Source: Chloroflexota bacterium (GTDB lineage Bacteria > Chloroflexota > Limnocylindria > Limnocylindrales > CSP1-4). Taken from it: a DNA stretch of 64,000 nt. Both the position numbers and the translations under genes were made by a program. Of this stretch, positions 1 to 64,000 are shown one piece after another. The notes beneath the pieces are model-generated. The model did no database searches. It saw only the letters and a list, made by a program, of their open reading frames with translations, and was not told where the DNA came from. The stretch covers positions 109,032 through 173,031 of the forward strand of contig VBEC01000019.1 in assembly GCA_005883615.1 (NCBI GenBank), written 5' to 3'. Within the stretch, counting starts at the first letter, position 1, and every line of letters starts with the position of its first letter.

Positions 1-889
1 GGACGTCGAACGCCAGCGGCCCGAAATGCGCGTGGACGTCCCAGGCCCGATCTGGGATGGTCGGCGGCCGCACGTCGACCGCACCCGCAGGCAGGTCGAA
101 GACTCGGACTGCATTCTCGGCGAGGATCGCCCGACGGGCGTCGTCGTCGATCCGGGCGAGGAGCACCGCGTTCAGTGGCGATTGAATGGCTCGCCGGGGC
201 GCGCCCGAGCCGAACATGAGGCGCTCGTGACCGATTGCCCGCACGGCTGTCTCGATGGCCCGAAAGTGAGCAAGCGAGCTGGTCTCCAGGTACAGATGGC
301 TGTAGCGCCTGACCGCGGCCAGGTCATCCACGATGTGGGTGTAATGCGCGCCGAGCAGCACCACCGGCACGCCAAGGCCCGACGTGAGCCGGCCGATCAT
401 CGTGGCAGCGCCGAACCCCTGGCCTGCGGCTGGCCCACCCAGCTGAACGAGCAGGGGCAGCCCCGCCGCTGCCACGTCAGCCAGCAACTCTTCCAGGGCG
501 AGCGACGGCTCGGGTGCCCAACCCACTCGCTCGAGCCGGAACGCGACAGCCCCGGCCCGCGCCGCCTCGCCGATGCGCGCCCGGCCCCCGAACGTGCGAT
601 CGGGCGCGACGACAGCAACCGCCCGCAGCCGGTTTGCCGGGTCTGCCGCGGCGTCGAGCGCAGCACGGTTGCCTGTGTCCGGGTCAGCCCACACTGCGGT
701 CAGGTGATGGGCCAGCGCGAGCCGCACGCCATGGCTCCTTGCCTCGCCCAGGAGGTCGGTGAGGGGCGAGCCGCCTGCCGTGCCGGCCGGGGGACCGAAG
801 TGGCAGTTGACGTCGATCACCCCGCGCTCGATCACCGTTTCCCAAGGCTCGCGCGCGGTCACGCCCTCGTCGTCGGCCGGGTCGTCCAT
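1..889 (-). CDS. Amidohydrolase (amidohydrolase_2-like TIM barrel), partial at left edge; appears to be a tandem two-domain protein
   Basis: Minus-frame translation from ATG at 889 is open to the window edge (absent from the ORF track because no stop is present): MDDPADDEGVTAREPWETVIERGVIDVNCHFGPPAG...LMFGSGAPRRAIQSPLNAVLLARIDDDARRAILAENAVRVFDL...RAWDVHAHFGPLAFDV. Confidence 0.8.
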   Translation of the reverse strand, partial: MDDPADDEGVTAREPWETVIERGVIDVNCHFGPPAGTAGGSPLTDLLGEARSHGVRLALAHHLTAVWADPDTGNRAALDAAADPANRLRAVAVVAPDRTFGGRARIGEAARAGAVAFRLERVGWAPEPSLALEELLADVAAAGLPLLVQLGGPAAGQGFGAATMIGRLTSGLGVPVVLLGAHYTHIVDDLAAVRRYSHLYLETSSLAHFRAIETAVRAIGHERLMFGSGAPRRAIQSPLNAVLLARIDDDARRAILAENAVRVFDLPAGAVDVRPPTIPDRAWDVHAHFGPLAFDV

Positions 890-1158
890 GTCCCCTCCGG
901 GAAAATCAGGCGTGGCGGGTCGGCTTCTGAAAGTTGGCGGCCGAGGCCGTCGAGGCTGCACCAGATCCGTCGGAGGAGCTTGAAGCCCGACATCTCCACG
1001 ATCAACCCGTGGAAGGGCAGATCGATCTCGGCGAATGCCTCGATGTCCCGCGCCTCGAGCGCACCGGGCTTCTGATCGAGCGCGGTGTCCGCCGGGATGA
1101 TCGTCTGACCTGACCCGGCGTTGATGGCCATCACGTCCACCTTCCGTGCTCCGGCCAA
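859..1158 (-). pseudogene. Truncated GntR-family (FadR/FCD-type) transcriptional regulator remnant; partial FCD domain, no HTH
   Basis: 99-aa ORF contains ARDIEAFAEIDLPFHGLIVEMSGFKLLRRIWCSLDGLGRQL, which resembles the FCD signature (D-x-x-FH...SGN..LL..I..SL). The space needed for an N-terminal HTH is occupied by the divergent ggt gene, and the C-terminal FCD part is missing. Confidence 0.6.
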
Positions 1159-1199
1159 TCATGCTCCCGGTGGCCGCCGATCCCGCTAGGATGCCACGC

Positions 1200-2801
1200 G
1201 TGGGCTACGCCGTGGCGGCTGGACATCCGCTCGCCGTCGACGAGGCCGACCGGGCGCTGCGCAAGGGTGCCAACGCCGTCGAGGCCGCGCTCGTGGCCGC
1301 CTTCGTGCAGGGCGTCGTCGACCCGGCCAAGTGCGGCATCGGCGGTTGGGGCGTCGCCGCCGTAGGACCTCCGGACGGGGCGGTCACGATCATCGACTTT
1401 CCGGCGCGAGCCGGCGGCCGGGCGCGACCCGACATGTGGCGGGACCTGCTGACGCAGCGCGCCTACCACGGCTATCTGCCGGTGCTGAAAGGGCACGTCA
1501 ACGACGTCGGGTACCAGGCCATCGGGGTACCGTCGGCCGTCGCAGGCTACGCCGAGTTGCATGCCCGATTCGGCGCGCGCTGGTCGTGGGCAGATCTCCT
1601 CGTCCCCGCGATCCATTACGCGCGCGACGGCGTGCCAGTCTACGGAGGGGTGCTGGGTGCCGGCCCGCCCGAGTGGGACTGGCCAGGAGCGGTTCCATTC
1701 GCCGATCGCCTCGCCGTGTCGGCCGCCGGGGGCCGGCGCTACCTGCGCGGGAAGCGGTTCTTCAAGGTCGGCGAGATCCTCCGGCAACCGGAGCTCGCGG
1801 GTACGCTCGAGACCCTCGCGTCAGGCGGTCCTGCGACCTTCTACCAGGGATCGATTGCCGACCGGATTGCCAGGGACATGGCCCGCCACGGGGGCCTGGT
1901 CACCGCCGAAGACCTTGCCACGTGCCGGCCGGCAGTGACGCAACCGGTTGTCGGGCAGTTCGGCACCTGGGCGATCCACGCGCCGCCACCACCCGAGTCG
2001 GGAGTGTCGTTGCTCCAGATCCTCGCGTTGCTCGACGGGATCCTCGACAGCGCTGAAGGACCCTTCGGCTTGCGCAACGTTCGCGAGCTCGTGGCTGCCC
2101 TCGAGTTCGCCGCGGTGCAGCGCGCGCGATATCTGTCCGACCCGGCGTTCGTCGAGGTGCCGATTGTTGCGATGCTGGCCGAGGCGGCTCGCGGCCGAGC
2201 CACGCGTGGTGGAGCAGCCGGCGCACCCCCGAACGTTCCCGGCGTCGTCGCTCAGCGCGACACGACGAGCATCGTTGTGGCCGACGAGCAGGGCCTCGTG
2301 ATCTCGATGAATCACTCCCTCGTCAGCCACGGCGGATCGGGCGTCGTGACTCGAGGTCTCGGTTTCCTCTACAACAACACGATGGCCGGTTTCGGCGTCG
2401 ACCCGGGCGGGCGCAACTCGATCGAGCCCGGCCGGGCGCGCTGGAGCGCCGCCTGTCCCACCATCGTCAGCGGGCCAGACGGGAGCCTGCGGCTGGCGAT
2501 TACGGGTCCCGGCGGGAGTCGGGCGATCGGGGCGGTCGCCCAGGGCGTGTTGAACGTGCTGGCGTTCGGAATGGGCCCGCTCCAGGCGGTGTCGTTGCCC
2601 CGAATCGATGCCCATGACGGCGTCGTCGATCTCGAGGCGGCCGTTCCGTGGTCCGTTGAAGCCGACCTCGTCGACGCGGGCGTCCGGGTGAACCGGACCT
2701 ACGAGTCTGGATTTGCCGCCCTCTATGCCGTTGGACGGGGCGGGAACGGGCTTGACGCCGCCGCTGATCCCCGCCGGACCGGCGCCTCGATCGCGCTCTG
2801 A
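1200..2801 (+). CDS. Gamma-glutamyltransferase family protein
   Basis: GTG start at 1200. N-terminal GYAVAAGHPLAVDEADRALRKGANAVEAALVAAFVQGVVDPAKCGIGGWG; catalytic-Thr region RDTTSIVVADEQGLVISMNHSL; GPGGSRAIGAVAQGVLNVL. Confidence 0.85.
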   Translation: MGYAVAAGHPLAVDEADRALRKGANAVEAALVAAFVQGVVDPAKCGIGGWGVAAVGPPDGAVTIIDFPARAGGRARPDMWRDLLTQRAYHGYLPVLKGHVNDVGYQAIGVPSAVAGYAELHARFGARWSWADLLVPAIHYARDGVPVYGGVLGAGPPEWDWPGAVPFADRLAVSAAGGRRYLRGKRFFKVGEILRQPELAGTLETLASGGPATFYQGSIADRIARDMARHGGLVTAEDLATCRPAVTQPVVGQFGTWAIHAPPPPESGVSLLQILALLDGILDSAEGPFGLRNVRELVAALEFAAVQRARYLSDPAFVEVPIVAMLAEAARGRATRGGAAGAPPNVPGVVAQRDTTSIVVADEQGLVISMNHSLVSHGGSGVVTRGLGFLYNNTMAGFGVDPGGRNSIEPGRARWSAACPTIVSGPDGSLRLAITGPGGSRAIGAVAQGVLNVLAFGMGPLQAVSLPRIDAHDGVVDLEAAVPWSVEADLVDAGVRVNRTYESGFAALYAVGRGGNGLDAAADPRRTGASIAL

Positions 2802-2882
2802 TCCCCGCCTTGCGGTCCTGGCCGCCTTCTTGCCGTCAATGCGGTTCTCCCCAGTCCGCGGCTGCCGACGAGCGGGGTCGTT

Positions 2883-4106
2883 TCAACCTGGCGGTGACTC
2901 CAGGTGGTCCGCGTGGACCGGCACGCCGCGGGCGATGACCGCGCGAGGGCCACGCAGGCTGCCGATATCGGCCAGCGGATCGCCATCCACGACCAGCAAG
3001 TCGGCCACATAGCCGACCTCGAGGAGCCCGAGCTGGCTCATCCCGAAGAGGGCGGCAGTCGCCGTCGTCGCGGCAGCGAGCGCCTCCTGCGCGGTCATTC
3101 CATGGACGACGTACAGCTCGAGCTCGCCCACGATGTCGCCGATCGGCACGAGTGGGGCGCCTCCGTCGTTCCCGGCGGCGATCGGAACGCCGCGCTCGAT
3201 GGCGAGGCGCAGCGTCCGCTCCAGAGACGGGGCCAGGGCACGGCACTTTTCGACGACGAAGTCGGGGATCCCTGCCTCGGGAGCGGCTTCGACGATGGCG
3301 CGGTCGGACAGGATCGTAGGGACCAGGGCCGTGCCGCGTTCCAGCATGAGGGACACGACCTCCTCGTCGATGCCATGGCCGTGCTCGACCGAGTCCACCC
3401 CGGCGAGCACTGCGTTCCGGGCGCCGGCGGCGCTTTCCGCATGGGCAGCCACGATCCGGCCGGCCTTGTGGGCTTCGTCGACCGCCACCGCCATCTCGTC
3501 CACGGTCAGCTGGGGCGCCCCTGCGGCCTGTCCCGGCGTCATCATCCCCCCAGTAGCCATGACCTTGATCGTCGTGGCGCCGGCCTTGATCTGGCCTCGG
3601 ACGGCATGGCGCACGGCGTCGGGGCCATCGGCCTCAACACCGAACCAGTAGCCGTGTCCTCCGGTCATCGTGATCACCCGGCCCGCTGCGAGCATCCGCG
3701 GGCCCGCGATCTCGCGGCGTTCGACGAGGCTTGCCAGAGCGATGTCGACACCGGCAGCACCGCCGACGTCCCGAATGGTCGTGACGCCGGCAGCCAGTGT
3801 CTGCTGCAGCCGGCTCGCGGCGCGGATCGCCGTTTCTGCGGGGACTTCGTGGCGCAGGATGCGTTCGGGATCAGGGCCCGGATCAAGACAGATATGGGCG
3901 TGCGCGTTCATGAGGCCGGGTGTCAGCGTGCGACCGCCGACCGGCCAGACGACGGCCCCGTCGACCTCGAGGTTCGGTTCGATCGCGGCAATCTGTTCGC
4001 CGCTTACCAGGACATCCGCCCGCTCGTGACGCACGCCACGTCCGTCGACGATTCGGGCGCCCTTCAGGAGCAGTGGTCTCGCCTGTCCGCTGCCGTCCCG
4101 GGTCAT
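2883..4106 (-). CDS. Amidohydrolase family protein (imidazolonepropionase/Xaa-Pro-dipeptidase-like)
   Basis: TPGLMNAHAHICLD (HxH), TMTGGHGYWFGVEADG, GATTIKVMATGG, AAHAES, AGNDGG. ATG at 4106 overlaps the stop of the upstream gene by 4 bp. Confidence 0.88.
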   Translation of the reverse strand: MTRDGSGQARPLLLKGARIVDGRGVRHERADVLVSGEQIAAIEPNLEVDGAVVWPVGGRTLTPGLMNAHAHICLDPGPDPERILRHEVPAETAIRAASRLQQTLAAGVTTIRDVGGAAGVDIALASLVERREIAGPRMLAAGRVITMTGGHGYWFGVEADGPDAVRHAVRGQIKAGATTIKVMATGGMMTPGQAAGAPQLTVDEMAVAVDEAHKAGRIVAAHAESAAGARNAVLAGVDSVEHGHGIDEEVVSLMLERGTALVPTILSDRAIVEAAPEAGIPDFVVEKCRALAPSLERTLRLAIERGVPIAAGNDGGAPLVPIGDIVGELELYVVHGMTAQEALAAATTATAALFGMSQLGLLEVGYVADLLVVDGDPLADIGSLRGPRAVIARGVPVHADHLESPPG

Positions 4107-5236
4107 TCGTCCACCTCGACGAGCGCCCAACGCCCGGAGCGGCTCTGTCCCTGGCCGCCGTAGAACACTGCAAATACACGCCCGTCGGCGGTAGCAACTC
4201 CCCTCGGATGGCCGAACTGCCAGGCGCCCATGTCGTTCCAGTAGTCCTGCTGGGCACGTGGCCCAGCGCTGCCCGGCTCGTCTCCCGCTGGACTGTCGTA
4301 GATGCGGACTTCCTCAGAACTGTCCCACGTCCGGCCGAAGTCGCGGCTCAGCGCAGCCCGGATCCCGGGCGGACGCCCGCGGTGGGAGTAGACCGCCACC
4401 AGCCGGTCACCGCCGATCGCTACGGGCTGGCAGTGCTGGCCCGCCAGGCCTGTGGCCCGCGGAGGCGACCAGGCGCGACCGTCGGCCGAGCCCCAGGCCA
4501 CGTGTACGTCGCGGTCGGTGCCTGCCTGCACATCGTGCGTCCAGAACATCGCCACGAGCTCCCCGGTGCTCGGGTGCACGGCGAGGCGCTGGTCCCAGTA
4601 GAAGACGCGGTTCCCGGGGTCGACGGCGACGATCGATTCGTCTGGCCAGGTAGCACCGCCGTCGGCGGAGATCCGGATGAAGGCGGCGGGTCTCCCTGGG
4701 TTCTCGTCGTCGTACTCCTTCCATTGCTCGAACGGTTGCCCGAGCCGGCCGTCGGCAAGCCCCAGCAACGGTCCGGTCGGGGATGCGCCCGGGTGCGGCG
4801 ATGTGTCGAAAAGGCGACGATCCGTCCAGGTGCAGCCGCCGTTCCGCGACGTGAGGTGATATGTCCGCATCGGACGAAGCCCGAGCGTGCGCTGGTTGAC
4901 CCAGGGGGCCCCCGGATCGGAGCGGTCGACCCACAACACGGAGGCTCGTAGCTCGCCCGGCGCCATCTCCGCGATCATCCAGGCGCGCGCTTCGCCGCGA
5001 ATTCCGTCCCATTCGCGATCGGCGAGCCCGAGGTACCGGAGCTCCCACGAGCCGCCGAGGTCGCGAGTGGCGAAGACCGCCGCATGCCCGTCCGGGCCCT
5101 CCCGGTCCGAACCGAGGCGGCAGCTGACGAGAATCGTGTCGTCCGAGGTACGCACGACCGCCGTCGACGATACCGACTGCTGGTTGATGGGCGCGGATCC
5201 TGCCTCGAAGAAGACCCCGCTGGCCCTGACCCTCAT
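4103..5236 (-). CDS. Sialidase-like / BNR (Asp-box) repeat protein
   Basis: MRVRASGVFFEAGSAPINQQSVSSTAVVR...; Asp-box-like motifs SRNGGCTW, SADGGATW, SRDFGRTW. No obvious signal peptide. Confidence 0.75.
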   Translation of the reverse strand: MRVRASGVFFEAGSAPINQQSVSSTAVVRTSDDTILVSCRLGSDREGPDGHAAVFATRDLGGSWELRYLGLADREWDGIRGEARAWMIAEMAPGELRASVLWVDRSDPGAPWVNQRTLGLRPMRTYHLTSRNGGCTWTDRRLFDTSPHPGASPTGPLLGLADGRLGQPFEQWKEYDDENPGRPAAFIRISADGGATWPDESIVAVDPGNRVFYWDQRLAVHPSTGELVAMFWTHDVQAGTDRDVHVAWGSADGRAWSPPRATGLAGQHCQPVAIGGDRLVAVYSHRGRPPGIRAALSRDFGRTWDSSEEVRIYDSPAGDEPGSAGPRAQQDYWNDMGAWQFGHPRGVATADGRVFAVFYGGQGQSRSGRWALVEVDE

Positions 5237-5271
5237 CGCTCCTCCGCGCTGAGGCTGGCAGTGTAGCCTCG

Positions 5272-6411
5272 ATGCCGCCCGCGGATCAGTCCGTATACTC
5301 CGTGCTGGTTCGGATCCCGTTACGAGGTGCACGAGTGGCGCTGATGGAGGGGCGCGTCGAGCCGCCCGTGTACCTCGGTCCGGATGAGCTGGCCCGGCTC
5401 TACAGCGTCGAGGACTTCGAATCACTCGCGCGCGAGCGAATGGCCGACGCCGGCTATCGCTATGTGGCCGGCTGGGCTGGCACCGGGGAAACCGTGAGGA
5501 TGAACCGGGAGGCATTCGGCCGGTGGGTCCTGAGGCCGCGCGCCCTGGTCGATGTAAGCACGATCGACCCATCGACGACAGTCCTCGGTCAGCCGGTCAG
5601 CCTGCCGGTCCTCTTCGCGCCGAGCGCCCTGCACCGGCTGGCCCATCCTGACGGCGAGCTGGCAACGGCCGCGGCGTCGGTCGCCGCCGACACGGTCATG
5701 ATCCTGAGCACCAGCGCCAGCGCTACGATCGAGGAGGTCGCGGCGGTTGCCAGGGATCCCTGGTTCCAGCTGTACTGGCTGACGGACCGCGAGCTGACGC
5801 GCGACCTGGTTCAGCGCGCGACGGCCGCCGGCTTCCGGGCGCTCTGTCTGACCGTCGATGCCCCGGTGGGCGGCTGGCGAGAAGGGGAGCTGCGCTACCC
5901 CGTGCCGCTCGATGCAACGTGTCGAGCCGCGAACCTGCCGGACGTCGTGGAGGTCGAGACGAGGCTCACCTGGAGCTCGCTCGATTGGCTCCGCTCGATC
6001 AGCCCACTGCCGCTTGTCCTCAAGGGCATCATGACCGCCCAGGATGCACGACTCGCGGTTGACCACGGCGCCGCTGCGATCGTCGTCTCGAACCATGGCG
6101 GACGACAGCTGGACTGGGCGCAGGCCAGCCTCGACGCCCTGCCCGAGATCGTGGATGCGGTCGGGGGACAGCTGGAGATCCTGACCGATGGCGGCGTCAG
6201 GCGCGGCACGGACGTGCTCAAGGCGCTGGCACTGGGCGCTCGCGCCGTCCTGATCGGCCGTCCCGTCTTCTGGGGCCTCGCGACCGGAGGCGCGGCCGGG
6301 CTGGGCGCCATGGTCGAGCTCATTCGGGGTGAGCTGGTCTCGGCGATGGCCCTCACGGGCGCAACGACGATCGCGGACGTCGGGCGCCAACTCGTCAGCC
6401 CACGCTTCTGA
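5272..6411 (+). CDS. FMN-dependent alpha-hydroxy-acid oxidase/dehydrogenase (lactate oxidase family)
   Basis: LPVLFAPSALHRLAHPDGELATAAAS, VSNHGGRQLDWAQASLDALPEIV, DGGVRRGTDVLKALALGARAVLIGRP. Exact start uncertain (5272 or a downstream codon). Confidence 0.9.
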   Translation: MPPADQSVYSVLVRIPLRGARVALMEGRVEPPVYLGPDELARLYSVEDFESLARERMADAGYRYVAGWAGTGETVRMNREAFGRWVLRPRALVDVSTIDPSTTVLGQPVSLPVLFAPSALHRLAHPDGELATAAASVAADTVMILSTSASATIEEVAAVARDPWFQLYWLTDRELTRDLVQRATAAGFRALCLTVDAPVGGWREGELRYPVPLDATCRAANLPDVVEVETRLTWSSLDWLRSISPLPLVLKGIMTAQDARLAVDHGAAAIVVSNHGGRQLDWAQASLDALPEIVDAVGGQLEILTDGGVRRGTDVLKALALGARAVLIGRPVFWGLATGGAAGLGAMVELIRGELVSAMALTGATTIADVGRQLVSPRF

Positions 6412-6422
6412 GCCGCGGTCCG

Positions 6423-7553
6423 ATGGAAATCATGCTGAGCAATCCGGCCGCACCGCAGCTGGGCGCGATGCGCGAGCAACTCGACACACCGGCCCTGTTG
6501 CTCGACCTGGACCGCTTCGAGCGCAATTCAGCCAGGCTCGCCAGCGGCATCCAGCGGGGCGGCGTCGCCTGGCGTCCCCACACCAAGGCCCACAAATCGC
6601 CGTTCCTTGCGGCACGCCAGATCGAGCTCGGAGCCATCGGTGTGACCTGTGCCAAAGTCGGCGAAGCCGAGGTCATGGTGGAGAACGGCATCCGCAGCGT
6701 CCTCGTGGCGAACGAGGTTGCCAGTGGCCCGAAGCTCGACCGAATCGCTCGATTGCAGGACCGCGCCGAGGTCTTCGCCTGTGCTGATGACCCGTATCAC
6801 GTCGAGCTGGCCGCAGCCGCGGGCCTGGCCGCCGGTGTCGAGATCCCCTTGCTCGTCGAGATTGACGTTGGGATGCACCGCGCCGGGGTGGCGCCGGGTG
6901 CTCCGGCTCGGGATCTGGCCCGGTTGATCGACCGCAGCCGCGGCGTACGGTTCGCCGGCCTGATGGCATACGAAGGGCACGTCCTGACGCTCTGGCCGGC
7001 GACCGTAAAGGAGGCCGCCGCACGCGAAGCGATCGGCCTGCTGGTCGATACGCGCCGCCTCGTCGAGCGGGACGGCATCCCCGTGGACATCGTCTCCGGC
7101 GGCGGCTCGGGAAGCTACACAGCGACCGCCCAGATCGCAGGCATGACCGAGATCCAGGCCGGCGGAGCCTGCCTGATGGACCTGTTCTATGCCGACGAGT
7201 GCCATCTGGCGGAGGAGGGCTACGAGTTCGCGCTGACCGTCCTGGCGATGGTCACCAGTCGCCCGACCAGCGATCGAGCCATCATCGACGCCGGCTTCAA
7301 AGCACTGTCGGCCCGGGACGACGTGCCTCCCCGGCCGGTTGGCCTGCCCGACGTGACGGTGACGACGCTGTCCGCGGAACATGGCTATCTCGAGCTGGGA
7401 CCTGGCGCGCCGGACCTGCAGATCGGCCAGCGGGTGGAGCTCATCCCGGACTACAGCGACACCACCACGTTCCGGCACGACCAGTTCGTGGGGCTCAGGG
7501 ACGGCCGGGTCGAGCGCGTCATCCCGCTGTTGGCCCGCGGCCGGCTGAGCTGA
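6423..7553 (+). CDS. D-threonine/D-serine aldolase-like PLP enzyme (alanine racemase N-terminal fold, DSD1-like)
   Basis: LDTPALLLDLDRFERNSARLASGIQRGGVAWRPHTKAHKSPFLAARQIELGAIGVTCAKVGEAEVM; C-terminal EHGYLELG...LIPDYSDTTTFRHDQFVGLRDGRVERVIPLLARGR. Confidence 0.88.
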   Translation: MEIMLSNPAAPQLGAMREQLDTPALLLDLDRFERNSARLASGIQRGGVAWRPHTKAHKSPFLAARQIELGAIGVTCAKVGEAEVMVENGIRSVLVANEVASGPKLDRIARLQDRAEVFACADDPYHVELAAAAGLAAGVEIPLLVEIDVGMHRAGVAPGAPARDLARLIDRSRGVRFAGLMAYEGHVLTLWPATVKEAAAREAIGLLVDTRRLVERDGIPVDIVSGGGSGSYTATAQIAGMTEIQAGGACLMDLFYADECHLAEEGYEFALTVLAMVTSRPTSDRAIIDAGFKALSARDDVPPRPVGLPDVTVTTLSAEHGYLELGPGAPDLQIGQRVELIPDYSDTTTFRHDQFVGLRDGRVERVIPLLARGRLS

Positions 7554-7588
7554 CCCAGCGGCCACCACTTTCCTTACTGCCGGGAATC

Positions 7589-9145
7589 GTGGACTTCGAC
7601 CTCATCGTTCGCGGCGGTCTCGTCGTCGACGGAACGCCCGCAGCGACGCCGAGGCGAGCCGACGTAGGGATCCGCGGCGAACGGATCGTGGCGGTGGGTG
7701 TCCTGACGGACGCTGGGGCGCCGCTCGAAATCACCGCCGAGGAGCGTGCGGTAGCTCCGGGCTTCATCGATCCTCACGTCCATTCCGAGACGGCACTTCG
7801 CGGTAACGCCGATCGCTTCGGAGCGCTGCTCCAGGGCGTCACGACGCACCTCACGGGTGCGGACGGATTTGGCTGGGCCGGACTGCCGGACGATGCCGCG
7901 GCGGCCCTCTGGCGATCGACCTCGTTCGCGTACGGTGATCCCGATGCCAGGCCGAGCTGGGCCACTCCGGCTGCATACCTCGACAGCTTTGGCGGTCTGC
8001 CGCTGAACGTGGCCGCAATGGCGCCGCACCAGGCGATCCGCTTCGGGGTGCTGGGCTGGGACGCACGCCGTGCGACCCACGACGAGATCCTCGCTATGCG
8101 CCGCGCCACAAACGCCTGGATGGACGCCGGAGCGCTGGGCCTCGCCACGGGACTCGACTACCAGCCCGCGGCGTCCGCCTCGACCGACGAGCTCGTGGCG
8201 TTGTGCGAGGAGGTCGCCAGGTTCGGTGGCCTGTACGCACCCCACCAGCGCTACAACGAGATCGGCCGCCCGGCGGCGTACGCCGAGTCGATCGAAGTGG
8301 GACGACGGGCAGGCACGCGGATCGCGATCGCGCATGAGTTCGTCGACGACGAAACGGAGCCGATCCTCACCGAAGCCAGCCGCGACCTTGACATCTCGAT
8401 CGATTGGTACCTCTACCCGGCGGGCTCCACCCATCTCCTGTCGTTGCTGCCGGTCGCCGAGCAGGTCGGCGGTCCTGACGCGATCCGAGATCGCCTGGGC
8501 GACGGGGACTACCGCCGGCGGGTGGCCGGCCTGCTCGAAGCGGCTCTGGCCGAATCCAGCAAGAGCGGCGCGCGGGAGTACTTCTCCGCCACCCGCACGG
8601 GCCGCCACATCGGCCTCTCGATCGCGGAAGTCGCGGCAGGGTCGGGCAAGCCGATGGGCGAGGCCGCAGTCGATCTGCTGATCGAGGAAATGCCGGACGC
8701 GCTGCTGGTGTACCGGCGTGGCACGCCGCCGGGTGCCTTCGCAGCAATCACCCGGCGGACGCTGGCATGGCCGGGCTTCATGGTCGCCAGCGACGGCATC
8801 TACCACGGTGCTCGGCCGCATCCGCGGGGCTTCGGCTGCTTCGCCCGAGTGCTCGGCGAATTCGTGCGACGCGAGGGCGCGCTGGAGCTCGGCGACGCCG
8901 TCCACCGGATGTCGGGGTTCGCCGCGATGCGGTACGGACTTCGGGATCGCGGTCGGGTCGAGCCGGGGTTCGCGGCGGACCTGGTTGTCTTCGATCCGGC
9001 AACGGTCGACGGCCCGGCGAGCTGGGAGGACCCACGTCGGCCGCCCACCGGCATCGACGTGGTCATCGTCAACGGGACGCTCGCGGTGGACCACGGGGCG
9101 CCGACCGGACAGCTGGCTGGACGGGTGCTTCGCCGGGGCGACTGA
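7589..9145 (+). CDS. N-acyl-D-amino-acid deacylase family amidohydrolase
   Basis: VDFDLIVRGGLVVDGTPAATPRRADVGIRGERIVAVG...VAPGFIDPHVHSE...MRYGLRDRGRVEPGFAADLVVFDPATV. GTG start at 7589; the listed upstream extension is antisense/other-frame noise. Confidence 0.85.
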   Translation: MDFDLIVRGGLVVDGTPAATPRRADVGIRGERIVAVGVLTDAGAPLEITAEERAVAPGFIDPHVHSETALRGNADRFGALLQGVTTHLTGADGFGWAGLPDDAAAALWRSTSFAYGDPDARPSWATPAAYLDSFGGLPLNVAAMAPHQAIRFGVLGWDARRATHDEILAMRRATNAWMDAGALGLATGLDYQPAASASTDELVALCEEVARFGGLYAPHQRYNEIGRPAAYAESIEVGRRAGTRIAIAHEFVDDETEPILTEASRDLDISIDWYLYPAGSTHLLSLLPVAEQVGGPDAIRDRLGDGDYRRRVAGLLEAALAESSKSGAREYFSATRTGRHIGLSIAEVAAGSGKPMGEAAVDLLIEEMPDALLVYRRGTPPGAFAAITRRTLAWPGFMVASDGIYHGARPHPRGFGCFARVLGEFVRREGALELGDAVHRMSGFAAMRYGLRDRGRVEPGFAADLVVFDPATVDGPASWEDPRRPPTGIDVVIVNGTLAVDHGAPTGQLAGRVLRRGD

Positions 9146-9187
9146 TCGTCCCCGACCAGCCGTGGCGGGACCAATGAGGGCCGCCGG

Positions 9188-11728
9188 TCAGCGCTCGGCC
9201 AGTTCCAGTGCGACCAGGGCTGCTTCGATGATGTGATCCGTATCGATGCCCGCAGCTCGGTACAGATCCGGAATCGTTCCAGATTGGCCGAACGTCGACA
9301 CGCCCAGCGGGACGACCGGCGCTCCATAGAACCCCCCCAGGAATGCCAGCGCATGGGGGGCGGCGTCGGCGACGGCCACCATCGGCGCGCGGCGCTCGGC
9401 GGGCGGGAAGAGAATCGAAGCGTGCCCGCCCGCGTCGAGCAGTGCGCCCCGAGAGGCCTTGAGCCGGCCGATCTGCATATCCCCGAAGAGACGCCCCGGG
9501 CTGGTCACGACGATGACGTTCGCTGCGGCTTCTTCCGCCACGAGGTAACGGGCGGCCGCGACCGCCTCCGGCACGAGCGCCCCGCTGACGACGATCTCAA
9601 CCACCGGTGCGTCGGACCGCAGGTCGGGGTCGATCTCCCGTGCTTCGATGAGTCGGTATCCGCCGGCCAGGACGTGCTTGCGCCATCCGGCCCGGCCGAG
9701 CCGGGCGATGACCGGCGCCGCCTCCGCCTGATCGATCGGCCGCGTGGTAAGTCGCAGGTACGTGCTGTGGCCGGCTCGGCCGGCCAGGCATGCTTCGATC
9801 CCCGCGAGCAATGCCCAGGCGACCTCCTGTCCGAAAGCTGGCTCGTAGGTGACCAGCCCGGGCAGCTCGATACCCAACGATGGCGTGACCGTCGACTGGT
9901 GGGCGCCTCCTTCTGCGCTGAGGCTGATGCCAGACGGCGTGCCCACCAGGATGAACCGCGCTCCGCTATACAGCCCGTAGATCAGGCCGTCGAGCGCGCG
10001 GCAGATGAAAGGGTCATAAACCGTTCCGATTGGAATCAGGGGCTCGCCGAGGAGCTCGCCGGCGAGGCCGAACTGGCACAGCCACATGAACAGGTTCATC
10101 TCGCTGATACCAAGCTCGATATGCTGGCCAGCGGGACGCGGCTTCCATTCCAGGACCCGGGCACCGTCCTCGAATGACGGTTCCTCGCGGACTGAAAAGA
10201 CGCCGACACGGTTGATCCAGCCGCCGAGATTCGTGGAAATGGAAACGTCGGGCGAGGCGGTCACCAGGCGTGCCCCAAGTCCCCCGTCGCGCGCCAGCTG
10301 GACGAGGGCGTCACCGAATGCCTGCTGAGTCGACGATCGACCGGTAGTGCGAGTCTCCAGATCCGCAGGAGGCCGGGCTGCCGCAAGGAGCGCCGGAGCC
10401 GGGATTGCCCCCGGACCGGGTTGCGTTGCAGGTAACTCGATGCGGGATCTTCGCCGCGACGGCGGCCCCGCTCCGTTGCTCCCGTCGACCCGGTGAAGCG
10501 GAGCGGCGAAGCCCATTCGCCTGGCGGCAGACCGACAGATGCGGCCGGCCGGCGAGTCAGGATGGAAGGCTGCCCACGGATCGGACGCATCCGCGCCGAG
10601 TTCCTTTGCGAGCGCCTCGACCTGTTCCGGCAGGAGCAGTGCCGAGTGGTTCAACGAGTCACCAGCGAAGGGAAGCCGCCAGCCTTTCACGGTGTACGCG
10701 AAGATGGCCGATGGTCGACTCCGTTCGGCCGCGGCGGCATCCAGTGCAGAGATCAACTCCCTGATGTCATGGCCACCGAGATCCGCCAGGATGCCCGGCA
10801 GCTCGGCGTCCGAGATCTCGCGGAGGACGCCTGCAAGGTCATCCCGTCGGTTTGCCGGAGCGCCTTCGACGAGTCGCGCACGAGCGTCGACCCCGGGACG
10901 CCGGATAAGGACCTGATACTCCTCGTTGGACATCTCGTCGATCCGGTCTCGCAGGGCATCACCGCCCGGTCGCCGGAAGCAGGACTGGAGCCGCTGCCCG
11001 TACTTGATGTCGAACACGTGCCAACCGGCATCGCCGAACATGGCCTTGACCCGCGCCACGTGGATGCCCGGGATCACACGATCGAGGCTCTGGCGGTTGA
11101 CGTCGACGATCCAAACGACGTTGCCCAATCCCGCCAGCGCTTCGTCGAGAACCGCCTCCCAGACGTTGCCCTCGTCCAGCTCGGCGTCGCCGACGAGCGC
11201 GACGAAGCGGCGCTCCGGCCAGGAGCGGGCTTGATCGGCCAGGTGGAGGCGGAGGTATCGGTCGGCCAGTGAGCAGAACAGCGGGGCAACCGCGCCGAGG
11301 CCAACCGAGCCCGTGGAGAAATCGACCCGGTCCAGATCCTTCGTACGGCTAGGGTAGGCCTGCAGTCCGCCGAAGCTCCGAAGCCGCGTCAGCTGGTCTC
11401 GACCGAGGCCGCCCAGCAGGTACTGGGCGGCGTGGAAGGCCGGGCTGGCATGGGGCTTGACCGAAACGAGGTCGGTCGCCCGTAGCCATCCGAAATAGAG
11501 AGCGGTCAGGATCGAGACGACAGACGCGCTCGACGCCTGATGGCCGCCCACCTTCAGCCCGTCAAGGCTGGGGCGAACGCTGTTTGCCTCATGGACGATG
11601 CGAACCGCCAGCCACAGGATCCGGTTCTGGATCTCGTCGAACGCGGCCAGCTCCGCCGTCGAAGGCCGCGGCTCCGCGGCCACGCGGGTACGCGCGGCGC
11701 GGGCTGCGCGGACGAGGTCGGTGGTCAT
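9188..11728 (-). CDS. Transketolase-like / pyruvate-dehydrogenase-E1 (AceE-like) thiamine-diphosphate enzyme
   Basis: MTTDLVRAARAARTRVAAEPRPST...; VGDAELDEGNVWEAVLDEALAGLGNVVWIVDVNRQSLDRV; pyrimidine-binding and C-terminal transketolase-like regions (ISEMNLFMWLCQFGLAGE..., VPLGVSTFGQSGTIPDLYRAAGID). Confidence 0.8.
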   Translation of the reverse strand: MTTDLVRAARAARTRVAAEPRPSTAELAAFDEIQNRILWLAVRIVHEANSVRPSLDGLKVGGHQASSASVVSILTALYFGWLRATDLVSVKPHASPAFHAAQYLLGGLGRDQLTRLRSFGGLQAYPSRTKDLDRVDFSTGSVGLGAVAPLFCSLADRYLRLHLADQARSWPERRFVALVGDAELDEGNVWEAVLDEALAGLGNVVWIVDVNRQSLDRVIPGIHVARVKAMFGDAGWHVFDIKYGQRLQSCFRRPGGDALRDRIDEMSNEEYQVLIRRPGVDARARLVEGAPANRRDDLAGVLREISDAELPGILADLGGHDIRELISALDAAAAERSRPSAIFAYTVKGWRLPFAGDSLNHSALLLPEQVEALAKELGADASDPWAAFHPDSPAGRICRSAARRMGFAAPLHRVDGSNGAGPPSRRRSRIELPATQPGPGAIPAPALLAAARPPADLETRTTGRSSTQQAFGDALVQLARDGGLGARLVTASPDVSISTNLGGWINRVGVFSVREEPSFEDGARVLEWKPRPAGQHIELGISEMNLFMWLCQFGLAGELLGEPLIPIGTVYDPFICRALDGLIYGLYSGARFILVGTPSGISLSAEGGAHQSTVTPSLGIELPGLVTYEPAFGQEVAWALLAGIEACLAGRAGHSTYLRLTTRPIDQAEAAPVIARLGRAGWRKHVLAGGYRLIEAREIDPDLRSDAPVVEIVVSGALVPEAVAAARYLVAEEAAANVIVVTSPGRLFGDMQIGRLKASRGALLDAGGHASILFPPAERRAPMVAVADAAPHALAFLGGFYGAPVVPLGVSTFGQSGTIPDLYRAAGIDTDHIIEAALVALELAER

Positions 11729-11774
11729 TTGATCGGCCTCGCAACGGACGCGTTGGACAGGCGGACTACTGTAC

Positions 11775-11786
11775 ATTGTCGACAAT
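11775..11786. promoter_or_regulatory. Perfect palindrome ATTGTCGACAAT, candidate operator (site 1)
   Basis: Read directly: ...ctgtacATTGTCGACAATgcgcgg..., between the divergent genes starting at 11728 (-) and 11875 (+). Confidence 0.65.
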
Positions 11787-11874
11787 GCGCGGCCCCTCGG
11801 AGGACAAGGTTTCGCACGAGGGACGATGAACGAGGTCCGGCCACGAGGGCCCCCAGTTCCTCAGGAGGAGCACC

Positions 11875-13530
11875 ATGCGGATGCACCGATCGATCGTTGG
11901 CGCCGCCGTTGCGGTCCTGATCGTCGGCGCTTGCCAGGGAGCAAGCAGCCCCGCCGCCTCGCCCTCCTCAAGCGCCGCCGCGAGCGCGTCGGCGGGCGGA
12001 TCTCCGGCTGGCTCCGCCGGGACGGCAGTGCTGCGGGTGGCGCGCCTGGCCGACGCCTACAACTTCTTTCACCCGGTTGAATTCCAAACCGGCAACCAAT
12101 TCCAGTGGTACAACTGCATCTTCGACACGCTGGTTAAGGTCCAGGACGACTCGAAGACGCTCACGGATGACCTCGCCAAGACCTGGGATGTCTCCCCCGA
12201 CGCTTCGGTCTACACCTTCCACCTCGCAAGCGGCGTGAAATGGCAGGACGGGCAGCCATTCACGGCGGACGACCTGATCTATACCGCGACCTGGGGTGCC
12301 CAGAACTACGACGCCTACAAGGGCTTCCTGCCGGTGTGGAACCAGCTGAAAGGGGCGGCCGGCGTGCTCCATACGTCGAAGCCGCTTCCAGGGCTCAAGA
12401 AGATCGACGACTCGACCGTCGAGATGACTCTCGAGGCGCCGAACTCACTCTTCCTCGTGCAGTTGACCGACGCGGCCAACGTGATCGTGCCGCAGCACCT
12501 CTTGAAAGACGTCACCGCGGCCAACGTCGAAAAGGTCGACTTCACCCTCGGCAAGCCCGGTGCCACGATCGGAACCGGCCCGTACAAACTGACTGCCTTC
12601 ACGCCGGACCAGTCCCTGGAGCTGACCGCGAACCCCGATTACTTCAAGGGAGCTCCGAAGATCCCGAAGATCATCTTCAAGATCTTCGCCGACCCATCGC
12701 TGGCCGTCGCGCAGCTGGAAAGTGGTGACCTCGACCTTGCGTTCCGCGTGCCGCCCAGCGAGTTCGATCGCCTGTCGGCCCTCCCTAACCTGAACGTCCT
12801 CTCGGCGGCCAACCCGGGCATCGTCCGGATCGTGTTCCGGACCGAAGAAGCCCCGTGGAGCGACAAACGCGTCCGCCAGGCCTTCTACTACGCGATCAAC
12901 CGCCAAGGCATTGTCGACCAGTACTACAAGGGCCGGGCGAAGGTGCTCATCAACCCTCCCGGCTTCAAGGAGTACGACGACCTGAACAAGTACGCCTTCA
13001 ACGTCGACAAGGCCAAGCAGCTCTTGTCCGATGCCGGTTACAGCGGCCAGACGTTCAAGCTGATGTACGACCAGACCTTCCCCGATGCCGCACAGGTCAT
13101 GCCGCTGATCCAGGCTGACCTCCAGAATGCGGGAATCAAGGTCGAACTGGTCCCATTGGATACGGCGACCTACGGCAAGAACTATGGATCCCGCCAGGGA
13201 TGGGACGGCTTCATCGCCGTCGGCGGCAGTGAGGCCCTTACCCCGAACAAGTCGGAGCAGTACTTCCCCAAGGACGGCAAGCATGAGTCGGGCTACACGA
13301 ACCCGCGGATATACGAGCTCTGGGCGGCCGCACGGAGCACCCCTGACGCCGCCAAGCAGGACGAGTCCTACCACGAGCTTGCGAAGATCCTGAACGAGGA
13401 CGTCCCGCAGGTGAACCTCTATTCACCGAACCTCGTTATGGTCTCGACCAAGCGGCTCGATGGCGGCTTCAAAGTCCACCTGAACGAGCGCGAGACATTC
13501 ATGAACGTGGAGACTTGGACGCTCCAGTAA
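11875..13530 (+). CDS. Peptide/oligopeptide ABC transporter substrate-binding lipoprotein (SBP family 5)
   Basis: MRMHRSIVGAAVAVLIVGAC lipobox; GTGPYKLTAFTPDQSLELTANPDYF; KRVRQAFYYAINRQGIV. Confidence 0.93.
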   Translation: MRMHRSIVGAAVAVLIVGACQGASSPAASPSSSAAASASAGGSPAGSAGTAVLRVARLADAYNFFHPVEFQTGNQFQWYNCIFDTLVKVQDDSKTLTDDLAKTWDVSPDASVYTFHLASGVKWQDGQPFTADDLIYTATWGAQNYDAYKGFLPVWNQLKGAAGVLHTSKPLPGLKKIDDSTVEMTLEAPNSLFLVQLTDAANVIVPQHLLKDVTAANVEKVDFTLGKPGATIGTGPYKLTAFTPDQSLELTANPDYFKGAPKIPKIIFKIFADPSLAVAQLESGDLDLAFRVPPSEFDRLSALPNLNVLSAANPGIVRIVFRTEEAPWSDKRVRQAFYYAINRQGIVDQYYKGRAKVLINPPGFKEYDDLNKYAFNVDKAKQLLSDAGYSGQTFKLMYDQTFPDAAQVMPLIQADLQNAGIKVELVPLDTATYGKNYGSRQGWDGFIAVGGSEALTPNKSEQYFPKDGKHESGYTNPRIYELWAAARSTPDAAKQDESYHELAKILNEDVPQVNLYSPNLVMVSTKRLDGGFKVHLNERETFMNVETWTLQ

Positions 13531-13597
13531 CGGTCCGACCTGTCGCGAAGAGGCGCCCAGCGAGTTCACCCGCGGGCGCCGCAGTCTCCGGAGGCCC

Positions 13598-14569
13598 GTG
13601 GGCGCCTATTTTCTGCGCCGCATCCTGATCGCCTTCGTGGTCTTGTTCGGGATCACCCTCATCGCCTATACCGTGCTCTCTCTTGCCCCCGGCGATCCAG
13701 TTTTGGCGCGCCTCGACCCAGAGCAGCTGTCGCGAATGACGAGCGCGCAGGTCGATCAGCGGCGGCACGAGCTCGGGCTGGACCAGCCGATTCCGATCCG
13801 CTACTACCACTGGCTCGCCGACGTCGTGCAGGGCAACCTCGGCTTTTCCATCGTCAGCGGTCGGCCGATCGCCGAGGAGATGGGGCCGCGGCTGCTGCCC
13901 TCCCTGAGTCTGCTGTCGTTCGCGGTGATCGTCGCACTGGTGGTCGGCTTGCCCCTCGGCATCCTGTCGGCGGTCCACCAGTACGGTCGTTCGGACTATC
14001 TGTTGAGCGCGATCACGATTTTCCTCATCAGCACGCCGACGTTCGTGCTCGGGCTCGTGGCGTTATACGTCTTCGGCGTCACGTTGCGGGTGTTGCCGGT
14101 CGGCGATCTGTACACGTTCGGCAAGGAGCGCGACATTCTCGACCGCCTGGCCCACCTCGCGATGCCGGGGGCGATCCTGGGACTCGTCAATGCCGCGCCG
14201 CTCATGCGGTACACCCGAGCGAGCATGGTTGAGGTGCTCTCGAGCGACTACGTTACGACCGCTCGCGCCAAGGGCCTCGCCGGCCGGGTCGTGCTGGTCC
14301 GGCACGCCTTGCGAAACGCCCTCATCCCGGTCATTACGGTACTGGGTTATCTGGTGCCCGATCTGGTGGCCGGGGCGGTCATCACCGAGACCGTGTTCAA
14401 CTGGCCGGGTCTGGGACAGCTGTCGGTCCACGCGGCCAACGACCGCGATCCGGCGCTGCTGATGGGCGTGATTCTGATCGTCGGCGCGGCCGTTCTGCTC
14501 AGCAGCATCGTCGCCGATTTCGCGTACTCCGTGGTCGACCCCCGGATCCGATACGACCAGGGCAGGTGA
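13598..14569 (+). CDS. ABC transporter permease (DppB/OppB-like)
   Basis: MGAYFLRRILIAFVVLFGITLIAYTVLSLAPGDP...; TTARAKGLAGRVVLVRHALRNALIPVITVLG; FNWPGLGQLSVHAANDRD. Confidence 0.95.
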   Translation: MGAYFLRRILIAFVVLFGITLIAYTVLSLAPGDPVLARLDPEQLSRMTSAQVDQRRHELGLDQPIPIRYYHWLADVVQGNLGFSIVSGRPIAEEMGPRLLPSLSLLSFAVIVALVVGLPLGILSAVHQYGRSDYLLSAITIFLISTPTFVLGLVALYVFGVTLRVLPVGDLYTFGKERDILDRLAHLAMPGAILGLVNAAPLMRYTRASMVEVLSSDYVTTARAKGLAGRVVLVRHALRNALIPVITVLGYLVPDLVAGAVITETVFNWPGLGQLSVHAANDRDPALLMGVILIVGAAVLLSSIVADFAYSVVDPRIRYDQGR

Positions 14570-14572
14570 GAG

Positions 14573-15472
14573 ATGACTTCTGTTGGCGATACGGCCGTCC
14601 AGGTGGCTGTGGCCGAACATGAGAGCCTCACCCGCCAGGCCATCCGGCGGTTCCTGCGCCACCGCCTGGCGATCATCGGCTTGCTGGTGCTGGCCTTCGT
14701 GGCCGCTGTGGCGGTGTTCCTACCGCTGGCGGTGCGCCTGGATCCAACGGCGACCGACTACGGCGCGATTCGCCAGCCACCCGGTCCCGGACACCCGCTC
14801 GGGGCGGACCAGTCTGGCCGGGACGTTTGGGCGCGACTCGTCTACGGCTCCCGCATCTCGCTGTTGGTCGGCTTTGGCGCTGTTGCGCTCTATCTCGCAA
14901 TCGGGACGGCCCTGGGCATGATCGCCGGCTTCCTCGGCGGGTTTGCGGACCAGTTGGTCATGCGCGCGACCGACACCCTGCTCAGCATCCCGATCCTGTT
15001 GCTGATCATCGTGTTCATAGCCGTTGTCGGGCCTGGGCTCACGTCCGTGATCGTCGTGATCGCCCTTCTTGGCTGGCCGCCGACGACCCGCCTCGTCAGG
15101 GCCCAGCTCCTTTCGCTGCGCGAGGCCGAGTTTGTTACCGCCGTGCGCGTGGTCGGAGTCGGCAACCTCGGGATCGTTCTGCGGCACTTGCTGCCCAACA
15201 TTTTTGGCCCGCTCACGGTGGTCGCGACGTTCGGCGTTGCTCAGGCGATCCTGCTCGAGGCGTCCCTTTCGTTCCTTGGCCTCGGCGTGCGGCCTCCGGT
15301 CCCGAGCCTGGGCGAGATGATCAACGCCGCCCGCGCGCCGAGCACGCTGCAGGGCCTCCCGTGGGTCTGGCTTCCTCCGGGGATCGTTATCGCGTTGCTG
15401 GTGTTGGCGGTGAACTTCATTGGCGATGGACTGCGGGACGCTCTCGACCCGCGATCTACGCGGCGTGCTTGA
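14573..15472 (+). CDS. ABC transporter permease (DppC/OppC-like)
   Basis: IRQPPGPGHPLGADQSGRDVWARLVYGSRISLLVG; FVTAVRVVGVGNLGIVLRHLLPNIFGPLTVVAT; NFIGDGLRDALDPR. Confidence 0.95.
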   Translation: MTSVGDTAVQVAVAEHESLTRQAIRRFLRHRLAIIGLLVLAFVAAVAVFLPLAVRLDPTATDYGAIRQPPGPGHPLGADQSGRDVWARLVYGSRISLLVGFGAVALYLAIGTALGMIAGFLGGFADQLVMRATDTLLSIPILLLIIVFIAVVGPGLTSVIVVIALLGWPPTTRLVRAQLLSLREAEFVTAVRVVGVGNLGIVLRHLLPNIFGPLTVVATFGVAQAILLEASLSFLGLGVRPPVPSLGEMINAARAPSTLQGLPWVWLPPGIVIALLVLAVNFIGDGLRDALDPRSTRRA

Positions 15473-15489
15473 GCAGAAGGAGGTCGACC

Positions 15490-15960
15490 ATGTTGCGGGC
15501 GTTCATCTTCGGGCCGGTGGCGGTGACCGTCGGGTACTGGGAGCAGCGCGGCGCCGAGGTCGAAGCTGGCGCTCGGGTCGAGGTTCGACGGGTCGAGTAC
15601 GAGCAGATTCCGGGCGCCCCGGCGGGTGTCGCGGGACTGCGCCTGATGCCGGTGACGCATGGCATCTGGCGGGCCGACCTGTTCACCGGCCCACAGGGCG
15701 CCGTCTACCACTACCACCCCGCCTTTCGCGACGGCGATGTCGGCAGCCGATTCCTCGACGATGGGCTGACCCGCGACCCGGTCGCGTGGACAATCGGAAA
15801 GCTCGCCGACCTGCCCGCGCTGGTGCGGGGCAGCCGAGCGGCCGACGTCGCCGACGGGATCCACCCCGCGGAGGTCGAGCAGGCGCTCCCGCAGATCCGC
15901 GAAGCGATTGAGCAGTCGTTCGCGCCGCTCGAGGCACCCCCACAGGCTGCGCCCGCCTGA
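15490..15960 (+). CDS. Small uncharacterised protein, FGPVAVT/IWRADLF/HYHP family (member 1)
   Basis: 156 aa: MLRAFIFGPVAVTVGYWEQRG...VEVRRVEYE...GIWRADLFTGPQGAVYHYHPAFRDGD...DPVAWTIGKLADLPALVRG.... Supported by a clear paralog at 35680; starts 18 nt after the permease. Confidence 0.8.
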   Translation: MLRAFIFGPVAVTVGYWEQRGAEVEAGARVEVRRVEYEQIPGAPAGVAGLRLMPVTHGIWRADLFTGPQGAVYHYHPAFRDGDVGSRFLDDGLTRDPVAWTIGKLADLPALVRGSRAADVADGIHPAEVEQALPQIREAIEQSFAPLEAPPQAAPA

Positions 15961-15993
15961 CGGGAACCGACGGGTGCCGACGTTGGCAGCCAG

Positions 15994-16020
15994 GAACGAT
16001 GCGCGTCGCGGGCATCGTTC
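15994..16020. repeat. Perfect 9-bp inverted repeat GAACGATGC-N9-GCATCGTTC
   Basis: Read directly in the gap between the small protein (stop 15960) and the MFS gene (start 16102). Confidence 0.6.
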
Positions 16021-16101
16021 GGACTGCGCGCGGCCAGCTCGTCCGCGACCGGGCGCCCGAACCCGTCGACATTGGACGGTCCCGTATCGGGCCCAGCACG
16101 G

Positions 16102-17444
16102 ATGGACTCCGTGAGTCGAGACGGGAGCAGGGCCCAATTGGGCCAGCCCAACTCCGCCCCAGCTCCCGAGGAGCCGGTCGGGGCGGCTTTCAAGAGCTAT
16201 CTCCGCCGGCTGTCAGGGCCCGGTGGCGGCGCAATCGAGCGGCACAACTATCGCGTGGTGCAGCTCGACTCGGTCGCTATGGGTGTCGTCGCAGCGGCAA
16301 CGCCGTTTCTGCCGGTGTTTCTCGCCCGCCTCGGCGGGTCGAACTTCGAGGTGGGCCTCCTGACGACGCTGCCCGCGTTGGGCGGCCTTCTGTTCGCCAT
16401 CCCGTTCGGGCAGCTGATTCAGCGGCGGCGGAACGTCGTGCCCTGGTACAGCCGCTCGCGCCTGATCGCCAACATGGGCTACCTGACGATCGCGGGGGTG
16501 GTCCTCCCGGGAGCTCCGCTGGCGGTCCCGTTGCTCCTTCTCGTGTGGGCCCTGGTGACGATCCCGAGCACCATCGGGCAGGTCAGTTTCTCGGTCGTCA
16601 TGGATGCGGCGGCCAGGCCGCGAAGCCGCTACGACCTGTTGAGCCGGCGATGGGCGATCATGGGCCTCACGACCGCCGTCGCCGTGGCAGTGATCGGCTT
16701 TGGGCTCGAGCGCATCGCCTTCCCGGCCAACTACCAGCTCGCCTTCACCGCTTTCTCGCTGGCGGGCGTCGCGAGCTACCACTACTCACGCCAGATTCGG
16801 GTGGCCGACCACCAGCCGGTCCCAGCCGCCACGGGGCTCGGGGCGCTGCGTCAGACCATCGTCCAGGTGCGGTCTGAGCGGCCATTCGTCCGCTTCGCCC
16901 TGCGCCAGACGGTCTACACAGCGGGGGTGCGGCTGGTGGCCCCGCTGATCCCCCTGTACTACGTCCGCGTCGTTCATGCCTCAGATGCCTGGATCGGAAT
17001 CATCGCCACGGCCCAATCGCTCGCGCTGCTCGTTGGCTACTGGTTCTGGCGAAACCAGTCCCAAGCGCGGGGAGGGCGGTTCGTCCTGTTGTGGTCGCTT
17101 GGCATGGCTGCTCTACAACCGGCGTTGCTGGCCGGCCTCGGCAGCGTCGAGCTCATCGCGATCCTGGCCGGTGCGGCGGCGATCTTCTCGGCAGGGGCCG
17201 ACCTCGCGCTGTTCGACGAGCTCATGAAACGCGTCCCGCATCGCTATGGGATCACCTTTTCGGCCGTCGACTATGCGATCGTCAATGTGGCCGGCATCGG
17301 CGCGCCGTTGGCCGGAGCGCTGCTGGCCGACGCCGTGGGTATCCAGACAGCGCTAATCCTTGGAGCCAGCGTGAGCCTGGTCGCCTTCGGCCTGTTCGCG
17401 GTCGACGCGCGGGGGGCACCTGGCGGCGAAAAAGGCGGCGGTGA
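16102..17444 (+). CDS. Major facilitator superfamily-like permease (core; the in-frame ORF formally stays open to 18135)
   Basis: Multiple hydrophobic segments: VAMGVVAAATPFLPVFLARLGGSNFEVGLLTTLPALGGLLFAIPFGQLIQRRR..., SAVDYAIVNVAGIGAPLAGALLADAVGIQTALILGASVSLVAFGLFAVD. Beyond about 17420 the frame is antisense to the amidohydrolase on the minus strand; the 17444 end assumes a frame change. Confidence 0.6.
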
Positions 17445-17606
17445 TATTTCAGGGCATTGGTCTTCGACCCGCGGTCCAGGCAGGGCCGCCCGACCAGATG
17501 AAGGAAACGTGACCGAGGCGAGCCGATCGTCCAGCCGGACACTCCACAGCGACGGCCCAGTCATGCTCATCCACTCCTACGACGACGGCCTCTCTGCCGG
17601 GACAGG

Positions 17607-18794
17607 TCAGACCCCGGTTACGACGATGCCCCGCTGCATCACCAGGGAGGGTCGCTCGAGAACACGAAGGTCCGCCAGAGGATCGCCGTCCACCAGGAGC
17701 AGGTCCGCGACCTTGCCAGCCTCGATCGTCCCGATCTCGGACTCGAGGCCCAGCAGCCGGGCCGCCACGCTGGTGGCCGACTTGATCGCAGCCATCGGCG
17801 ACGCCCCGTGCTGGTGCACGAGCAGCGCCTCCCGCCAGACCATGTCGGGCATGACACCCCTCACTCCGCAGTCCGTGCCGGTCGCGATCGGGATTCCCAG
17901 GCGGATCGCGGTCTCGCACGAGCGACGGTGGGCCACCTCGATCTCGGACTGCCGCCGCCTCTGGAGGTCGCTCAGGCCAGGCAGGTTCTTCCAGACGTCG
18001 GTCACAACCAGCGTCGGCACGAGGAACGCACCGCTCTCGCGGAGGACATCGAGCGCTGCATCGTCCGCCAGGAATGCGTGTTCCACGCTCGCGACGCCAC
18101 CGCGTGCCGACGCGATGACGGCAGCCGAGTTCTGAGCGTGGCTGAGCACCCTGCGGTGGAGGCGGCGCGCCTCACCAACGATGGCGGCAATCTCGGGCTG
18201 GGTGAGCTCCTCGACGCCTGCCACGGCCGTGCTCAGCATCGCCGCCTCACTGCTCACGATCTTGATCACGTCCGACCCGTCCCGGACGTTCGCTCGTACG
18301 GCCCGCACGAGCTCGATCTCACCGTCCGCCTCGCGGCCGAAGTGTCGTCCGTGGCCGCCCGTGATGGTGATTGCCAGCCCGGCAGCGAGGAGGCGAGGGC
18401 CAGCTATGAAGCCCTCCGCAATCGCATCGCGCAGGATCAGGTCCAGGGCTGCTGGCGAGCCGGCGCTGCGCGCCGTCGTGACGCCGGACAAGAGGGCGCG
18501 TCGGGCCATTCCTGCGGCACGCAGGATGCTCCGCTCGTTCGCCTCCGCGGCGAACTCGACGAAGCCGTCGACGGCGAGAGGATCGATGGTGTAGTGAGCG
18601 TGGCAATCGATCAGTCCCGGCATCAGGGTCCGTCCACGACCCTCGATGACGGTCTCCTCGGATGACCGGCTTTCGCTCCCGCCGGTGGGCTCGATACGAT
18701 CGATCTGACGGCCCTCGACCACCACGTCGAGGCCCGGTCGGGCTTCGGGCGATTGCCCGTCGATCAGTCGCACGTCACGGAAACGGACGTTCAT
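17607..18794 (-). CDS. Amidohydrolase family protein (imidazolonepropionase-like)
   Basis: MNVRFRDVRLIDGQSPEARPGLDVVVEGRQIDRIEP...LMPGLIDCHAHYTID...TITGGHGRHFGREADGE...GSDVIKIVSSEA...GTDCGV...GKVADLLLVDGDPL. Confidence 0.88.
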   Translation of the reverse strand: MNVRFRDVRLIDGQSPEARPGLDVVVEGRQIDRIEPTGGSESRSSEETVIEGRGRTLMPGLIDCHAHYTIDPLAVDGFVEFAAEANERSILRAAGMARRALLSGVTTARSAGSPAALDLILRDAIAEGFIAGPRLLAAGLAITITGGHGRHFGREADGEIELVRAVRANVRDGSDVIKIVSSEAAMLSTAVAGVEELTQPEIAAIVGEARRLHRRVLSHAQNSAAVIASARGGVASVEHAFLADDAALDVLRESGAFLVPTLVVTDVWKNLPGLSDLQRRRQSEIEVAHRRSCETAIRLGIPIATGTDCGVRGVMPDMVWREALLVHQHGASPMAAIKSATSVAARLLGLESEIGTIEAGKVADLLLVDGDPLADLRVLERPSLVMQRGIVVTGV

Positions 18795-18961
18795 CCGGTC
18801 GCCCTCCGCTGACCGCCAGGGGAGCCGATCGTCGGCCGCCGGCGTCTGCGGATCGTAGCGCCGCTCGAGACCCCCCGGTCCCTCGGCCCGCTCACACAAC
18901 ACTCCGATCCGTAGACGGTCCGGCTGTGCTGTTCCGCGCCTCGAGGCCTGGCAGCGCCGGG

Positions 18962-20263
18962 TCAGGTATAGGTGGCTCGGCCACCCTCGCTCACGAGCTC
19001 GCCCCGGTCGACCAGGCGCGCAACCTCCGCCAGGTCCGCCAGGTAGCGATCCACGTATGGTTCGTGGCCCGGTGACTGCATGAAGCGGATCGCGGGGACC
19101 GGGTAGCTGTCGCGGAACACGTGCCAGCCACGAGCCTCGAGCCCATCGGCGATCGCGAAGATGTCGAGCCTCGTCGAAGTGAAGCCAAACACCGACATGT
19201 GGGGCCGGCCCATGACCTCGAGGCCGGGGATCGCGTTGATCCCGTCCCAGAAGCGATGCAGGTAACGCATGGTCCGGTCGACCAGGCGCACGTAACCATC
19301 GTTGCCGAGGTACATCAGCACTGCCCACGCCGCGGCGATTGCTCCGCCGGGCCGCGTCCCGGTCATGCTCGGGGTGACATACCAGTCGTCCGGTCGCTCC
19401 GGACCGCCGAATCGGAACACCTGGTGCCTGAAGATGTCGGGGTCGCGCGAGATGATCGTGGAGGCACCTTTGGCCGCGTAGCCAAACTTGTGGAGGTCGG
19501 CCGAGATGGTGGTCACGCCCGGGACCCTGAAATCGAAGCATGGGACCGGATAGCCAAGCTGCTCCGCGAAGGGCAGGAAGTAGCCACCGACGCAGGCGTC
19601 GACATGGAAGCTGATCGCCCGCTCTTCCGCCAGCGGTGCCAGCTCCTCGATCGGATCGACCATGCCAAGCGTCAGGCTCGGCGCCGAGCCGACCAGCAGC
19701 ACCGCGTTCCGGGTCATGGCGCGGCGATACGCATCGACGTCGACCTGCAGGTCTTCGCCGAGCGGCACCCGGACCGGCTTGAGCCCGAAGTAATGGGCCG
19801 CCTTCCAGAACGCCGGATGGGCGGATTCGGGCAGGACCATCTCGGGTTCGGAGACGTCCGGGTGAAGCTCTCGCCCCCGATCACGTGCACTCTTGACGCC
19901 CATGAGGATGCTCTCGGAGCCGCCCGACGTGATGCTCCCGACGGCCCGATCGCCATGCAGGATCCCTGCGGTCATCGAGATGACGTCGTGCTCGAACCGG
20001 GCCAGGCTGGGGAAGATCGACGGGAGAAGCCCGTTGGTCGAAAAGAAGGAGAGATAGGCGTCGGAGGCCACCTCGAGCACGTCGTCGCCGGCCGGATATT
20101 GGACTCCCGCGGCCATTGCCGGCACCGGCTCGAGGTCGCCTCGGGCGGCGCGCCGCAGCTCCTCGCGGATCGTCTCGCGCGACAGCCCCTGCTGCGGAAG
20201 GCGGACGTCTTGCGTCGAGGTGGCGTTCACGTCGTCTCCCTGGGCGCCAGCCTCAGAGCACAT
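18962..20263 (-). CDS. PLP-dependent decarboxylase/lyase (group II decarboxylase / sphingosine-1-phosphate-lyase-like)
   Basis: GSITSGGSESILMGVKSARDRGRE, HVDACVGGYFLPFAEQLGY, ISADLHKFGYAAKGASTII. Alternative GTG start at 20230. Confidence 0.85.
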   Translation of the reverse strand: MCSEAGAQGDDVNATSTQDVRLPQQGLSRETIREELRRAARGDLEPVPAMAAGVQYPAGDDVLEVASDAYLSFFSTNGLLPSIFPSLARFEHDVISMTAGILHGDRAVGSITSGGSESILMGVKSARDRGRELHPDVSEPEMVLPESAHPAFWKAAHYFGLKPVRVPLGEDLQVDVDAYRRAMTRNAVLLVGSAPSLTLGMVDPIEELAPLAEERAISFHVDACVGGYFLPFAEQLGYPVPCFDFRVPGVTTISADLHKFGYAAKGASTIISRDPDIFRHQVFRFGGPERPDDWYVTPSMTGTRPGGAIAAAWAVLMYLGNDGYVRLVDRTMRYLHRFWDGINAIPGLEVMGRPHMSVFGFTSTRLDIFAIADGLEARGWHVFRDSYPVPAIRFMQSPGHEPYVDRYLADLAEVARLVDRGELVSEGGRATYT

Positions 20264-20289
20264 TGACAGTCCGCCCGGCCGGCTCCCAC

Positions 20290-20301
20290 ATTGTCGACAA
20301 T
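20290..20301. promoter_or_regulatory. Perfect palindrome ATTGTCGACAAT, candidate operator (site 2)
   Basis: Read directly: ...gctcccacATTGTCGACAATccgccgg..., between the divergent PLP decarboxylase and CocE genes. Confidence 0.65.
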
Positions 20302-20335
20302 CCGCCGGACAGGTCAACCGGAGACAGGAGGGCCG

Positions 20336-22357
20336 ATGGGCATCCGCGACGAGCCGCTCCGGCGCATCCGCGAGATCGAGAACGCGGTGATTCCGCTTCC
20401 CGACGGCGGTCATCTCGCCGCGCGGATCTGGCTTCCGGCAGACGCCGAGAGCTCACCCGTGCCTGCGCTGCTGGAGTACCTGCCTTACCGCAAGCGGGAC
20501 GGCACAGCCGTGCGCGACGAGCCGAATCACCGCTACCTGGCCGGCCATGGCTACGCCTGTCTCCGCGTCGACCTCCGCGGTACAGGCGAGTCAGACGGCC
20601 TGTTGCGCGACGAGTATCTCGCCCAGGAGCTGGAGGACGCCGACGCCGCGTTTGCATGGATCGCCGCCCAACGCTGGTGCACTGGTGGCGTCGGCATGTT
20701 CGGCAACTCATGGGGCGGCTTCAATGCGTTGATGGTGGCGGCGCGCCGCCCGCCCGCGCTCAAAGCCATCATCACGTCCTGCTCGACCGACGACCGGTAT
20801 GCCGACGACATGCACTACGCGGGCGGCTGCCTGCTGACGGACATGTTCGACTGGGGGGCCGCCTTCCTGACGTTCCTGGCTCGGCCGCCCGATCCGGTTC
20901 TGGTCGGCGACGGCTGGCGTGAGACATGGTTCGAGCGACTCGAAGGCCTGCACAACCCCGTCGAAGATTGGCTGCGACATCCGTGGCGGGACGAGTTCTG
21001 GCGGCATGGCTCCGTGTGCGAGAACTACGACGCCATCGGATGCCCCGTTTTCGCGGTCGGAGGATGGCTCGACGGCTACTCGAACGCCGTGCCGCGGCTG
21101 CTTGCGGGCCTGTCCGTTCCCAGGCTCGGGCTGGTCGGCCCCTGGGCGCACGCCTACCCGCATCTCGGCGTGCCGGGGCCTGCGTTCGATTTCCTCGGCG
21201 AGTCGGTCCGATGGTGGGACCACTGGCTCAAGGGGATCGAGACCGGGATCATGGACGAGCCGATGTATCGGGCGTGGATGCCTGACGGCCTGCCGGCGAT
21301 GCCGTTCTACGAAACGACCGAGGGGCGCTGGGTCGCCGAACGAAGCTGGCCGTCGCCTCGCCTGCGACGGCGACGACTGTGGCTGACCGACGGCCGTCTC
21401 GAGGCTGAGCCCCGGAGCGCTGGCCCCGTGCAGTGGGCCTCGCCGCAGCTCACCGGCGCAGCGAGCGGAGAATGGTGCCCGTTCGGGACCGCCGGACGAG
21501 GGCCCGAATTCCCTGGAGATCAGCGCGAAGACGATGACCGCTCGCTCGTCTTCGACGCCGCACCGCTCGAAGAACGTCTCGAAATCTTCGGCGCCCCGAT
21601 CGCCCATCTCGTGGCGTCCGTCGACCGGCCGTCGGCGCGCCTGGCGGTCCGACTGTGCGACGTGGCACCCGACGGAACATCGACACGCGTGACGTACGGG
21701 GTGCTCGACGTCAGCCATCGCTCCGGCCACGAACGCCCCGAGGCGATCACCCCGGGTGCGCCGATAACCTTCGAGCTCCGGTTGAACGACGTCGCATACG
21801 CGTTCCTGCCGGGGCACCGACTCCGGCTTGCCCTATCGACCACGTACTGGCCGATGGTCTGGCCCTCGCCGGAGGCGGTCACCCTGACCCTCCTGCCCGG
21901 GGGAACGCTGGAGCTGCCGGTCCGGCCGCCCTCGTCCGACGACGAAGGCCTCGTGGTTCCGGGACCGGCCAAAGCCGGTCCGCCGGCGGCCACAACGCCG
22001 CTCCAGCCCGGGCTCTGGGAACGGACGGTCGACCTGGACGCGATGGCGGGTCGCGTGACGATCAGCAACGTCGCGGACGCCGGCCTCACTCGCCTTGATG
22101 CGATTGGCATGACCATCGGCTCGCGGGCCGAGGACCGCTACATGATCCGCGAGGGCGACCCACTTTCGGCCCGCTGTGAGTCGCGACGGACCGTGCGCAT
22201 GGAGCGACCAGGCTGGCAGATCCGCCTCGAGGTCAGCCTTGCTGCCTCGTCGACCGGACAGGCATACCGGCTGATGTCGGATCTCGAGGCGTTCGAGAAC
22301 GGCGAATCGGTATTCCGCCGCGGCTGGGACGCGGAAATCGCTCGCGACCGTGCATGA
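20336..22357 (+). CDS. CocE/NonD (X-Pro dipeptidyl-peptidase type) alpha/beta hydrolase
   Basis: LLEYLPYRKRDGTAVRDEPNHRYLAGHGYACLRVDLRGTGESDGL; nucleophile elbow GMFGNSWGGFNAL; C-terminal jelly-roll region with LVASVDRPSARLAVRLCDVAPDGTSTRVTYGVLD. Confidence 0.9.
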   Translation: MGIRDEPLRRIREIENAVIPLPDGGHLAARIWLPADAESSPVPALLEYLPYRKRDGTAVRDEPNHRYLAGHGYACLRVDLRGTGESDGLLRDEYLAQELEDADAAFAWIAAQRWCTGGVGMFGNSWGGFNALMVAARRPPALKAIITSCSTDDRYADDMHYAGGCLLTDMFDWGAAFLTFLARPPDPVLVGDGWRETWFERLEGLHNPVEDWLRHPWRDEFWRHGSVCENYDAIGCPVFAVGGWLDGYSNAVPRLLAGLSVPRLGLVGPWAHAYPHLGVPGPAFDFLGESVRWWDHWLKGIETGIMDEPMYRAWMPDGLPAMPFYETTEGRWVAERSWPSPRLRRRRLWLTDGRLEAEPRSAGPVQWASPQLTGAASGEWCPFGTAGRGPEFPGDQREDDDRSLVFDAAPLEERLEIFGAPIAHLVASVDRPSARLAVRLCDVAPDGTSTRVTYGVLDVSHRSGHERPEAITPGAPITFELRLNDVAYAFLPGHRLRLALSTTYWPMVWPSPEAVTLTLLPGGTLELPVRPPSSDDEGLVVPGPAKAGPPAATTPLQPGLWERTVDLDAMAGRVTISNVADAGLTRLDAIGMTIGSRAEDRYMIREGDPLSARCESRRTVRMERPGWQIRLEVSLAASSTGQAYRLMSDLEAFENGESVFRRGWDAEIARDRA

Positions 22358-22367
22358 GCGGTTCCCG

Positions 22368-23951
22368 TCACAACGAACGACCTGCGCGGCGGCCGGTGGT
22401 GCGGCCGTCGATCACCGCCCACTCGCCGTTGACCATCACACGGCCGATCCCGACCGGCCTGGCCGCCGGATCCGCTTCGGTCGCGCGGTTCGCGACGGTT
22501 GCCGGATCAAAGACGACGAGATCGGCGGCGAACCCAGGCAGCAGCCGGCCACGATCGGCCAGCCCAGCTCGCCGAGCGGGCTCGGACGTGATCTTGCGAA
22601 TCGCCTCGGCGAGCGCGAGGATGCCTCGCTCGCGCACGTACGAGCCGAGTACGAGGGGGAACGTCCCGAAGCTCTTGGGCATGAGCCCGAGGTCGCGATG
22701 CTTCACCGGATGGGCGGCGAACCCGTCGCCGATGGGCACGCACAACGGATGCGCAATCAGTCGATCGAGATGGTCCTGCCGCTTGATGACCGGGGCGACC
22801 CAATACTGGCCGTCCTCCACCACGAGGTCGAGAGCCGTCTCGAGGCTGCTCGCACCACGTTCGCGAGCAATCTCCGCGATGGCTCGACCAGTCAGGCCGG
22901 CATTTTCCGGCCGGCCCACCTTGACGATGAGCTGGTCGTCCCAATCGCGGACCCACGGCTCGACATCCGGGCCGTCCAGGAAGGCGACCAACCGGGCGCG
23001 GGCACCTGGATCCCGGATGCGGGCGACCGTCGCGGCATGGCCGCCGTCGCGTGCCCAGCCCGGCAGGGCCTGGACCCACGCCCCGCCGCCTCGTGGAAAG
23101 ACCGTCAGGTCGAAGGTGACCTCGTTTCCTCTCCCGCGCGCTTCTTCGACCAGCTCGGCCAGCCGGTCGGCGGCGGCCGGCGGTTCCCGGGCCGGCGGAT
23201 ACAGGTGCGAGACGTTCAGCCAGGCGCCGGATCGCTCGCCCGTCGCGATGGCCTCCTCCAGCGACGCAACAACACCTCGCTCGCCGTAGCGCATGTGGGT
23301 GTGATACGGCACAGCCTCCTCCGCGGCGACCCGCGCCAGCGCGGCGAGCTCGTCTTGCTCGGCAAACAGGCCCGGCGCGTACGACAGGCCGGTCGAGAAT
23401 CCGCGAGCGCCCTCGCGAATGCCCTCGCGGACCAGTGACCGCATGCGATCGAGCTCGGCGGAAGTCGGCGGTCTGCCGTCGCCGCCCATCACCTGGCGGC
23501 GGACCCGATTGTGGCCGATCAACGTTGCCATGTTGACCGCCGGCCGAGCACGAGCGACGGCGGCTCGATACGCGCCGATCGAGTCCCAGTCGAACATTAC
23601 GTCGGGGTATCCGAAGATCGGCTCCTCGTCCGCCAGCCCGGCCGGCTCCTCGGGGCCGATCGGCGCGGCGGAGAACCCACACAGCCCGTTGACGATCGTG
23701 GTGCCGCCCTGCTCGATCACGCTGATACAGCCGGGATCCGACAGGGCCGAGGTGTCCGAATGACTATGAAGATCGATGAAGCCCGGCGCCGCCGCGAAAC
23801 CCGTCGCGTCGACCTCCTCGTGTGCCGCTCCCGCGGCCAGTGGCGTACCGACCGAGGCGAGGCGGTCGCCCGCCACCCCGATGTCGCCTCTTCGTGGAGG
23901 ATCACCGGAGCCGTCGTAGATCTCAGCATTGCGGATCGCGACGTCGATCAT
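22368..23951 (-). CDS. N-acyl-D-amino-acid deacylase family amidohydrolase
   Basis: MIDVAIRNAEIYDGSGDPPRRGDIGVAGDRLASVG...APGFIDLHSHSDTSALSDPGCISVIEQGGTTIVNGLCGFSAAP; VFDPATVANRATEADPAARPVGIGRVMVNGEW. Confidence 0.9.
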   Translation of the reverse strand: MIDVAIRNAEIYDGSGDPPRRGDIGVAGDRLASVGTPLAAGAAHEEVDATGFAAAPGFIDLHSHSDTSALSDPGCISVIEQGGTTIVNGLCGFSAAPIGPEEPAGLADEEPIFGYPDVMFDWDSIGAYRAAVARARPAVNMATLIGHNRVRRQVMGGDGRPPTSAELDRMRSLVREGIREGARGFSTGLSYAPGLFAEQDELAALARVAAEEAVPYHTHMRYGERGVVASLEEAIATGERSGAWLNVSHLYPPAREPPAAADRLAELVEEARGRGNEVTFDLTVFPRGGGAWVQALPGWARDGGHAATVARIRDPGARARLVAFLDGPDVEPWVRDWDDQLIVKVGRPENAGLTGRAIAEIARERGASSLETALDLVVEDGQYWVAPVIKRQDHLDRLIAHPLCVPIGDGFAAHPVKHRDLGLMPKSFGTFPLVLGSYVRERGILALAEAIRKITSEPARRAGLADRGRLLPGFAADLVVFDPATVANRATEADPAARPVGIGRVMVNGEWAVIDGRTTGRRAGRSL

Positions 23952-23986
23952 CGGCTCGGGGTCGGATTCACAAGGAGGCCGTGACC

Positions 23987-24772
23987 ATGCCGGTCGAGGA
24001 GAAGGAGGGCGACGTGTCCGCTCGCTTCGTGGGTCGGACCGCCATCGTGACCGGGGCCGGGCGCGGGATCGGTCGTGCCATCGCCGAGCGCCTGGCGTCC
24101 GAGGGTGGTCGGGTCATCGTGGGCGACATCGACGGGACGGCGGCAAGGGCGACCGCGCGCGGGATACGAGGCACCGGCGGGATCGCAAGAGCGGAGCGCG
24201 TCGACGTGACTCGGGCGGCCTCCGTCGCCTCGATGGTGCGCCGCTCGATCGACCAATTCGGCGACATCGACGTGCTTGTCAACAACGCCGGCCTGCTGCG
24301 ATCGACGCGTGCTGCCGACATCCCGGCGGCCGAGTGGCACCTGGTGCTCGACGCCAACCTGACGGGGGCATTCCTGGTCGCACACGCGGTCTATCCTTCG
24401 ATGCGGCGGCGAGGCGCCGGCCGAATCGTCAACATCGCCTCGATGGCCGGCAGGGCGACGAGCACGCTGGGTGGCGCGCACTACACGGCCGCCAAGGCGG
24501 GCGTGCTGGGCCTGAGCCGACATCTCGCGCGTGAGTGGGCGCCCGACAACATCACCGTGAACGCGGTCTCGCCGGGCATCGTCGACACCCCTATGGTCCG
24601 GGACGCGACCGATGACAGCCGCCGCGAGGCGATCCGCGCCTCGATCCCGCTCAAGCGCCTGGCCGACCCGGCCGAGATCGCGGCACTCGTCTGCTTTCTC
24701 GTTTCGGACGAAGCGGCGTACATCACCGGCACCAACGTCGACATCCACGGCGGCGAGCTGATCATCGCCTGA
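23987..24772 (+). CDS. SDR family oxidoreductase
   Basis: TAIVTGAGRGIGRAIAERLASEGG (TGxxxGIG), DVLVNNAGLL, HYTAAKAG, NAVSPGIVDTPM. Confidence 0.93.
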   Translation: MPVEEKEGDVSARFVGRTAIVTGAGRGIGRAIAERLASEGGRVIVGDIDGTAARATARGIRGTGGIARAERVDVTRAASVASMVRRSIDQFGDIDVLVNNAGLLRSTRAADIPAAEWHLVLDANLTGAFLVAHAVYPSMRRRGAGRIVNIASMAGRATSTLGGAHYTAAKAGVLGLSRHLAREWAPDNITVNAVSPGIVDTPMVRDATDDSRREAIRASIPLKRLADPAEIAALVCFLVSDEAAYITGTNVDIHGGELIIA

Positions 24773-24778
24773 GGCGAG

Positions 24779-26533
24779 CTACCAGGGCTGGCCCACGGGC
24801 GCGCTGATCGCCACGAGGCTCGGCCCCGACTCGGCGACGGCGGCGCGCATTGCCGGAGCCAGCTCAGCCGCCCGCTCGACACGCCAGGCAGGTACGCCGA
24901 ACGAGCCCGCAAAGGCGACAAGGTCGGGATTCGTCAGGTCGGCCTCGAAGGCCCGACCAAAGCGGTCGCGCTGGTACGCGGCAATCGAGCTGAATGCGCC
25001 GTCGTCGTGGACCATCACGGTCATCGGGAGCGACAGGCGGACCGCCGTCGCAAGCTCCGTCGCCGTGAAAAGGAAGCCGCCGTCGCCACAGGCGGCGATC
25101 ACGCGCCGTCCCGGCGCCGCGACCGCGGCACCGATCGCCGACGGCAGCGCGAACCCGAGCGAGGCCGAAGCCCACGGGAAAAGGGAGGCATCGGGTTCGT
25201 AGACCGGCCAGAAGTATGCGGTCCATGAATTGAGCGTGGCCGCGTCGTGGGTCACGATCGCATCCCGCGGCACAGCTGACCGCGTCTCGTCAATGGCGGC
25301 CAGAAATGCTCGACGCCCGGGCAGGATCGACGACCTCAGCTCGGCTCGGGCGCGTTTGGCAGCCGCAGGGCCCCATCGTTCGTCCGGGGAGGAGCGGGGC
25401 CGCTCACCGAGTTCCGCCAGCAAAGCGGCCAGGCCGGTGCGCGCGTCGGTCACGAGCCCGACCTCGACCGCATAGGTCCGGCCGATCACCTCGCGATCGA
25501 CGTCAATCTGAATGATGTGATCGAGGGGCAGCGTCCAGCGGGCGGTCGTTACCGCGTCCAGCCGGCTGCCCACGACGACCACGATGTCCGAATTCCTCAC
25601 GAGCCGGAGGGTGGCGGCACGCGATGCCACGATCGGCCCCGCGAACAGCGGATCGTCGGCCGGGATGGCGCCGTTGCCGGGCACGGTGGTGAGCACCGGG
25701 GCCCCGAGTCGCCTTGCCAATCGTGCCAGCTCGGTTCCGGCGCGCGAACGGATGGCGCCGCCACCGGCCACGATCAGGGGGCGGCGGGCCGAGGCCAGGC
25801 GACGCCCTGCGTCCGCGACGGCTGCCGAATCGGGTCGGACCTCGGCCGATGCATTCGATGCCGGGCCGATTTCGGAGCCGCCGGTCGGCAGCGTCGTCCC
25901 GAGCAGGTCGGTCGGAAGCTCGACGTACGCAGGTCGCGGGCGCCCAGCCACGGAGACGCGGAGCGCTTCGCGCACGGCGCGCGGGATCTCGCCAGCCTCT
26001 CGAGGGCAGGCCGCAAGCTTCGTCACGTGCCTGAAGGAGCTGGCCTGATCAGGCGTTTCGTGCAGGACGCCGGCAGCCGCCCCGATCAGGTCGGCGTCGA
26101 TCTGACCGGCCAGCAGCACGACCGGGGAGGAGTCGCCCCACGCCTCGGCGAGCGCCGTGAGGGCATTGAACGCGCCCGGCCCGGTCGTCGCGAGGCAGAC
26201 TCCAGGATGGCCGGTCACCCGCGCATATCCGTCCGCCGCGAAGGCTGCGCTCTGCTCGTGGCGAACGAGCACGTGCCGGATGGCCGGACGGTCTGCGAGC
26301 GCCTCGTACAGGTCGAGGGTGTGGAGGCCTGGAATCCCGAACACGGTTGTCACTCCCGCGCGAAGAAGCTCGTCCACGACTGCGTGCGCCACCGTGTCGC
26401 CGACGGCGGCGCGTGCAGCCGATGCATGCACTTCCGGCGCGTGCACTTCCGCCGCCGGCACTTCCGGCGCGGGCACGATCGAGGCATCGGCGGGCGAAAC
26501 GATGCCCGAGGGCAACTCGCGTGCCGCCGTCAT
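24779..26533 (-). CDS. Thiamine-diphosphate-binding enzyme (acetolactate synthase/decarboxylase-like)
   Basis: VFGIPGLHTLDLYEALADRPAIRHVLVRHEQSAAFAADGYARVTGHPGVCLATTGPGAFN; GDGGFLFTATELATAVRLSLPMTVMVHDDGAFSSIAAYQ. Confidence 0.88.
   Translation of the reverse strand: MTAARELPSGIVSPADASIVPAPEVPAAEVHAPEVHASAARAAVGDTVAHAVVDELLRAGVTTVFGIPGLHTLDLYEALADRPAIRHVLVRHEQSAAFAADGYARVTGHPGVCLATTGPGAFNALTALAEAWGDSSPVVLLAGQIDADLIGAAAGVLHETPDQASSFRHVTKLAACPREAGEIPRAVREALRVSVAGRPRPAYVELPTDLLGTTLPTGGSEIGPASNASAEVRPDSAAVADAGRRLASARRPLIVAGGGAIRSRAGTELARLARRLGAPVLTTVPGNGAIPADDPLFAGPIVASRAATLRLVRNSDIVVVVGSRLDAVTTARWTLPLDHIIQIDVDREVIGRTYAVEVGLVTDARTGLAALLAELGERPRSSPDERWGPAAAKRARAELRSSILPGRRAFLAAIDETRSAVPRDAIVTHDAATLNSWTAYFWPVYEPDASLFPWASASLGFALPSAIGAAVAAPGRRVIAACGDGGFLFTATELATAVRLSLPMTVMVHDDGAFSSIAAYQRDRFGRAFEADLTNPDLVAFAGSFGVPAWRVERAAELAPAMRAAVAESGPSLVAISAPVGQPW
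26426..26470 (-). repeat. 15-bp tandem repeat, 3 units (degenerate 4th to 26485), in the N-terminal coding region of the ThDP enzyme
   Basis: Plus-strand units: ATGCACTTCCGGCGC / GTGCACTTCCGCCGC / CGGCACTTCCGGCGC; encode the linker PAPEVPAAEVHAPEVHASAA on the minus strand. Confidence 0.8.
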
Positions 26534-27561
26534 GGGCTGTTGCGACCCGTTCCGGCCGACCAGGTGGCCAGCCGCGGCCGCAGTCGCGCGCGAACTTCGG
26601 GATTGACCACTCGCGCCGACCAGCCGTCGCGAATCCACTCGGCCGCGGTATTGCACATGTCGGCCCGGAGATCCGCCCAGGCTTCGATCGAGAAGCCCGC
26701 GGCATGCGGCGTCAGGACCACGTTGTCCAGTGTCCGAAGGGGACTGTCCGTCGCCAACGGCTCGCGCTCGAACACGTCCAGTGCGGCCCCCGAGATCGTG
26801 TGCGATCGGAGTGCTTCGATCAGTGCCGCCTCGTCGACGACGGGCCCACGGCTCGTGTTGACCAGGATTGCCTCCGGTCGCATCCTGGCGAGGCGCTCGC
26901 GGGTCATCAGGCCCCGCGTTTCGTCGTTCAGCGGCACGTGGAGCGAGACGAAGTCCGATTCAGCGAGAAGCTGGTCCATGGCCACGGGCTCGACACCCAA
27001 GGCGCTGAGCTCGGGGGCCGGCCGATATGGATCAAAGCCGATGACCCGAAGGCCCAGGCCAATGCCGCGTCGGGCGACAGCGCTCCCGATTCGACCGACG
27101 CCAACGATCCCCAGGGTTCGCCCGATCATGCGGTGAATCGATCGGCTGGTGCTATCGGGGTAGCCTCCCGCCGCGATGGCGCAATGGAACCACGCGACAT
27201 GGCGCGACGCGGCGAGGATCAGGGCGATCGCATGCTCGGCAACGTCCTCGGTCCCGTATGCCGGTGCGTTGCCCACGGCCACGCCGAGCTCGGTCGCGGC
27301 TCGAACCGGGATCTGGTCGTAGCCGACTCCCCAGCGCACGACCAGGCGACAGTTCGGCAGCGCGGCCATCACCTCACGGGTCATGAACGGCTCCCATGAC
27401 ACCCAGAAGATCTCGGAGTCCCCGGCGCGCGACAGGACGTCGGCCTCGGAGTGGCAGTCGCCGATGACGAGCTCTCCGCCGGCGCGCTCGATCCTCTCTC
27501 GCTCGAGCGCCCACGGTTCGAGCTCCGGCAGGGGGTCGACCTGGAAGACCCGGATCGTCAT
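26530..27561 (-). CDS. D-isomer-specific 2-hydroxyacid dehydrogenase (C-terminal binding protein-like)
   Basis: TLGIVGVGRIGSAVARRGIGLGLRVIGFDPY; ILVNTSRGPVVDEAALIEAL; VVLTPHAAGFS. 4-bp ATGA overlap with the next gene. Confidence 0.9.
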   Translation of the reverse strand: MTIRVFQVDPLPELEPWALERERIERAGGELVIGDCHSEADVLSRAGDSEIFWVSWEPFMTREVMAALPNCRLVVRWGVGYDQIPVRAATELGVAVGNAPAYGTEDVAEHAIALILAASRHVAWFHCAIAAGGYPDSTSRSIHRMIGRTLGIVGVGRIGSAVARRGIGLGLRVIGFDPYRPAPELSALGVEPVAMDQLLAESDFVSLHVPLNDETRGLMTRERLARMRPEAILVNTSRGPVVDEAALIEALRSHTISGAALDVFEREPLATDSPLRTLDNVVLTPHAAGFSIEAWADLRADMCNTAAEWIRDGWSARVVNPEVRARLRPRLATWSAGTGRNSP

Positions 27562-28556
27562 CTGGGGGAGGGTCTGGCCGCGCCTGTAGGTTCCAGGTCG
27601 GGGATCGGCGTCCCGTAGCGCCCCGAACGCTGCAGTTCGCGGTAGGCGTCGTCGATCCGCCGCAGGACCGGCCCGGGTTTCCCGTCGCCGATCCTGGCAC
27701 CCTCGACCTGCACGACCGGCACCAGACCCCCAGCCGTGCTGGTCAGGAAGACCTCGTCGGCCGTGAGCACGTCGTACGGCGCGACGGGTCCGGGCCGAGC
27801 CGGGATGCCCAGCAGAGCGCACAGTTCGAGAACGGTGGCACGGGTTACTCCTTCGAGAATCGATCGGTCCGGGGTGAGCACCTCGCCGGCCCGGACGACG
27901 AAGACGTTGTAGCCCGGCGCCTCGCAGACAAGCCCCTCGCCGTCGAGCAGGAGCGCCTCGTCGGCGCCGGCCGCGATCGCTTCGAGCTTTCCCAGAACGA
28001 GATTCAGGTAGTCGAGGCTCTTGATGCGCGGGTCGAGCGCCGGAAGGCCGATCCGACGGATGGATGTGAGCTTGGCGGTGATGCCCTGCTCCTGCCGCGA
28101 TGGGTCGGCCAGAGAAAGGTACGGTCGCGCGAAGACGATCAATGTTGGCGAGCAGTCTCGCGGGTCGAGCAAGGGCTCGACGCTGACGCCACGCGTGGCG
28201 ACCACCTTGATGTATGCGTCACGGAGGCCGTTCGCCGCGGCGGTGCGCAGGACCTCCGACTCGAGGCGTCCTTCCGGGATGGGCAGCGCCAGGCGAATCG
28301 CCCGGAGCGAGCGCCGAAAACGGTCGAGGTGGTCGGCCAGCCGGAAGATCTGCCCGTCGCTCGCGAACATCGTGTCGAACACGCCGTCACCGTAGAGAAG
28401 GCCGTGGTCGAAGACCGAGACGGACGCGGACTGGCTCTCGACGAGGTTTCCGTTCAGGGAAACGAAACCACGCCCCTCGCGTTCGGAGACGGGCTTGCGT
28501 CCCGATGAGAGCTCCCGTGGTTCAGCCACGTCGACCTCTGCGCGGGGGACGGTCAT
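27558..28556 (-). CDS. Aminotransferase class IV (branched-chain/D-amino-acid aminotransferase-like)
   Basis: FVSLNGNLVESQSASVSVFDHGLLYGDGVFDTMFASDGQIFRLADHLDRFRRS; KSLDYLNLVLGKLEAIAAGADEALLLDGEGLVCEAPGYNVFVV. Confidence 0.92.
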   Translation of the reverse strand: MTVPRAEVDVAEPRELSSGRKPVSEREGRGFVSLNGNLVESQSASVSVFDHGLLYGDGVFDTMFASDGQIFRLADHLDRFRRSLRAIRLALPIPEGRLESEVLRTAAANGLRDAYIKVVATRGVSVEPLLDPRDCSPTLIVFARPYLSLADPSRQEQGITAKLTSIRRIGLPALDPRIKSLDYLNLVLGKLEAIAAGADEALLLDGEGLVCEAPGYNVFVVRAGEVLTPDRSILEGVTRATVLELCALLGIPARPGPVAPYDVLTADEVFLTSTAGGLVPVVQVEGARIGDGKPGPVLRRIDDAYRELQRSGRYGTPIPDLEPTGAARPSPR

Positions 28557-28651
28557 GGCTCGCTCCTCTGCCGGGCGTCGATTGAGCGGCGTCGCATACG
28601 ATCGTGCAGTCGGAGACGATACCCGGCTGGCTAGCGGGGCGTGAACTGACG

Positions 28652-29779
28652 ATGAAGATTACCGGCCTGACTTCGCGGATCGTGGCCTATGACGTCTCGT
28701 CCGCGTGGGGTGAGGGGGTGATTCCCGAAGGCATTACGAGTTCGATTCATCGCTATTCCTTCGACTCGATCGAGACCGACGAGGGGATCGAAGGCCACAC
28801 GATGCAGTACGGCGGGCTCGGGGAAGGCGCCGCGGTCGGCCACATCGTCCACGAGGCCTACGCACAGGAACTCCTGGGGCTGGACCCGTTGATGCCGGAG
28901 TCGATCTGGCAAGGGCTGCGGCGAAAGAACCGCCACATGTACAACGTCTCGGATGCCATCATCGGGGCGCTGGACGTCGGGATCTGGGACATTCGCGGCA
29001 AGGCCCTCGACGTGCCGATCGCAGGACTGCTCGGGCTTGCCAGGCGCACGGTCCCGACATACGCGACGGCGCGCACGATCGACCCTTCGCCAGACCAGGT
29101 ATACGAGGAAGCAAAGGCGATCAAGGCCGCGGGTTTCCGCGGCTTCAAGGTTCAGTTCTGGAACGGCCTCGAACGCGACCTCCCGCGCTTCCGGGCGGCT
29201 CGAGAGGCAGTGGGCCCCGACTTCACGCTGATGCAGGACGCCGGAGGCGCGTACAGCTACCTGGAGGCGCTGGAAGCCGGCCGAGTCCTCGAGGAGCTCG
29301 GCTATCACTGGTTCGAGGAGCCCATCCCCGATCGGCAGGTCAACCAGCTCCGCCGCCTCGCAGCCGAGCTGCGCATCCCGATTCTCGCCGCGGAGACCAG
29401 CCACCTTCACGAGCTGCCCGAGTTGCTCCGCCACGGCAGCGTCGACATCTGTCGCGGGGACGTCTTGATCAAATCGGGAATTACCGGCTTGCGCAAGGCC
29501 CTCGCCGCATGTGAGCTGTTCGGCTACAACCTGGAGATCCATGGTCTCGGCAGCGCACTGCTCGACGTGGCGAACCTCCATGTCGCCCTCTCGGTCGAGA
29601 ACTGCGAGTACCTCGAGTCACATCATCCGATCTTCGAGTTGGGGCTAAAGGGCGACCCGCTCCGGATCGATGACAACGGCTGTCGCACGCTCCCGGACGG
29701 TCCCGGACTCGGTGTCGAGCTCGACTGGGACTGGATCGACGACCATACCGTCGAGGTTATCCGGACGCCCCAGAACTGA
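28652..29779 (+). CDS. Enolase-superfamily (mandelate racemase/muconate lactonizing) enzyme
   Basis: MKITGLTSRIVAYDVSSAWG...; putative ligands LMQDAGGAYS / WFEEPIPD / LAAETSHLHE and downstream His (LEIHGLGSAL). Confidence 0.88.
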   Translation: MKITGLTSRIVAYDVSSAWGEGVIPEGITSSIHRYSFDSIETDEGIEGHTMQYGGLGEGAAVGHIVHEAYAQELLGLDPLMPESIWQGLRRKNRHMYNVSDAIIGALDVGIWDIRGKALDVPIAGLLGLARRTVPTYATARTIDPSPDQVYEEAKAIKAAGFRGFKVQFWNGLERDLPRFRAAREAVGPDFTLMQDAGGAYSYLEALEAGRVLEELGYHWFEEPIPDRQVNQLRRLAAELRIPILAAETSHLHELPELLRHGSVDICRGDVLIKSGITGLRKALAACELFGYNLEIHGLGSALLDVANLHVALSVENCEYLESHHPIFELGLKGDPLRIDDNGCRTLPDGPGLGVELDWDWIDDHTVEVIRTPQN

Positions 29780-29912
29780 CCCGGATCCGGAGCAATGTGA
29801 GCCGGGTTCCGACGGTTCCTGTACAAACGACCGCCCGGGCCCCCTGACCACCACTGGACAGACAAGCGTATCGACGCGCTCGACACAGCACGCCGACCGG
29901 CCAGCTTTGTTG

Positions 29913-29948
29913 AGTCCTGTCGTATCGTGGCAGCCTCCGAACAGGACT
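29913..29948. repeat. Perfect 8-bp inverted repeat AGTCCTGT-N20-ACAGGACT upstream of the LLM gene
   Basis: Read directly; 47-82 bp upstream of the GTG at 29995. Confidence 0.5.
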
Positions 29949-29994
29949 GCTTGATAGTCGGGCGGCGGGTCTATCGACGCCGACAGGAGGCTGG

Positions 29995-30954
29995 GTGAAG
30001 GTCGGGCTGATCCTGCCCCAGGGCTATTTCAACGAATACGACGGGTGGGATCCCGAGAAGGCCTGGGGGCGGACGCTCGAGCTGGCCATGCTCGCCGAGC
30101 GGCTGGGGTTCGAGTCCCTCTGGTTCGGCGAGCACGTACTCCCCAAATGGAACACTACGGGCATTGCGTTCGACTGCGTGGCGCTTGCCGCCGCCGTGGC
30201 AGCGGCCGTCCCGCGAGTTGGGATCGGCTTCGTGGTCATCAACTCCACGTTCCGGAACCCCGCTCTGACGGCCAAAGTCGCCGGCACGCTCGACGTGATC
30301 AGTGGAGGTCGACTGACGCTCGGCCTCGGAGCCGGATTCCGGCAGATCGAGGCCGACGCCTTCGGGTTCGACTACCCGGCCCTCGCGACCCGTCTGGCCA
30401 TGCTTGCCGAGCATCTCGAGATCATCGGGCGGCTGCTCGTGCCCGGCGGCCCGCCGGTCACCTTCGAGGGTCACTACGCGCGAGTCAGGGAGGTGACCAA
30501 CAACCCGGCCGGAGTCCAGCGGCCGCGGATCCCGATCCTGATCGGCGGACATGGACCCAACGTCACGTTCCGGCTGGCGGCGCGGTACGCCGACGAGCTG
30601 AACCTCGACCTGCTGCCGGTTGACATCCCGACCGCCCTTGAGACGCTGTGGGACCGATTCCGGGAGGTCGACCGCGATCCGGGGACCCTCAGGCTCTCGG
30701 CGGGCATCAATCCGAGCATGCCCTATCACGGCCTCCGCTCGACGGGCGGCCAGCGAATCATGGAACCCGGCGAGTTCGCGTTCATGGCGCCGGAGAAGTT
30801 CGCAACGTTGGGCACTCGCGTCGAGGAGCTGGTCCAATGGCGTGAGCTGGGCTTCAGCAGGCTGATGGCCGGCGTGCCCGGGCTAGCCAACACGGACGAG
30901 ACGCTCTACGAGTTCGTCGAGGACTGCCATGCCGCCGGCGTGGAACTGGGCTGA
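29995..30954 (+). CDS. LLM-class (luciferase-like) flavin-dependent oxidoreductase
   Basis: MKVGLILPQGYFNEYDGWDPEKAWGRTLELAMLAERLGFESLWFGEHVLP; SGGRLTLGLGAGFRQIEADAFG. Confidence 0.9.
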   Translation: MKVGLILPQGYFNEYDGWDPEKAWGRTLELAMLAERLGFESLWFGEHVLPKWNTTGIAFDCVALAAAVAAAVPRVGIGFVVINSTFRNPALTAKVAGTLDVISGGRLTLGLGAGFRQIEADAFGFDYPALATRLAMLAEHLEIIGRLLVPGGPPVTFEGHYARVREVTNNPAGVQRPRIPILIGGHGPNVTFRLAARYADELNLDLLPVDIPTALETLWDRFREVDRDPGTLRLSAGINPSMPYHGLRSTGGQRIMEPGEFAFMAPEKFATLGTRVEELVQWRELGFSRLMAGVPGLANTDETLYEFVEDCHAAGVELG

Positions 30955-33004
30955 GGCTGGCGGCCGAGCAGCCATCGAGGCGGCTGCGGGCGTTCTCCTG
31001 GTCAAGGACGTCCGGATCCCGGTGCGCGACGGGACTCGACTCGCCGCTGACCTCTATGTGCCGAGCGAACGATCCGCGCCGGAGACCCGCGCGTCACGGG
31101 GCGGCGAGCTGCCGGTGGTGATGGACTACCTGCCGTATCGCAAGGACGAAGTAGCCCCTGGATACGCGCGGATGTACCACGAGATCGCCCGACACGGGTA
31201 TGTGGTGGCCCGGGTCGACATCCGCGGCACGGGCGGCTCGGACGGCGTCGCGGTCGACGAGTACGTGGCCCAGGAGCAGCTCGACGGCTACGACTGCGTG
31301 GAGTGGCTGGGCACGCAACCATGGTCGGACGGTCACGTCAATATGATCGGGATCTCCTATGGCGGCTTCACGTGCCTGCAGGTCGCTGCGGAGCAGCCAC
31401 CCCACCTGACCTCGATCGTGCCGATGGATTTCACGGACGATCGCTACACCGACGACTGCCACTACCGCGGGGGCTGCCTGCGGATGTACTACGACGTCGG
31501 CTGGTATGGGACCCGGATGATTGCCTGGAACGCCATGCCTCCTGACCCGGCCGTGGATGGTGACTGGGCCCGACTCTGGCAGGAGCGCCTGGCACGGAAC
31601 GAGCCCTATCTTCTCGAATGGCTGCGGCATCAGACGGATGGCCCCTACTGGCGCCAGGGCTCGATCCGAGGACACATCGACCGGATCCGCTGTCCGGCCT
31701 TCCTCATCGGGGGCTGGAACGACGGCTACCCGAACCCGCCGCTCCGCGTGTACCGTGAGCTGGCCGTGCCAGCCCAGGTCTGGATCGGACCGTGGAACCA
31801 CGCCCTTCCGGACGCCGCTATCCCGGGACCTCGAGTCGATTTCCTCCGCGAGGTCATCCGCTGGCTTGACCGCTGGTGCAGGGAAGACCAGGGCGGACAC
31901 GAGTATGAGCCACCTGTCGTCGTCTACATGCAGACGGCCCAGCAGCCCGTGCCTGACCGCCTCGACGCACCCGGAGCCTGGCGCGCTGAGCAAGCGTGGC
32001 CGGCTCCCGGAGCGCATGACCGAACCTTGTTCCTGGGCCCGAACGGAATGTTGGTCGATGACGAGGTGCGCTCTGCCGGCGATGGAGTCGACACGTTCGA
32101 ATACCGTCCGACCGTCGGCACGTCGGCCGGTCTCTGGTCGGGCGGAGTTCCGTTCGGCGTGTCGACGGATCAGCGCATCGACGAGGCTCACTCGCTGGTA
32201 TACACGTCAGCCCTTTTGGCAGACGCGCTGCCTGTCCTCGGGTGGCCCCATGTGAGCCTCTCCGTGTCCTCGTCCGCAACCGTCGTGGCCTTCGTGGCCA
32301 GCCTCTCGGATGTTGCCCCCGACGGCACCTCCCAGCTCGTCGCGAAGGGCATGTTGAACGCCACCCGGCGGGAATCGCTGACCGGCCCCAAGCCGCTCAC
32401 TCCTGGCGAACTGGTCGATATCGAGATTGAAATCGACGCAACCGGCTGGCTGTTCCAGCGGGGCCATCGAGTCCGGCTGTCGATCGCCTCGGCCGACTGG
32501 CCAAACGTGTGGCCCACCGGGCAGCCAGCCACGAACCACGTCCACCGCGGCCCGGGTCGGCCCTCGCGCCTGGTGCTCCCGGAGGTGCCACCCGAGGGCA
32601 GCGCAAGCCCGCCCTCGTTCGAGCCATCGACCGTCGAGGTCAGCCCTCCGTCCGCGGCTGTCCCAGGCTCGACCTGGATCTTGTCGAACGACCAGCTGAC
32701 CGGTCGTGCCCGCATGACGATGTCGGTCGCAAGCGCATTCGTGTCGCCTGAAGGAACGCCGATCGAGCGCGAGTTCGGCTGCGTCTGCGAGGTCGACCCG
32801 CATGATCCGGCGCGGGCCACAGCGCGCGGCTGGCACGTTTGCCGCTCAGGCCGCGCTGGGAGCACGATCGAGAGCCGGGCCGACGTTAGCATCGGTTCGA
32901 CGGCAACCCATTTCCATGTGTCCATCGACCTCCACGTCAAGGTGAACGGCGTCGCTCACTTCAGCAGGAGCTGGACCGAGTCGATCCGCCGGGTGCTTCT
33001 ATGA
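30929..33004 (+). CDS. CocE/NonD (X-Pro dipeptidyl-peptidase type) alpha/beta hydrolase
   Basis: VVMDYLPYRKDEVAPGYARMYHEIARHGYVVARVDIRGTGGSDGVAVDEY; GISYGGFTCLQVA. Paralog of 20336-22357. Start may lie downstream of 30929. Confidence 0.9.
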   Translation: MPPAWNWAEAGGRAAIEAAAGVLLVKDVRIPVRDGTRLAADLYVPSERSAPETRASRGGELPVVMDYLPYRKDEVAPGYARMYHEIARHGYVVARVDIRGTGGSDGVAVDEYVAQEQLDGYDCVEWLGTQPWSDGHVNMIGISYGGFTCLQVAAEQPPHLTSIVPMDFTDDRYTDDCHYRGGCLRMYYDVGWYGTRMIAWNAMPPDPAVDGDWARLWQERLARNEPYLLEWLRHQTDGPYWRQGSIRGHIDRIRCPAFLIGGWNDGYPNPPLRVYRELAVPAQVWIGPWNHALPDAAIPGPRVDFLREVIRWLDRWCREDQGGHEYEPPVVVYMQTAQQPVPDRLDAPGAWRAEQAWPAPGAHDRTLFLGPNGMLVDDEVRSAGDGVDTFEYRPTVGTSAGLWSGGVPFGVSTDQRIDEAHSLVYTSALLADALPVLGWPHVSLSVSSSATVVAFVASLSDVAPDGTSQLVAKGMLNATRRESLTGPKPLTPGELVDIEIEIDATGWLFQRGHRVRLSIASADWPNVWPTGQPATNHVHRGPGRPSRLVLPEVPPEGSASPPSFEPSTVEVSPPSAAVPGSTWILSNDQLTGRARMTMSVASAFVSPEGTPIEREFGCVCEVDPHDPARATARGWHVCRSGRAGSTIESRADVSIGSTATHFHVSIDLHVKVNGVAHFSRSWTESIRRVLL

Positions 33005-34167
33005 GCATCGACCTGCTCGTCCGCGGCGGGAGGCTGTGGGACGAGTCGATCGGCATGAATGGTGTCGGCGACGTTGCAATCGAGGGTGATCGGATCGTCG
33101 CGGCCGGTTCGACCGCGGCCGGACCGAGCTCTGCCGCTCCGACCGCGGCCGACCGTGCCCGGCGCATTCTCGACGTGACCGGCTGCCTGGTCCTGCCAGG
33201 CTTGATCGATCTGCACGCCCATCCCGGCCCGGAGCACTCGCGTTATGGGGTGCAGCCGGACGTCGAGTTCCTGCCTCGCGGCGTGACAACAGTCCTGTCG
33301 CAAGGCGATGCGGGGGCGGACACCTGGCCCTGGTTCCGCGAAGGCGTTATCGAGAGCTCGCGATCGCGCGTTCGGCTGGCGATCAACCTGTCGCGGGCCG
33401 GCGAGTCTGGAGATCGCCCCTGTTTCGAGGAGCTGGCCGACGCCGACGTCGAGGCATGCGTCCAGGCGGTGCGCGAGGGCGGCGAGCTGATCTGGGGAAT
33501 CGCCGTCAATACCCACGCAATCCTGACCGGAGCCAACGACCCACGCGAGATCATGGCCCGCGGCCTCGCCGTCGCCGAGGTTACCGACCGGCCGCTGCTG
33601 GTCGGCAGTCGGCGCGCTTCCGACTGGTCGCTCGACGACCAGCTCCGCTGGCTGCGCCCCGGCGACGTCCTCACGTACTGTTTCCAGGGAGAGGCGGAAG
33701 CCATCGTGCAGAACGGGCACGTCCGCACGTCCGCACTCGAGGCCCGCCGTCGCGGGGTGCTGTTTGACGTCGGCCACGGGATGAGCTCGTTCGACTTCGG
33801 GGTTGCGGAGGCGGCCATTCGGGAAGGCTTTCCGCCCGACACGATCTCGACCGACCAGTACGTTCGCCACGTCGGCTCGCGTCCGCAACACGACCTGCCA
33901 CGAACGATCTCGAAGCTCCTCGCCGCCGGCATGCCGCCCGCGGATGCATTCCGGGCGGCCACGGCTACCCCGGCGGCTGTGCTCGGTCTGGCCCCCTGGA
34001 TAGGGACCCTGGCGCCTGGAGCTTGCGCGGACCTGGCGGTCCTCCGCTGGAACCCGGACGCGGAGCCGCTGCTCGACACGGCGGGAGCTGAGCGCCCCGG
34101 AGGTTGCTGGGAACCGATCCTCACGATCCGGGCCGGAGCGGTGGTCGAGCCTCGGCCGGCCCCTTGA
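33001..34167 (+). CDS. Amidohydrolase (dihydroorotase/deacetylase-like) with atypical lysine position
   Basis: GLIDLHAHPGPEHSRYGVQPDVEFLPRGVTTVLSQGDAG; ARRRGVLFDVGHGMSSFDF; PPDTISTDQYVRHVG. 4-bp overlap with the upstream gene. Confidence 0.85.
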   Translation: MSIDLLVRGGRLWDESIGMNGVGDVAIEGDRIVAAGSTAAGPSSAAPTAADRARRILDVTGCLVLPGLIDLHAHPGPEHSRYGVQPDVEFLPRGVTTVLSQGDAGADTWPWFREGVIESSRSRVRLAINLSRAGESGDRPCFEELADADVEACVQAVREGGELIWGIAVNTHAILTGANDPREIMARGLAVAEVTDRPLLVGSRRASDWSLDDQLRWLRPGDVLTYCFQGEAEAIVQNGHVRTSALEARRRGVLFDVGHGMSSFDFGVAEAAIREGFPPDTISTDQYVRHVGSRPQHDLPRTISKLLAAGMPPADAFRAATATPAAVLGLAPWIGTLAPGACADLAVLRWNPDAEPLLDTAGAERPGGCWEPILTIRAGAVVEPRPAP

Positions 34168-34259
34168 ATCGGGCGAGGTCAGGCGAACCGGGCTGGGGAA
34201 GCGGATCGCTGCGGAGCTCGAAGGGCAGCTCGCCGCCGAAGTCGGTCAGACTCAGCCAT

Positions 34260-35507
34260 TCACCATGGCAGCGGCCCAGGCCAAGGCGGAGGCGGCGTTG
34301 GCTGCACCATCCGCCCGCCGACCAGCACGAGCAACGGCCGACGAAGGGTGCGAATGTCCCGGTCGGCTTCGCCCTCGACCACGAGGACGTCTGCCGACTT
34401 GCCAACTTCCAGCGACCCGGTCATGGCGTCGATGCCCAGGTGACGCGCTGCCTCCAGGGTGGCCGCGCGGATGGCGCTTGAGGGATCGAAGCCAATCGCA
34501 TTGAACGCCTCGAGTTCGAGATGAATCGCCTCGCCGAAATCGCTACCGTCGGTGCCCGGGATGAGCGTGACTCCTGCCTCGCGCAGACGCCGCGCGTTCG
34601 CCATCCGGGTCCGGACCCAGAAAGCCTCGGGAACCGAGAGATTCGTCCAGCCAGGACCCGGCCCGAGCTGCCCGCGCGTGTCGGCGGCGATCGACGGTAC
34701 TGCCCTGACGTGGTGCTCCGCCAATTGGTCTGCAAGAGCGTGATCGAACGTCCAACGTCCCCCCGGCCCGGACATCGACGCGTGTTCGATGGAATCGAGG
34801 CCAGCCTGGACGGCGAGCTGCATCCCGCTCACTCCATGAGCGTGAGCGGTGACCCGGCGGTCCAGCCGGTGCGCCTCATCGACCGCAGCCTGCAGCGCCT
34901 CAAGAGGATAGGCAGCCACGGCCGGGTCGGTCGAGGGTGTGGCGAAACCGCCGGTTGCCATCACCTTGATCGCGTCGGCGCCGTCGTCCACGTGTTGCCG
35001 GACCGCTGCCCTGAGCCCGTCCGACCCGTCGACTTCGCCGCCCATCCAGTGGCAATGCCCGCCTGTGGGCGTCAGCGGCTGACCGCTCACCAACAGCCGC
35101 GGCCCGACGATCACCCCCCGCGCGATCGCGTCGCGCACCTGGTAGGCGGTGAGCCCTCGCTCCCCACAGCTGAAGGCGCTGGTCACGCCGACCCGGACCA
35201 TTCGCTCCACGGTCCCGGCCGCCCGAGCCATTAGGTCAGTATCGGTTTCGCGGCCGTAGCGCTCGATCGTTCCCTCGCGCGTCGCCTCCCAGGACACGGT
35301 GACGTGGACGTGGGCATCGATGAGTCCTGGCACGGCCGTAGCCCTCGGGAAGGCCAGAGACAAGGCGTCTTCGGGCCGCGGAATCGCGTCGTCCGGGCCG
35401 ATCGCAGCGAGCCGATCCCCTTCGATCAGCAGGGCGGCCCCTGTCTGGGTCGGATGACCCGTGCCATCGACGAGGCGGTCGACGGACAGGCGCAACCGAG
35501 CGGGCAT
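34260..35507 (-). CDS. Amidohydrolase family protein (imidazolonepropionase-like)
   Basis: MPARLRLSVDRLVDGTGHPTQTGAALLIEGDRLAAIGP...VPGLIDAHVHVTV...TPTGGHCHWMGGEVDG...GADAIKVMATGG. Confidence 0.88.
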   Translation of the reverse strand: MPARLRLSVDRLVDGTGHPTQTGAALLIEGDRLAAIGPDDAIPRPEDALSLAFPRATAVPGLIDAHVHVTVSWEATREGTIERYGRETDTDLMARAAGTVERMVRVGVTSAFSCGERGLTAYQVRDAIARGVIVGPRLLVSGQPLTPTGGHCHWMGGEVDGSDGLRAAVRQHVDDGADAIKVMATGGFATPSTDPAVAAYPLEALQAAVDEAHRLDRRVTAHAHGVSGMQLAVQAGLDSIEHASMSGPGGRWTFDHALADQLAEHHVRAVPSIAADTRGQLGPGPGWTNLSVPEAFWVRTRMANARRLREAGVTLIPGTDGSDFGEAIHLELEAFNAIGFDPSSAIRAATLEAARHLGIDAMTGSLEVGKSADVLVVEGEADRDIRTLRRPLLVLVGGRMVQPTPPPPWPGPLPW

Positions 35508-35679
35508 CGAGGCTCCGATCAGCAGGGAAATGACCCGACGCTTCGAGTGCCGACCGAACGAAGAGACTCGGTCCGGGCGCGGCGAACGCGTCGGCCGAAG
35601 TGTAGCCTGATCGGGCATTCAGACATCGGATCGCGGCTTTCGCGATCAACTCTCCAGCACGCTTCGTGGAGCGGTTCCC

Positions 35680-36189
35680 GTGATGTACGCGTTCGTGTTT
35701 GGGCCGGTTGCGGTGACGTCAGAGCATTTCGAGACGGTCGAACCGGACGGCTCCCATGAATTCGGCACCCGCCTGCAGGTGCGACGTGTGAACAGCGACG
35801 TGGTCGACGCCCAGCGTCAGGTCGCCGGTCGCGACGGGCTGCACACGACAATTGGCGACCCGATCTGGCGCGCAGACCTGTTCGGGGTGGTCGGCGGACC
35901 TCCCGACAACCACGCCCATGCGCATTACCACCCGACGTTCGATGGGATGCAGCCTTGCGAGCGTGAGTTTGCGCCCGGGATCGTGGCAGATCCGATCGGC
36001 TGGGCAAGGGGCCAGCTCGCCGACGTCGGTGCCCTGTTGACGGCCGGTGGCGCGGGCGCGCTCGCCCAGCAGCTGGATCAGAGCGAGGTCGACGACGCCT
36101 GGCCGGCCATCGAAGCGTCCATCCGCGCCAACTTCAGCGGCCCGCGCTTTCGGCCAGACCAGCTCGCCATGTTGTCGTTCACCCATTGA
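35680..36189 (+). CDS. Small uncharacterised protein, FGPVAVT/IWRADLF/HYHP family (member 2)
   Basis: MMYAFVFGPVAVTSEHFETVE...LQVRRVNSD...DPIWRADLFGVVGGPPDNHAHAHYHPTFDG...DPIGWARGQLADVGALLTAG.... Stop/start overlap TGATG with the next gene. Confidence 0.82.
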   Translation: MMYAFVFGPVAVTSEHFETVEPDGSHEFGTRLQVRRVNSDVVDAQRQVAGRDGLHTTIGDPIWRADLFGVVGGPPDNHAHAHYHPTFDGMQPCEREFAPGIVADPIGWARGQLADVGALLTAGGAGALAQQLDQSEVDDAWPAIEASIRANFSGPRFRPDQLAMLSFTH

Positions 36190-37418
36190 TGTCCCCAGCG
36201 GCAGAAGGAACGCGGACCGGCGACTTCGTCCTGCGCGGCGGCCGGATCATCGATCCCGGCCAGGGCGTCGACGGGCCACTCGATCTCCACGTCCAGGATG
36301 GCCGGATTGCGGCCCTGCTCACTCCCGGTGCCGCGATGGACGGTGCCAACGATTACGACGTCAGCGGAGCCATCGTCGCTCCGGGCCTGGTTGACCTCCA
36401 CGGCCACTGGTACGAAGGCAGCCCGTGGGGGATCGATCCATTGATCAGCCTCCGCGGTGGCGTCACGACGCCATGCGATGCAGGTACGACTGGCTACGAG
36501 AACTTCGGGGCATTCCGCCGGACGATCATCGATCGCTCCGAGGTACGGGTGCTGGCCTTCCTCCACATTGGCTCGCTCGGCTGCGCCTCCATGCTGGCCG
36601 GCGAACTCGAGGACTTCCGTTATGTCCGGGTGCCCGAGACAATCGAAACGATCCTTGCCAACCGTGACACCATCGTCGGCGTCAAGGCTCGACTGGGGCG
36701 CGGGCCGTGCGGCCCGAACGTGATGGCAGCACTCGAGGCCGCGCTCGAGGCCGCTGCAGGCGGAGGCGTGCCCCTTATGGTCCATGTCTCGGGCGGCGCT
36801 GACCTGCGAGCTGTCCTGCCCCGTCTTCGCGCCGGCGACGTGGTGACCCACACGTTCATCGGGGACGACGGGGGGCTGATCTTCGGGGGCGGAGATCGGC
36901 TCCTGCCTGAGGTTCTGGATGCGCGTCGTCGCGGCGTGGTCTTCGACGTCGGGCACGGCTGCGGCAGTTTCAGTTGGGAGATCTATCACAGGGCCCAGGA
37001 TCAAGGCTTTGGCTTCGACACCATCAGTACGGACCTTCACCGTCTCTCGGTCGAAGGGCCGGTGTTCGACATGCTGACGACGATGTCGAAGTTCCTGCAC
37101 ACCGGCAGCTCGATCCCCGACATCGTCGCGGCGTCGACCTGGCACCCTGCGGCCGTGATCGGACGGAAGCACGAGCTTGGCACGTTGGCGCCGGGGCGCC
37201 GGGCCGACGTCGCCGTATTCGGAATCGAGCCCGGCGCATTCGTATTCCACGACGCGTTCGGCCGCACCGAACGCGCCAATCGGCGGTTCGTGCCCCTCAT
37301 GACAGTCAACGGTGGAATCGTCGTTCGCCCCGATGAGGTCAACGTCGAGCTCAGGCCCTACACATCCGGAGACCGGGCGGTCGGCTGCGGCGCACCACTC
37401 ATGGAGTCAGCTGGCTGA
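36189..37418 (+). CDS. Amidohydrolase/deacetylase family metallohydrolase
   Basis: GDFVLRGGRIIDPGQGVDGPLDLHVQDGRIAAL...GLVDLHGHWYEGSPWG...IVGVKARLG (putative carboxylated Lys)...GVVFDVGHGCGSFSWEI...FDTISTDLH. Confidence 0.9.
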   Translation: MSPAAEGTRTGDFVLRGGRIIDPGQGVDGPLDLHVQDGRIAALLTPGAAMDGANDYDVSGAIVAPGLVDLHGHWYEGSPWGIDPLISLRGGVTTPCDAGTTGYENFGAFRRTIIDRSEVRVLAFLHIGSLGCASMLAGELEDFRYVRVPETIETILANRDTIVGVKARLGRGPCGPNVMAALEAALEAAAGGGVPLMVHVSGGADLRAVLPRLRAGDVVTHTFIGDDGGLIFGGGDRLLPEVLDARRRGVVFDVGHGCGSFSWEIYHRAQDQGFGFDTISTDLHRLSVEGPVFDMLTTMSKFLHTGSSIPDIVAASTWHPAAVIGRKHELGTLAPGRRADVAVFGIEPGAFVFHDAFGRTERANRRFVPLMTVNGGIVVRPDEVNVELRPYTSGDRAVGCGAPLMESAG

Positions 37419-37421
37419 AGG

Positions 37422-38546
37422 TCAGCGCTCCACGGCGTGGCCTTCCAGCCACTCCTCGTCGAGCTCGATCCCGAGGCCCGGCCCGGTTGGGACGTCGATC
37501 CGACCGTCGTGCATCCGAAACGGTTCACGCAGGCCGCCCTCGATGAACGGGTTCTCCGTCGTGTCGTATTCGAGCAGCGGTGCCTCAACGCCGGGCATCA
37601 GGGTGGGGTCGGGCAGAAGCGACGCGATGTGCAGGGACGCTGCCTCGGTGATCGCCCCGTTCCACGAGTGCGGGATTGCCTGGATACCGGAGAGGCGGGC
37701 CAGCTCGGCCACGAAGAGCAGGTCGGCGATGCCGCCGCAGATCGACACGTCGGGCTGCACGATGTCCACAGCGCGACGATCGAGAAGCTCTTTGAAGGCG
37801 GCCCGCGTCTGGAGCATTTCGCCCCCGGCGATCGCCATGTCGAGGTTGGCCGCCAGGACCTCGTAGCCGTGGTAACCAGCTTGCGGCAGTGGTTCCTCGT
37901 ACCAGTACACGCCCAGCTCTTGCAGCTCGCGCCCGACACGCAAGGCCGTCGGGAGCGTATAGGAGCCCCATGCGTCCACCATGAGGCGCACGTCGGGCGG
38001 AAGCGCTTCGCGGACCCTGGCGACGAGCGGGACCTCGTGGGCGGGTGGGAACCGGCCGATCCGCATCTTGATCGCCCGGAAGCCCCGGGCGACGAGGCCC
38101 AGCGCCTCGTCCATCCACTGGTCGGCGGGATCCACGTCCTTGAAGTAGCAAAGGCCTGATGCGTACGCCTGGACGCTCGTCCGGAGGCCGCCGCCATAGA
38201 GCCGATTGATGGGGACTCCCAGGGCCTTGCCCCGCAGGTCGTGCAGGGCGATGTCGACCGCACCAGCGGCGAGTCCGCTCTCGAAAGGCGCCAGCCATGG
38301 CGTTCGCCAGACTCGCCCAGCATCCAGGGGGTCGCGACCGCGCAGGGCATTGGCGTAGGTACCCATGATGGTTTCGCGAACCCCGTCCAGCGGCGACGTC
38401 TCGCCCCAGCCGATCAGGCCCTCATCTGTTGCGATGCGGACGATCAGCGTGCTCCGAGTCTCGTTGAGCACGCTCGCCGGGCCGGTCGGGCGGTTGAGCC
38501 GATGGCTGAGCTCGATCGTCTCGACCGACGTGATCTTCATCGGCAT
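37422..38546 (-). CDS. Enolase-superfamily (mandelate racemase/muconate lactonizing) enzyme
   Basis: MPMKITSVETIELSHRLNRPTGPASVLNETRSTLIVRIATDEGLIGWGETSP; IKMRIGR; LMVDAWGSY / YWYEEPLP / IAGGEML; IPHSWNGAI. Confidence 0.92.
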   Translation of the reverse strand: MPMKITSVETIELSHRLNRPTGPASVLNETRSTLIVRIATDEGLIGWGETSPLDGVRETIMGTYANALRGRDPLDAGRVWRTPWLAPFESGLAAGAVDIALHDLRGKALGVPINRLYGGGLRTSVQAYASGLCYFKDVDPADQWMDEALGLVARGFRAIKMRIGRFPPAHEVPLVARVREALPPDVRLMVDAWGSYTLPTALRVGRELQELGVYWYEEPLPQAGYHGYEVLAANLDMAIAGGEMLQTRAAFKELLDRRAVDIVQPDVSICGGIADLLFVAELARLSGIQAIPHSWNGAITEAASLHIASLLPDPTLMPGVEAPLLEYDTTENPFIEGGLREPFRMHDGRIDVPTGPGLGIELDEEWLEGHAVER

Positions 38547-38676
38547 CGATCTCCTGCGTGGGGTGCCGCGAAGCTGCCGGGACCAAGTGGCGAGTATGAC
38601 CCGGGCGAAAGGTCGGGCGAGCATACTTCGCCAGGGTGCCCGGCCGCCTGCGGGCAGGCTTGTCGAGGAGTGATGG

Positions 38677-39693
38677 ATGACGATCGGGATCGGGGTGATC
38701 GGAACGGGCTTCATGGGTCGGACGTGGACCGAGGTCGCGTCTAATCACGTGGCCGAGACGCAAGTGCTCGCGGTCGCGGGGGGCAGCCGGGCGGCGCGCC
38801 TTGCCAGTGACTATCGGGTCGCGCTCGAGTCGGATCCCAATTCACTCCTTGCCAGGAGGGACATCGAGCTTGTCGTGGTGGCCACGCCACCGGATGCCCA
38901 TCGCGACCTGGCGGTCGCCGCGGCGCGGGCCGGCAAGCATTGCCTGGTGGAGAAGCCGATGGCGATGAATGTGGCGGAGAGCGACGCGATGGTCGCGGCC
39001 GCCGATCAGTCGGGAACCACGCTGGCCGTGGTTTCCCAGCACCGGTTCCGAGGGGCAGCTCGAGCGGCCCACGATCTCCTGGTCGACGGATCAGTCGGGC
39101 GTCTGCGCATGGTCCAGGCTCGCGGTATCGACACCGCGACCGAAGCGCCGCTACCCAACATCCTGCCCTACGCTGACATGGGCTCGCATGTCTGTGACGT
39201 CCTTCGCTGGCTGGTCGATAGCTCCCCCGTTCGGGCGTATGGCGAGTTCCAGTCCTTCACCGCCAAGCCGCCCCCATATCAGAGCGCCATGGCGCAGTAC
39301 GCGTTCGCGAACGGAGTCATGGCGAGCGTCTGGATCAGCTACGACATCCCTTCCCCCGGCCTCGGCAGCATGCTCAGCTATCTGCTCGTCGGCTCGGAGG
39401 GCATGATCGAACTCGACTCCTACGGCCAGGTGCGCCTCGGCAAGGGCGAACGCTGGGAGGTCGCCTTCGAGCAGCAGCCGTTCGATCCCAACGACCCCAA
39501 CGACCCGGTTCGGCTCAAGGGCTACGCCGACGAGATGCGCGACGTGCTGTCGGCGATCGAGAGCGGGCGGCCGCCCCTCGTGAACGGTCGATGGGCCCGC
39601 GGCACCCAGGAAATGCTGGACGCCGTACGGATCTCGGCCGCCAACCATCAGCCCGTGGAACTCCCGCTCGAGGCGGCGCTGGTCGGCGTATGA
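38677..39693 (+). CDS. Gfo/Idh/MocA family oxidoreductase
   Basis: MTIGIGVIGTGFMGRTWTEVASNHV; VVVATPPDAHRDLAVAAARAGKHCLVEKPMAMN. Confidence 0.94.
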   Translation: MTIGIGVIGTGFMGRTWTEVASNHVAETQVLAVAGGSRAARLASDYRVALESDPNSLLARRDIELVVVATPPDAHRDLAVAAARAGKHCLVEKPMAMNVAESDAMVAAADQSGTTLAVVSQHRFRGAARAAHDLLVDGSVGRLRMVQARGIDTATEAPLPNILPYADMGSHVCDVLRWLVDSSPVRAYGEFQSFTAKPPPYQSAMAQYAFANGVMASVWISYDIPSPGLGSMLSYLLVGSEGMIELDSYGQVRLGKGERWEVAFEQQPFDPNDPNDPVRLKGYADEMRDVLSAIESGRPPLVNGRWARGTQEMLDAVRISAANHQPVELPLEAALVGV

Positions 39694-39841
39694 CCAAGCG
39701 CCATGGCAGACGGGGCGGGCCCGCAAATAGGCTGCGACTGCCGCCTGCCTGAAATCCATTGACACCCGGACAGCCGAGCTTCACAGTGCCACTGCCGCGG
39801 CCCGCTGAGCAGTGAGCCCGGCAAACGAGGAGGGTTTACGA

Positions 39842-41506
39842 ATGCGCGCTCGCGGGCCCGCGTTGTTCGCCGCGATCGTCCTGATCGCGTCGGCCTGTCA
39901 AGCATCGACCTCGCCATCTCCAAGCTCGGCGGCCAGCCAAGCTTCGCAGGCCGCGGTCTCACCGAGCCCGGCCGCATCGCCACGGCCCTCGGTCCTGCGA
40001 GTCGCCCGCATCTCTGACTTCCTTCCAAGCATTCACCCGGTCGAGCTGGGAACAGGCAATCAGGAGCTCATGGCGGACCTCGTGTTCAACCGCCTTGTCG
40101 ACGTGGACAAGGACGAGGTCACGCTCCTCCCGAGCCTCGCAACTGAGTGGACCGCGTCGCCCGACGCAACCGTCTACACCTTCAAGCTGGACCCTCGTGC
40201 GGTCTGGAGCGATGGCGTGCCGGCAACGGCGGACGATGTGATCTTCACGATCTCGTGGGCCGATCAGAATCCCGCGGCGTTCAAGCAGCTCGGCGTCGAG
40301 GAGTGGCTCAATGTCAAGGGCGCTGCCGCCGTCAAGGGGACCAAGAACATCCCGGAGGGCCTGAAAAAGATCGACGATCACACCGTCGAGATCACCCTCG
40401 GCAAGCCGGACAGCACGTTCCTGCGGCGGATCGCCGGCGCCGTGTACTACATCGAGCCGCAGCACGTCCTCAAGGACCTCACCGCGGCGCAGGCCGAGAA
40501 TTGCGATTTCTGCCTCGGCGTCGCGGGCAAAACTCCGGGCACCGGCCCCTACGACTTCACCACGTCCATCTCCGCGACCGGTGCGACGCTCACCGCGAAG
40601 ACCAACTATTGGCGAGCCAAGGACAGCCAGATCAAGACAATCGTGTACAAGATCCAGGAGAGCAACGTCTCGGTTGCCCAGCTGGCGGCCGGCGAGCTCG
40701 ACCTCGTGATCAGGGTCCCGCCGGCGGAAGGCCCCGGCCTCGCCAACGTTCCGGGCCTGAAGCAGCTCAACGTGCCTGGCGTCGGCATCTTCGCGATGGA
40801 CTTCAACAACAAGAACACCGACAAGGCCCTGAGGCAGGCGATCGCCTACGCGATCAATCGTCCAGAGATGATCTCCAAGGTCCTCGGCGGGCTGGCCACG
40901 ATCAACTACACGATCCCGCCCGGAATGAAGGTCTACGACGACATCAACAAGTACGACTTCAACCTGCAAAAGGCCAAGGACCTGCTCAAGCAATCGTCGT
41001 GGGACGTGAGCAAGCCCTTCCGGCTGTCGTACCTGGCCGGCGACCCGAACTTCACGGTCACGGCACCGCCGCTGCAGCAATACCTGCAGGACCTCGGCCT
41101 CAAGGTCGAGCTCACCGCCCTGCCTACCGCGCCGTACAGCGACCTGATCCAGAAGACCAATAACTGGGAGGTCGCGCTGTCATTCGGCGGCAGTGAGGGC
41201 GTCGGCTGGTATCAGTCGCAGCAGTACTATGCGTGCCCGGGATTGGGGACGCTCCAACTCAAACTTTCGCAATCGCAGTGCATCTACGACGACCTGTTCA
41301 ACGCGGCCGCCGCGGTGACTGGGGACGCGCAGGATCAGGCGATCCACAAGGTCGCGCTTGCGCTGAACGACAACCTGCCGGAGATCTACCTCTGGCAGCC
41401 CAACTACCTGCACGTCTATTCGGACCGTCTGGGTGGCGGCTTTGCGATCTATCCCAACGAGCGCGAATCGTTCAAGAAGATCCTTGACTGGACGTACGCT
41501 CCGTAA
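39842..41506 (+). CDS. Peptide ABC transporter substrate-binding lipoprotein (SBP family 5)
   Basis: MRARGPALFAAIVLIASAC lipobox; GTGPYDFTTSISATGATLTAKTNYWR; KALRQAIAYAINRPEMIS. Paralog of 11875-13530. Confidence 0.93.
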   Translation: MRARGPALFAAIVLIASACQASTSPSPSSAASQASQAAVSPSPAASPRPSVLRVARISDFLPSIHPVELGTGNQELMADLVFNRLVDVDKDEVTLLPSLATEWTASPDATVYTFKLDPRAVWSDGVPATADDVIFTISWADQNPAAFKQLGVEEWLNVKGAAAVKGTKNIPEGLKKIDDHTVEITLGKPDSTFLRRIAGAVYYIEPQHVLKDLTAAQAENCDFCLGVAGKTPGTGPYDFTTSISATGATLTAKTNYWRAKDSQIKTIVYKIQESNVSVAQLAAGELDLVIRVPPAEGPGLANVPGLKQLNVPGVGIFAMDFNNKNTDKALRQAIAYAINRPEMISKVLGGLATINYTIPPGMKVYDDINKYDFNLQKAKDLLKQSSWDVSKPFRLSYLAGDPNFTVTAPPLQQYLQDLGLKVELTALPTAPYSDLIQKTNNWEVALSFGGSEGVGWYQSQQYYACPGLGTLQLKLSQSQCIYDDLFNAAAAVTGDAQDQAIHKVALALNDNLPEIYLWQPNYLHVYSDRLGGGFAIYPNERESFKKILDWTYAP

Positions 41507-41597
41507 GCGGTGCGGGTTGGTCCTGGGCAAGCCGGGCAGCTGAATGATGCAGGCGTTCACGGATCGCCTTCGCTCACAGGACTAGAGGGCGGGCCCA

Positions 41598-42575
41598 GTG
41601 GGCGCCTACATCGTTCGACGCATCCTCATCTCGATCCCGGTTCTGCTCGGGATCACGATCATCGGCTTCATCGCGCTTCGGGCGGCGCCGGGAGACCCGC
41701 TCCTCGCCACGGCCAACCCGGACGTCCTGGCGAACCTCGCGCAGCATCCAGAAATCCTGGAGGCCGAGCGCCATGCGTTGGGCTTCGACCAACCAATCTT
41801 TCCCAACCAGTACGTGGCCTGGCTGGGCCACGTGCTGCAGGGCGACCTCGGCTACTCGATCACCTCACACCGCCCGATCAGCAGCGAGATCGGGTCGCGG
41901 ATATTGAGCACACTCTTCCTGATGGTGACGGCGATGACCCTCGCGGTGGTCATCGGCATTCCGATCGGAGTGATCACCGCCGTGCGCCAGTACTCGAGGG
42001 TCGACTACGGTCTGAACGCCCTTGCCATATTCCTTGCGTCGACACCCGTGTTCGTGTTGGGCCTGATCGCCATCTACGTATTTGCCGTCAATTTGCACTG
42101 GTTGCCAACAAGCGACCAGCACACCGCCGGCAAGAGCGACTTCCCGGACGCCCTCTACCACCTCGTCCTGCCGGCGAGCGTCCTGGCGATCGTCAATGCC
42201 GCGCCGCTCGTTCGCTATACCAGAGCCAGCATGCTCGACGTGCTGAGCAGCGAGTACGTCACGACGGCCAGATCCAAAGGCCTCGGCAGCCGGGTCGTGA
42301 TTCTCCGTCACGCCCTTCGCAACGGGCTCATTCCGATCATTACGCTGGTCGCCCTGCTGATCCCCGAGCTCGTCGCCGGTGCGGTCATCACCGAGCAGAT
42401 CTTCAACTGGAACGGGATGGGCCAGCTCGCGGTGCATGCCGCCGATTCAAGGGACCCATCCCTGATGATGGGCATCATCCTCATCGTCGGTACCGCCGTG
42501 CTGTTCGCCAACATCGTGGCCGACATCGGCTATGCGGTCGCGGATCCTCGGGTCCGCTACGTTCGACCACGATGA
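41598..42575 (+). CDS. ABC transporter permease (DppB/OppB-like)
   Basis: MGAYIVRRILISIPVLLGITIIGFIALRAAPGDPL; TTARSKGLGSRVVILRHALRNGLIPIITLVALLIPELVAGAVITEQIFNWNGMGQL. Confidence 0.95.
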   Translation: MGAYIVRRILISIPVLLGITIIGFIALRAAPGDPLLATANPDVLANLAQHPEILEAERHALGFDQPIFPNQYVAWLGHVLQGDLGYSITSHRPISSEIGSRILSTLFLMVTAMTLAVVIGIPIGVITAVRQYSRVDYGLNALAIFLASTPVFVLGLIAIYVFAVNLHWLPTSDQHTAGKSDFPDALYHLVLPASVLAIVNAAPLVRYTRASMLDVLSSEYVTTARSKGLGSRVVILRHALRNGLIPIITLVALLIPELVAGAVITEQIFNWNGMGQLAVHAADSRDPSLMMGIILIVGTAVLFANIVADIGYAVADPRVRYVRPR

Positions 42576-42600
42576 CGTTACGTTCGTTCGAGGTCGAGGC

Positions 42601-43551
42601 ATGACCCAACGCGACGTGACCCGGCCGACGACGGTGGGGGCCGGGGTCGCCGGCAGTTGGTCACCGCTGGCCGACCAGCAGGTTGTGCTCGAACATGTGA
42701 CGCCTGCGCGCGCCGCATTCCGGCGCTTCCTGCGGCATCGTCTTGCAATCATCGGCGTCGTCATCGTGACCACGATCATCTTGCTGGCAATCCTGGCTCC
42801 GCTCCTGACTCCCTGGCCACCGAACAAGATCGACTTCACAACCGGCTCGCGGCACGCCCCCAATGCGGCCCACATACTCGGCACCGACGTGTCCGCCCGC
42901 GACATCTGGTCACGGGTGCTGTATGGCGGGCGAACCTCGACGGTGGTCGGGTTCGGTGCAGTTGCGCTGTACCTCGTGATCGGGACGCTCCTGGGGCTGG
43001 CGGCCGGTTTCTACGGCGGCGTCGTCGATCAGGCCCTCATGCGCCTGACCGACACGATCCTCGCCATCCCGCCGTTGCTGCTGATCATCGTTTTCGTGTC
43101 CGTCGTGGGCCCCAGCATCGGGTCGGTCATCATCGTCATCGGGTTGCTGAACTGGGGACAGACCGCCCGACTGGTGCGTGGCCAGCTGCTCGTCGTGCGG
43201 GAGGCGGAATACATCACGGCCGCACGCGTCATCGGTGTCCCAGACCGGGTGATCCTGTTCCGGCACACCCTGCCGAACATCTTCGGCCCGCTGACCGTCG
43301 TGGCCACATTCGGAGTCGCGACCGCTGTGCTGCTCGAATCCAGCCTCAGCTTCCTGGGTCTCGGCGTCAGGCCGCCGGAGGCCAGTTGGGGAAACCTCAT
43401 CACCGAGGCAACGAGCCCGGTGGTCCTCAACCACCTGCCATGGCAATGGATGCCGGCGGCCGCGGCGATTACCCTGATGGTTCTGGGCGTCAATTTCATC
43501 GGTGATGGCCTCCGCGACGCGCTCGATCCGAGAACGATCAGGCGCGGCTGA
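42601..43551 (+). CDS. ABC transporter permease (DppC/OppC-like)
   Basis: HILGTDVSARDIWSRVLYGGRTSTVVG; ITAARVIGVPDRVILFRHTLPNIFGPLTVVATFG; NFIGDGLRDALDPRTIRRG. Confidence 0.95.
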   Translation: MTQRDVTRPTTVGAGVAGSWSPLADQQVVLEHVTPARAAFRRFLRHRLAIIGVVIVTTIILLAILAPLLTPWPPNKIDFTTGSRHAPNAAHILGTDVSARDIWSRVLYGGRTSTVVGFGAVALYLVIGTLLGLAAGFYGGVVDQALMRLTDTILAIPPLLLIIVFVSVVGPSIGSVIIVIGLLNWGQTARLVRGQLLVVREAEYITAARVIGVPDRVILFRHTLPNIFGPLTVVATFGVATAVLLESSLSFLGLGVRPPEASWGNLITEATSPVVLNHLPWQWMPAAAAITLMVLGVNFIGDGLRDALDPRTIRRG

Positions 43552-43580
43552 CGGGTTTCGGCGTTGCGCGATCGGCGCCG

Positions 43581-44048
43581 GTGTGTCGGATGACGCGACA
43601 GGCGTCGGGAAACGACGGGAGGCACGACTTGCGCTCGCGTACGGCGGCAGCATTGGTGCTCGCAGCGGTCGTGGGCATAGCGGCATGCAGCGGCGAATCG
43701 GCTTCCGGATCGCCTACCTCCGGCCCTGGGGGTTCGACGAGCGCCAGCATCGCTGCGGTATCGCCGCCGGCCGTCAGCATGGACGGCGCCAAGGTCCACG
43801 TGGCGGGGGTCGGCAACGGCACGTCGCCGAAGTTCGACTTGCCCGCCGGCGACGTCGATATGTCGGTTTCGACGTGCCCGTCCAATGGCGTGATCCCATT
43901 CGTCTGGGTCTACGACGCGTCCAGCTCGCTTGCAGGGATCGTTACCGAGGCGTCGTACCATCTCCAGAACCTCAAAGGTGGCATGTACTACGTGCTCGTC
44001 TCCACCAACCCGGACTGTCAATGGACGGTCGACTTTGCGCCGAAGTAG
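43581..44048 (+). CDS. Small predicted lipoprotein of unknown function
   Basis: AAALVLAAVVGIAACSGESASGSPTSGPGG (lipobox plus Ser/Gly linker) then a short globular domain with two Cys (VSTCPSNGVIPFVWVYD...STNPDCQWTVDFAPK). Start codon uncertain. Confidence 0.65.
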   Translation: MCRMTRQASGNDGRHDLRSRTAAALVLAAVVGIAACSGESASGSPTSGPGGSTSASIAAVSPPAVSMDGAKVHVAGVGNGTSPKFDLPAGDVDMSVSTCPSNGVIPFVWVYDASSSLAGIVTEASYHLQNLKGGMYYVLVSTNPDCQWTVDFAPK

Positions 44049-44079
44049 TTCCTCGACGGCCCAATCCCACGCTCGACGA

Positions 44080-45186
44080 ATGATCGACCTGCGCTCCGAC
44101 ACGGTGACCCAGCCCTCGCAAGAGATGCGGCGAGCGATGGCAGCGGCGGACGTCGGCGACGACGTCTTCGGCGAAGACCCGACGGTCAACGCCCTGGAGC
44201 AGCGTGCGGCGACGCTGCTCGGCAAGGACGCCGGCTTGTTCGTCGTTTCCGGGACGATGGGCAACCTGGTCTCGATGCTGGCGCATCTCGGGCGGGGCTT
44301 TGAGCTCATCGCAGGAGCGGGAACGCACGTCGTCGACGGGGAGGCCGGCGGCCATGCGGTCGTCGTGGGCGCCTCGGCGCGAGCCATTCGGGTGGGACCC
44401 GACGGCACGATCGATCCAGCTGCCATCGACCGCGCCTTCCGGGATCCGAGCGACGTCCACGAGCCAGTCACAGGCCTCGTGGTTCTCGAGAACACGCACA
44501 ACCTGACGATGGGACAGCCGTTGACGCCGAGCTACACGGCCGAGGTCGCTGCAATCGCTCACCTCCGCGGAGTGCCGCTCCACGTCGACGGTGCCCGCCT
44601 GTTCAACGCCGCGGTAGCCCTCGGCGTCCCGGCCCGTGACCTTTGCGATCCGGCTGATTCGGTGACGTTCTGCCTTTCCAAAAGCCTCGCCTGCCCGGTC
44701 GGCTCGGTCGTCGTCGGCACGCGTGAGTTCATCGCCACGGCGCGCCGCGCCCGCAAGCTGGTCGGCGGCGGAATGCGCCAGGCCGGGATCCTTGCCGCGG
44801 CCGGGCTCGTTGCGCTCCAGCCCGGGCCGGGAGGGATGATCGCGCGGCTCGCCGACGACCACGCCAACGCCCGGCGGTTGGCCCAGGGCCTGGCAGGGCT
44901 GCCGGGAGTGATCGAGCTCGAGCCCCACCGCGTCCGCACCAACTTCGTGATCTTCGGCCTGGCCGGCCGTGAGAGCAGAGGCGCCTCGGTCACCTCCCGG
45001 GCGGCCTTCCTGGCGGGCCTCGCCACACGCGGCATACAGATGATCGAGTATCCGAACGGCTTGGTTCGCGCAGTGACCCACTACGGAGTTTCCGAGGTGG
45101 ATATCGACACCGTGCTCACCGCCGCGCGCGAGGTTCTCTCCGAATTGCGACCCCGCTCGGTCATGTCCGCGGCCGCCACCAGCTGA
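44080..45186 (+). CDS. ltaE: Low-specificity L-threonine aldolase
   Basis: MIDLRSDTVTQPSQEMRRAMAAADVGDDVFGEDPTVNALEQRAATLLGKDAGLFVVSGTMGNLVSMLAH; VPLHVDGARLFNAAVALG; CLSKSLACPVGSVVVG. Confidence 0.93.
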   Translation: MIDLRSDTVTQPSQEMRRAMAAADVGDDVFGEDPTVNALEQRAATLLGKDAGLFVVSGTMGNLVSMLAHLGRGFELIAGAGTHVVDGEAGGHAVVVGASARAIRVGPDGTIDPAAIDRAFRDPSDVHEPVTGLVVLENTHNLTMGQPLTPSYTAEVAAIAHLRGVPLHVDGARLFNAAVALGVPARDLCDPADSVTFCLSKSLACPVGSVVVGTREFIATARRARKLVGGGMRQAGILAAAGLVALQPGPGGMIARLADDHANARRLAQGLAGLPGVIELEPHRVRTNFVIFGLAGRESRGASVTSRAAFLAGLATRGIQMIEYPNGLVRAVTHYGVSEVDIDTVLTAAREVLSELRPRSVMSAAATS

Positions 45187-45297
45187 CCGGACGGCAGCAG
45201 CATCCCGTCTGGACCAACTCGATGGGGGCATCGGGTATGAGCTGCGGTCGGTGCCCGCTCTGGCTGGGTTCTGTCAGCCCGTCCGTGCCACCTCGCG

Positions 45298-46392
45298 TCA
45301 GTCCGGCCAGGTGAATGCGACGCTCAGCCAGCCCTCGCCGCCGGCTGCCAGGACGTCGTACATCGCAGGCGCCTCGGTATACGGTACGACGTGGGTGATC
45401 AGCGGGCGGACGTCAAGCTCTCCGCGCCGGATGAGGTCGATCACCGTCGAGTGGTTGCGCGACCGGGTCCACGGCCAATACGGGTGACTCAACCCGAATC
45501 CGGTCTCGTACGAGCCCACGAGGGAGATCTCTCTTCGCAGCAGTATGTCGAGGCTGATTGGGACAGTCGGACCGGGATCCGGCCAGGCCGCAGTCGCCCC
45601 GGCAACGACAATCCGGCCGCGGTCGGCCGCCGCTCGCAGCATCTCGGGCACGACGTCGATGCGCGAAGTCGCGTGAATCTGAACGTCCGCACCGGACGTC
45701 GGCTCGAGTCTCGCAGCCGCTGCACCGGGAAAGCGTCGCGTCACCGGGGTCGCGGCGTGGATCGAGGCCGCGACGTCGCCTGACAGCGGATTGACGGCGT
45801 GAGTCGCGCCGAAGACTCGAGACACGCGCAGCCGATCCTCGACGACGTCGACACCAATCAGCGGATGGGCGCCACTCAGCCGCGCCAGCCGTAACGCGAT
45901 CAAGCCGACGACTCCCTGCCCGTGCACGGCCACCGACTCGCCAATCGCGATCCTGGCTCGACGAACGGCATGTAGGGCCACGTCGCCGAGGATGGCGAAA
46001 GCGGCGGAGACATCGTCGACGTCGTCGGGCAGTGCCATGAGCCCCAGCTCCGACGCCTGCTCGTCCATCGATCCCGGGTCGGGCAGCATCGCCAGCCAAT
46101 GGCTGGCATGCGGGCCCTCGCCGAGGACGCGGGCACCCGGTTCGACCTCCGATACGTTCCGCCCGACCGCCTCGACTACGCCCACGGACGTGTATCCAAG
46201 CGGCAGGTCGTCGGGCTCTCCGAGCGGCGCTCCCGAACGTCGAGCGCGAATCGCATTGACCTCGGTGCCGGCGCTGACCTGGGTCAGCCGGTTCCGCACG
46301 AGAACCTGGCGCGGGCCGGGCGGCGGCGTATCGAACGGTTCGATCCGAATCCCACCTGCCGGCTCAAGGACGATTCGGTGTCCGGCGGTCAT
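45298..46392 (-). CDS. Zinc-binding alcohol dehydrogenase-like MDR oxidoreductase
   Basis: PPPGPRQVLVRNRLTQVSAGTEVNAIRAR...LPLGYTSVGVVEAVGRNVSEVEPGARV...VAVHGQGVVGLIALRLARLSGAHPLIGVD. Confidence 0.88.
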   Translation of the reverse strand: MTAGHRIVLEPAGGIRIEPFDTPPPGPRQVLVRNRLTQVSAGTEVNAIRARRSGAPLGEPDDLPLGYTSVGVVEAVGRNVSEVEPGARVLGEGPHASHWLAMLPDPGSMDEQASELGLMALPDDVDDVSAAFAILGDVALHAVRRARIAIGESVAVHGQGVVGLIALRLARLSGAHPLIGVDVVEDRLRVSRVFGATHAVNPLSGDVAASIHAATPVTRRFPGAAAARLEPTSGADVQIHATSRIDVVPEMLRAAADRGRIVVAGATAAWPDPGPTVPISLDILLRREISLVGSYETGFGLSHPYWPWTRSRNHSTVIDLIRRGELDVRPLITHVVPYTEAPAMYDVLAAGGEGWLSVAFTWPD

Positions 46393-46552
46393 GCGGGTGT
46401 CACTGTCGACGGTGTGGGCGGCCGTGGTCGTGGTAGGGATTTCGTCGGCGTCACCGGCGCGTTAGTCTCCCCAGCATGGACGGGAGTGCACCCGTCCGAC
46501 AGGCGTTACGGCCATCGTTGAAGCGGCGCAGGGTCACTGGGAGGATCGATCC

Positions 46553-47650
46553 ATGCTGGAGGTGCTGGCGAGCGGGCTCGTGTATCGCAATCCAAGACCC
46601 GAGCTGCGGCCGGTCCACACGTGGCATCCGACGATCGTCCGGTTCGAGGATGGGGAGCTGCTCTGCACCTTCGACCTGGCTTCGGCCGACGTGGCCCTCG
46701 ACTACCGGACGTACGCGAGCCGCTCGCTCGATGACGGCACCACGTGGACCAGCCCCGTGCGGGTGCTTGCTGATTCCGGCAACAGAGCCAGTGTCCATAG
46801 CGTTCGCATCAGCCGGGTATCCGACGGATCCGTGGTCGCCTTCGGCGGTCGGATGTTTCGAGACGACCCCGACCGGGGCCTGATCAACGTGCCCACCTTG
46901 GGATACACGGAGATGGAGCTGATCACGCTCAGGAGCCGAGATCGTGGACGTTCGTGGGAGGGCCCGGTACGCATCGACCCCCCGTTGGTCGGCCCCGCCT
47001 TCGAGATCTGCCATGCGATCGTCGAGCTTCGAGACGGGCGGTGGTTGGGGCCAACCTCGACCTGGATGGGCTGGGATGGGGCGGCCCCGAATGGCATGAA
47101 CGCCATCCTGCTGGTTTCGCACGACCAGGGTTCCTCGTGGCCCGAGTACATCGTCGAATTCGACCGCTGGGCCGAGCATGTCCTTCACTGGGAACAGTCC
47201 GTGGTCCAGCTGCGGGACGGGCGCCTTCTTGCCGTCGCATGGGCGGTGAGTCTCGACACCAACCGGGCCGAGCCGACGCCCTACGCCCTGAGCGAAGATG
47301 GCCGCGAGTTCACGGTTCGCGGATTCACCGGGTTCAGAGGACAGACGACCAAGATCATCGAGCTCCCAGACGGCAGGATTTTCAGTGCCTACCGACGCGA
47401 CGACGTCCCAGGGTTGTGGGCTACCGTCGCGCGCCTCGACGGCGACCGCTGGGTCAACCAGGAGACGATCCCGCTGTGGCAGGGAGCGTCGTCGGGGATG
47501 AGCGGAACGGCCGATCCTGGTCATGAGCTGCTCCAGCTCAAATTCGGCTTTCCACAAATGGTCGTCATGCCCGACGGGCAATTGTTCCTGGTCTTCTGGT
47601 GCGAAGAGGATTGCATCAAGAACATCAGGTGGCTGCGGATCGCCGTATGA
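46553..47650 (+). CDS. Sialidase-like / BNR (Asp-box) repeat protein
   Basis: MLEVLASGLVYRNPRPELRPVHTWHPTIVRFEDGELLCTFDLASAD; Asp-box-like motifs SLDDGTTWTS, SRDRGRSWEG, SHDQGSSWPE. Confidence 0.82.
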   Translation: MLEVLASGLVYRNPRPELRPVHTWHPTIVRFEDGELLCTFDLASADVALDYRTYASRSLDDGTTWTSPVRVLADSGNRASVHSVRISRVSDGSVVAFGGRMFRDDPDRGLINVPTLGYTEMELITLRSRDRGRSWEGPVRIDPPLVGPAFEICHAIVELRDGRWLGPTSTWMGWDGAAPNGMNAILLVSHDQGSSWPEYIVEFDRWAEHVLHWEQSVVQLRDGRLLAVAWAVSLDTNRAEPTPYALSEDGREFTVRGFTGFRGQTTKIIELPDGRIFSAYRRDDVPGLWATVARLDGDRWVNQETIPLWQGASSGMSGTADPGHELLQLKFGFPQMVVMPDGQLFLVFWCEEDCIKNIRWLRIAV

Positions 47651-47699
47651 CCGATGCCTCGCCCATCCCCAGGCCCGGGACTGCCGTGAGTGGCGGGGC

Positions 47700-50018
47700 T
47701 CACATGGGTTCCGGGCGGTTTCGCGACGACGTCCACAGCCGCGCTGCCTGAATGGGCAGCTCTCGAGGCCGCACCCCGGCCGCCGCGGCTACTGCGTTTG
47801 CGATCGCTGCGGGAGCGGCAACCACGGAGGCCTCGCCGATTCCCTTCGCGCCGAACGGTCCGTCCGGCGCAGGAACCTCGACGATGATCGTCTCGATCGG
47901 CGGCAGACTGCTCGCTCTGGGAATTGCGTAATCCAGGAACGTGCCGCTCAGGAGCTGCCCTTGCTCGTCGTGGATCAGCTTCTCGTACAGCGCCCAGCCG
48001 ATGCCCTGCACCGTTCCACCAAGCATCTGGCCTTCGATCAGCGCGGGGTTCAGCGCTCGTCCTACGTCCTGTGCAACGACATTGCGCAGGATCTCGACTC
48101 GCCCGGTATCGTGATCGAAGCGAGCGTGAACGAGGTGCGCCGCGGACGAGGGAGCGAGGCTCTTCGGGACCGTGCGACCGTGGCCCTCGACCGGTGGATG
48201 GTGGCCACCGAAGTCGTGCAACTTCTCAGCCAGGGCGGCCAGCGACATGCCTCGGTCGGGGGAGCCACGCGGTCGGACAATGCCGTCAACGATCTCCAGG
48301 TCGGCCGGCGCGATCTCGAATTCCAGGGCTGCGAAGTCGAGGAGCTGCTGTCGTGCGTCGGCGGCCGCAGCCTGGATAGCTCGACCGGATGAGTACGTGA
48401 CGACGCTCCCGCCACTCAGCGGCGATTGCGGAGCCCCGTCGGTATCGAGGCTGACCACCTTGACCTGGTCGGGGGCCACGCCGAAGGCCTCGGCGGCGAT
48501 CACGCCAAAGCCGCTGACGGCACCCGACATATCCACGACGCCGGTGATGACGGCCAGCGTACCGTCCGGTTCGAGCCGGCAGATGGCGGCGGCCGGCTCC
48601 TTGCCTCCGGGCCAATAACCGACGGCCAGGCCGATGCCCTCACCGGGCGGGACCTTCTGGCGGCCGGTCCAGAGGGGATGCGCACGGACGGCCTCGAGGC
48701 ACTCCCTCGCGCCAATCCCCGGCCAGGCTTCTCCATCGATCATCGGCGAACCCGCCTCGGCGAGATTGGCCAGTCGCAGCTCGACAGGGTCGAGACCCAG
48801 ACGCTCGCCCAGCTCGTCGATCAATGACTCGAGCGCGAACGCCGCCTGTGGGGCGCCCGGCGCCCGATACGAGCCAGTCCCGAAGCGATTGGTGCGCACG
48901 CCGTAAGCGCGGACGTCGAACGCGGGCCAGGCATAGGGACCGGCAACGATGACCGCGGCGATCGCCTCGATCGTCCATTCGGTATAGGCCCCTGCGTCGA
49001 ATGCCAATCGGGCGTCGATGGCCACCAGCTCACCCGATCGCTTGGCGCCGATCTTGATCTCGATGACGCTGGCTGAGGCCGGGTTCGTCGCCGCGAAGTC
49101 CTCCCGACGGGTCAGGGCGAGCCTGACCGGGCGGTGCAGCGCCAGCACGGCCCCAGCGACCAGCGGCTCGACCACGATCACCTTGGATCCGAATGCACCC
49201 CCGAGCGGCGCACCCAGCACGCGTACCTGGCTCGCCGGAAGACCGAAGATCTTGGCCAGCTGCTGCCGGCAGTAGAACGTGCCCTGGGTGCTCGTCTCGA
49301 CGACGAGCGTCCCGTCGGGTTCCAGCCAGCCCGAGGCCGCGTGGGGCTCCATGTAAGCCTGGTACACCCAGTTCGTCCGGAACGTCCCCTCTGCGACCAC
49401 GTCGCTTTGCGCCAGGGCGGACGTAACGTCTCCTTGCGCGTACCGCTTCCTGCTGATCACGTTCTCGGAAAGGTCTTCCTCTTCGAGCAGCGCTCCGACT
49501 CCACCCACGGCCGCGTGGGCCGCCTTGGCGGCCCCGGCATCGTCATCCTCGACTTCGACCAGCGGCTTGATCCGCGCCGGCGGAGCACCGGCGTCCATGG
49601 CTGCGTGCAGGTCGAGGACGGGATCCAGTCGCTCGGCGTCGACCGTGACCAGGTCGACGGCGTCCGAAGCTGCGGCCTCGCTTTCGGCGATGACAAGGGC
49701 GACTGGTTGTCCAGCAAAAACGACCTCCCCCCTGGCCAATGGCTCGAACATGCGCATGTCTCCGCGACCTGTGATCGGAAGATCCTCCGCGGTCAGTACC
49801 GCCACGACACCGGGTACGGCCAGGGCGGCGGTGGCGTCGACCGCGCGGATGCGAGCATGGGCGTACAGGCTCGGCACGACGCGAGCGTGCAGGAGGCCCT
49901 TCCGCGAGCGGTCGGCCGCGTACCTGGTGGCGCCTGTCACCTTCTCGAGCGAGTCGATCCGGGGCCGGCGGACACCGATCCCTCCCTCTCCTCCCGGGGT
50001 GGGGGGCACCGCGGTCAC
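47700..50018 (-). CDS. Xanthine dehydrogenase-family molybdopterin-binding (large) subunit
   Basis: GIGVRRPRIDSLEKVTGATRYAADRSRKGLLHARVVPSLYAHARI; GGAFGSK; SYRAPGAPQAAFALESLIDELGERLGLDPVELRLAN; AKGIGEASVVAAPAAIANAVAAAAG. GTG at 50018 overlaps the upstream stop by 4 bp. Confidence 0.92.
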   Translation of the reverse strand: MTAVPPTPGGEGGIGVRRPRIDSLEKVTGATRYAADRSRKGLLHARVVPSLYAHARIRAVDATAALAVPGVVAVLTAEDLPITGRGDMRMFEPLARGEVVFAGQPVALVIAESEAAASDAVDLVTVDAERLDPVLDLHAAMDAGAPPARIKPLVEVEDDDAGAAKAAHAAVGGVGALLEEEDLSENVISRKRYAQGDVTSALAQSDVVAEGTFRTNWVYQAYMEPHAASGWLEPDGTLVVETSTQGTFYCRQQLAKIFGLPASQVRVLGAPLGGAFGSKVIVVEPLVAGAVLALHRPVRLALTRREDFAATNPASASVIEIKIGAKRSGELVAIDARLAFDAGAYTEWTIEAIAAVIVAGPYAWPAFDVRAYGVRTNRFGTGSYRAPGAPQAAFALESLIDELGERLGLDPVELRLANLAEAGSPMIDGEAWPGIGARECLEAVRAHPLWTGRQKVPPGEGIGLAVGYWPGGKEPAAAICRLEPDGTLAVITGVVDMSGAVSGFGVIAAEAFGVAPDQVKVVSLDTDGAPQSPLSGGSVVTYSSGRAIQAAAADARQQLLDFAALEFEIAPADLEIVDGIVRPRGSPDRGMSLAALAEKLHDFGGHHPPVEGHGRTVPKSLAPSSAAHLVHARFDHDTGRVEILRNVVAQDVGRALNPALIEGQMLGGTVQGIGWALYEKLIHDEQGQLLSGTFLDYAIPRASSLPPIETIIVEVPAPDGPFGAKGIGEASVVAAPAAIANAVAAAAGVRPRELPIQAARLWTSSRNRPEPM

Positions 50019-50857
50019 CCAGCCACTCCGCTCGGCTCGGTCGCCGCCGGCTTCAGGGTCGCGTCCGCCACCCACGAATCCACGACCGACCGGAGCTCGG
50101 TGGCGCTGCGCTTGAGAAACTCATGAAGAATGTTCAGGTCACTGCCGATGCAGAAGTGGCGGACACCCAGGTCGAGGTAGTAGCCCGCCTCGGACGGCAG
50201 CGTCAGCTCCGCTCTTGCCGGGATTCCCGCACGGTGACTGGCATCGATGACCCGCCGCTCGACAGCTCGAATCTCTGGGTCGATCCAGCCGCCGGGACGA
50301 CCGACGCTCATCGCGTAGTCGGCGGGACCCCATTGGATCATGTCGATGCCGGGCACTGACAGGATCTCGTCGAGCTGCTCGACCGCCGACCGCTTCTCGA
50401 TCATGAGGACCACGACGACATCTTGCAGCGCCTGCACGTACGATGCGGTGGCAGCCTGCCCGTAATAGCTCATCCGCCTGTCAGCCGCTCCATATGTTCC
50501 TCCTCCATCCGGGGAATCGGGGCGCACGGCCATCACGCATTCAAGCGCATCGTCCCTGTTGCGGACGTCCGCGAATAGGACAGACTGGAATCCCGAGCCG
50601 ATCGCCCGCTGAGCCAGGAAACGGCGAGGCTCCTGGTCGAGCTTGATCATCGCGCCGAGATCGAACAGCTCAGCGGCGCGGCAGAAGTTGTCGAGCCCGA
50701 AGAGGTCGAACGGCGCGTACTCCGCGGAGAACTCAACATAGTCGAAGACGCCCGTATGTCCGACGATCTCGACGACCGATGGCCACGTGTTGTGCAGGTG
50801 CGTGGCGAATGATGGCCGGCCGGCGGCAAGGAGCTCTCGCAGTCGATTCGGGCGCAT
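50015..50857 (-). CDS. HpcH/HpaI aldolase/citrate lyase family protein
   Basis: MRPNRLRELLAAGRPSFATHLHNTWPSVVEIVGHTGVFDYVEFSAEY; VVVLMIEKRSAVEQLDEILSVPGIDMIQWGPADYAMSVG. Confidence 0.88.
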   Translation of the reverse strand: MRPNRLRELLAAGRPSFATHLHNTWPSVVEIVGHTGVFDYVEFSAEYAPFDLFGLDNFCRAAELFDLGAMIKLDQEPRRFLAQRAIGSGFQSVLFADVRNRDDALECVMAVRPDSPDGGGTYGAADRRMSYYGQAATASYVQALQDVVVVLMIEKRSAVEQLDEILSVPGIDMIQWGPADYAMSVGRPGGWIDPEIRAVERRVIDASHRAGIPARAELTLPSEAGYYLDLGVRHFCIGSDLNILHEFLKRSATELRSVVDSWVADATLKPAATEPSGVAG

Positions 50858-50860
50858 GCG

Positions 50861-51667
50861 TCAGACGGCGGCGGCCTCGACCGCGGGGCGGTCGAGGAGA
50901 CCTCTTGCGGCTGCCAGCTCAGCCCGGCCGCCCAGTTGCAGCAACGCGAGATCCGAGGCGACGGTCAACATCCGGAAGCCCTGCTCGAGATACCGTCGGG
51001 CGATCGTCCCGTTGGCGCAATGAATTCCGGGTATCACGTTGTGTCGCTGACACGATTCACGGACCTGGTCGATTGCCGTCTCATGAATGCGCGCCTGCGA
51101 TTCGCGCCAGTCGTCGGGATCCCAGGACAACCCAAGCGAGACCGCCAGGTCCGCGGGGCCGACATAGATCGCGTCCACGCCGGCCGTTGCGGCGATCTCG
51201 TCGACGTTGCGCAGTCCCTCTGCAGTCTCCACCATCACGATGACAGCGATCTGCTCGAAATCGGCCTGGGCTCCCGCGGCCCGCATGATCGGCCCCCGAA
51301 GCGGGCCCGCTGACCGGTGACCCCCCGGGGCGTACCTGACGGCGTCAACGGCGCGGGCCGCCTGCTCGGTCGTCTCGACCATCGGCACGATCACACCAAG
51401 GGCACCGAGATCGAGCGACTTGCCGATCAGCGCGGGATCGTTCGAGGGCACTCGCGTCGTCGGCACGGCGCCCTGGAGCTCGATCGCCCGAAACGCCGCG
51501 GCAAGACTGGCGGGGTCGCCCAGGCCGTGCTGCTGGTCGACACACACCTCGTCGAAACCGCAACTCGCCAGGAACTCGGCTACCTGGGGATCCGCGGTCG
51601 TCATCCAGGCTCCGAGCGATGCCGTGCCGCGAGCCCAGCGCTGCAGCAAGGGGTTGCCGAATCCCAC
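50861..51667 (-). CDS. HpcH/HpaI aldolase/citrate lyase family protein
   Basis: FLASCGFDEVCVDQQHGLGDPASLAAAFRAIELQGAVPTTRVPSNDPALIGKSLDLGALGVIVPMVETTEQAARAV; VMVETAEGLRNVDEIAATAGVDAIYVGPADLAVSLG. GTG start preceded by an AGGAGG-like RBS. Confidence 0.92.
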   Translation of the reverse strand: MGFGNPLLQRWARGTASLGAWMTTADPQVAEFLASCGFDEVCVDQQHGLGDPASLAAAFRAIELQGAVPTTRVPSNDPALIGKSLDLGALGVIVPMVETTEQAARAVDAVRYAPGGHRSAGPLRGPIMRAAGAQADFEQIAVIVMVETAEGLRNVDEIAATAGVDAIYVGPADLAVSLGLSWDPDDWRESQARIHETAIDQVRESCQRHNVIPGIHCANGTIARRYLEQGFRMLTVASDLALLQLGGRAELAAARGLLDRPAVEAAAV

Positions 51668-51732
51668 CGACTCCTCCTGTCGAGCGCCAGTCGACCCGAG
51701 GTTCCACCCCAAGGCCTCGGACACCCGCGCAG

Positions 51733-51744
51733 ATTGTCGACAAT
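51733..51744. promoter_or_regulatory. Perfect palindrome ATTGTCGACAAT, candidate operator (site 3)
   Basis: Read directly: ...cccgcgcagATTGTCGACAATgtgaag..., between the divergent aldolase gene (start 51667) and the XRE-cupin gene (51893). Confidence 0.65.
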
Positions 51745-51892
51745 GTGAAGCATATCCGGTCCCGTGCACGGACTTCGGCCAGATGACTGAAAGGGGAGCG
51801 GCAGGCAACCAGCGGTTGACCCTCCGATGGTCGCGACGTAGTGTGCAGACGTTGGGCTCGACCGATCCTCTTGCGAGTCCAGGTGGGGTGGC

Positions 51893-52531
51893 GTGCCCGC
51901 AACCGAGGGAGGTTCGCCGGTGGCGTCGGAGCCGACGATCGAGCGTGCCGAATTTCGAGCCGACGCTGTCGACGGGCCCATCCCGGACGCCGCATCCATC
52001 GGCGCCGGGATCCGGCGCGAGCGGCTCCGCCGGCGCCTGACCCTGGCCCAATTGGCGGAGCAGGTCAACCTGACGGTCAGCGCGCTCAGTCAGATGGAGC
52101 GGGGCGCCAGCGATCCGTCGATCAACTCACTGCGACGGATCGCCCAGGCCTTCGGTGTCCCAATGTTCCAGTTCCTGATCGGTTCGGCGCCGCGCGGAAT
52201 TGTGGTCCGCAGGGACAAACGGCGGCGGCTGACCTTCCCGAACCGCAAGCTCGAGTACGAGCTCGTGTCGGCCGACACGGCCGGCGAATTCGAGGTCCTG
52301 AGCCTGGTCCTCGCCCCTCACGGGACGTCGGCTTCGGCGGCCGGCAGCCACAAGAGCGAGGAGTGCTCGATCGTGCTTCGCGGCGCCGTGACGGCCGAAG
52401 TCGCCGGCCAGCTTTATGAGCTGGGCGAAGGCGACAGCATCAAGATCCACCGCGAGCTGCCTCATCGGATGGTCAACCGGAGCAGCATCGAAGCAGAGGT
52501 CTTGATCATCATCAGTCCGCCGACGTTCTGA
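51893..52531 (+). CDS. XRE-family transcriptional regulator with C-terminal cupin sensor domain
   Basis: IGAGIRRERLRRRLTLAQLAEQVNLTVSALSQMERGASDPSINSLRRIAQAFGVPMFQFL (HTH) followed by a cupin: HKSEECSIVLRGAVTAEVAGQLYELGEGDSIKIHRELPHRMVNRSSIEAEVLIIISPP. Confidence 0.95.
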   Translation: MPATEGGSPVASEPTIERAEFRADAVDGPIPDAASIGAGIRRERLRRRLTLAQLAEQVNLTVSALSQMERGASDPSINSLRRIAQAFGVPMFQFLIGSAPRGIVVRRDKRRRLTFPNRKLEYELVSADTAGEFEVLSLVLAPHGTSASAAGSHKSEECSIVLRGAVTAEVAGQLYELGEGDSIKIHRELPHRMVNRSSIEAEVLIIISPPTF

Positions 52532-52548
52532 CGCGCGTCCGGACGCGT

Positions 52549-54168
52549 TCACTGGGCCTCGCGGCGAAGCACCCGCCCGAGGTGCAGGTCGGCCGGCCGG
52601 CCGCCATCCCACGCGAATCGGCCATCGACGAGCACCGCCTCAACGCCTGCTGCGAGCTGCGTTGGTGATCCATAGGTCGCCTGGTCACGAATGGTTGCGG
52701 GATCGAAGACGACGAGATCCGCGACGGCGCCGGGAACGACCCTGCCTCGATCGGTCAGCCCGATGATCTCGGCGGCCAGTCCGGTCATGCGGTGGATCGC
52801 CTCAGCCATCGCCAGGACGCCACGCTCGCGAACGTATGTCCCCAGCACCTTCGCAAACGTTCCGTAGCAGCGGGGATGGACGCTCGCGTCCGGACCCGTT
52901 ACCGCCAACTGATCGGAGCCGATTCCGGTGGCCGGGAAGCGAAGCGCCGCCGTGACGTCGTCCTCATGCATCAGCTCAACGATCATCACTGTGGCGGCGC
53001 GGTCTCGTACCAGCAGGTCGAAGACGAACGTCAGTGGGTCGACGTGGTCGCGATTCGCCAGCTCGGCGACGCTGTGCCCTTCGATCCCGGCGAGGCGACG
53101 GTCGCCGACCGAGGCGATCCGAATCTGCTCGAAGCTGCCGGCTGCCTCGACGTAATTGCTCCAGCCCGGAAGGCCAGTGGCGACGTCAACCCGGATCTGA
53201 TCTCGCGGCAGGTCCGAGCCGAGACGTTCGAACATGGCCTCGATGCCTCCGTCGTGAACCCACGGCGGGAGGAGTTGGCTGAGCATGGTGCTCCCGGCCG
53301 TGTACGGGTAGGCGTCGCAGGTGATGCGGGCGTCACGGCGGCGTGCCTCGATGAGTCGGTCGACGGCCGCCCCGATCTTTCCGTGGCTCTGACGACCGGC
53401 CGATTTCAGGTGCGAAACATGGACCGCGGTCCTTAGCCGCCGCCCGATCGTCAACGCTTCGTCGAGGGCCTCGAGCAGCCCGGCACCCTCGTTTCGAATA
53501 TGGGAGGCATAGAGGCTTCGTGCATGCGGGAGGGATGCGCCCACTTCGACCACCTCGTCGGTCGACGCGAAGGATGCGGGTGGGTACACGAGTCCGGTGC
53601 TCATGCCCCACGCACCGGCCGCCAAACCATCGGCCACGGCGTCATGCATCTGCCGAGCTTCGGCCGTGGTCGGCGGCCGGTCGTCGAAGCCGAGCGCGGC
53701 CATTCGCACGGCGCCGTGGCCGATCAGCGGGACGCAGTTCACCGCGGGCCGCGCCGCGTCGAGCCGATCGAGGAATTCTCCGAAGCCCCGCCATTCCCAG
53801 TCGAGATCCGGGCCGAGGGCCCGAAACGTGGCGATCTGTTCTGCAGCGGTGCCCGGATCGGCCGAAAGCGGTGCGGGCGAGTAGCCGCAGTTGCCGACGA
53901 CCTCGCTCGTCACCCCCTGGCTGATCGAGTTCACTGCGCCGGGATAAGCGGGCAGAGTGAAGTCCGCGTGGGAGTGAAGGTCGATGAATCCCGGCGCGAC
54001 GATCAGGTCGTCGGCACGCAGCCTCCGCCGGGCCGGTACGTCACGCCCCTCGGCCGCGACCGCGACGATGCGGCCGTCTGAGACTGCGACGTCGGCACGG
54101 TACCCCGGGCGACCGCTGCCGTCATGGACGATCCCGCCCTCGATCACCAAGTCGACCGCTTCGGGCAC
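52549..54168 (-). CDS. N-acyl-D-amino-acid deacylase family amidohydrolase
   Basis: MPEAVDLVIEGGIVHDGSGRPGYRADVAVSDGRIVAVA...APGFIDLHSHADFTLPAYPGAVNSISQGVTSEVVGNCGYSPAPLS. Confidence 0.93.
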   Translation of the reverse strand: MPEAVDLVIEGGIVHDGSGRPGYRADVAVSDGRIVAVAAEGRDVPARRRLRADDLIVAPGFIDLHSHADFTLPAYPGAVNSISQGVTSEVVGNCGYSPAPLSADPGTAAEQIATFRALGPDLDWEWRGFGEFLDRLDAARPAVNCVPLIGHGAVRMAALGFDDRPPTTAEARQMHDAVADGLAAGAWGMSTGLVYPPASFASTDEVVEVGASLPHARSLYASHIRNEGAGLLEALDEALTIGRRLRTAVHVSHLKSAGRQSHGKIGAAVDRLIEARRRDARITCDAYPYTAGSTMLSQLLPPWVHDGGIEAMFERLGSDLPRDQIRVDVATGLPGWSNYVEAAGSFEQIRIASVGDRRLAGIEGHSVAELANRDHVDPLTFVFDLLVRDRAATVMIVELMHEDDVTAALRFPATGIGSDQLAVTGPDASVHPRCYGTFAKVLGTYVRERGVLAMAEAIHRMTGLAAEIIGLTDRGRVVPGAVADLVVFDPATIRDQATYGSPTQLAAGVEAVLVDGRFAWDGGRPADLHLGRVLRREAQ

Positions 54169-54258
54169 GGGACTGACCTTAATCGATGCTCGGATCGAGG
54201 GTCAATTCCGGCGCCGGATTCCAGGTCAACTGCAGTGCTGCCTGTTAGATTGCGCGAA

Positions 54259-55197
54259 ATGGAGCTGGTCGACCTGACGGCATGGGCGCCGCGCGAGGGC
54301 GGCTCGCTCTCGTATCGAGTCGAAACTCGATTCGGGCTTGACTCGTTGCCCGAGGGCGCATCATTCGGGCAGGTGTCGGCCGTGGGAACCGACCCGGAAG
54401 GCAACGTCTTCGCCTTCCAGCGCGGCCCGCGAACGGACCCGATCGTGGTCTTCGATCCCCAAGGGCGGTTCCTGCGCTCGTGGGGTGCCGGGATAGGCAT
54501 CGCCCACGGCCTGCGTCTGGATCCCGACGGAGCGGTCTGGATCACCGACGTCGGGTCGCATTGCGTCCTCAAGTTCAACCGGGCCGGTCGCCTGCTGCGG
54601 ACCCTCGGGACGCCGGGCCGTGCGGGAGCCGACGAGGCTACGTTCGATCGCCCAACCGACGTTACGTTCGGGGCCAATGGCGTCGTGTACGTGTCGGACG
54701 GCTACGGCAACTCGCGCATCGTGCGCTTCGATCGGAATGGCCGATTCATCTCGGCCTGGGGACGCCCAGGTTCGGAGCCCGGCGAGTTCGCCACCCCGCA
54801 TGCCCTCGCGACGGATCGCGAAGGGCGTGTTTATGTAAGTGACCGAGCCAACGAGCGCATCCAGATCTTCGACCAGGACGGGACGTATCTGAGCAGCTGG
54901 ACTCACTTGGGCGCCACCCAAGGCATCGACATCACGGCGGGCGACGAGGTCTGGGTGATGACGTTCCGCAGCCTGGACGAGATCCTCCGGTACGACAGCA
55001 TGCCCGGCAGGCTGATGCGACTCGACCTCGCCAGCGGCCGCGTTCTGGGGTCGTTGGATGCGCCCGGGCACTCGGTTCACCGTTCCGCGGCCGGCGACGT
55101 GTTCGTGGGCAGCCTGACCGGCAACGTGATCAGGCTGGTCGCCGCCGGCACCTCCGAAACCCCCGCGATGGCCCTCGACGAAGATCGCCCCGGGTGA
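54259..55197 (+). CDS. NHL-repeat (peptidyl-alpha-hydroxyglycine alpha-amidating lyase-like beta-propeller) protein
   Basis: Repeated units DPDGAVWITDVGSHCVLKFNRAGRLLRTLG, GANGVVYVSDGYGNSRIVRFDRNGRFISAWG, DREGRVYVSDRANERIQIFDQDGTYLSSW. Internal ATG at 54259. Confidence 0.85.
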   Translation: MELVDLTAWAPREGGSLSYRVETRFGLDSLPEGASFGQVSAVGTDPEGNVFAFQRGPRTDPIVVFDPQGRFLRSWGAGIGIAHGLRLDPDGAVWITDVGSHCVLKFNRAGRLLRTLGTPGRAGADEATFDRPTDVTFGANGVVYVSDGYGNSRIVRFDRNGRFISAWGRPGSEPGEFATPHALATDREGRVYVSDRANERIQIFDQDGTYLSSWTHLGATQGIDITAGDEVWVMTFRSLDEILRYDSMPGRLMRLDLASGRVLGSLDAPGHSVHRSAAGDVFVGSLTGNVIRLVAAGTSETPAMALDEDRPG

Positions 55198-56531
55198 CAG
55201 TTCCGGGAGCTCCAGCAGGGGCGAGACGACTGCGCGGGGCAGCGGCGGCGACGGCCCGCTCTTCCGACACCAAGGCGGAAGGCCAGGCGCCTGTCTACGC
55301 TCGCCTCGGGGTGCGGCGGGTGGTGAACGCCCGTGGCTGTGCAACTCTCGCCGGCGGCACGCTGATGGACCCTGAAGTCACCACGGCAATGGGCGAAGCC
55401 GCGCGATCGTTCGTTCGGATCGGCGACCTGGAGGACGCTGCGAGCCGGATCATCGCTGCGGCCACCGGAGCAGAGGCGGGCTACGTGACCTCGGGCGCGG
55501 CGGCCGGGGTGACCCTTGCAACCGCGGCGTTTCTCGCGGGCATGGATCCGGATCGAATGGAGCTTCTGCCCGACACCGGCCACCACCCTAACGAGGTTCT
55601 CGTCCAGCGCGTGCATCGCAACCCGTACGACCACATGGTCCGCGCGGCCGGTGCTCGACTGGTCGAGTTCGGGGGCGACGGCTCGGCGACGCTCGCACGG
55701 ATGACGGCCGAGATGAAGGCCGCGATCGGCCCCCGGACGGTGGGCGCCTTCTATCATGCACAGCTGGAATCCGTCGGCCTGCCGCTCGCCGACTTCGTGG
55801 CGACTGCCCACGAGCACGATCTTCCGGTGATCGTGGATGCGTCGGTTTGTCTGCCGCCCCGATCCAACCTGCGCCGCTTCACCGCGACCGGCGCAGACCT
55901 CGTCGCTTTCAGCGGCGGAAAGTCCATTCGCGGTCCACAGGCGTCGGGCATCCTCGCGGGCCGAGCCGACCTGCTTCTGTCCGTCTCGCTGCAGCACCAG
56001 GACATGGACGTCCAGGCATCCACCTGGGCACGCCGTCCGCTGCTCGAGGCCGGGGTCATCCGAAGGCCGCCGGGGCACGGGATCGGTCGGCCCATGAAGG
56101 CCGGCAAGGAAGAGATCGTGGGCCTGCTCGTCGCTCTCGAGCGTTACCTCGCTCGTGACGAAGCGGCGGACGCGGCGCGATGGGGCAGGATGGCCGAGGA
56201 GCTGGCCGCAGGACTGGCGAGGATCGACGGCCTGAGCGCTGCGGTCGAGCGGATCCAACCGGACCGCCGGCCGGTTGCCAGCACCACCGTCACCGTGGAC
56301 GCGCGGACCTATGGAAGGTCCGCGGTCGAGCTGGTTCGGAAACTTGCAGACCTGGACCCGCTGGTGATGGTCGCCGACGGAGCGGCTGAATTCGGACGCC
56401 TCCGCCTTGACCCCGAGAACCTGCAGGACGGCGAGGTCGACCTGGTCGTCGAGGCTTTCCGCTTGTGCAGTCGAAGGGTCGCCGGGCGGCGTTCGGGGAG
56501 GCACGCGCAGCGGCCTGCCGCGCCCATATGA
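55194..56531 (+). CDS. SelA/DgaE-like PLP-dependent enzyme (L-seryl-tRNA(Sec) selenium transferase-related)
   Basis: GVRRVVNARGCATLAGGTLMDPEVTTAMGEAARSFVRIGDLEDAASRIIAAATGAEAGYVTSGAAAGVTLATAAFL; Lys motif LVAFSGGKSIRGPQASGILAGRADLL. Confidence 0.88.
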   Translation: MTVPGAPAGARRLRGAAAATARSSDTKAEGQAPVYARLGVRRVVNARGCATLAGGTLMDPEVTTAMGEAARSFVRIGDLEDAASRIIAAATGAEAGYVTSGAAAGVTLATAAFLAGMDPDRMELLPDTGHHPNEVLVQRVHRNPYDHMVRAAGARLVEFGGDGSATLARMTAEMKAAIGPRTVGAFYHAQLESVGLPLADFVATAHEHDLPVIVDASVCLPPRSNLRRFTATGADLVAFSGGKSIRGPQASGILAGRADLLLSVSLQHQDMDVQASTWARRPLLEAGVIRRPPGHGIGRPMKAGKEEIVGLLVALERYLARDEAADAARWGRMAEELAAGLARIDGLSAAVERIQPDRRPVASTTVTVDARTYGRSAVELVRKLADLDPLVMVADGAAEFGRLRLDPENLQDGEVDLVVEAFRLCSRRVAGRRSGRHAQRPAAPI

Positions 56532-57520
56532 TCGCCGGCAACGACCTCGGTCGGCAGGTCGTGACGGTGCGCGGACCCGTCCGCCCGGACGAGCTCGGCG
56601 TCGTCCTTTCCCATGACCACATCCTGGTCGACGCCTATGAGGTGTTTGGCGCCGTCGACTACCGCTGGATCATCGACGACGTCGAGCTGGCAATCGACGA
56701 GGTGGGCCGGTTCGGCGGGGTCGGCGGTGGAACCATCTGCGACCCGACAAACGTCGGCCTCGGCCGCGACCCGGTTTCGCTGCGCCGGATCAGTGAGGCG
56801 ACGGCCGTTCACGTCGTGATGGGCTCGGGTTGGTATCGGGAGAAGGTATATCCCGCTTACGTTGCAGAGGAGCTGCCAGATCGACTGGCGGAGCGCCTCG
56901 TGAGCGAGTTGACGGAAGGCGTGGACGGCACCGGGATCCGGCCCGGATTCATCGGTGAAATCGGCACCGAGCGGCGAGGCATCAGCCCTGCCCAGGAGCG
57001 CGTCTTTCGTGCCGCGGCGCGCGCTCATCGGCAAACCGGTTGTCCCATCGTGACCCACACGACCCATTTCGGAGAACTTGCCATCGAACAGCTCGACCTG
57101 TTGAAAGAAGAGGGAGTCGCTCCCCGATCGGTGGTCGTGAGTCATCTCGGAGACCGCATCGGCCCGGCTGCCATTCGACCGATCGCCGAACGGGGAGCCT
57201 GGCTGAGCGTGGACAATCTCGGGTTCAGCGCCGGGTACGCCCCGCTCGAAGTCCGCGCCGACAACGTCGCCGCGCTGTGTGAGGAAGGGTTCGGTGGACA
57301 GGTTCTGCTCGGCAACGACATCTGCCAGCGCGACCAGCTGGAGGCGTACGGAGGTCCGGGCTACGCCAACGTCATTCGCAACTTTCTGCCGCTCCTTCGC
57401 GCCAGGGGCGTGAGCGAGGACCAGATCCATGGGATGACGATCGACAACCCGGCGCAGGCCTTCGCCTACGAAGCAGAGGCGGCTCGTGTGCGCTGGCGTG
57501 CCCGCCGGGACAAGAAGTAG
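56528..57520 (+). CDS. Phosphotriesterase-related (PTE/parathion hydrolase family) protein
   Basis: QVVTVRGPVRPDELGVVLSHDHILVDAYEVFG (HxH); GFIGEIGTERRGISPAQERVFRAAARAHRQTGCPIVTHTTH; VVVSHLGDRIG; VLLGNDICQRD. Confidence 0.9.
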   Translation: MIAGNDLGRQVVTVRGPVRPDELGVVLSHDHILVDAYEVFGAVDYRWIIDDVELAIDEVGRFGGVGGGTICDPTNVGLGRDPVSLRRISEATAVHVVMGSGWYREKVYPAYVAEELPDRLAERLVSELTEGVDGTGIRPGFIGEIGTERRGISPAQERVFRAAARAHRQTGCPIVTHTTHFGELAIEQLDLLKEEGVAPRSVVVSHLGDRIGPAAIRPIAERGAWLSVDNLGFSAGYAPLEVRADNVAALCEEGFGGQVLLGNDICQRDQLEAYGGPGYANVIRNFLPLLRARGVSEDQIHGMTIDNPAQAFAYEAEAARVRWRARRDKK

Positions 57521-57557
57521 AACGTCCCGACCACCGGCCAAGGGCCGTTGGCGCCGA

Positions 57558-58601
57558 TCAGCGTGGAGCGGTTGACGCACCGAGCGGCAGGTCGACAGCC
57601 TCGCCCGATGCGAACGAGCGCTCCGCTGCTTCCAGCATTTCGGTGGTCAGCAGCCCTTCACGGCCGCTGACGAGCGGGTCGCGCCGGGCCTGGATCGCGG
57701 CGACCACGTCTTCGAGCTGGCGAGCGTAGGCCTGCAGCCGTTTCGGGTCGACGGCGTCGAGCGGGTCGAATGGCTCCTGCTCGAAGATCACCTCCCAGCC
57801 GGCGGCGCTGCTCAGCTGCACCTGCCCGTACACGTCCAGGGTCAGCATGGCTTCCGAACCGACCAGCAGGTATTGGAGCCCGCTGCCCAGCCCGGGCGCA
57901 GGCAGCTCGTACGTCATCCAGACGTCCGCCATCGTGCCGTCTTCGAACGTGTAGGTCACCATTGCGCTCTCGTTCGGCACGAAGCCCGAATACGACACCG
58001 CCTGCCCGAAGGCTCGCACCGCCTGGCGGCCGAGCATCCAGCGCAGCAGGTCGCAGGCGTGCGCGGCCCAGGACGCGTAAGCCGTTTGGATCTTCGGGTC
58101 CTTCTTCCACATGTCGCCGCGGCTGTCCATGTCCCACCAGCCGACCTCACCGCCCGTGATGCGTGCCATCCGGAGGCGCCCGAGCCGCCCGGCCTGGATG
58201 GCTCGCTTGGCCGAAACGGGCGCGCCGCGAAAGCGATGTTGGGAAACGACCCCGAGGCGTATCGCGGCCGCGTCCGCCGCATCGACCATCTCGGCCGCCT
58301 CGGCGACGGTCGCCGTCATTGGCTTCTCGACGAGAACGTGCTTCCCGGCGCGAGCGGCCGCAATCGCCTGATCGCGATGCCCATCCGGCGGCGTGGCCAG
58401 CACGACGAGATCGACGTCGCCCCGCGCGAGCAACGCCTCGAAACTGGGCGATAGAGGCACGTCGTAGTCGGATGCGAGCTGTGCAGCTCGACGCCCACCG
58501 GCGACGGCGGCCAGGTGCGTGCCGCTTGCGTGCCGCTGAGCGACCTCGCCCCAGGTATGTCCCATGAACCCCGTTCCAAGGACGCCGACGCCGATCGTCA
58601 T
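57558..58601 (-). CDS. Gfo/Idh/MocA family oxidoreductase
   Basis: MTIGVGVLGTGFMGHTWGEVAQRHASGTHLAAVAGGRRAAQLASDY; VVLATPPDGHRDQAIAAARAGKHVLVEKPMTATVAEA. Close paralog of 38677-39693. Confidence 0.94.
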   Translation of the reverse strand: MTIGVGVLGTGFMGHTWGEVAQRHASGTHLAAVAGGRRAAQLASDYDVPLSPSFEALLARGDVDLVVLATPPDGHRDQAIAAARAGKHVLVEKPMTATVAEAAEMVDAADAAAIRLGVVSQHRFRGAPVSAKRAIQAGRLGRLRMARITGGEVGWWDMDSRGDMWKKDPKIQTAYASWAAHACDLLRWMLGRQAVRAFGQAVSYSGFVPNESAMVTYTFEDGTMADVWMTYELPAPGLGSGLQYLLVGSEAMLTLDVYGQVQLSSAAGWEVIFEQEPFDPLDAVDPKRLQAYARQLEDVVAAIQARRDPLVSGREGLLTTEMLEAAERSFASGEAVDLPLGASTAPR

Positions 58602-58789
58602 CAACGGATTCTCCTGCCATCCAGGGCTGGCCGAATGACCGGTCATGGTGGTTCTTCATCTTGACGGCTGGATTGAAGTCGTACTTGATCTCCAGCCATC
58701 GATCGGTGTTAGTCTTCGAGCCTGTGTCGAGCCACGGCCGGCTTCGGCCACGGCAGATGCGTCCGGCAGCCAGGAGGAGGGCTCATCCG

Positions 58790-60532
58790 ATGCGAAGTCA
58801 TCAGGCGCCCGGCGGGTGGTCGAGGGTCACAAGCGTTTTGGCGGTGTTCGCGCTGGTGTTCGCTGCCTGCAGCGGGACCGCGTCACCTAGCCCGGCGGCC
58901 TCTTCCGGCGCCGCCAGTCCCTCGGCCGCGGGCAGTGCCAGCGCCAGTGGATCGGCGGCCACGACGGGCGGCACGTTCACGGGGGCTTGGGTGGGCCCGT
59001 GTTGTGTCGGCATCGCGAACGCCAACCCCCTGATCGCGGGCGGCGATCAACACTTCCTGAGCAAGATCTACGAGCCGCTGGTCACCTACAGCATTGATAC
59101 GACGACGGGCGGCTACGGTGCGATCGTCCCGGCTCTCGCCAAGACCTGGGAGTCGTCGAGCGACGGGCTGACCTGGACATTCCACCTGCAGCCGAGTGTG
59201 ACGTGGCAGGATGGGACGCCGTTCACGGCCGACGACGTGGTCTTCACGCTCACGCTTTGCGAGAGCAAGGCCGTCGGCTGTGTCTACGGTGGCGGCATCA
59301 GCAACATCAAGGGCGCCGCCGATGTGAAGAGCGGCAAGAGCACCACCCTTGCGGGCGTGAAGGCACCCGACCCGCAGACAGTCACCATCACCACCGACCA
59401 GCCCAATGCGGCCATGCTGGACGCGCTCTCGGTCATGTGGATCGTCCAGAAGAAATCCCTGAGCTCGATCCCTCTCGACCAGATCACGAAGGCGCCATAT
59501 TGGACCACTCCCGGACAGGCGGTCGGCACGGGTCCCTTCAAGATCACTGGCTACCAGGCCGGCCAGTTCATGGAGCTCAGCCGGTATGACGGCTATTGGC
59601 GTGGGAAGCCGGTCCTCGACAAGATCGTCCGCAAGGAGTTCAAGGACCCGGCGACTGCCCTGATCGCGTTCGACAAGGGCGAGATCGACTTCACTTACCT
59701 GACCGCCGACGAGGTCCAGCGCGAGCAGGGGAACGCCAACGCGACGATCATCGCGGGCCCTTCGCAGGTAGATAACGCGGTCGTCTTCAACCCGCTTGTC
59801 AATCCGGCATTCGGCAACAAGCTATTCAAGCAGGCCATGGAATTCGCGATCGACCGCAAGTCGATCATCACCAACCTGTATAACGGCAAGGGCACGGCAT
59901 TGCCCTGCCTGTTCGGGAATCCGGCCTACGTGGCGCCGGATACCGAGATGTACGACTACAACGTGGACAAGGCGAAGGCCCTCCTGCAGCAATCAGGGGT
60001 GAACGTTTCGTCCTTGCCGACGTTCATCTTCGACACGTACTACAACGACCCGCTCTCGCTGAACGTCATGACGGCGATCCAGAAGAACTGGGCCGACGTT
60101 GGCTTGAAAGTCACCATCAAGCAGATGGACTCGGCCGCGTGGACCAAGCAGTACTACACCGACGGCAAGTCCCAGGTCTCCTTCCTGGGGGCTCAGAACG
60201 GCCCGGACGGCAACATCGCGGCGAGCTACTTCCTGTCCACTGCGTCGCAGGAGTCCGGGGCCGGTAACAATGGCTGGAAAGGCTACGTGTACAAGAACCC
60301 GCAGGTCGACCAGTTGATCCAGCAGGGCCGGGCAACGTTCGATACGGCTAAACGGGCGACCATCTACCAGCAGCTGTGCAAGGTGCTGGCGGACGACATG
60401 CCCTGGAACATCATGTGGCAGACGACCCGCTATTGGATTGTCAACAAGAAGATTGCCAACTTCCAACTCACGCCGGCTCCCGGCGGCGGCTCGTACTACG
60501 ACGCGTCCGAGACCTGGTCCGTCAAGCCTTAA
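58790..60532 (+). CDS. Peptide ABC transporter substrate-binding lipoprotein (SBP family 5)
   Basis: MRSHQAPGGWSRVTSVLAVFALVFAAC lipobox, upstream AGGAGG; GTGPFKITGYQAGQFMELSRYDGYWRGKPVLDKIV. Confidence 0.93.
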   Translation: MRSHQAPGGWSRVTSVLAVFALVFAACSGTASPSPAASSGAASPSAAGSASASGSAATTGGTFTGAWVGPCCVGIANANPLIAGGDQHFLSKIYEPLVTYSIDTTTGGYGAIVPALAKTWESSSDGLTWTFHLQPSVTWQDGTPFTADDVVFTLTLCESKAVGCVYGGGISNIKGAADVKSGKSTTLAGVKAPDPQTVTITTDQPNAAMLDALSVMWIVQKKSLSSIPLDQITKAPYWTTPGQAVGTGPFKITGYQAGQFMELSRYDGYWRGKPVLDKIVRKEFKDPATALIAFDKGEIDFTYLTADEVQREQGNANATIIAGPSQVDNAVVFNPLVNPAFGNKLFKQAMEFAIDRKSIITNLYNGKGTALPCLFGNPAYVAPDTEMYDYNVDKAKALLQQSGVNVSSLPTFIFDTYYNDPLSLNVMTAIQKNWADVGLKVTIKQMDSAAWTKQYYTDGKSQVSFLGAQNGPDGNIAASYFLSTASQESGAGNNGWKGYVYKNPQVDQLIQQGRATFDTAKRATIYQQLCKVLADDMPWNIMWQTTRYWIVNKKIANFQLTPAPGGGSYYDASETWSVKP

Positions 60533-60553
60533 GGCCAGTCTCCACGCTGAACG

Positions 60554-60587
60554 GGCTAAGGGCGGGGCTCTAACTCCGCCCTTAGCC
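60554..60587 (+). terminator. Strong GC-rich hairpin (12-bp perfect stem GGCTAAGGGCGG / CCGCCCTTAGCC) between SBP and permease genes
   Basis: ggGGCTAAGGGCGGggctctaactCCGCCCTTAGCCattt read directly; terminator/attenuator or 3'-stabiliser role is inferred. Confidence 0.65.
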
Positions 60588-60603
60588 ATTTCCTGCGGGG
60601 CCC

Positions 60604-61557
60604 ATGCCAACCTACATCGCCCGGCGAATTCTCTTCTCGATTCCGATTCTGTTCGGAATCACACTCCTGCTATTCGCCTTCGTTGCCCTCGCCCCGGGCG
60701 ACCCTGTGGATGCCTACCTGCGCCCGGAGATGGCCGGCAATCAGGAACTACGACAGTTGCTGTCACACCAGCTCGGGCTCGACCAGCCGCTGCCGATCCG
60801 CTACCTGGCCTGGCTCGGGCAGACGCTGCAGGGCAATCTGGGCTATGCGGCCATCACCGGTGAGCCGGTCAACACCATCGTCTGGAACGGCCTGCTCGCC
60901 TCCGGCGCCTTGATGCTCACCGCCCTGGTCATCGGGGTCGTTTTCGGTATCCCGCTTGGCGTGATCTCGGCGCTTCGCCAGTACTCGAGGCTCGACTTCG
61001 CGCTCACAGGAATCGCCTTTCTGGGGCTGTCCACGCCGTCGTTCCTGGCCGGCATTGGCGGGCTGTACGTCTTTGGCTTGCTGCTCGGGATCTTTCCGAT
61101 CGGCGGCATGCAAACGGCGGCCGCGCCGTTCACGATCCCGGACTTCCTCGGGCACCTGGCCTTACCGGCGATGATCCTGGGGTTTGGCTACGTGGCCATC
61201 TTCATGCGCTACACACGGGCGGCCATGCTGGAGGTCATCAACTCGCTGTACATCACGACCGCCGAGTCGAAGGGCTTGCCGAGCCGCACGGTCATCGTGC
61301 GCCACGCTTTACGCAACGCCCTCGTCCCCATCCTGAGCGTGATCGGCGTTTACCTGCCGGACATGGTGGGAGCAGCCGCGATCACGGAGACCGTCTTCAC
61401 CTGGCCCGGCCTGGGGCTCCGAGTCGTTGACGCGGCCAACGGGCGGGATTTCCCGGTGATCATGGGCATCGCCCTCATCTTTGCCATCGTCGTCCTGTCC
61501 GCGAACCTGCTCACGGACATCGCATACGCGGCTGTCGATCCGCGGATCAGGTACTGA
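60604..61557 (+). CDS. ABC transporter permease (DppB/OppB-like)
   Basis: MPTYIARRILFSIPILFGITLLLFAFVALAPGDPVDAYLRPEM; TTAESKGLPSRTVIVRHALRNALVPILSVIGVYLPDMVGAAAITETVFTWPGLG. Confidence 0.95.
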   Translation: MPTYIARRILFSIPILFGITLLLFAFVALAPGDPVDAYLRPEMAGNQELRQLLSHQLGLDQPLPIRYLAWLGQTLQGNLGYAAITGEPVNTIVWNGLLASGALMLTALVIGVVFGIPLGVISALRQYSRLDFALTGIAFLGLSTPSFLAGIGGLYVFGLLLGIFPIGGMQTAAAPFTIPDFLGHLALPAMILGFGYVAIFMRYTRAAMLEVINSLYITTAESKGLPSRTVIVRHALRNALVPILSVIGVYLPDMVGAAAITETVFTWPGLGLRVVDAANGRDFPVIMGIALIFAIVVLSANLLTDIAYAAVDPRIRY

Positions 61558-61567
61558 GCCCGACGAC

Positions 61568-62461
61568 GTGGCCAGCGCAGAGACCGTCGCCCGACCTGTC
61601 ACCCGCGACGAGCGGACCTCTGAATCCCCGCTCCGACGGACGCTGATTCGGTTCAGGCGCCACCGCCTGGCAATGGTCGGAGTGATCATCATCATCATCC
61701 TGGTCGTTGCCGCGATCGTCATTCCCGAGAAAGCGGCCTACGACCAGGAGCTGTTCCACGGCCATCAGCCACCGAGCCCGGCTCACTGGTTCGGAACGGA
61801 CGCGATCGGCCGGGACGTATTCGCGCGGACGCTGCTCGGCGGGCGTGTGTCGTTGGTGGTGGGTCTCGTGTCGGCCCTGTTTTCGACAGTTATCGGCCTT
61901 GTGGTTGGATCTCTTGCAGGCTATTACCGCTCGCTTGACTTCGTGATCATGCGCGGGGTCGATGTGATCATGAGCTTCCCGTTGTGGATCCTGCTGCTGC
62001 TCGCCGCAGCGTTCGTGGGGCCGGGCATTCTCAACATCATCATTCTCATCGGGGTAATCACGTGGCCTATCCCGACTCGGATCATCCGGGGCCAGTTCCT
62101 GCAGCTGCGCGAGGCAGACTTCGTTGTCGCCGCGAAGGTCCTGGGAGTCAAGGACCGTTTCATCGTCGTGCGCCACGTCCTGCCGAATGCGATCGCCCCG
62201 TTGCTGGTCTACACGAGCATCGCCGTGGCGGGCAATGTCCTCCTCGAGGCGGCCCTCAGCTACCTCGGGCTGGGGGTTCAGGTGCCCACGCCCAGCTGGG
62301 GCAACCTGCTCAACAACGCCCGCTCAATCAGCGTCCTCAGTCGAGAGCCCTGGCAATGGGCGCCGGCCGCTATCTTGATCGTCGTCTTCGTCCTCGCGGT
62401 GAACTTCGTGGGTGACGGCATCCGAGATGCGGTCGACCCGCGCGGCCAGTCGGATCGTTGA
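61568..62461 (+). CDS. ABC transporter permease (DppC/OppC-like)
   Basis: HWFGTDAIGRDVFARTLLGGRVSLVVG; VVAAKVLGVKDRFIVVRHVLPNAIAPLLVYTSIAVAGNVLLEAALSYLGLGVQVPTPSWG. GTG start at 61568 likely. Confidence 0.93.
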   Translation: MASAETVARPVTRDERTSESPLRRTLIRFRRHRLAMVGVIIIIILVVAAIVIPEKAAYDQELFHGHQPPSPAHWFGTDAIGRDVFARTLLGGRVSLVVGLVSALFSTVIGLVVGSLAGYYRSLDFVIMRGVDVIMSFPLWILLLLAAAFVGPGILNIIILIGVITWPIPTRIIRGQFLQLREADFVVAAKVLGVKDRFIVVRHVLPNAIAPLLVYTSIAVAGNVLLEAALSYLGLGVQVPTPSWGNLLNNARSISVLSREPWQWAPAAILIVVFVLAVNFVGDGIRDAVDPRGQSDR

Positions 62462-62484
62462 GCCTCGACCCGGTGAGCGCCCGG

Positions 62485-63429
62485 TCAGCCAAGCACTCCG
62501 GGCACGCCACACGCAAGCAGCATCTGGCGAGCCTTCTCGCTAAAGGCCGGCCGAACGTCTCGCGTGGGCGGCCTCGACCGACTCGAAGGGAGCCCCACGA
62601 TCTCCATGCACAGCTTGTCCAGGTAGCCATCCCCGCCGGTGAACGACTCCATCTCCGCCCACAGGGCCATGAACGGCATCGCCACCCGGACCAGCTCCCG
62701 CTGTGCCGCGACGTATTCTCCGCCCTCGAGCATGGCCCACAGCCCGACTGCCCACTGGGGCCAGTAGTTGGCGACGTGGATTTCGATGGCGCGGGCCCCG
62801 AGGATGTGGCTGACGACGTACCGCATCTGGTTGTCGATGATGGCGAACCGGTCGGCGAAGCGCGCGATGATCTGTTCGAAGGACATCATGCCGGTGTCGG
62901 GTGTCGACCACTTCAGGCCGACCACGTTTGGGATCTCGGCGAGCCTCTCTACGAGGGCACCCGAGATACCGAGGCTGGTCCAGAACGTGTTGTACACGAT
63001 CAGCCCGACATCGGCTGCCTCGGCGGCGGCCAGCACGTGCTCGTAGAAATCATCTTCGGTGTGCTCGAAGTAGAACGGAGGCGAGACCTGGACGAAGTCG
63101 GCGCCGATCCGTTCTGCGGCGTGCATGATCCGGACGAGCTCGGCGGTGCTGGTCGTCTGGCCGCCCATCGCGATCGGCACTCGTCCGGCGGCCGCCTGTA
63201 CGACCGTTTCCGCCACCGCGGCTCGCTCATCGAACGTCATCGTCGAGAAGTCCCCCGCAGCGCCCCCGGCCAGGAGAACCGCGCTCCCGGTTTGGAGCCC
63301 CCCGTCGACCAGGAATCGGACATGGCGGCTGATGGCGTCGAAGTCGACCGCCAGATCCGGGTCTTTGAACATCGTCGGGATCGTGACGTAGCAGCCGACG
63401 AGCCGGCTGCGGCGGGTTTCACTATCCAT
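62485..63429 (-). CDS. Dihydrodipicolinate synthase/N-acetylneuraminate lyase (DapA/NanA) family protein
   Basis: LVGCYVTIPTMFKDPDLAVDFDAISRHVRFLVDGGLQTGSAVLLAGGAAGDFSTMTFDER; VGLIVYNTFWT (Tyr) and NVVGLKWSTPD (Lys). Confidence 0.92.
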   Translation of the reverse strand: MDSETRRSRLVGCYVTIPTMFKDPDLAVDFDAISRHVRFLVDGGLQTGSAVLLAGGAAGDFSTMTFDERAAVAETVVQAAAGRVPIAMGGQTTSTAELVRIMHAAERIGADFVQVSPPFYFEHTEDDFYEHVLAAAEAADVGLIVYNTFWTSLGISGALVERLAEIPNVVGLKWSTPDTGMMSFEQIIARFADRFAIIDNQMRYVVSHILGARAIEIHVANYWPQWAVGLWAMLEGGEYVAAQRELVRVAMPFMALWAEMESFTGGDGYLDKLCMEIVGLPSSRSRPPTRDVRPAFSEKARQMLLACGVPGVLG

Positions 63430-63516
63430 GGCGTGCCTCCTTGGCTTCATCATCATCGCCGTCGTGGTCGAGTTGTCGGCCTGACCGACATCTTGCCTAG
63501 CCAGGGCTGAAGGAAC

Positions 63517-64000
63517 GTGGTCGACAAGAGGACACAACCCCCGCGCGCGCACGCGAACTCTGGAACGGAGGTCACCGCGGAGCGACCACTCGTGGAGGTC
63601 GCCGACCTGCGGGTCTGGTTCCCAGTGACCGGCGGGATCCTCCGGCGGACGACCGGGTGGGTCCACGCGGTGGACGGTGTCAGTTTCGAGATCCGGCGCG
63701 GGGAGACGCTCGGGCTGGTTGGGGAGTCGGGCTCCGGCAAGACGACCGTGGGCAGGACGATCGTGCGGATCATCGAGCCTCGCGAGGGCGCGATACGCCT
63801 GGACGGCATGGACCTGCTGGCCCTGCGAGGTTCGGCCCTGCGGCGGCAGCGGCGGCGCTTCCAGATGGTCTTCCAGGATCCGTATGCGTCGCTCGACCCG
63901 CGGCAGACAGTGGGCGATACGCTGGCCGAGCCGCTGCGGACCCACGACCTGGCCACGGGCCCGGCGCGATCGGGTCGGATTGCCGAGCTGCTCCGGCTGG
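63517..64000 (+). CDS. Peptide ABC transporter ATP-binding protein (OppF/DppF-like), partial at right edge
   Basis: Frame from GTG 63517 open to window end: [64 protein letters not shown] (Walker A); [29 protein letters not shown]. Confidence 0.93.

Follow-up and report, generated by a model that had tools for sequence, protein, structure and literature searches.

The 12-bp palindrome ATTGTCGACAAT, present in three promoter regions of the DNA analysed here, very probably marks the predicted operator set of one GntR/FadR-subfamily (FCD) repressor, g80, whose sites extend over about 95 kb of a Chloroflexota draft genome. Regulator, operator and target set could thereby be assigned by sequence alone, with internal controls, in genomes represented solely by metagenome assemblies. 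The window, i.e. the whole stretch of 64,000 nucleotides under analysis, corresponds to C54:109032-173031, C54 being its contig in the 3.06-Mb draft genome G000. Genes were called on the assembled contig with a codon-usage script. A search of the whole window located exact copies of ATTGTCGACAAT at 11775-11786, 20290-20301 and 51733-51744 and no fourth, in agreement with the preliminary description, and the gene calls confirmed that each of the three is intergenic and lies between divergent genes. The operators and their adjoining genes are:

9188-11728, minus strand: g100, ThDP-dependent E1/transketolase-like protein of 846 aa (Pfam Transketolase_N and PDH_E1_M)
11775-11786 (C54:120806): predicted operator 1, ATTGTCGACAAT, between g100 (minus) and g101 (plus); exact match, matrix score 29.9 (site class)
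11875-13530, plus strand: g101, SBP_bac_5 solute-binding protein whose gene heads an oligopeptide-type ABC operon
13598-15472, plus strand: g102-g103, ABC permeases (BPD_transp_1)
18962-20230, minus strand: g106, PLP-dependent decarboxylase; GTG start at 20230, alternative ATG at 20263
20263-20292, plus strand: candidate sigma-70 promoter toward the CocE gene; consensus match only
20290-20301 (C54:129321): predicted operator 2, ATTGTCGACAAT, between the PLP decarboxylase gene (minus) and the CocE-type hydrolase gene (plus); exact match, intergenic, matrix
20336-22357, plus strand: g107, CocE/S15-type alpha/beta hydrolase
47700-51667, minus strand: g131-g130-g129, single operon downstream of operator 3 that encodes two aldolases of HpcH/HpaI type and an XDH-like molybdopterin subunit
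51733-51744 (C54:160764): predicted operator 3, ATTGTCGACAAT, upstream of the aldolase-aldolase-XDH operon, between g131 and g132; exact match, intergenic, matrix
51920-52531, plus strand: g132, XRE-cupin regulator, divergent from operator 3, which lies 175 bp from its start

On the minus strand, the gaps between palindrome and start codon measure 46 bp (g100 ATG), 59 bp (g106 GTG at 20230, or 26 bp with the ATG at 20263) and 65 bp (g131 GTG), within one base of the 47, 60 and 66 bp given earlier. The GTG start of g106 at 20230 leaves room for a promoter. For g100 the NCBIfam aceE/transketolase models score below their cut-offs, as do the HpaI/GarL models that score best for the g131 aldolase.

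The base composition gives an expectation of 0.0004 exact copies for the window and of 0.019 for the genome. With up to two mismatches allowed, the window holds five matches against 1.0 expected, a number reached by none of 100 dinucleotide shuffles. The search of all 3.06 Mb returned six exact copies, confined to 95 kb of contig C54, and no copy of a reversed control pattern:

Exact copies of ATTGTCGACAAT on C54: 65626, 82791, 99706, 120806, 129321, 160764

A seventh site, C54:97214, differs from the palindrome by one mismatch, and two further one-mismatch copies occur genome-wide, one on C33 and one on C68, the latter within an open frame whose translation would be IIVDNLEL. The C54:97214 copy and every one of the six exact copies are intergenic and have at least one start codon 4 to 143 bp downstream; the sites at C54:65626 and C54:82791 fall outside divergent regions. 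Many intragenic copies, which the preliminary description had named as evidence against its proposal, were thus not found: none of the six exact genome copies is intragenic. The exact and one-mismatch searches were genome-wide, and the matrix scan covered the contig together with stretches of two related draft genomes, G031 and G100. Scores of 19 or more belonged exclusively to promoter sites, two further scores, 13.4 and 11.1, likewise came from intergenic positions, and the remainder did not exceed 9.4; since the matrix was made from the same sites that it scored, the informative part is the gap in scores and the lack of high-scoring coding matches. The proposal of a local regulon of three loci is supported, but the predicted regulon is larger than proposed, with at least seven sites over about 95 kb and a regulator outside the window.

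The gene of this predicted regulator, g80, lies at C54:94285-95013, near the centre of the site cluster and about 14 kb ahead of window position 1. It combines an N-terminal GntR winged helix (PF00392, 55.6 bits against a cut-off of 27) with a C-terminal FCD domain (PF07729, 81.3 bits against a cut-off of 24.3), and its residues D139, H143, H194 and H216, invariant across three orthologs, agree with the metal sites that PMC7674646 describes for FCD domains. Neither g80 nor the island enzymes tried matched an NCBIfam model above its cut-off. The genome contains only two other FCD-domain matches, namely a full regulator on contig C70, about 35% identical to g80, and a fragment in the window:

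859-1140, minus strand: g93, FCD-domain remnant lacking the HTH half, adjoining the gamma-glutamyltransferase gene g94

The fragment g93 is a decayed copy of the regulator, and in G031 an intact regulator with an operator adjoins the g94 ortholog. Neither the matrix scan of the contig nor a check for self-operators found a site in g80's own promoter in the present genome.

Next, we compared the distribution of palindrome and regulator across 107 genomes of the family. The palindrome occurs in three of them only (G000 with six copies, G031 with nine and G100 with two), and the same three are the only ones to carry a close full-length g80 ortholog (49-53% identity), the remaining g80 homologs in the family scoring at most 104 bits. 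If genomes are treated as independent, such a match would arise by chance in 1 of 198,485 cases. Both relatives also have a site in the promoter of the regulator itself, ATTGTCGACAAT in G031 and ATTGTCGACGAT in G100. G031 has nine exact sites and one with a single mismatch, all at promoters of a similar gene set, and G100 has two exact and two one-mismatch sites, likewise at promoters of a similar gene set. One of the G100 sites overlaps a called start, which was probably placed too early. In G031, sites are kept in the orthologous promoters of g84/g85 (C246:5145) and g71 (C246:20069), and a site 33 bp upstream of the g131 ortholog (C105:5945) is the counterpart of operator 3; the g129 ortholog also has a site (C105:29480), the site at C17:1482 is common to the g83 ortholog and the regulator, and the g67 ortholog has one at C105:583, whose counterpart on C54, at 77133, is weak. 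No site was found in G031 upstream of the g100 ortholog, where the counterpart of operator 1 would lie, and the G031 contig ends in the region corresponding to operator 2. Orthologous genes of two relatives thus also have sites upstream of them. Taken together, the promoter sites, their conservation and the co-occurrence with g80 support the earlier suggestion that one regulator would co-control the three loci of the window. The attribution to the FadR subfamily was likewise right, as a GntR/FCD regulator tracks the palindrome from genome to genome and its relatives carry self-operators.

How g80 might act is suggested by the surroundings of the palindrome, which sits in a weaker 20-bp context, GTAGATTGTCGACAATCTAC, whose flank positions favour GTAG...CTAC. 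Flank and palindrome together supply a -10 hexamer, TAGATT or TACATT, and a TTGAC -35 box lies 17-18 bp upstream of the -10 at 9 of 21 sites, compared with 1.0% of random intergenic positions. The candidate promoter of the CocE gene, for instance, has a -35 TTGACA (20263-20268), a spacing of 18 bp and a -10 CACATT (20287-20292) that overlaps operator 2. Because the palindrome overlaps the -10 element and nearly half of the sites have such a -35 box, repression by occlusion of the -10 region appears to be the most likely mode of action. A g80 dimer would bind the palindrome, covering the -10 element together with the DNA just downstream, and would block RNA polymerase at seven or more promoters of the catabolic island; a substrate or intermediate of the island would then enter the metal-containing FCD pocket, and the ligand-loaded g80 would release the DNA, switching on all units together, including the three in the window. 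We hold repression at every site with less confidence than the assignment of the sites to g80. From these sequence patterns we infer that g80 binds the sites and represses instead of activating, as well as the class of its ligand.

An unlikely, if still serious, alternative is that g80 is an activator, or activates at some promoters and represses at others. Some GntR/FCD proteins do activate, CitO being an example according to PMC4746285, and several sites lack a -35 box at a suitable distance, among them operators 1 and 3, where no clear TTGAC box was found. Against this, the palindrome overlaps the -10 element wherever the promoter is readable, which is the position of a repressor, and PrpR, which has the same operator, is a repressor (PMC9765439). 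Considerably less probable is binding of the palindromes by another regulator, either the XRE-cupin protein g132, which adjoins operator 3 and which the preliminary description had listed for binding tests, or the second full FCD regulator, on C70, which has the FCD domain and resembles g80. The presence of g132 does not track the palindrome, however: the palindrome is absent from a genome with a 68% identical XRE-cupin ortholog (G013), whereas G100, in which the palindrome is present, has no more than a 42% identical XRE-cupin homolog, on a different contig, and no site adjoins the g132 ortholog in G031. As for the C70 protein, the 6.1 kb of its contig that were read contain no ATTGTNNACAAT-like site within two mismatches. 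Finally, that the repeats arose by chance, as a coding signal or as the end of a mobile element can be practically discounted, even though a sister family (f2) has the same 12-mer within coding sequence, in frames reading (E)(A)IVDN, given six genome copies where 0.02 are expected, the outcome of the shuffles, the intergenic placement of all copies, their conservation at orthologous promoters and the few, weakly conserved positions shared beyond the palindrome. The f2 copies were also rejected as operators, being intragenic in a family that lacks a g80 homolog.

The preferred reading, with g80 as repressor, raises the question of what the island degrades. Among its genes, several belong to the enolase superfamily (MR_MLE), and others encode GFO/IDH/MocA oxidoreductases, aldolases, an aldehyde dehydrogenase, an FMN-dependent hydroxyacid dehydrogenase and 2-hydroxyacid dehydrogenases; amidohydrolases, ABC transporters and BNR-repeat proteins are also encoded. 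The regulon defines which genes of the 95-kb island probably act on the same substrate. More tentatively, in this little-studied group of Chloroflexota a single FCD repressor might coordinate an unusually large and dispersed scavenging programme (at least seven promoters over about 95 kb) that joins acid-sugar degradation to peptide/amide uptake and breakdown and to an unusual E1/transketolase-like enzyme, possibly as an undescribed pathway for one compound class.

To place g80 among related regulators, we searched with an alignment of the three orthologs as query, which yielded 80 named loci; g80 alone gave none. At 27 examined regulator loci a CG-centred palindrome, exact or with a single mismatch, was present near the regulator's own start, two of these 27 duplicating the G031 and G100 genes. 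Outside Chloroflexota, loci with such self-operators belong to Streptomyces, Microbacterium, Jiangella, Phytoactinopolyspora and Nocardioidaceae. In a maximum-likelihood tree, built from rows that do not include PrpR, the three Chloroflexota orthologs, g80 among them, form a clade (support 100/99) nested within one of 38 rows (98/86), and this larger clade contains every one of the 25 regulators that have a CG-centred self-operator, the actinobacterial ones included. Most of the actinobacterial loci examined have an MR_MLE gene nearby, usually divergent from the operator; for the three such proteins tested the best score was that of galactonate dehydratase, below the cut-off. In Streptomyces (L116) and Microbacterium (L102) the MR_MLE gene is followed by KDPG-aldolase-like and KDG-kinase-like genes. 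These neighbours point to a sugar acid or one of its breakdown products as the ligand, and we regard a sugar acid or a related hydroxy/keto acid as the most likely class for g80, with less confidence still than repression. The analysis of g80 thus predicts an operator for a whole cross-phylum clade of uncharacterised regulators.

The actinobacterial GntR/FCD regulators (Streptomyces, Microbacterium, Jiangella) resemble g80 in belonging to the 98/86 clade, in operator sequence and in having an MR_MLE neighbour. They differ in that the loci read are small divergons of few genes, whereas the g80 sites are spread across a 95-kb island. The palindrome also has the form described for the FadR subfamily, as the preliminary description had claimed, with TKGT/ACMA boxes around GT-N(2-3)-AC, here GT-CG-AC. 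In the published consensus for this subfamily, PrpR, UxuR and HypR fall into the class with 2-nt spacing (PMC4494728). DgoR and most FadR-subfamily sites have 3 nt between GT and AC, unlike ATTGTCGACAAT, which with 2 nt belongs to the minority class (PMC4494728). DgoR represses D-galactonate metabolism and binds galactonate by way of a divalent metal (PMC7674646). Like g80, DgoR and other aldonate regulators have an FCD domain with metal-site residues.

The best PDB match of g80 is 7xp0 (E = 5e-21), which we take to be the PrpR (PA0797) protein, and the recognition helix is nearly identical in this comparison (SRGPLREAI against SRGPVREAI). A text search of the literature with the 10-mer TTGTCGACAA gave no GntR-operator paper among the matches listed, and the search with the 12-mer found the PrpR paper. 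PrpR of P. aeruginosa is a GntR/FCD repressor of the 2-methylcitrate cycle whose reported motif is the identical 12-mer ATTGTCGACAAT, and its binding to its own upstream region was demonstrated by EMSA (PMC9765439). The operator sequence is therefore not new; the regulon, the assignment of its regulator and the clade are. PrpR and g80 share domain type and 12-mer but differ in that PrpR has a site at its own gene and g80 lacks a self-operator in this genome. Among the scanned genes adjoining sites, none belongs to the 2-methylcitrate cycle (prpB, prpC). The PrpR regulon is the prp operon, whereas that predicted for g80 consists of acid-sugar-like, peptide and amide genes, which suggests that an identical operator may serve two metabolic programmes, the 2-methylcitrate cycle in Pseudomonas and sugar-acid-like genes here.

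Next to the gamma-glutamyltransferase gene, g94, lies what is left of a regulator, and weaker versions of the 12-bp palindromic operator occur elsewhere on the source contig, C54:

Window 859-1140, minus strand: FCD-domain remnant without the HTH half, adjoining g94
C54:69139, 70313 and 77133, outside the window: weaker sites between genes, each differing from the palindrome at two positions, catabolic genes downstream

The remnant shares 60% identity across 48 residues with the regulator of G100, a relative from the same taxonomic family, and in a second such relative, G031, the g94 ortholog is adjoined by an intact regulator together with its operator. The remnant is probably the decayed original regulator copy, the surviving one being g80, the GntR/FCD gene proposed to encode the repressor.

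At the G031 ortholog of g67, the counterpart of the weak site at C54:77133 is an exact site. The operator of g84 is separated from the gene by 266 bp (the interval C54:99440-99705, outside the window), compared with 27 bp at the G031 ortholog; the start of g84 may have been called too short, or the gene may have a long leader. N runs occur at C54:30025-30147 and 44422-44468, both outside the window.

Several genomes of the sister family f2 (L018-L023) carry the identical 12-mer within coding sequence, in frames that read (E)(A)IVDN; these copies are a coding coincidence and serve as a negative control.

A self-operator is absent at g80 (stretch C54:94210-94330, equivalent to L011:14210-14330, outside the window), having been either lost or never present; in this g80 differs from both of its Chloroflexota orthologs and from many actinobacterial relatives, which carry one.
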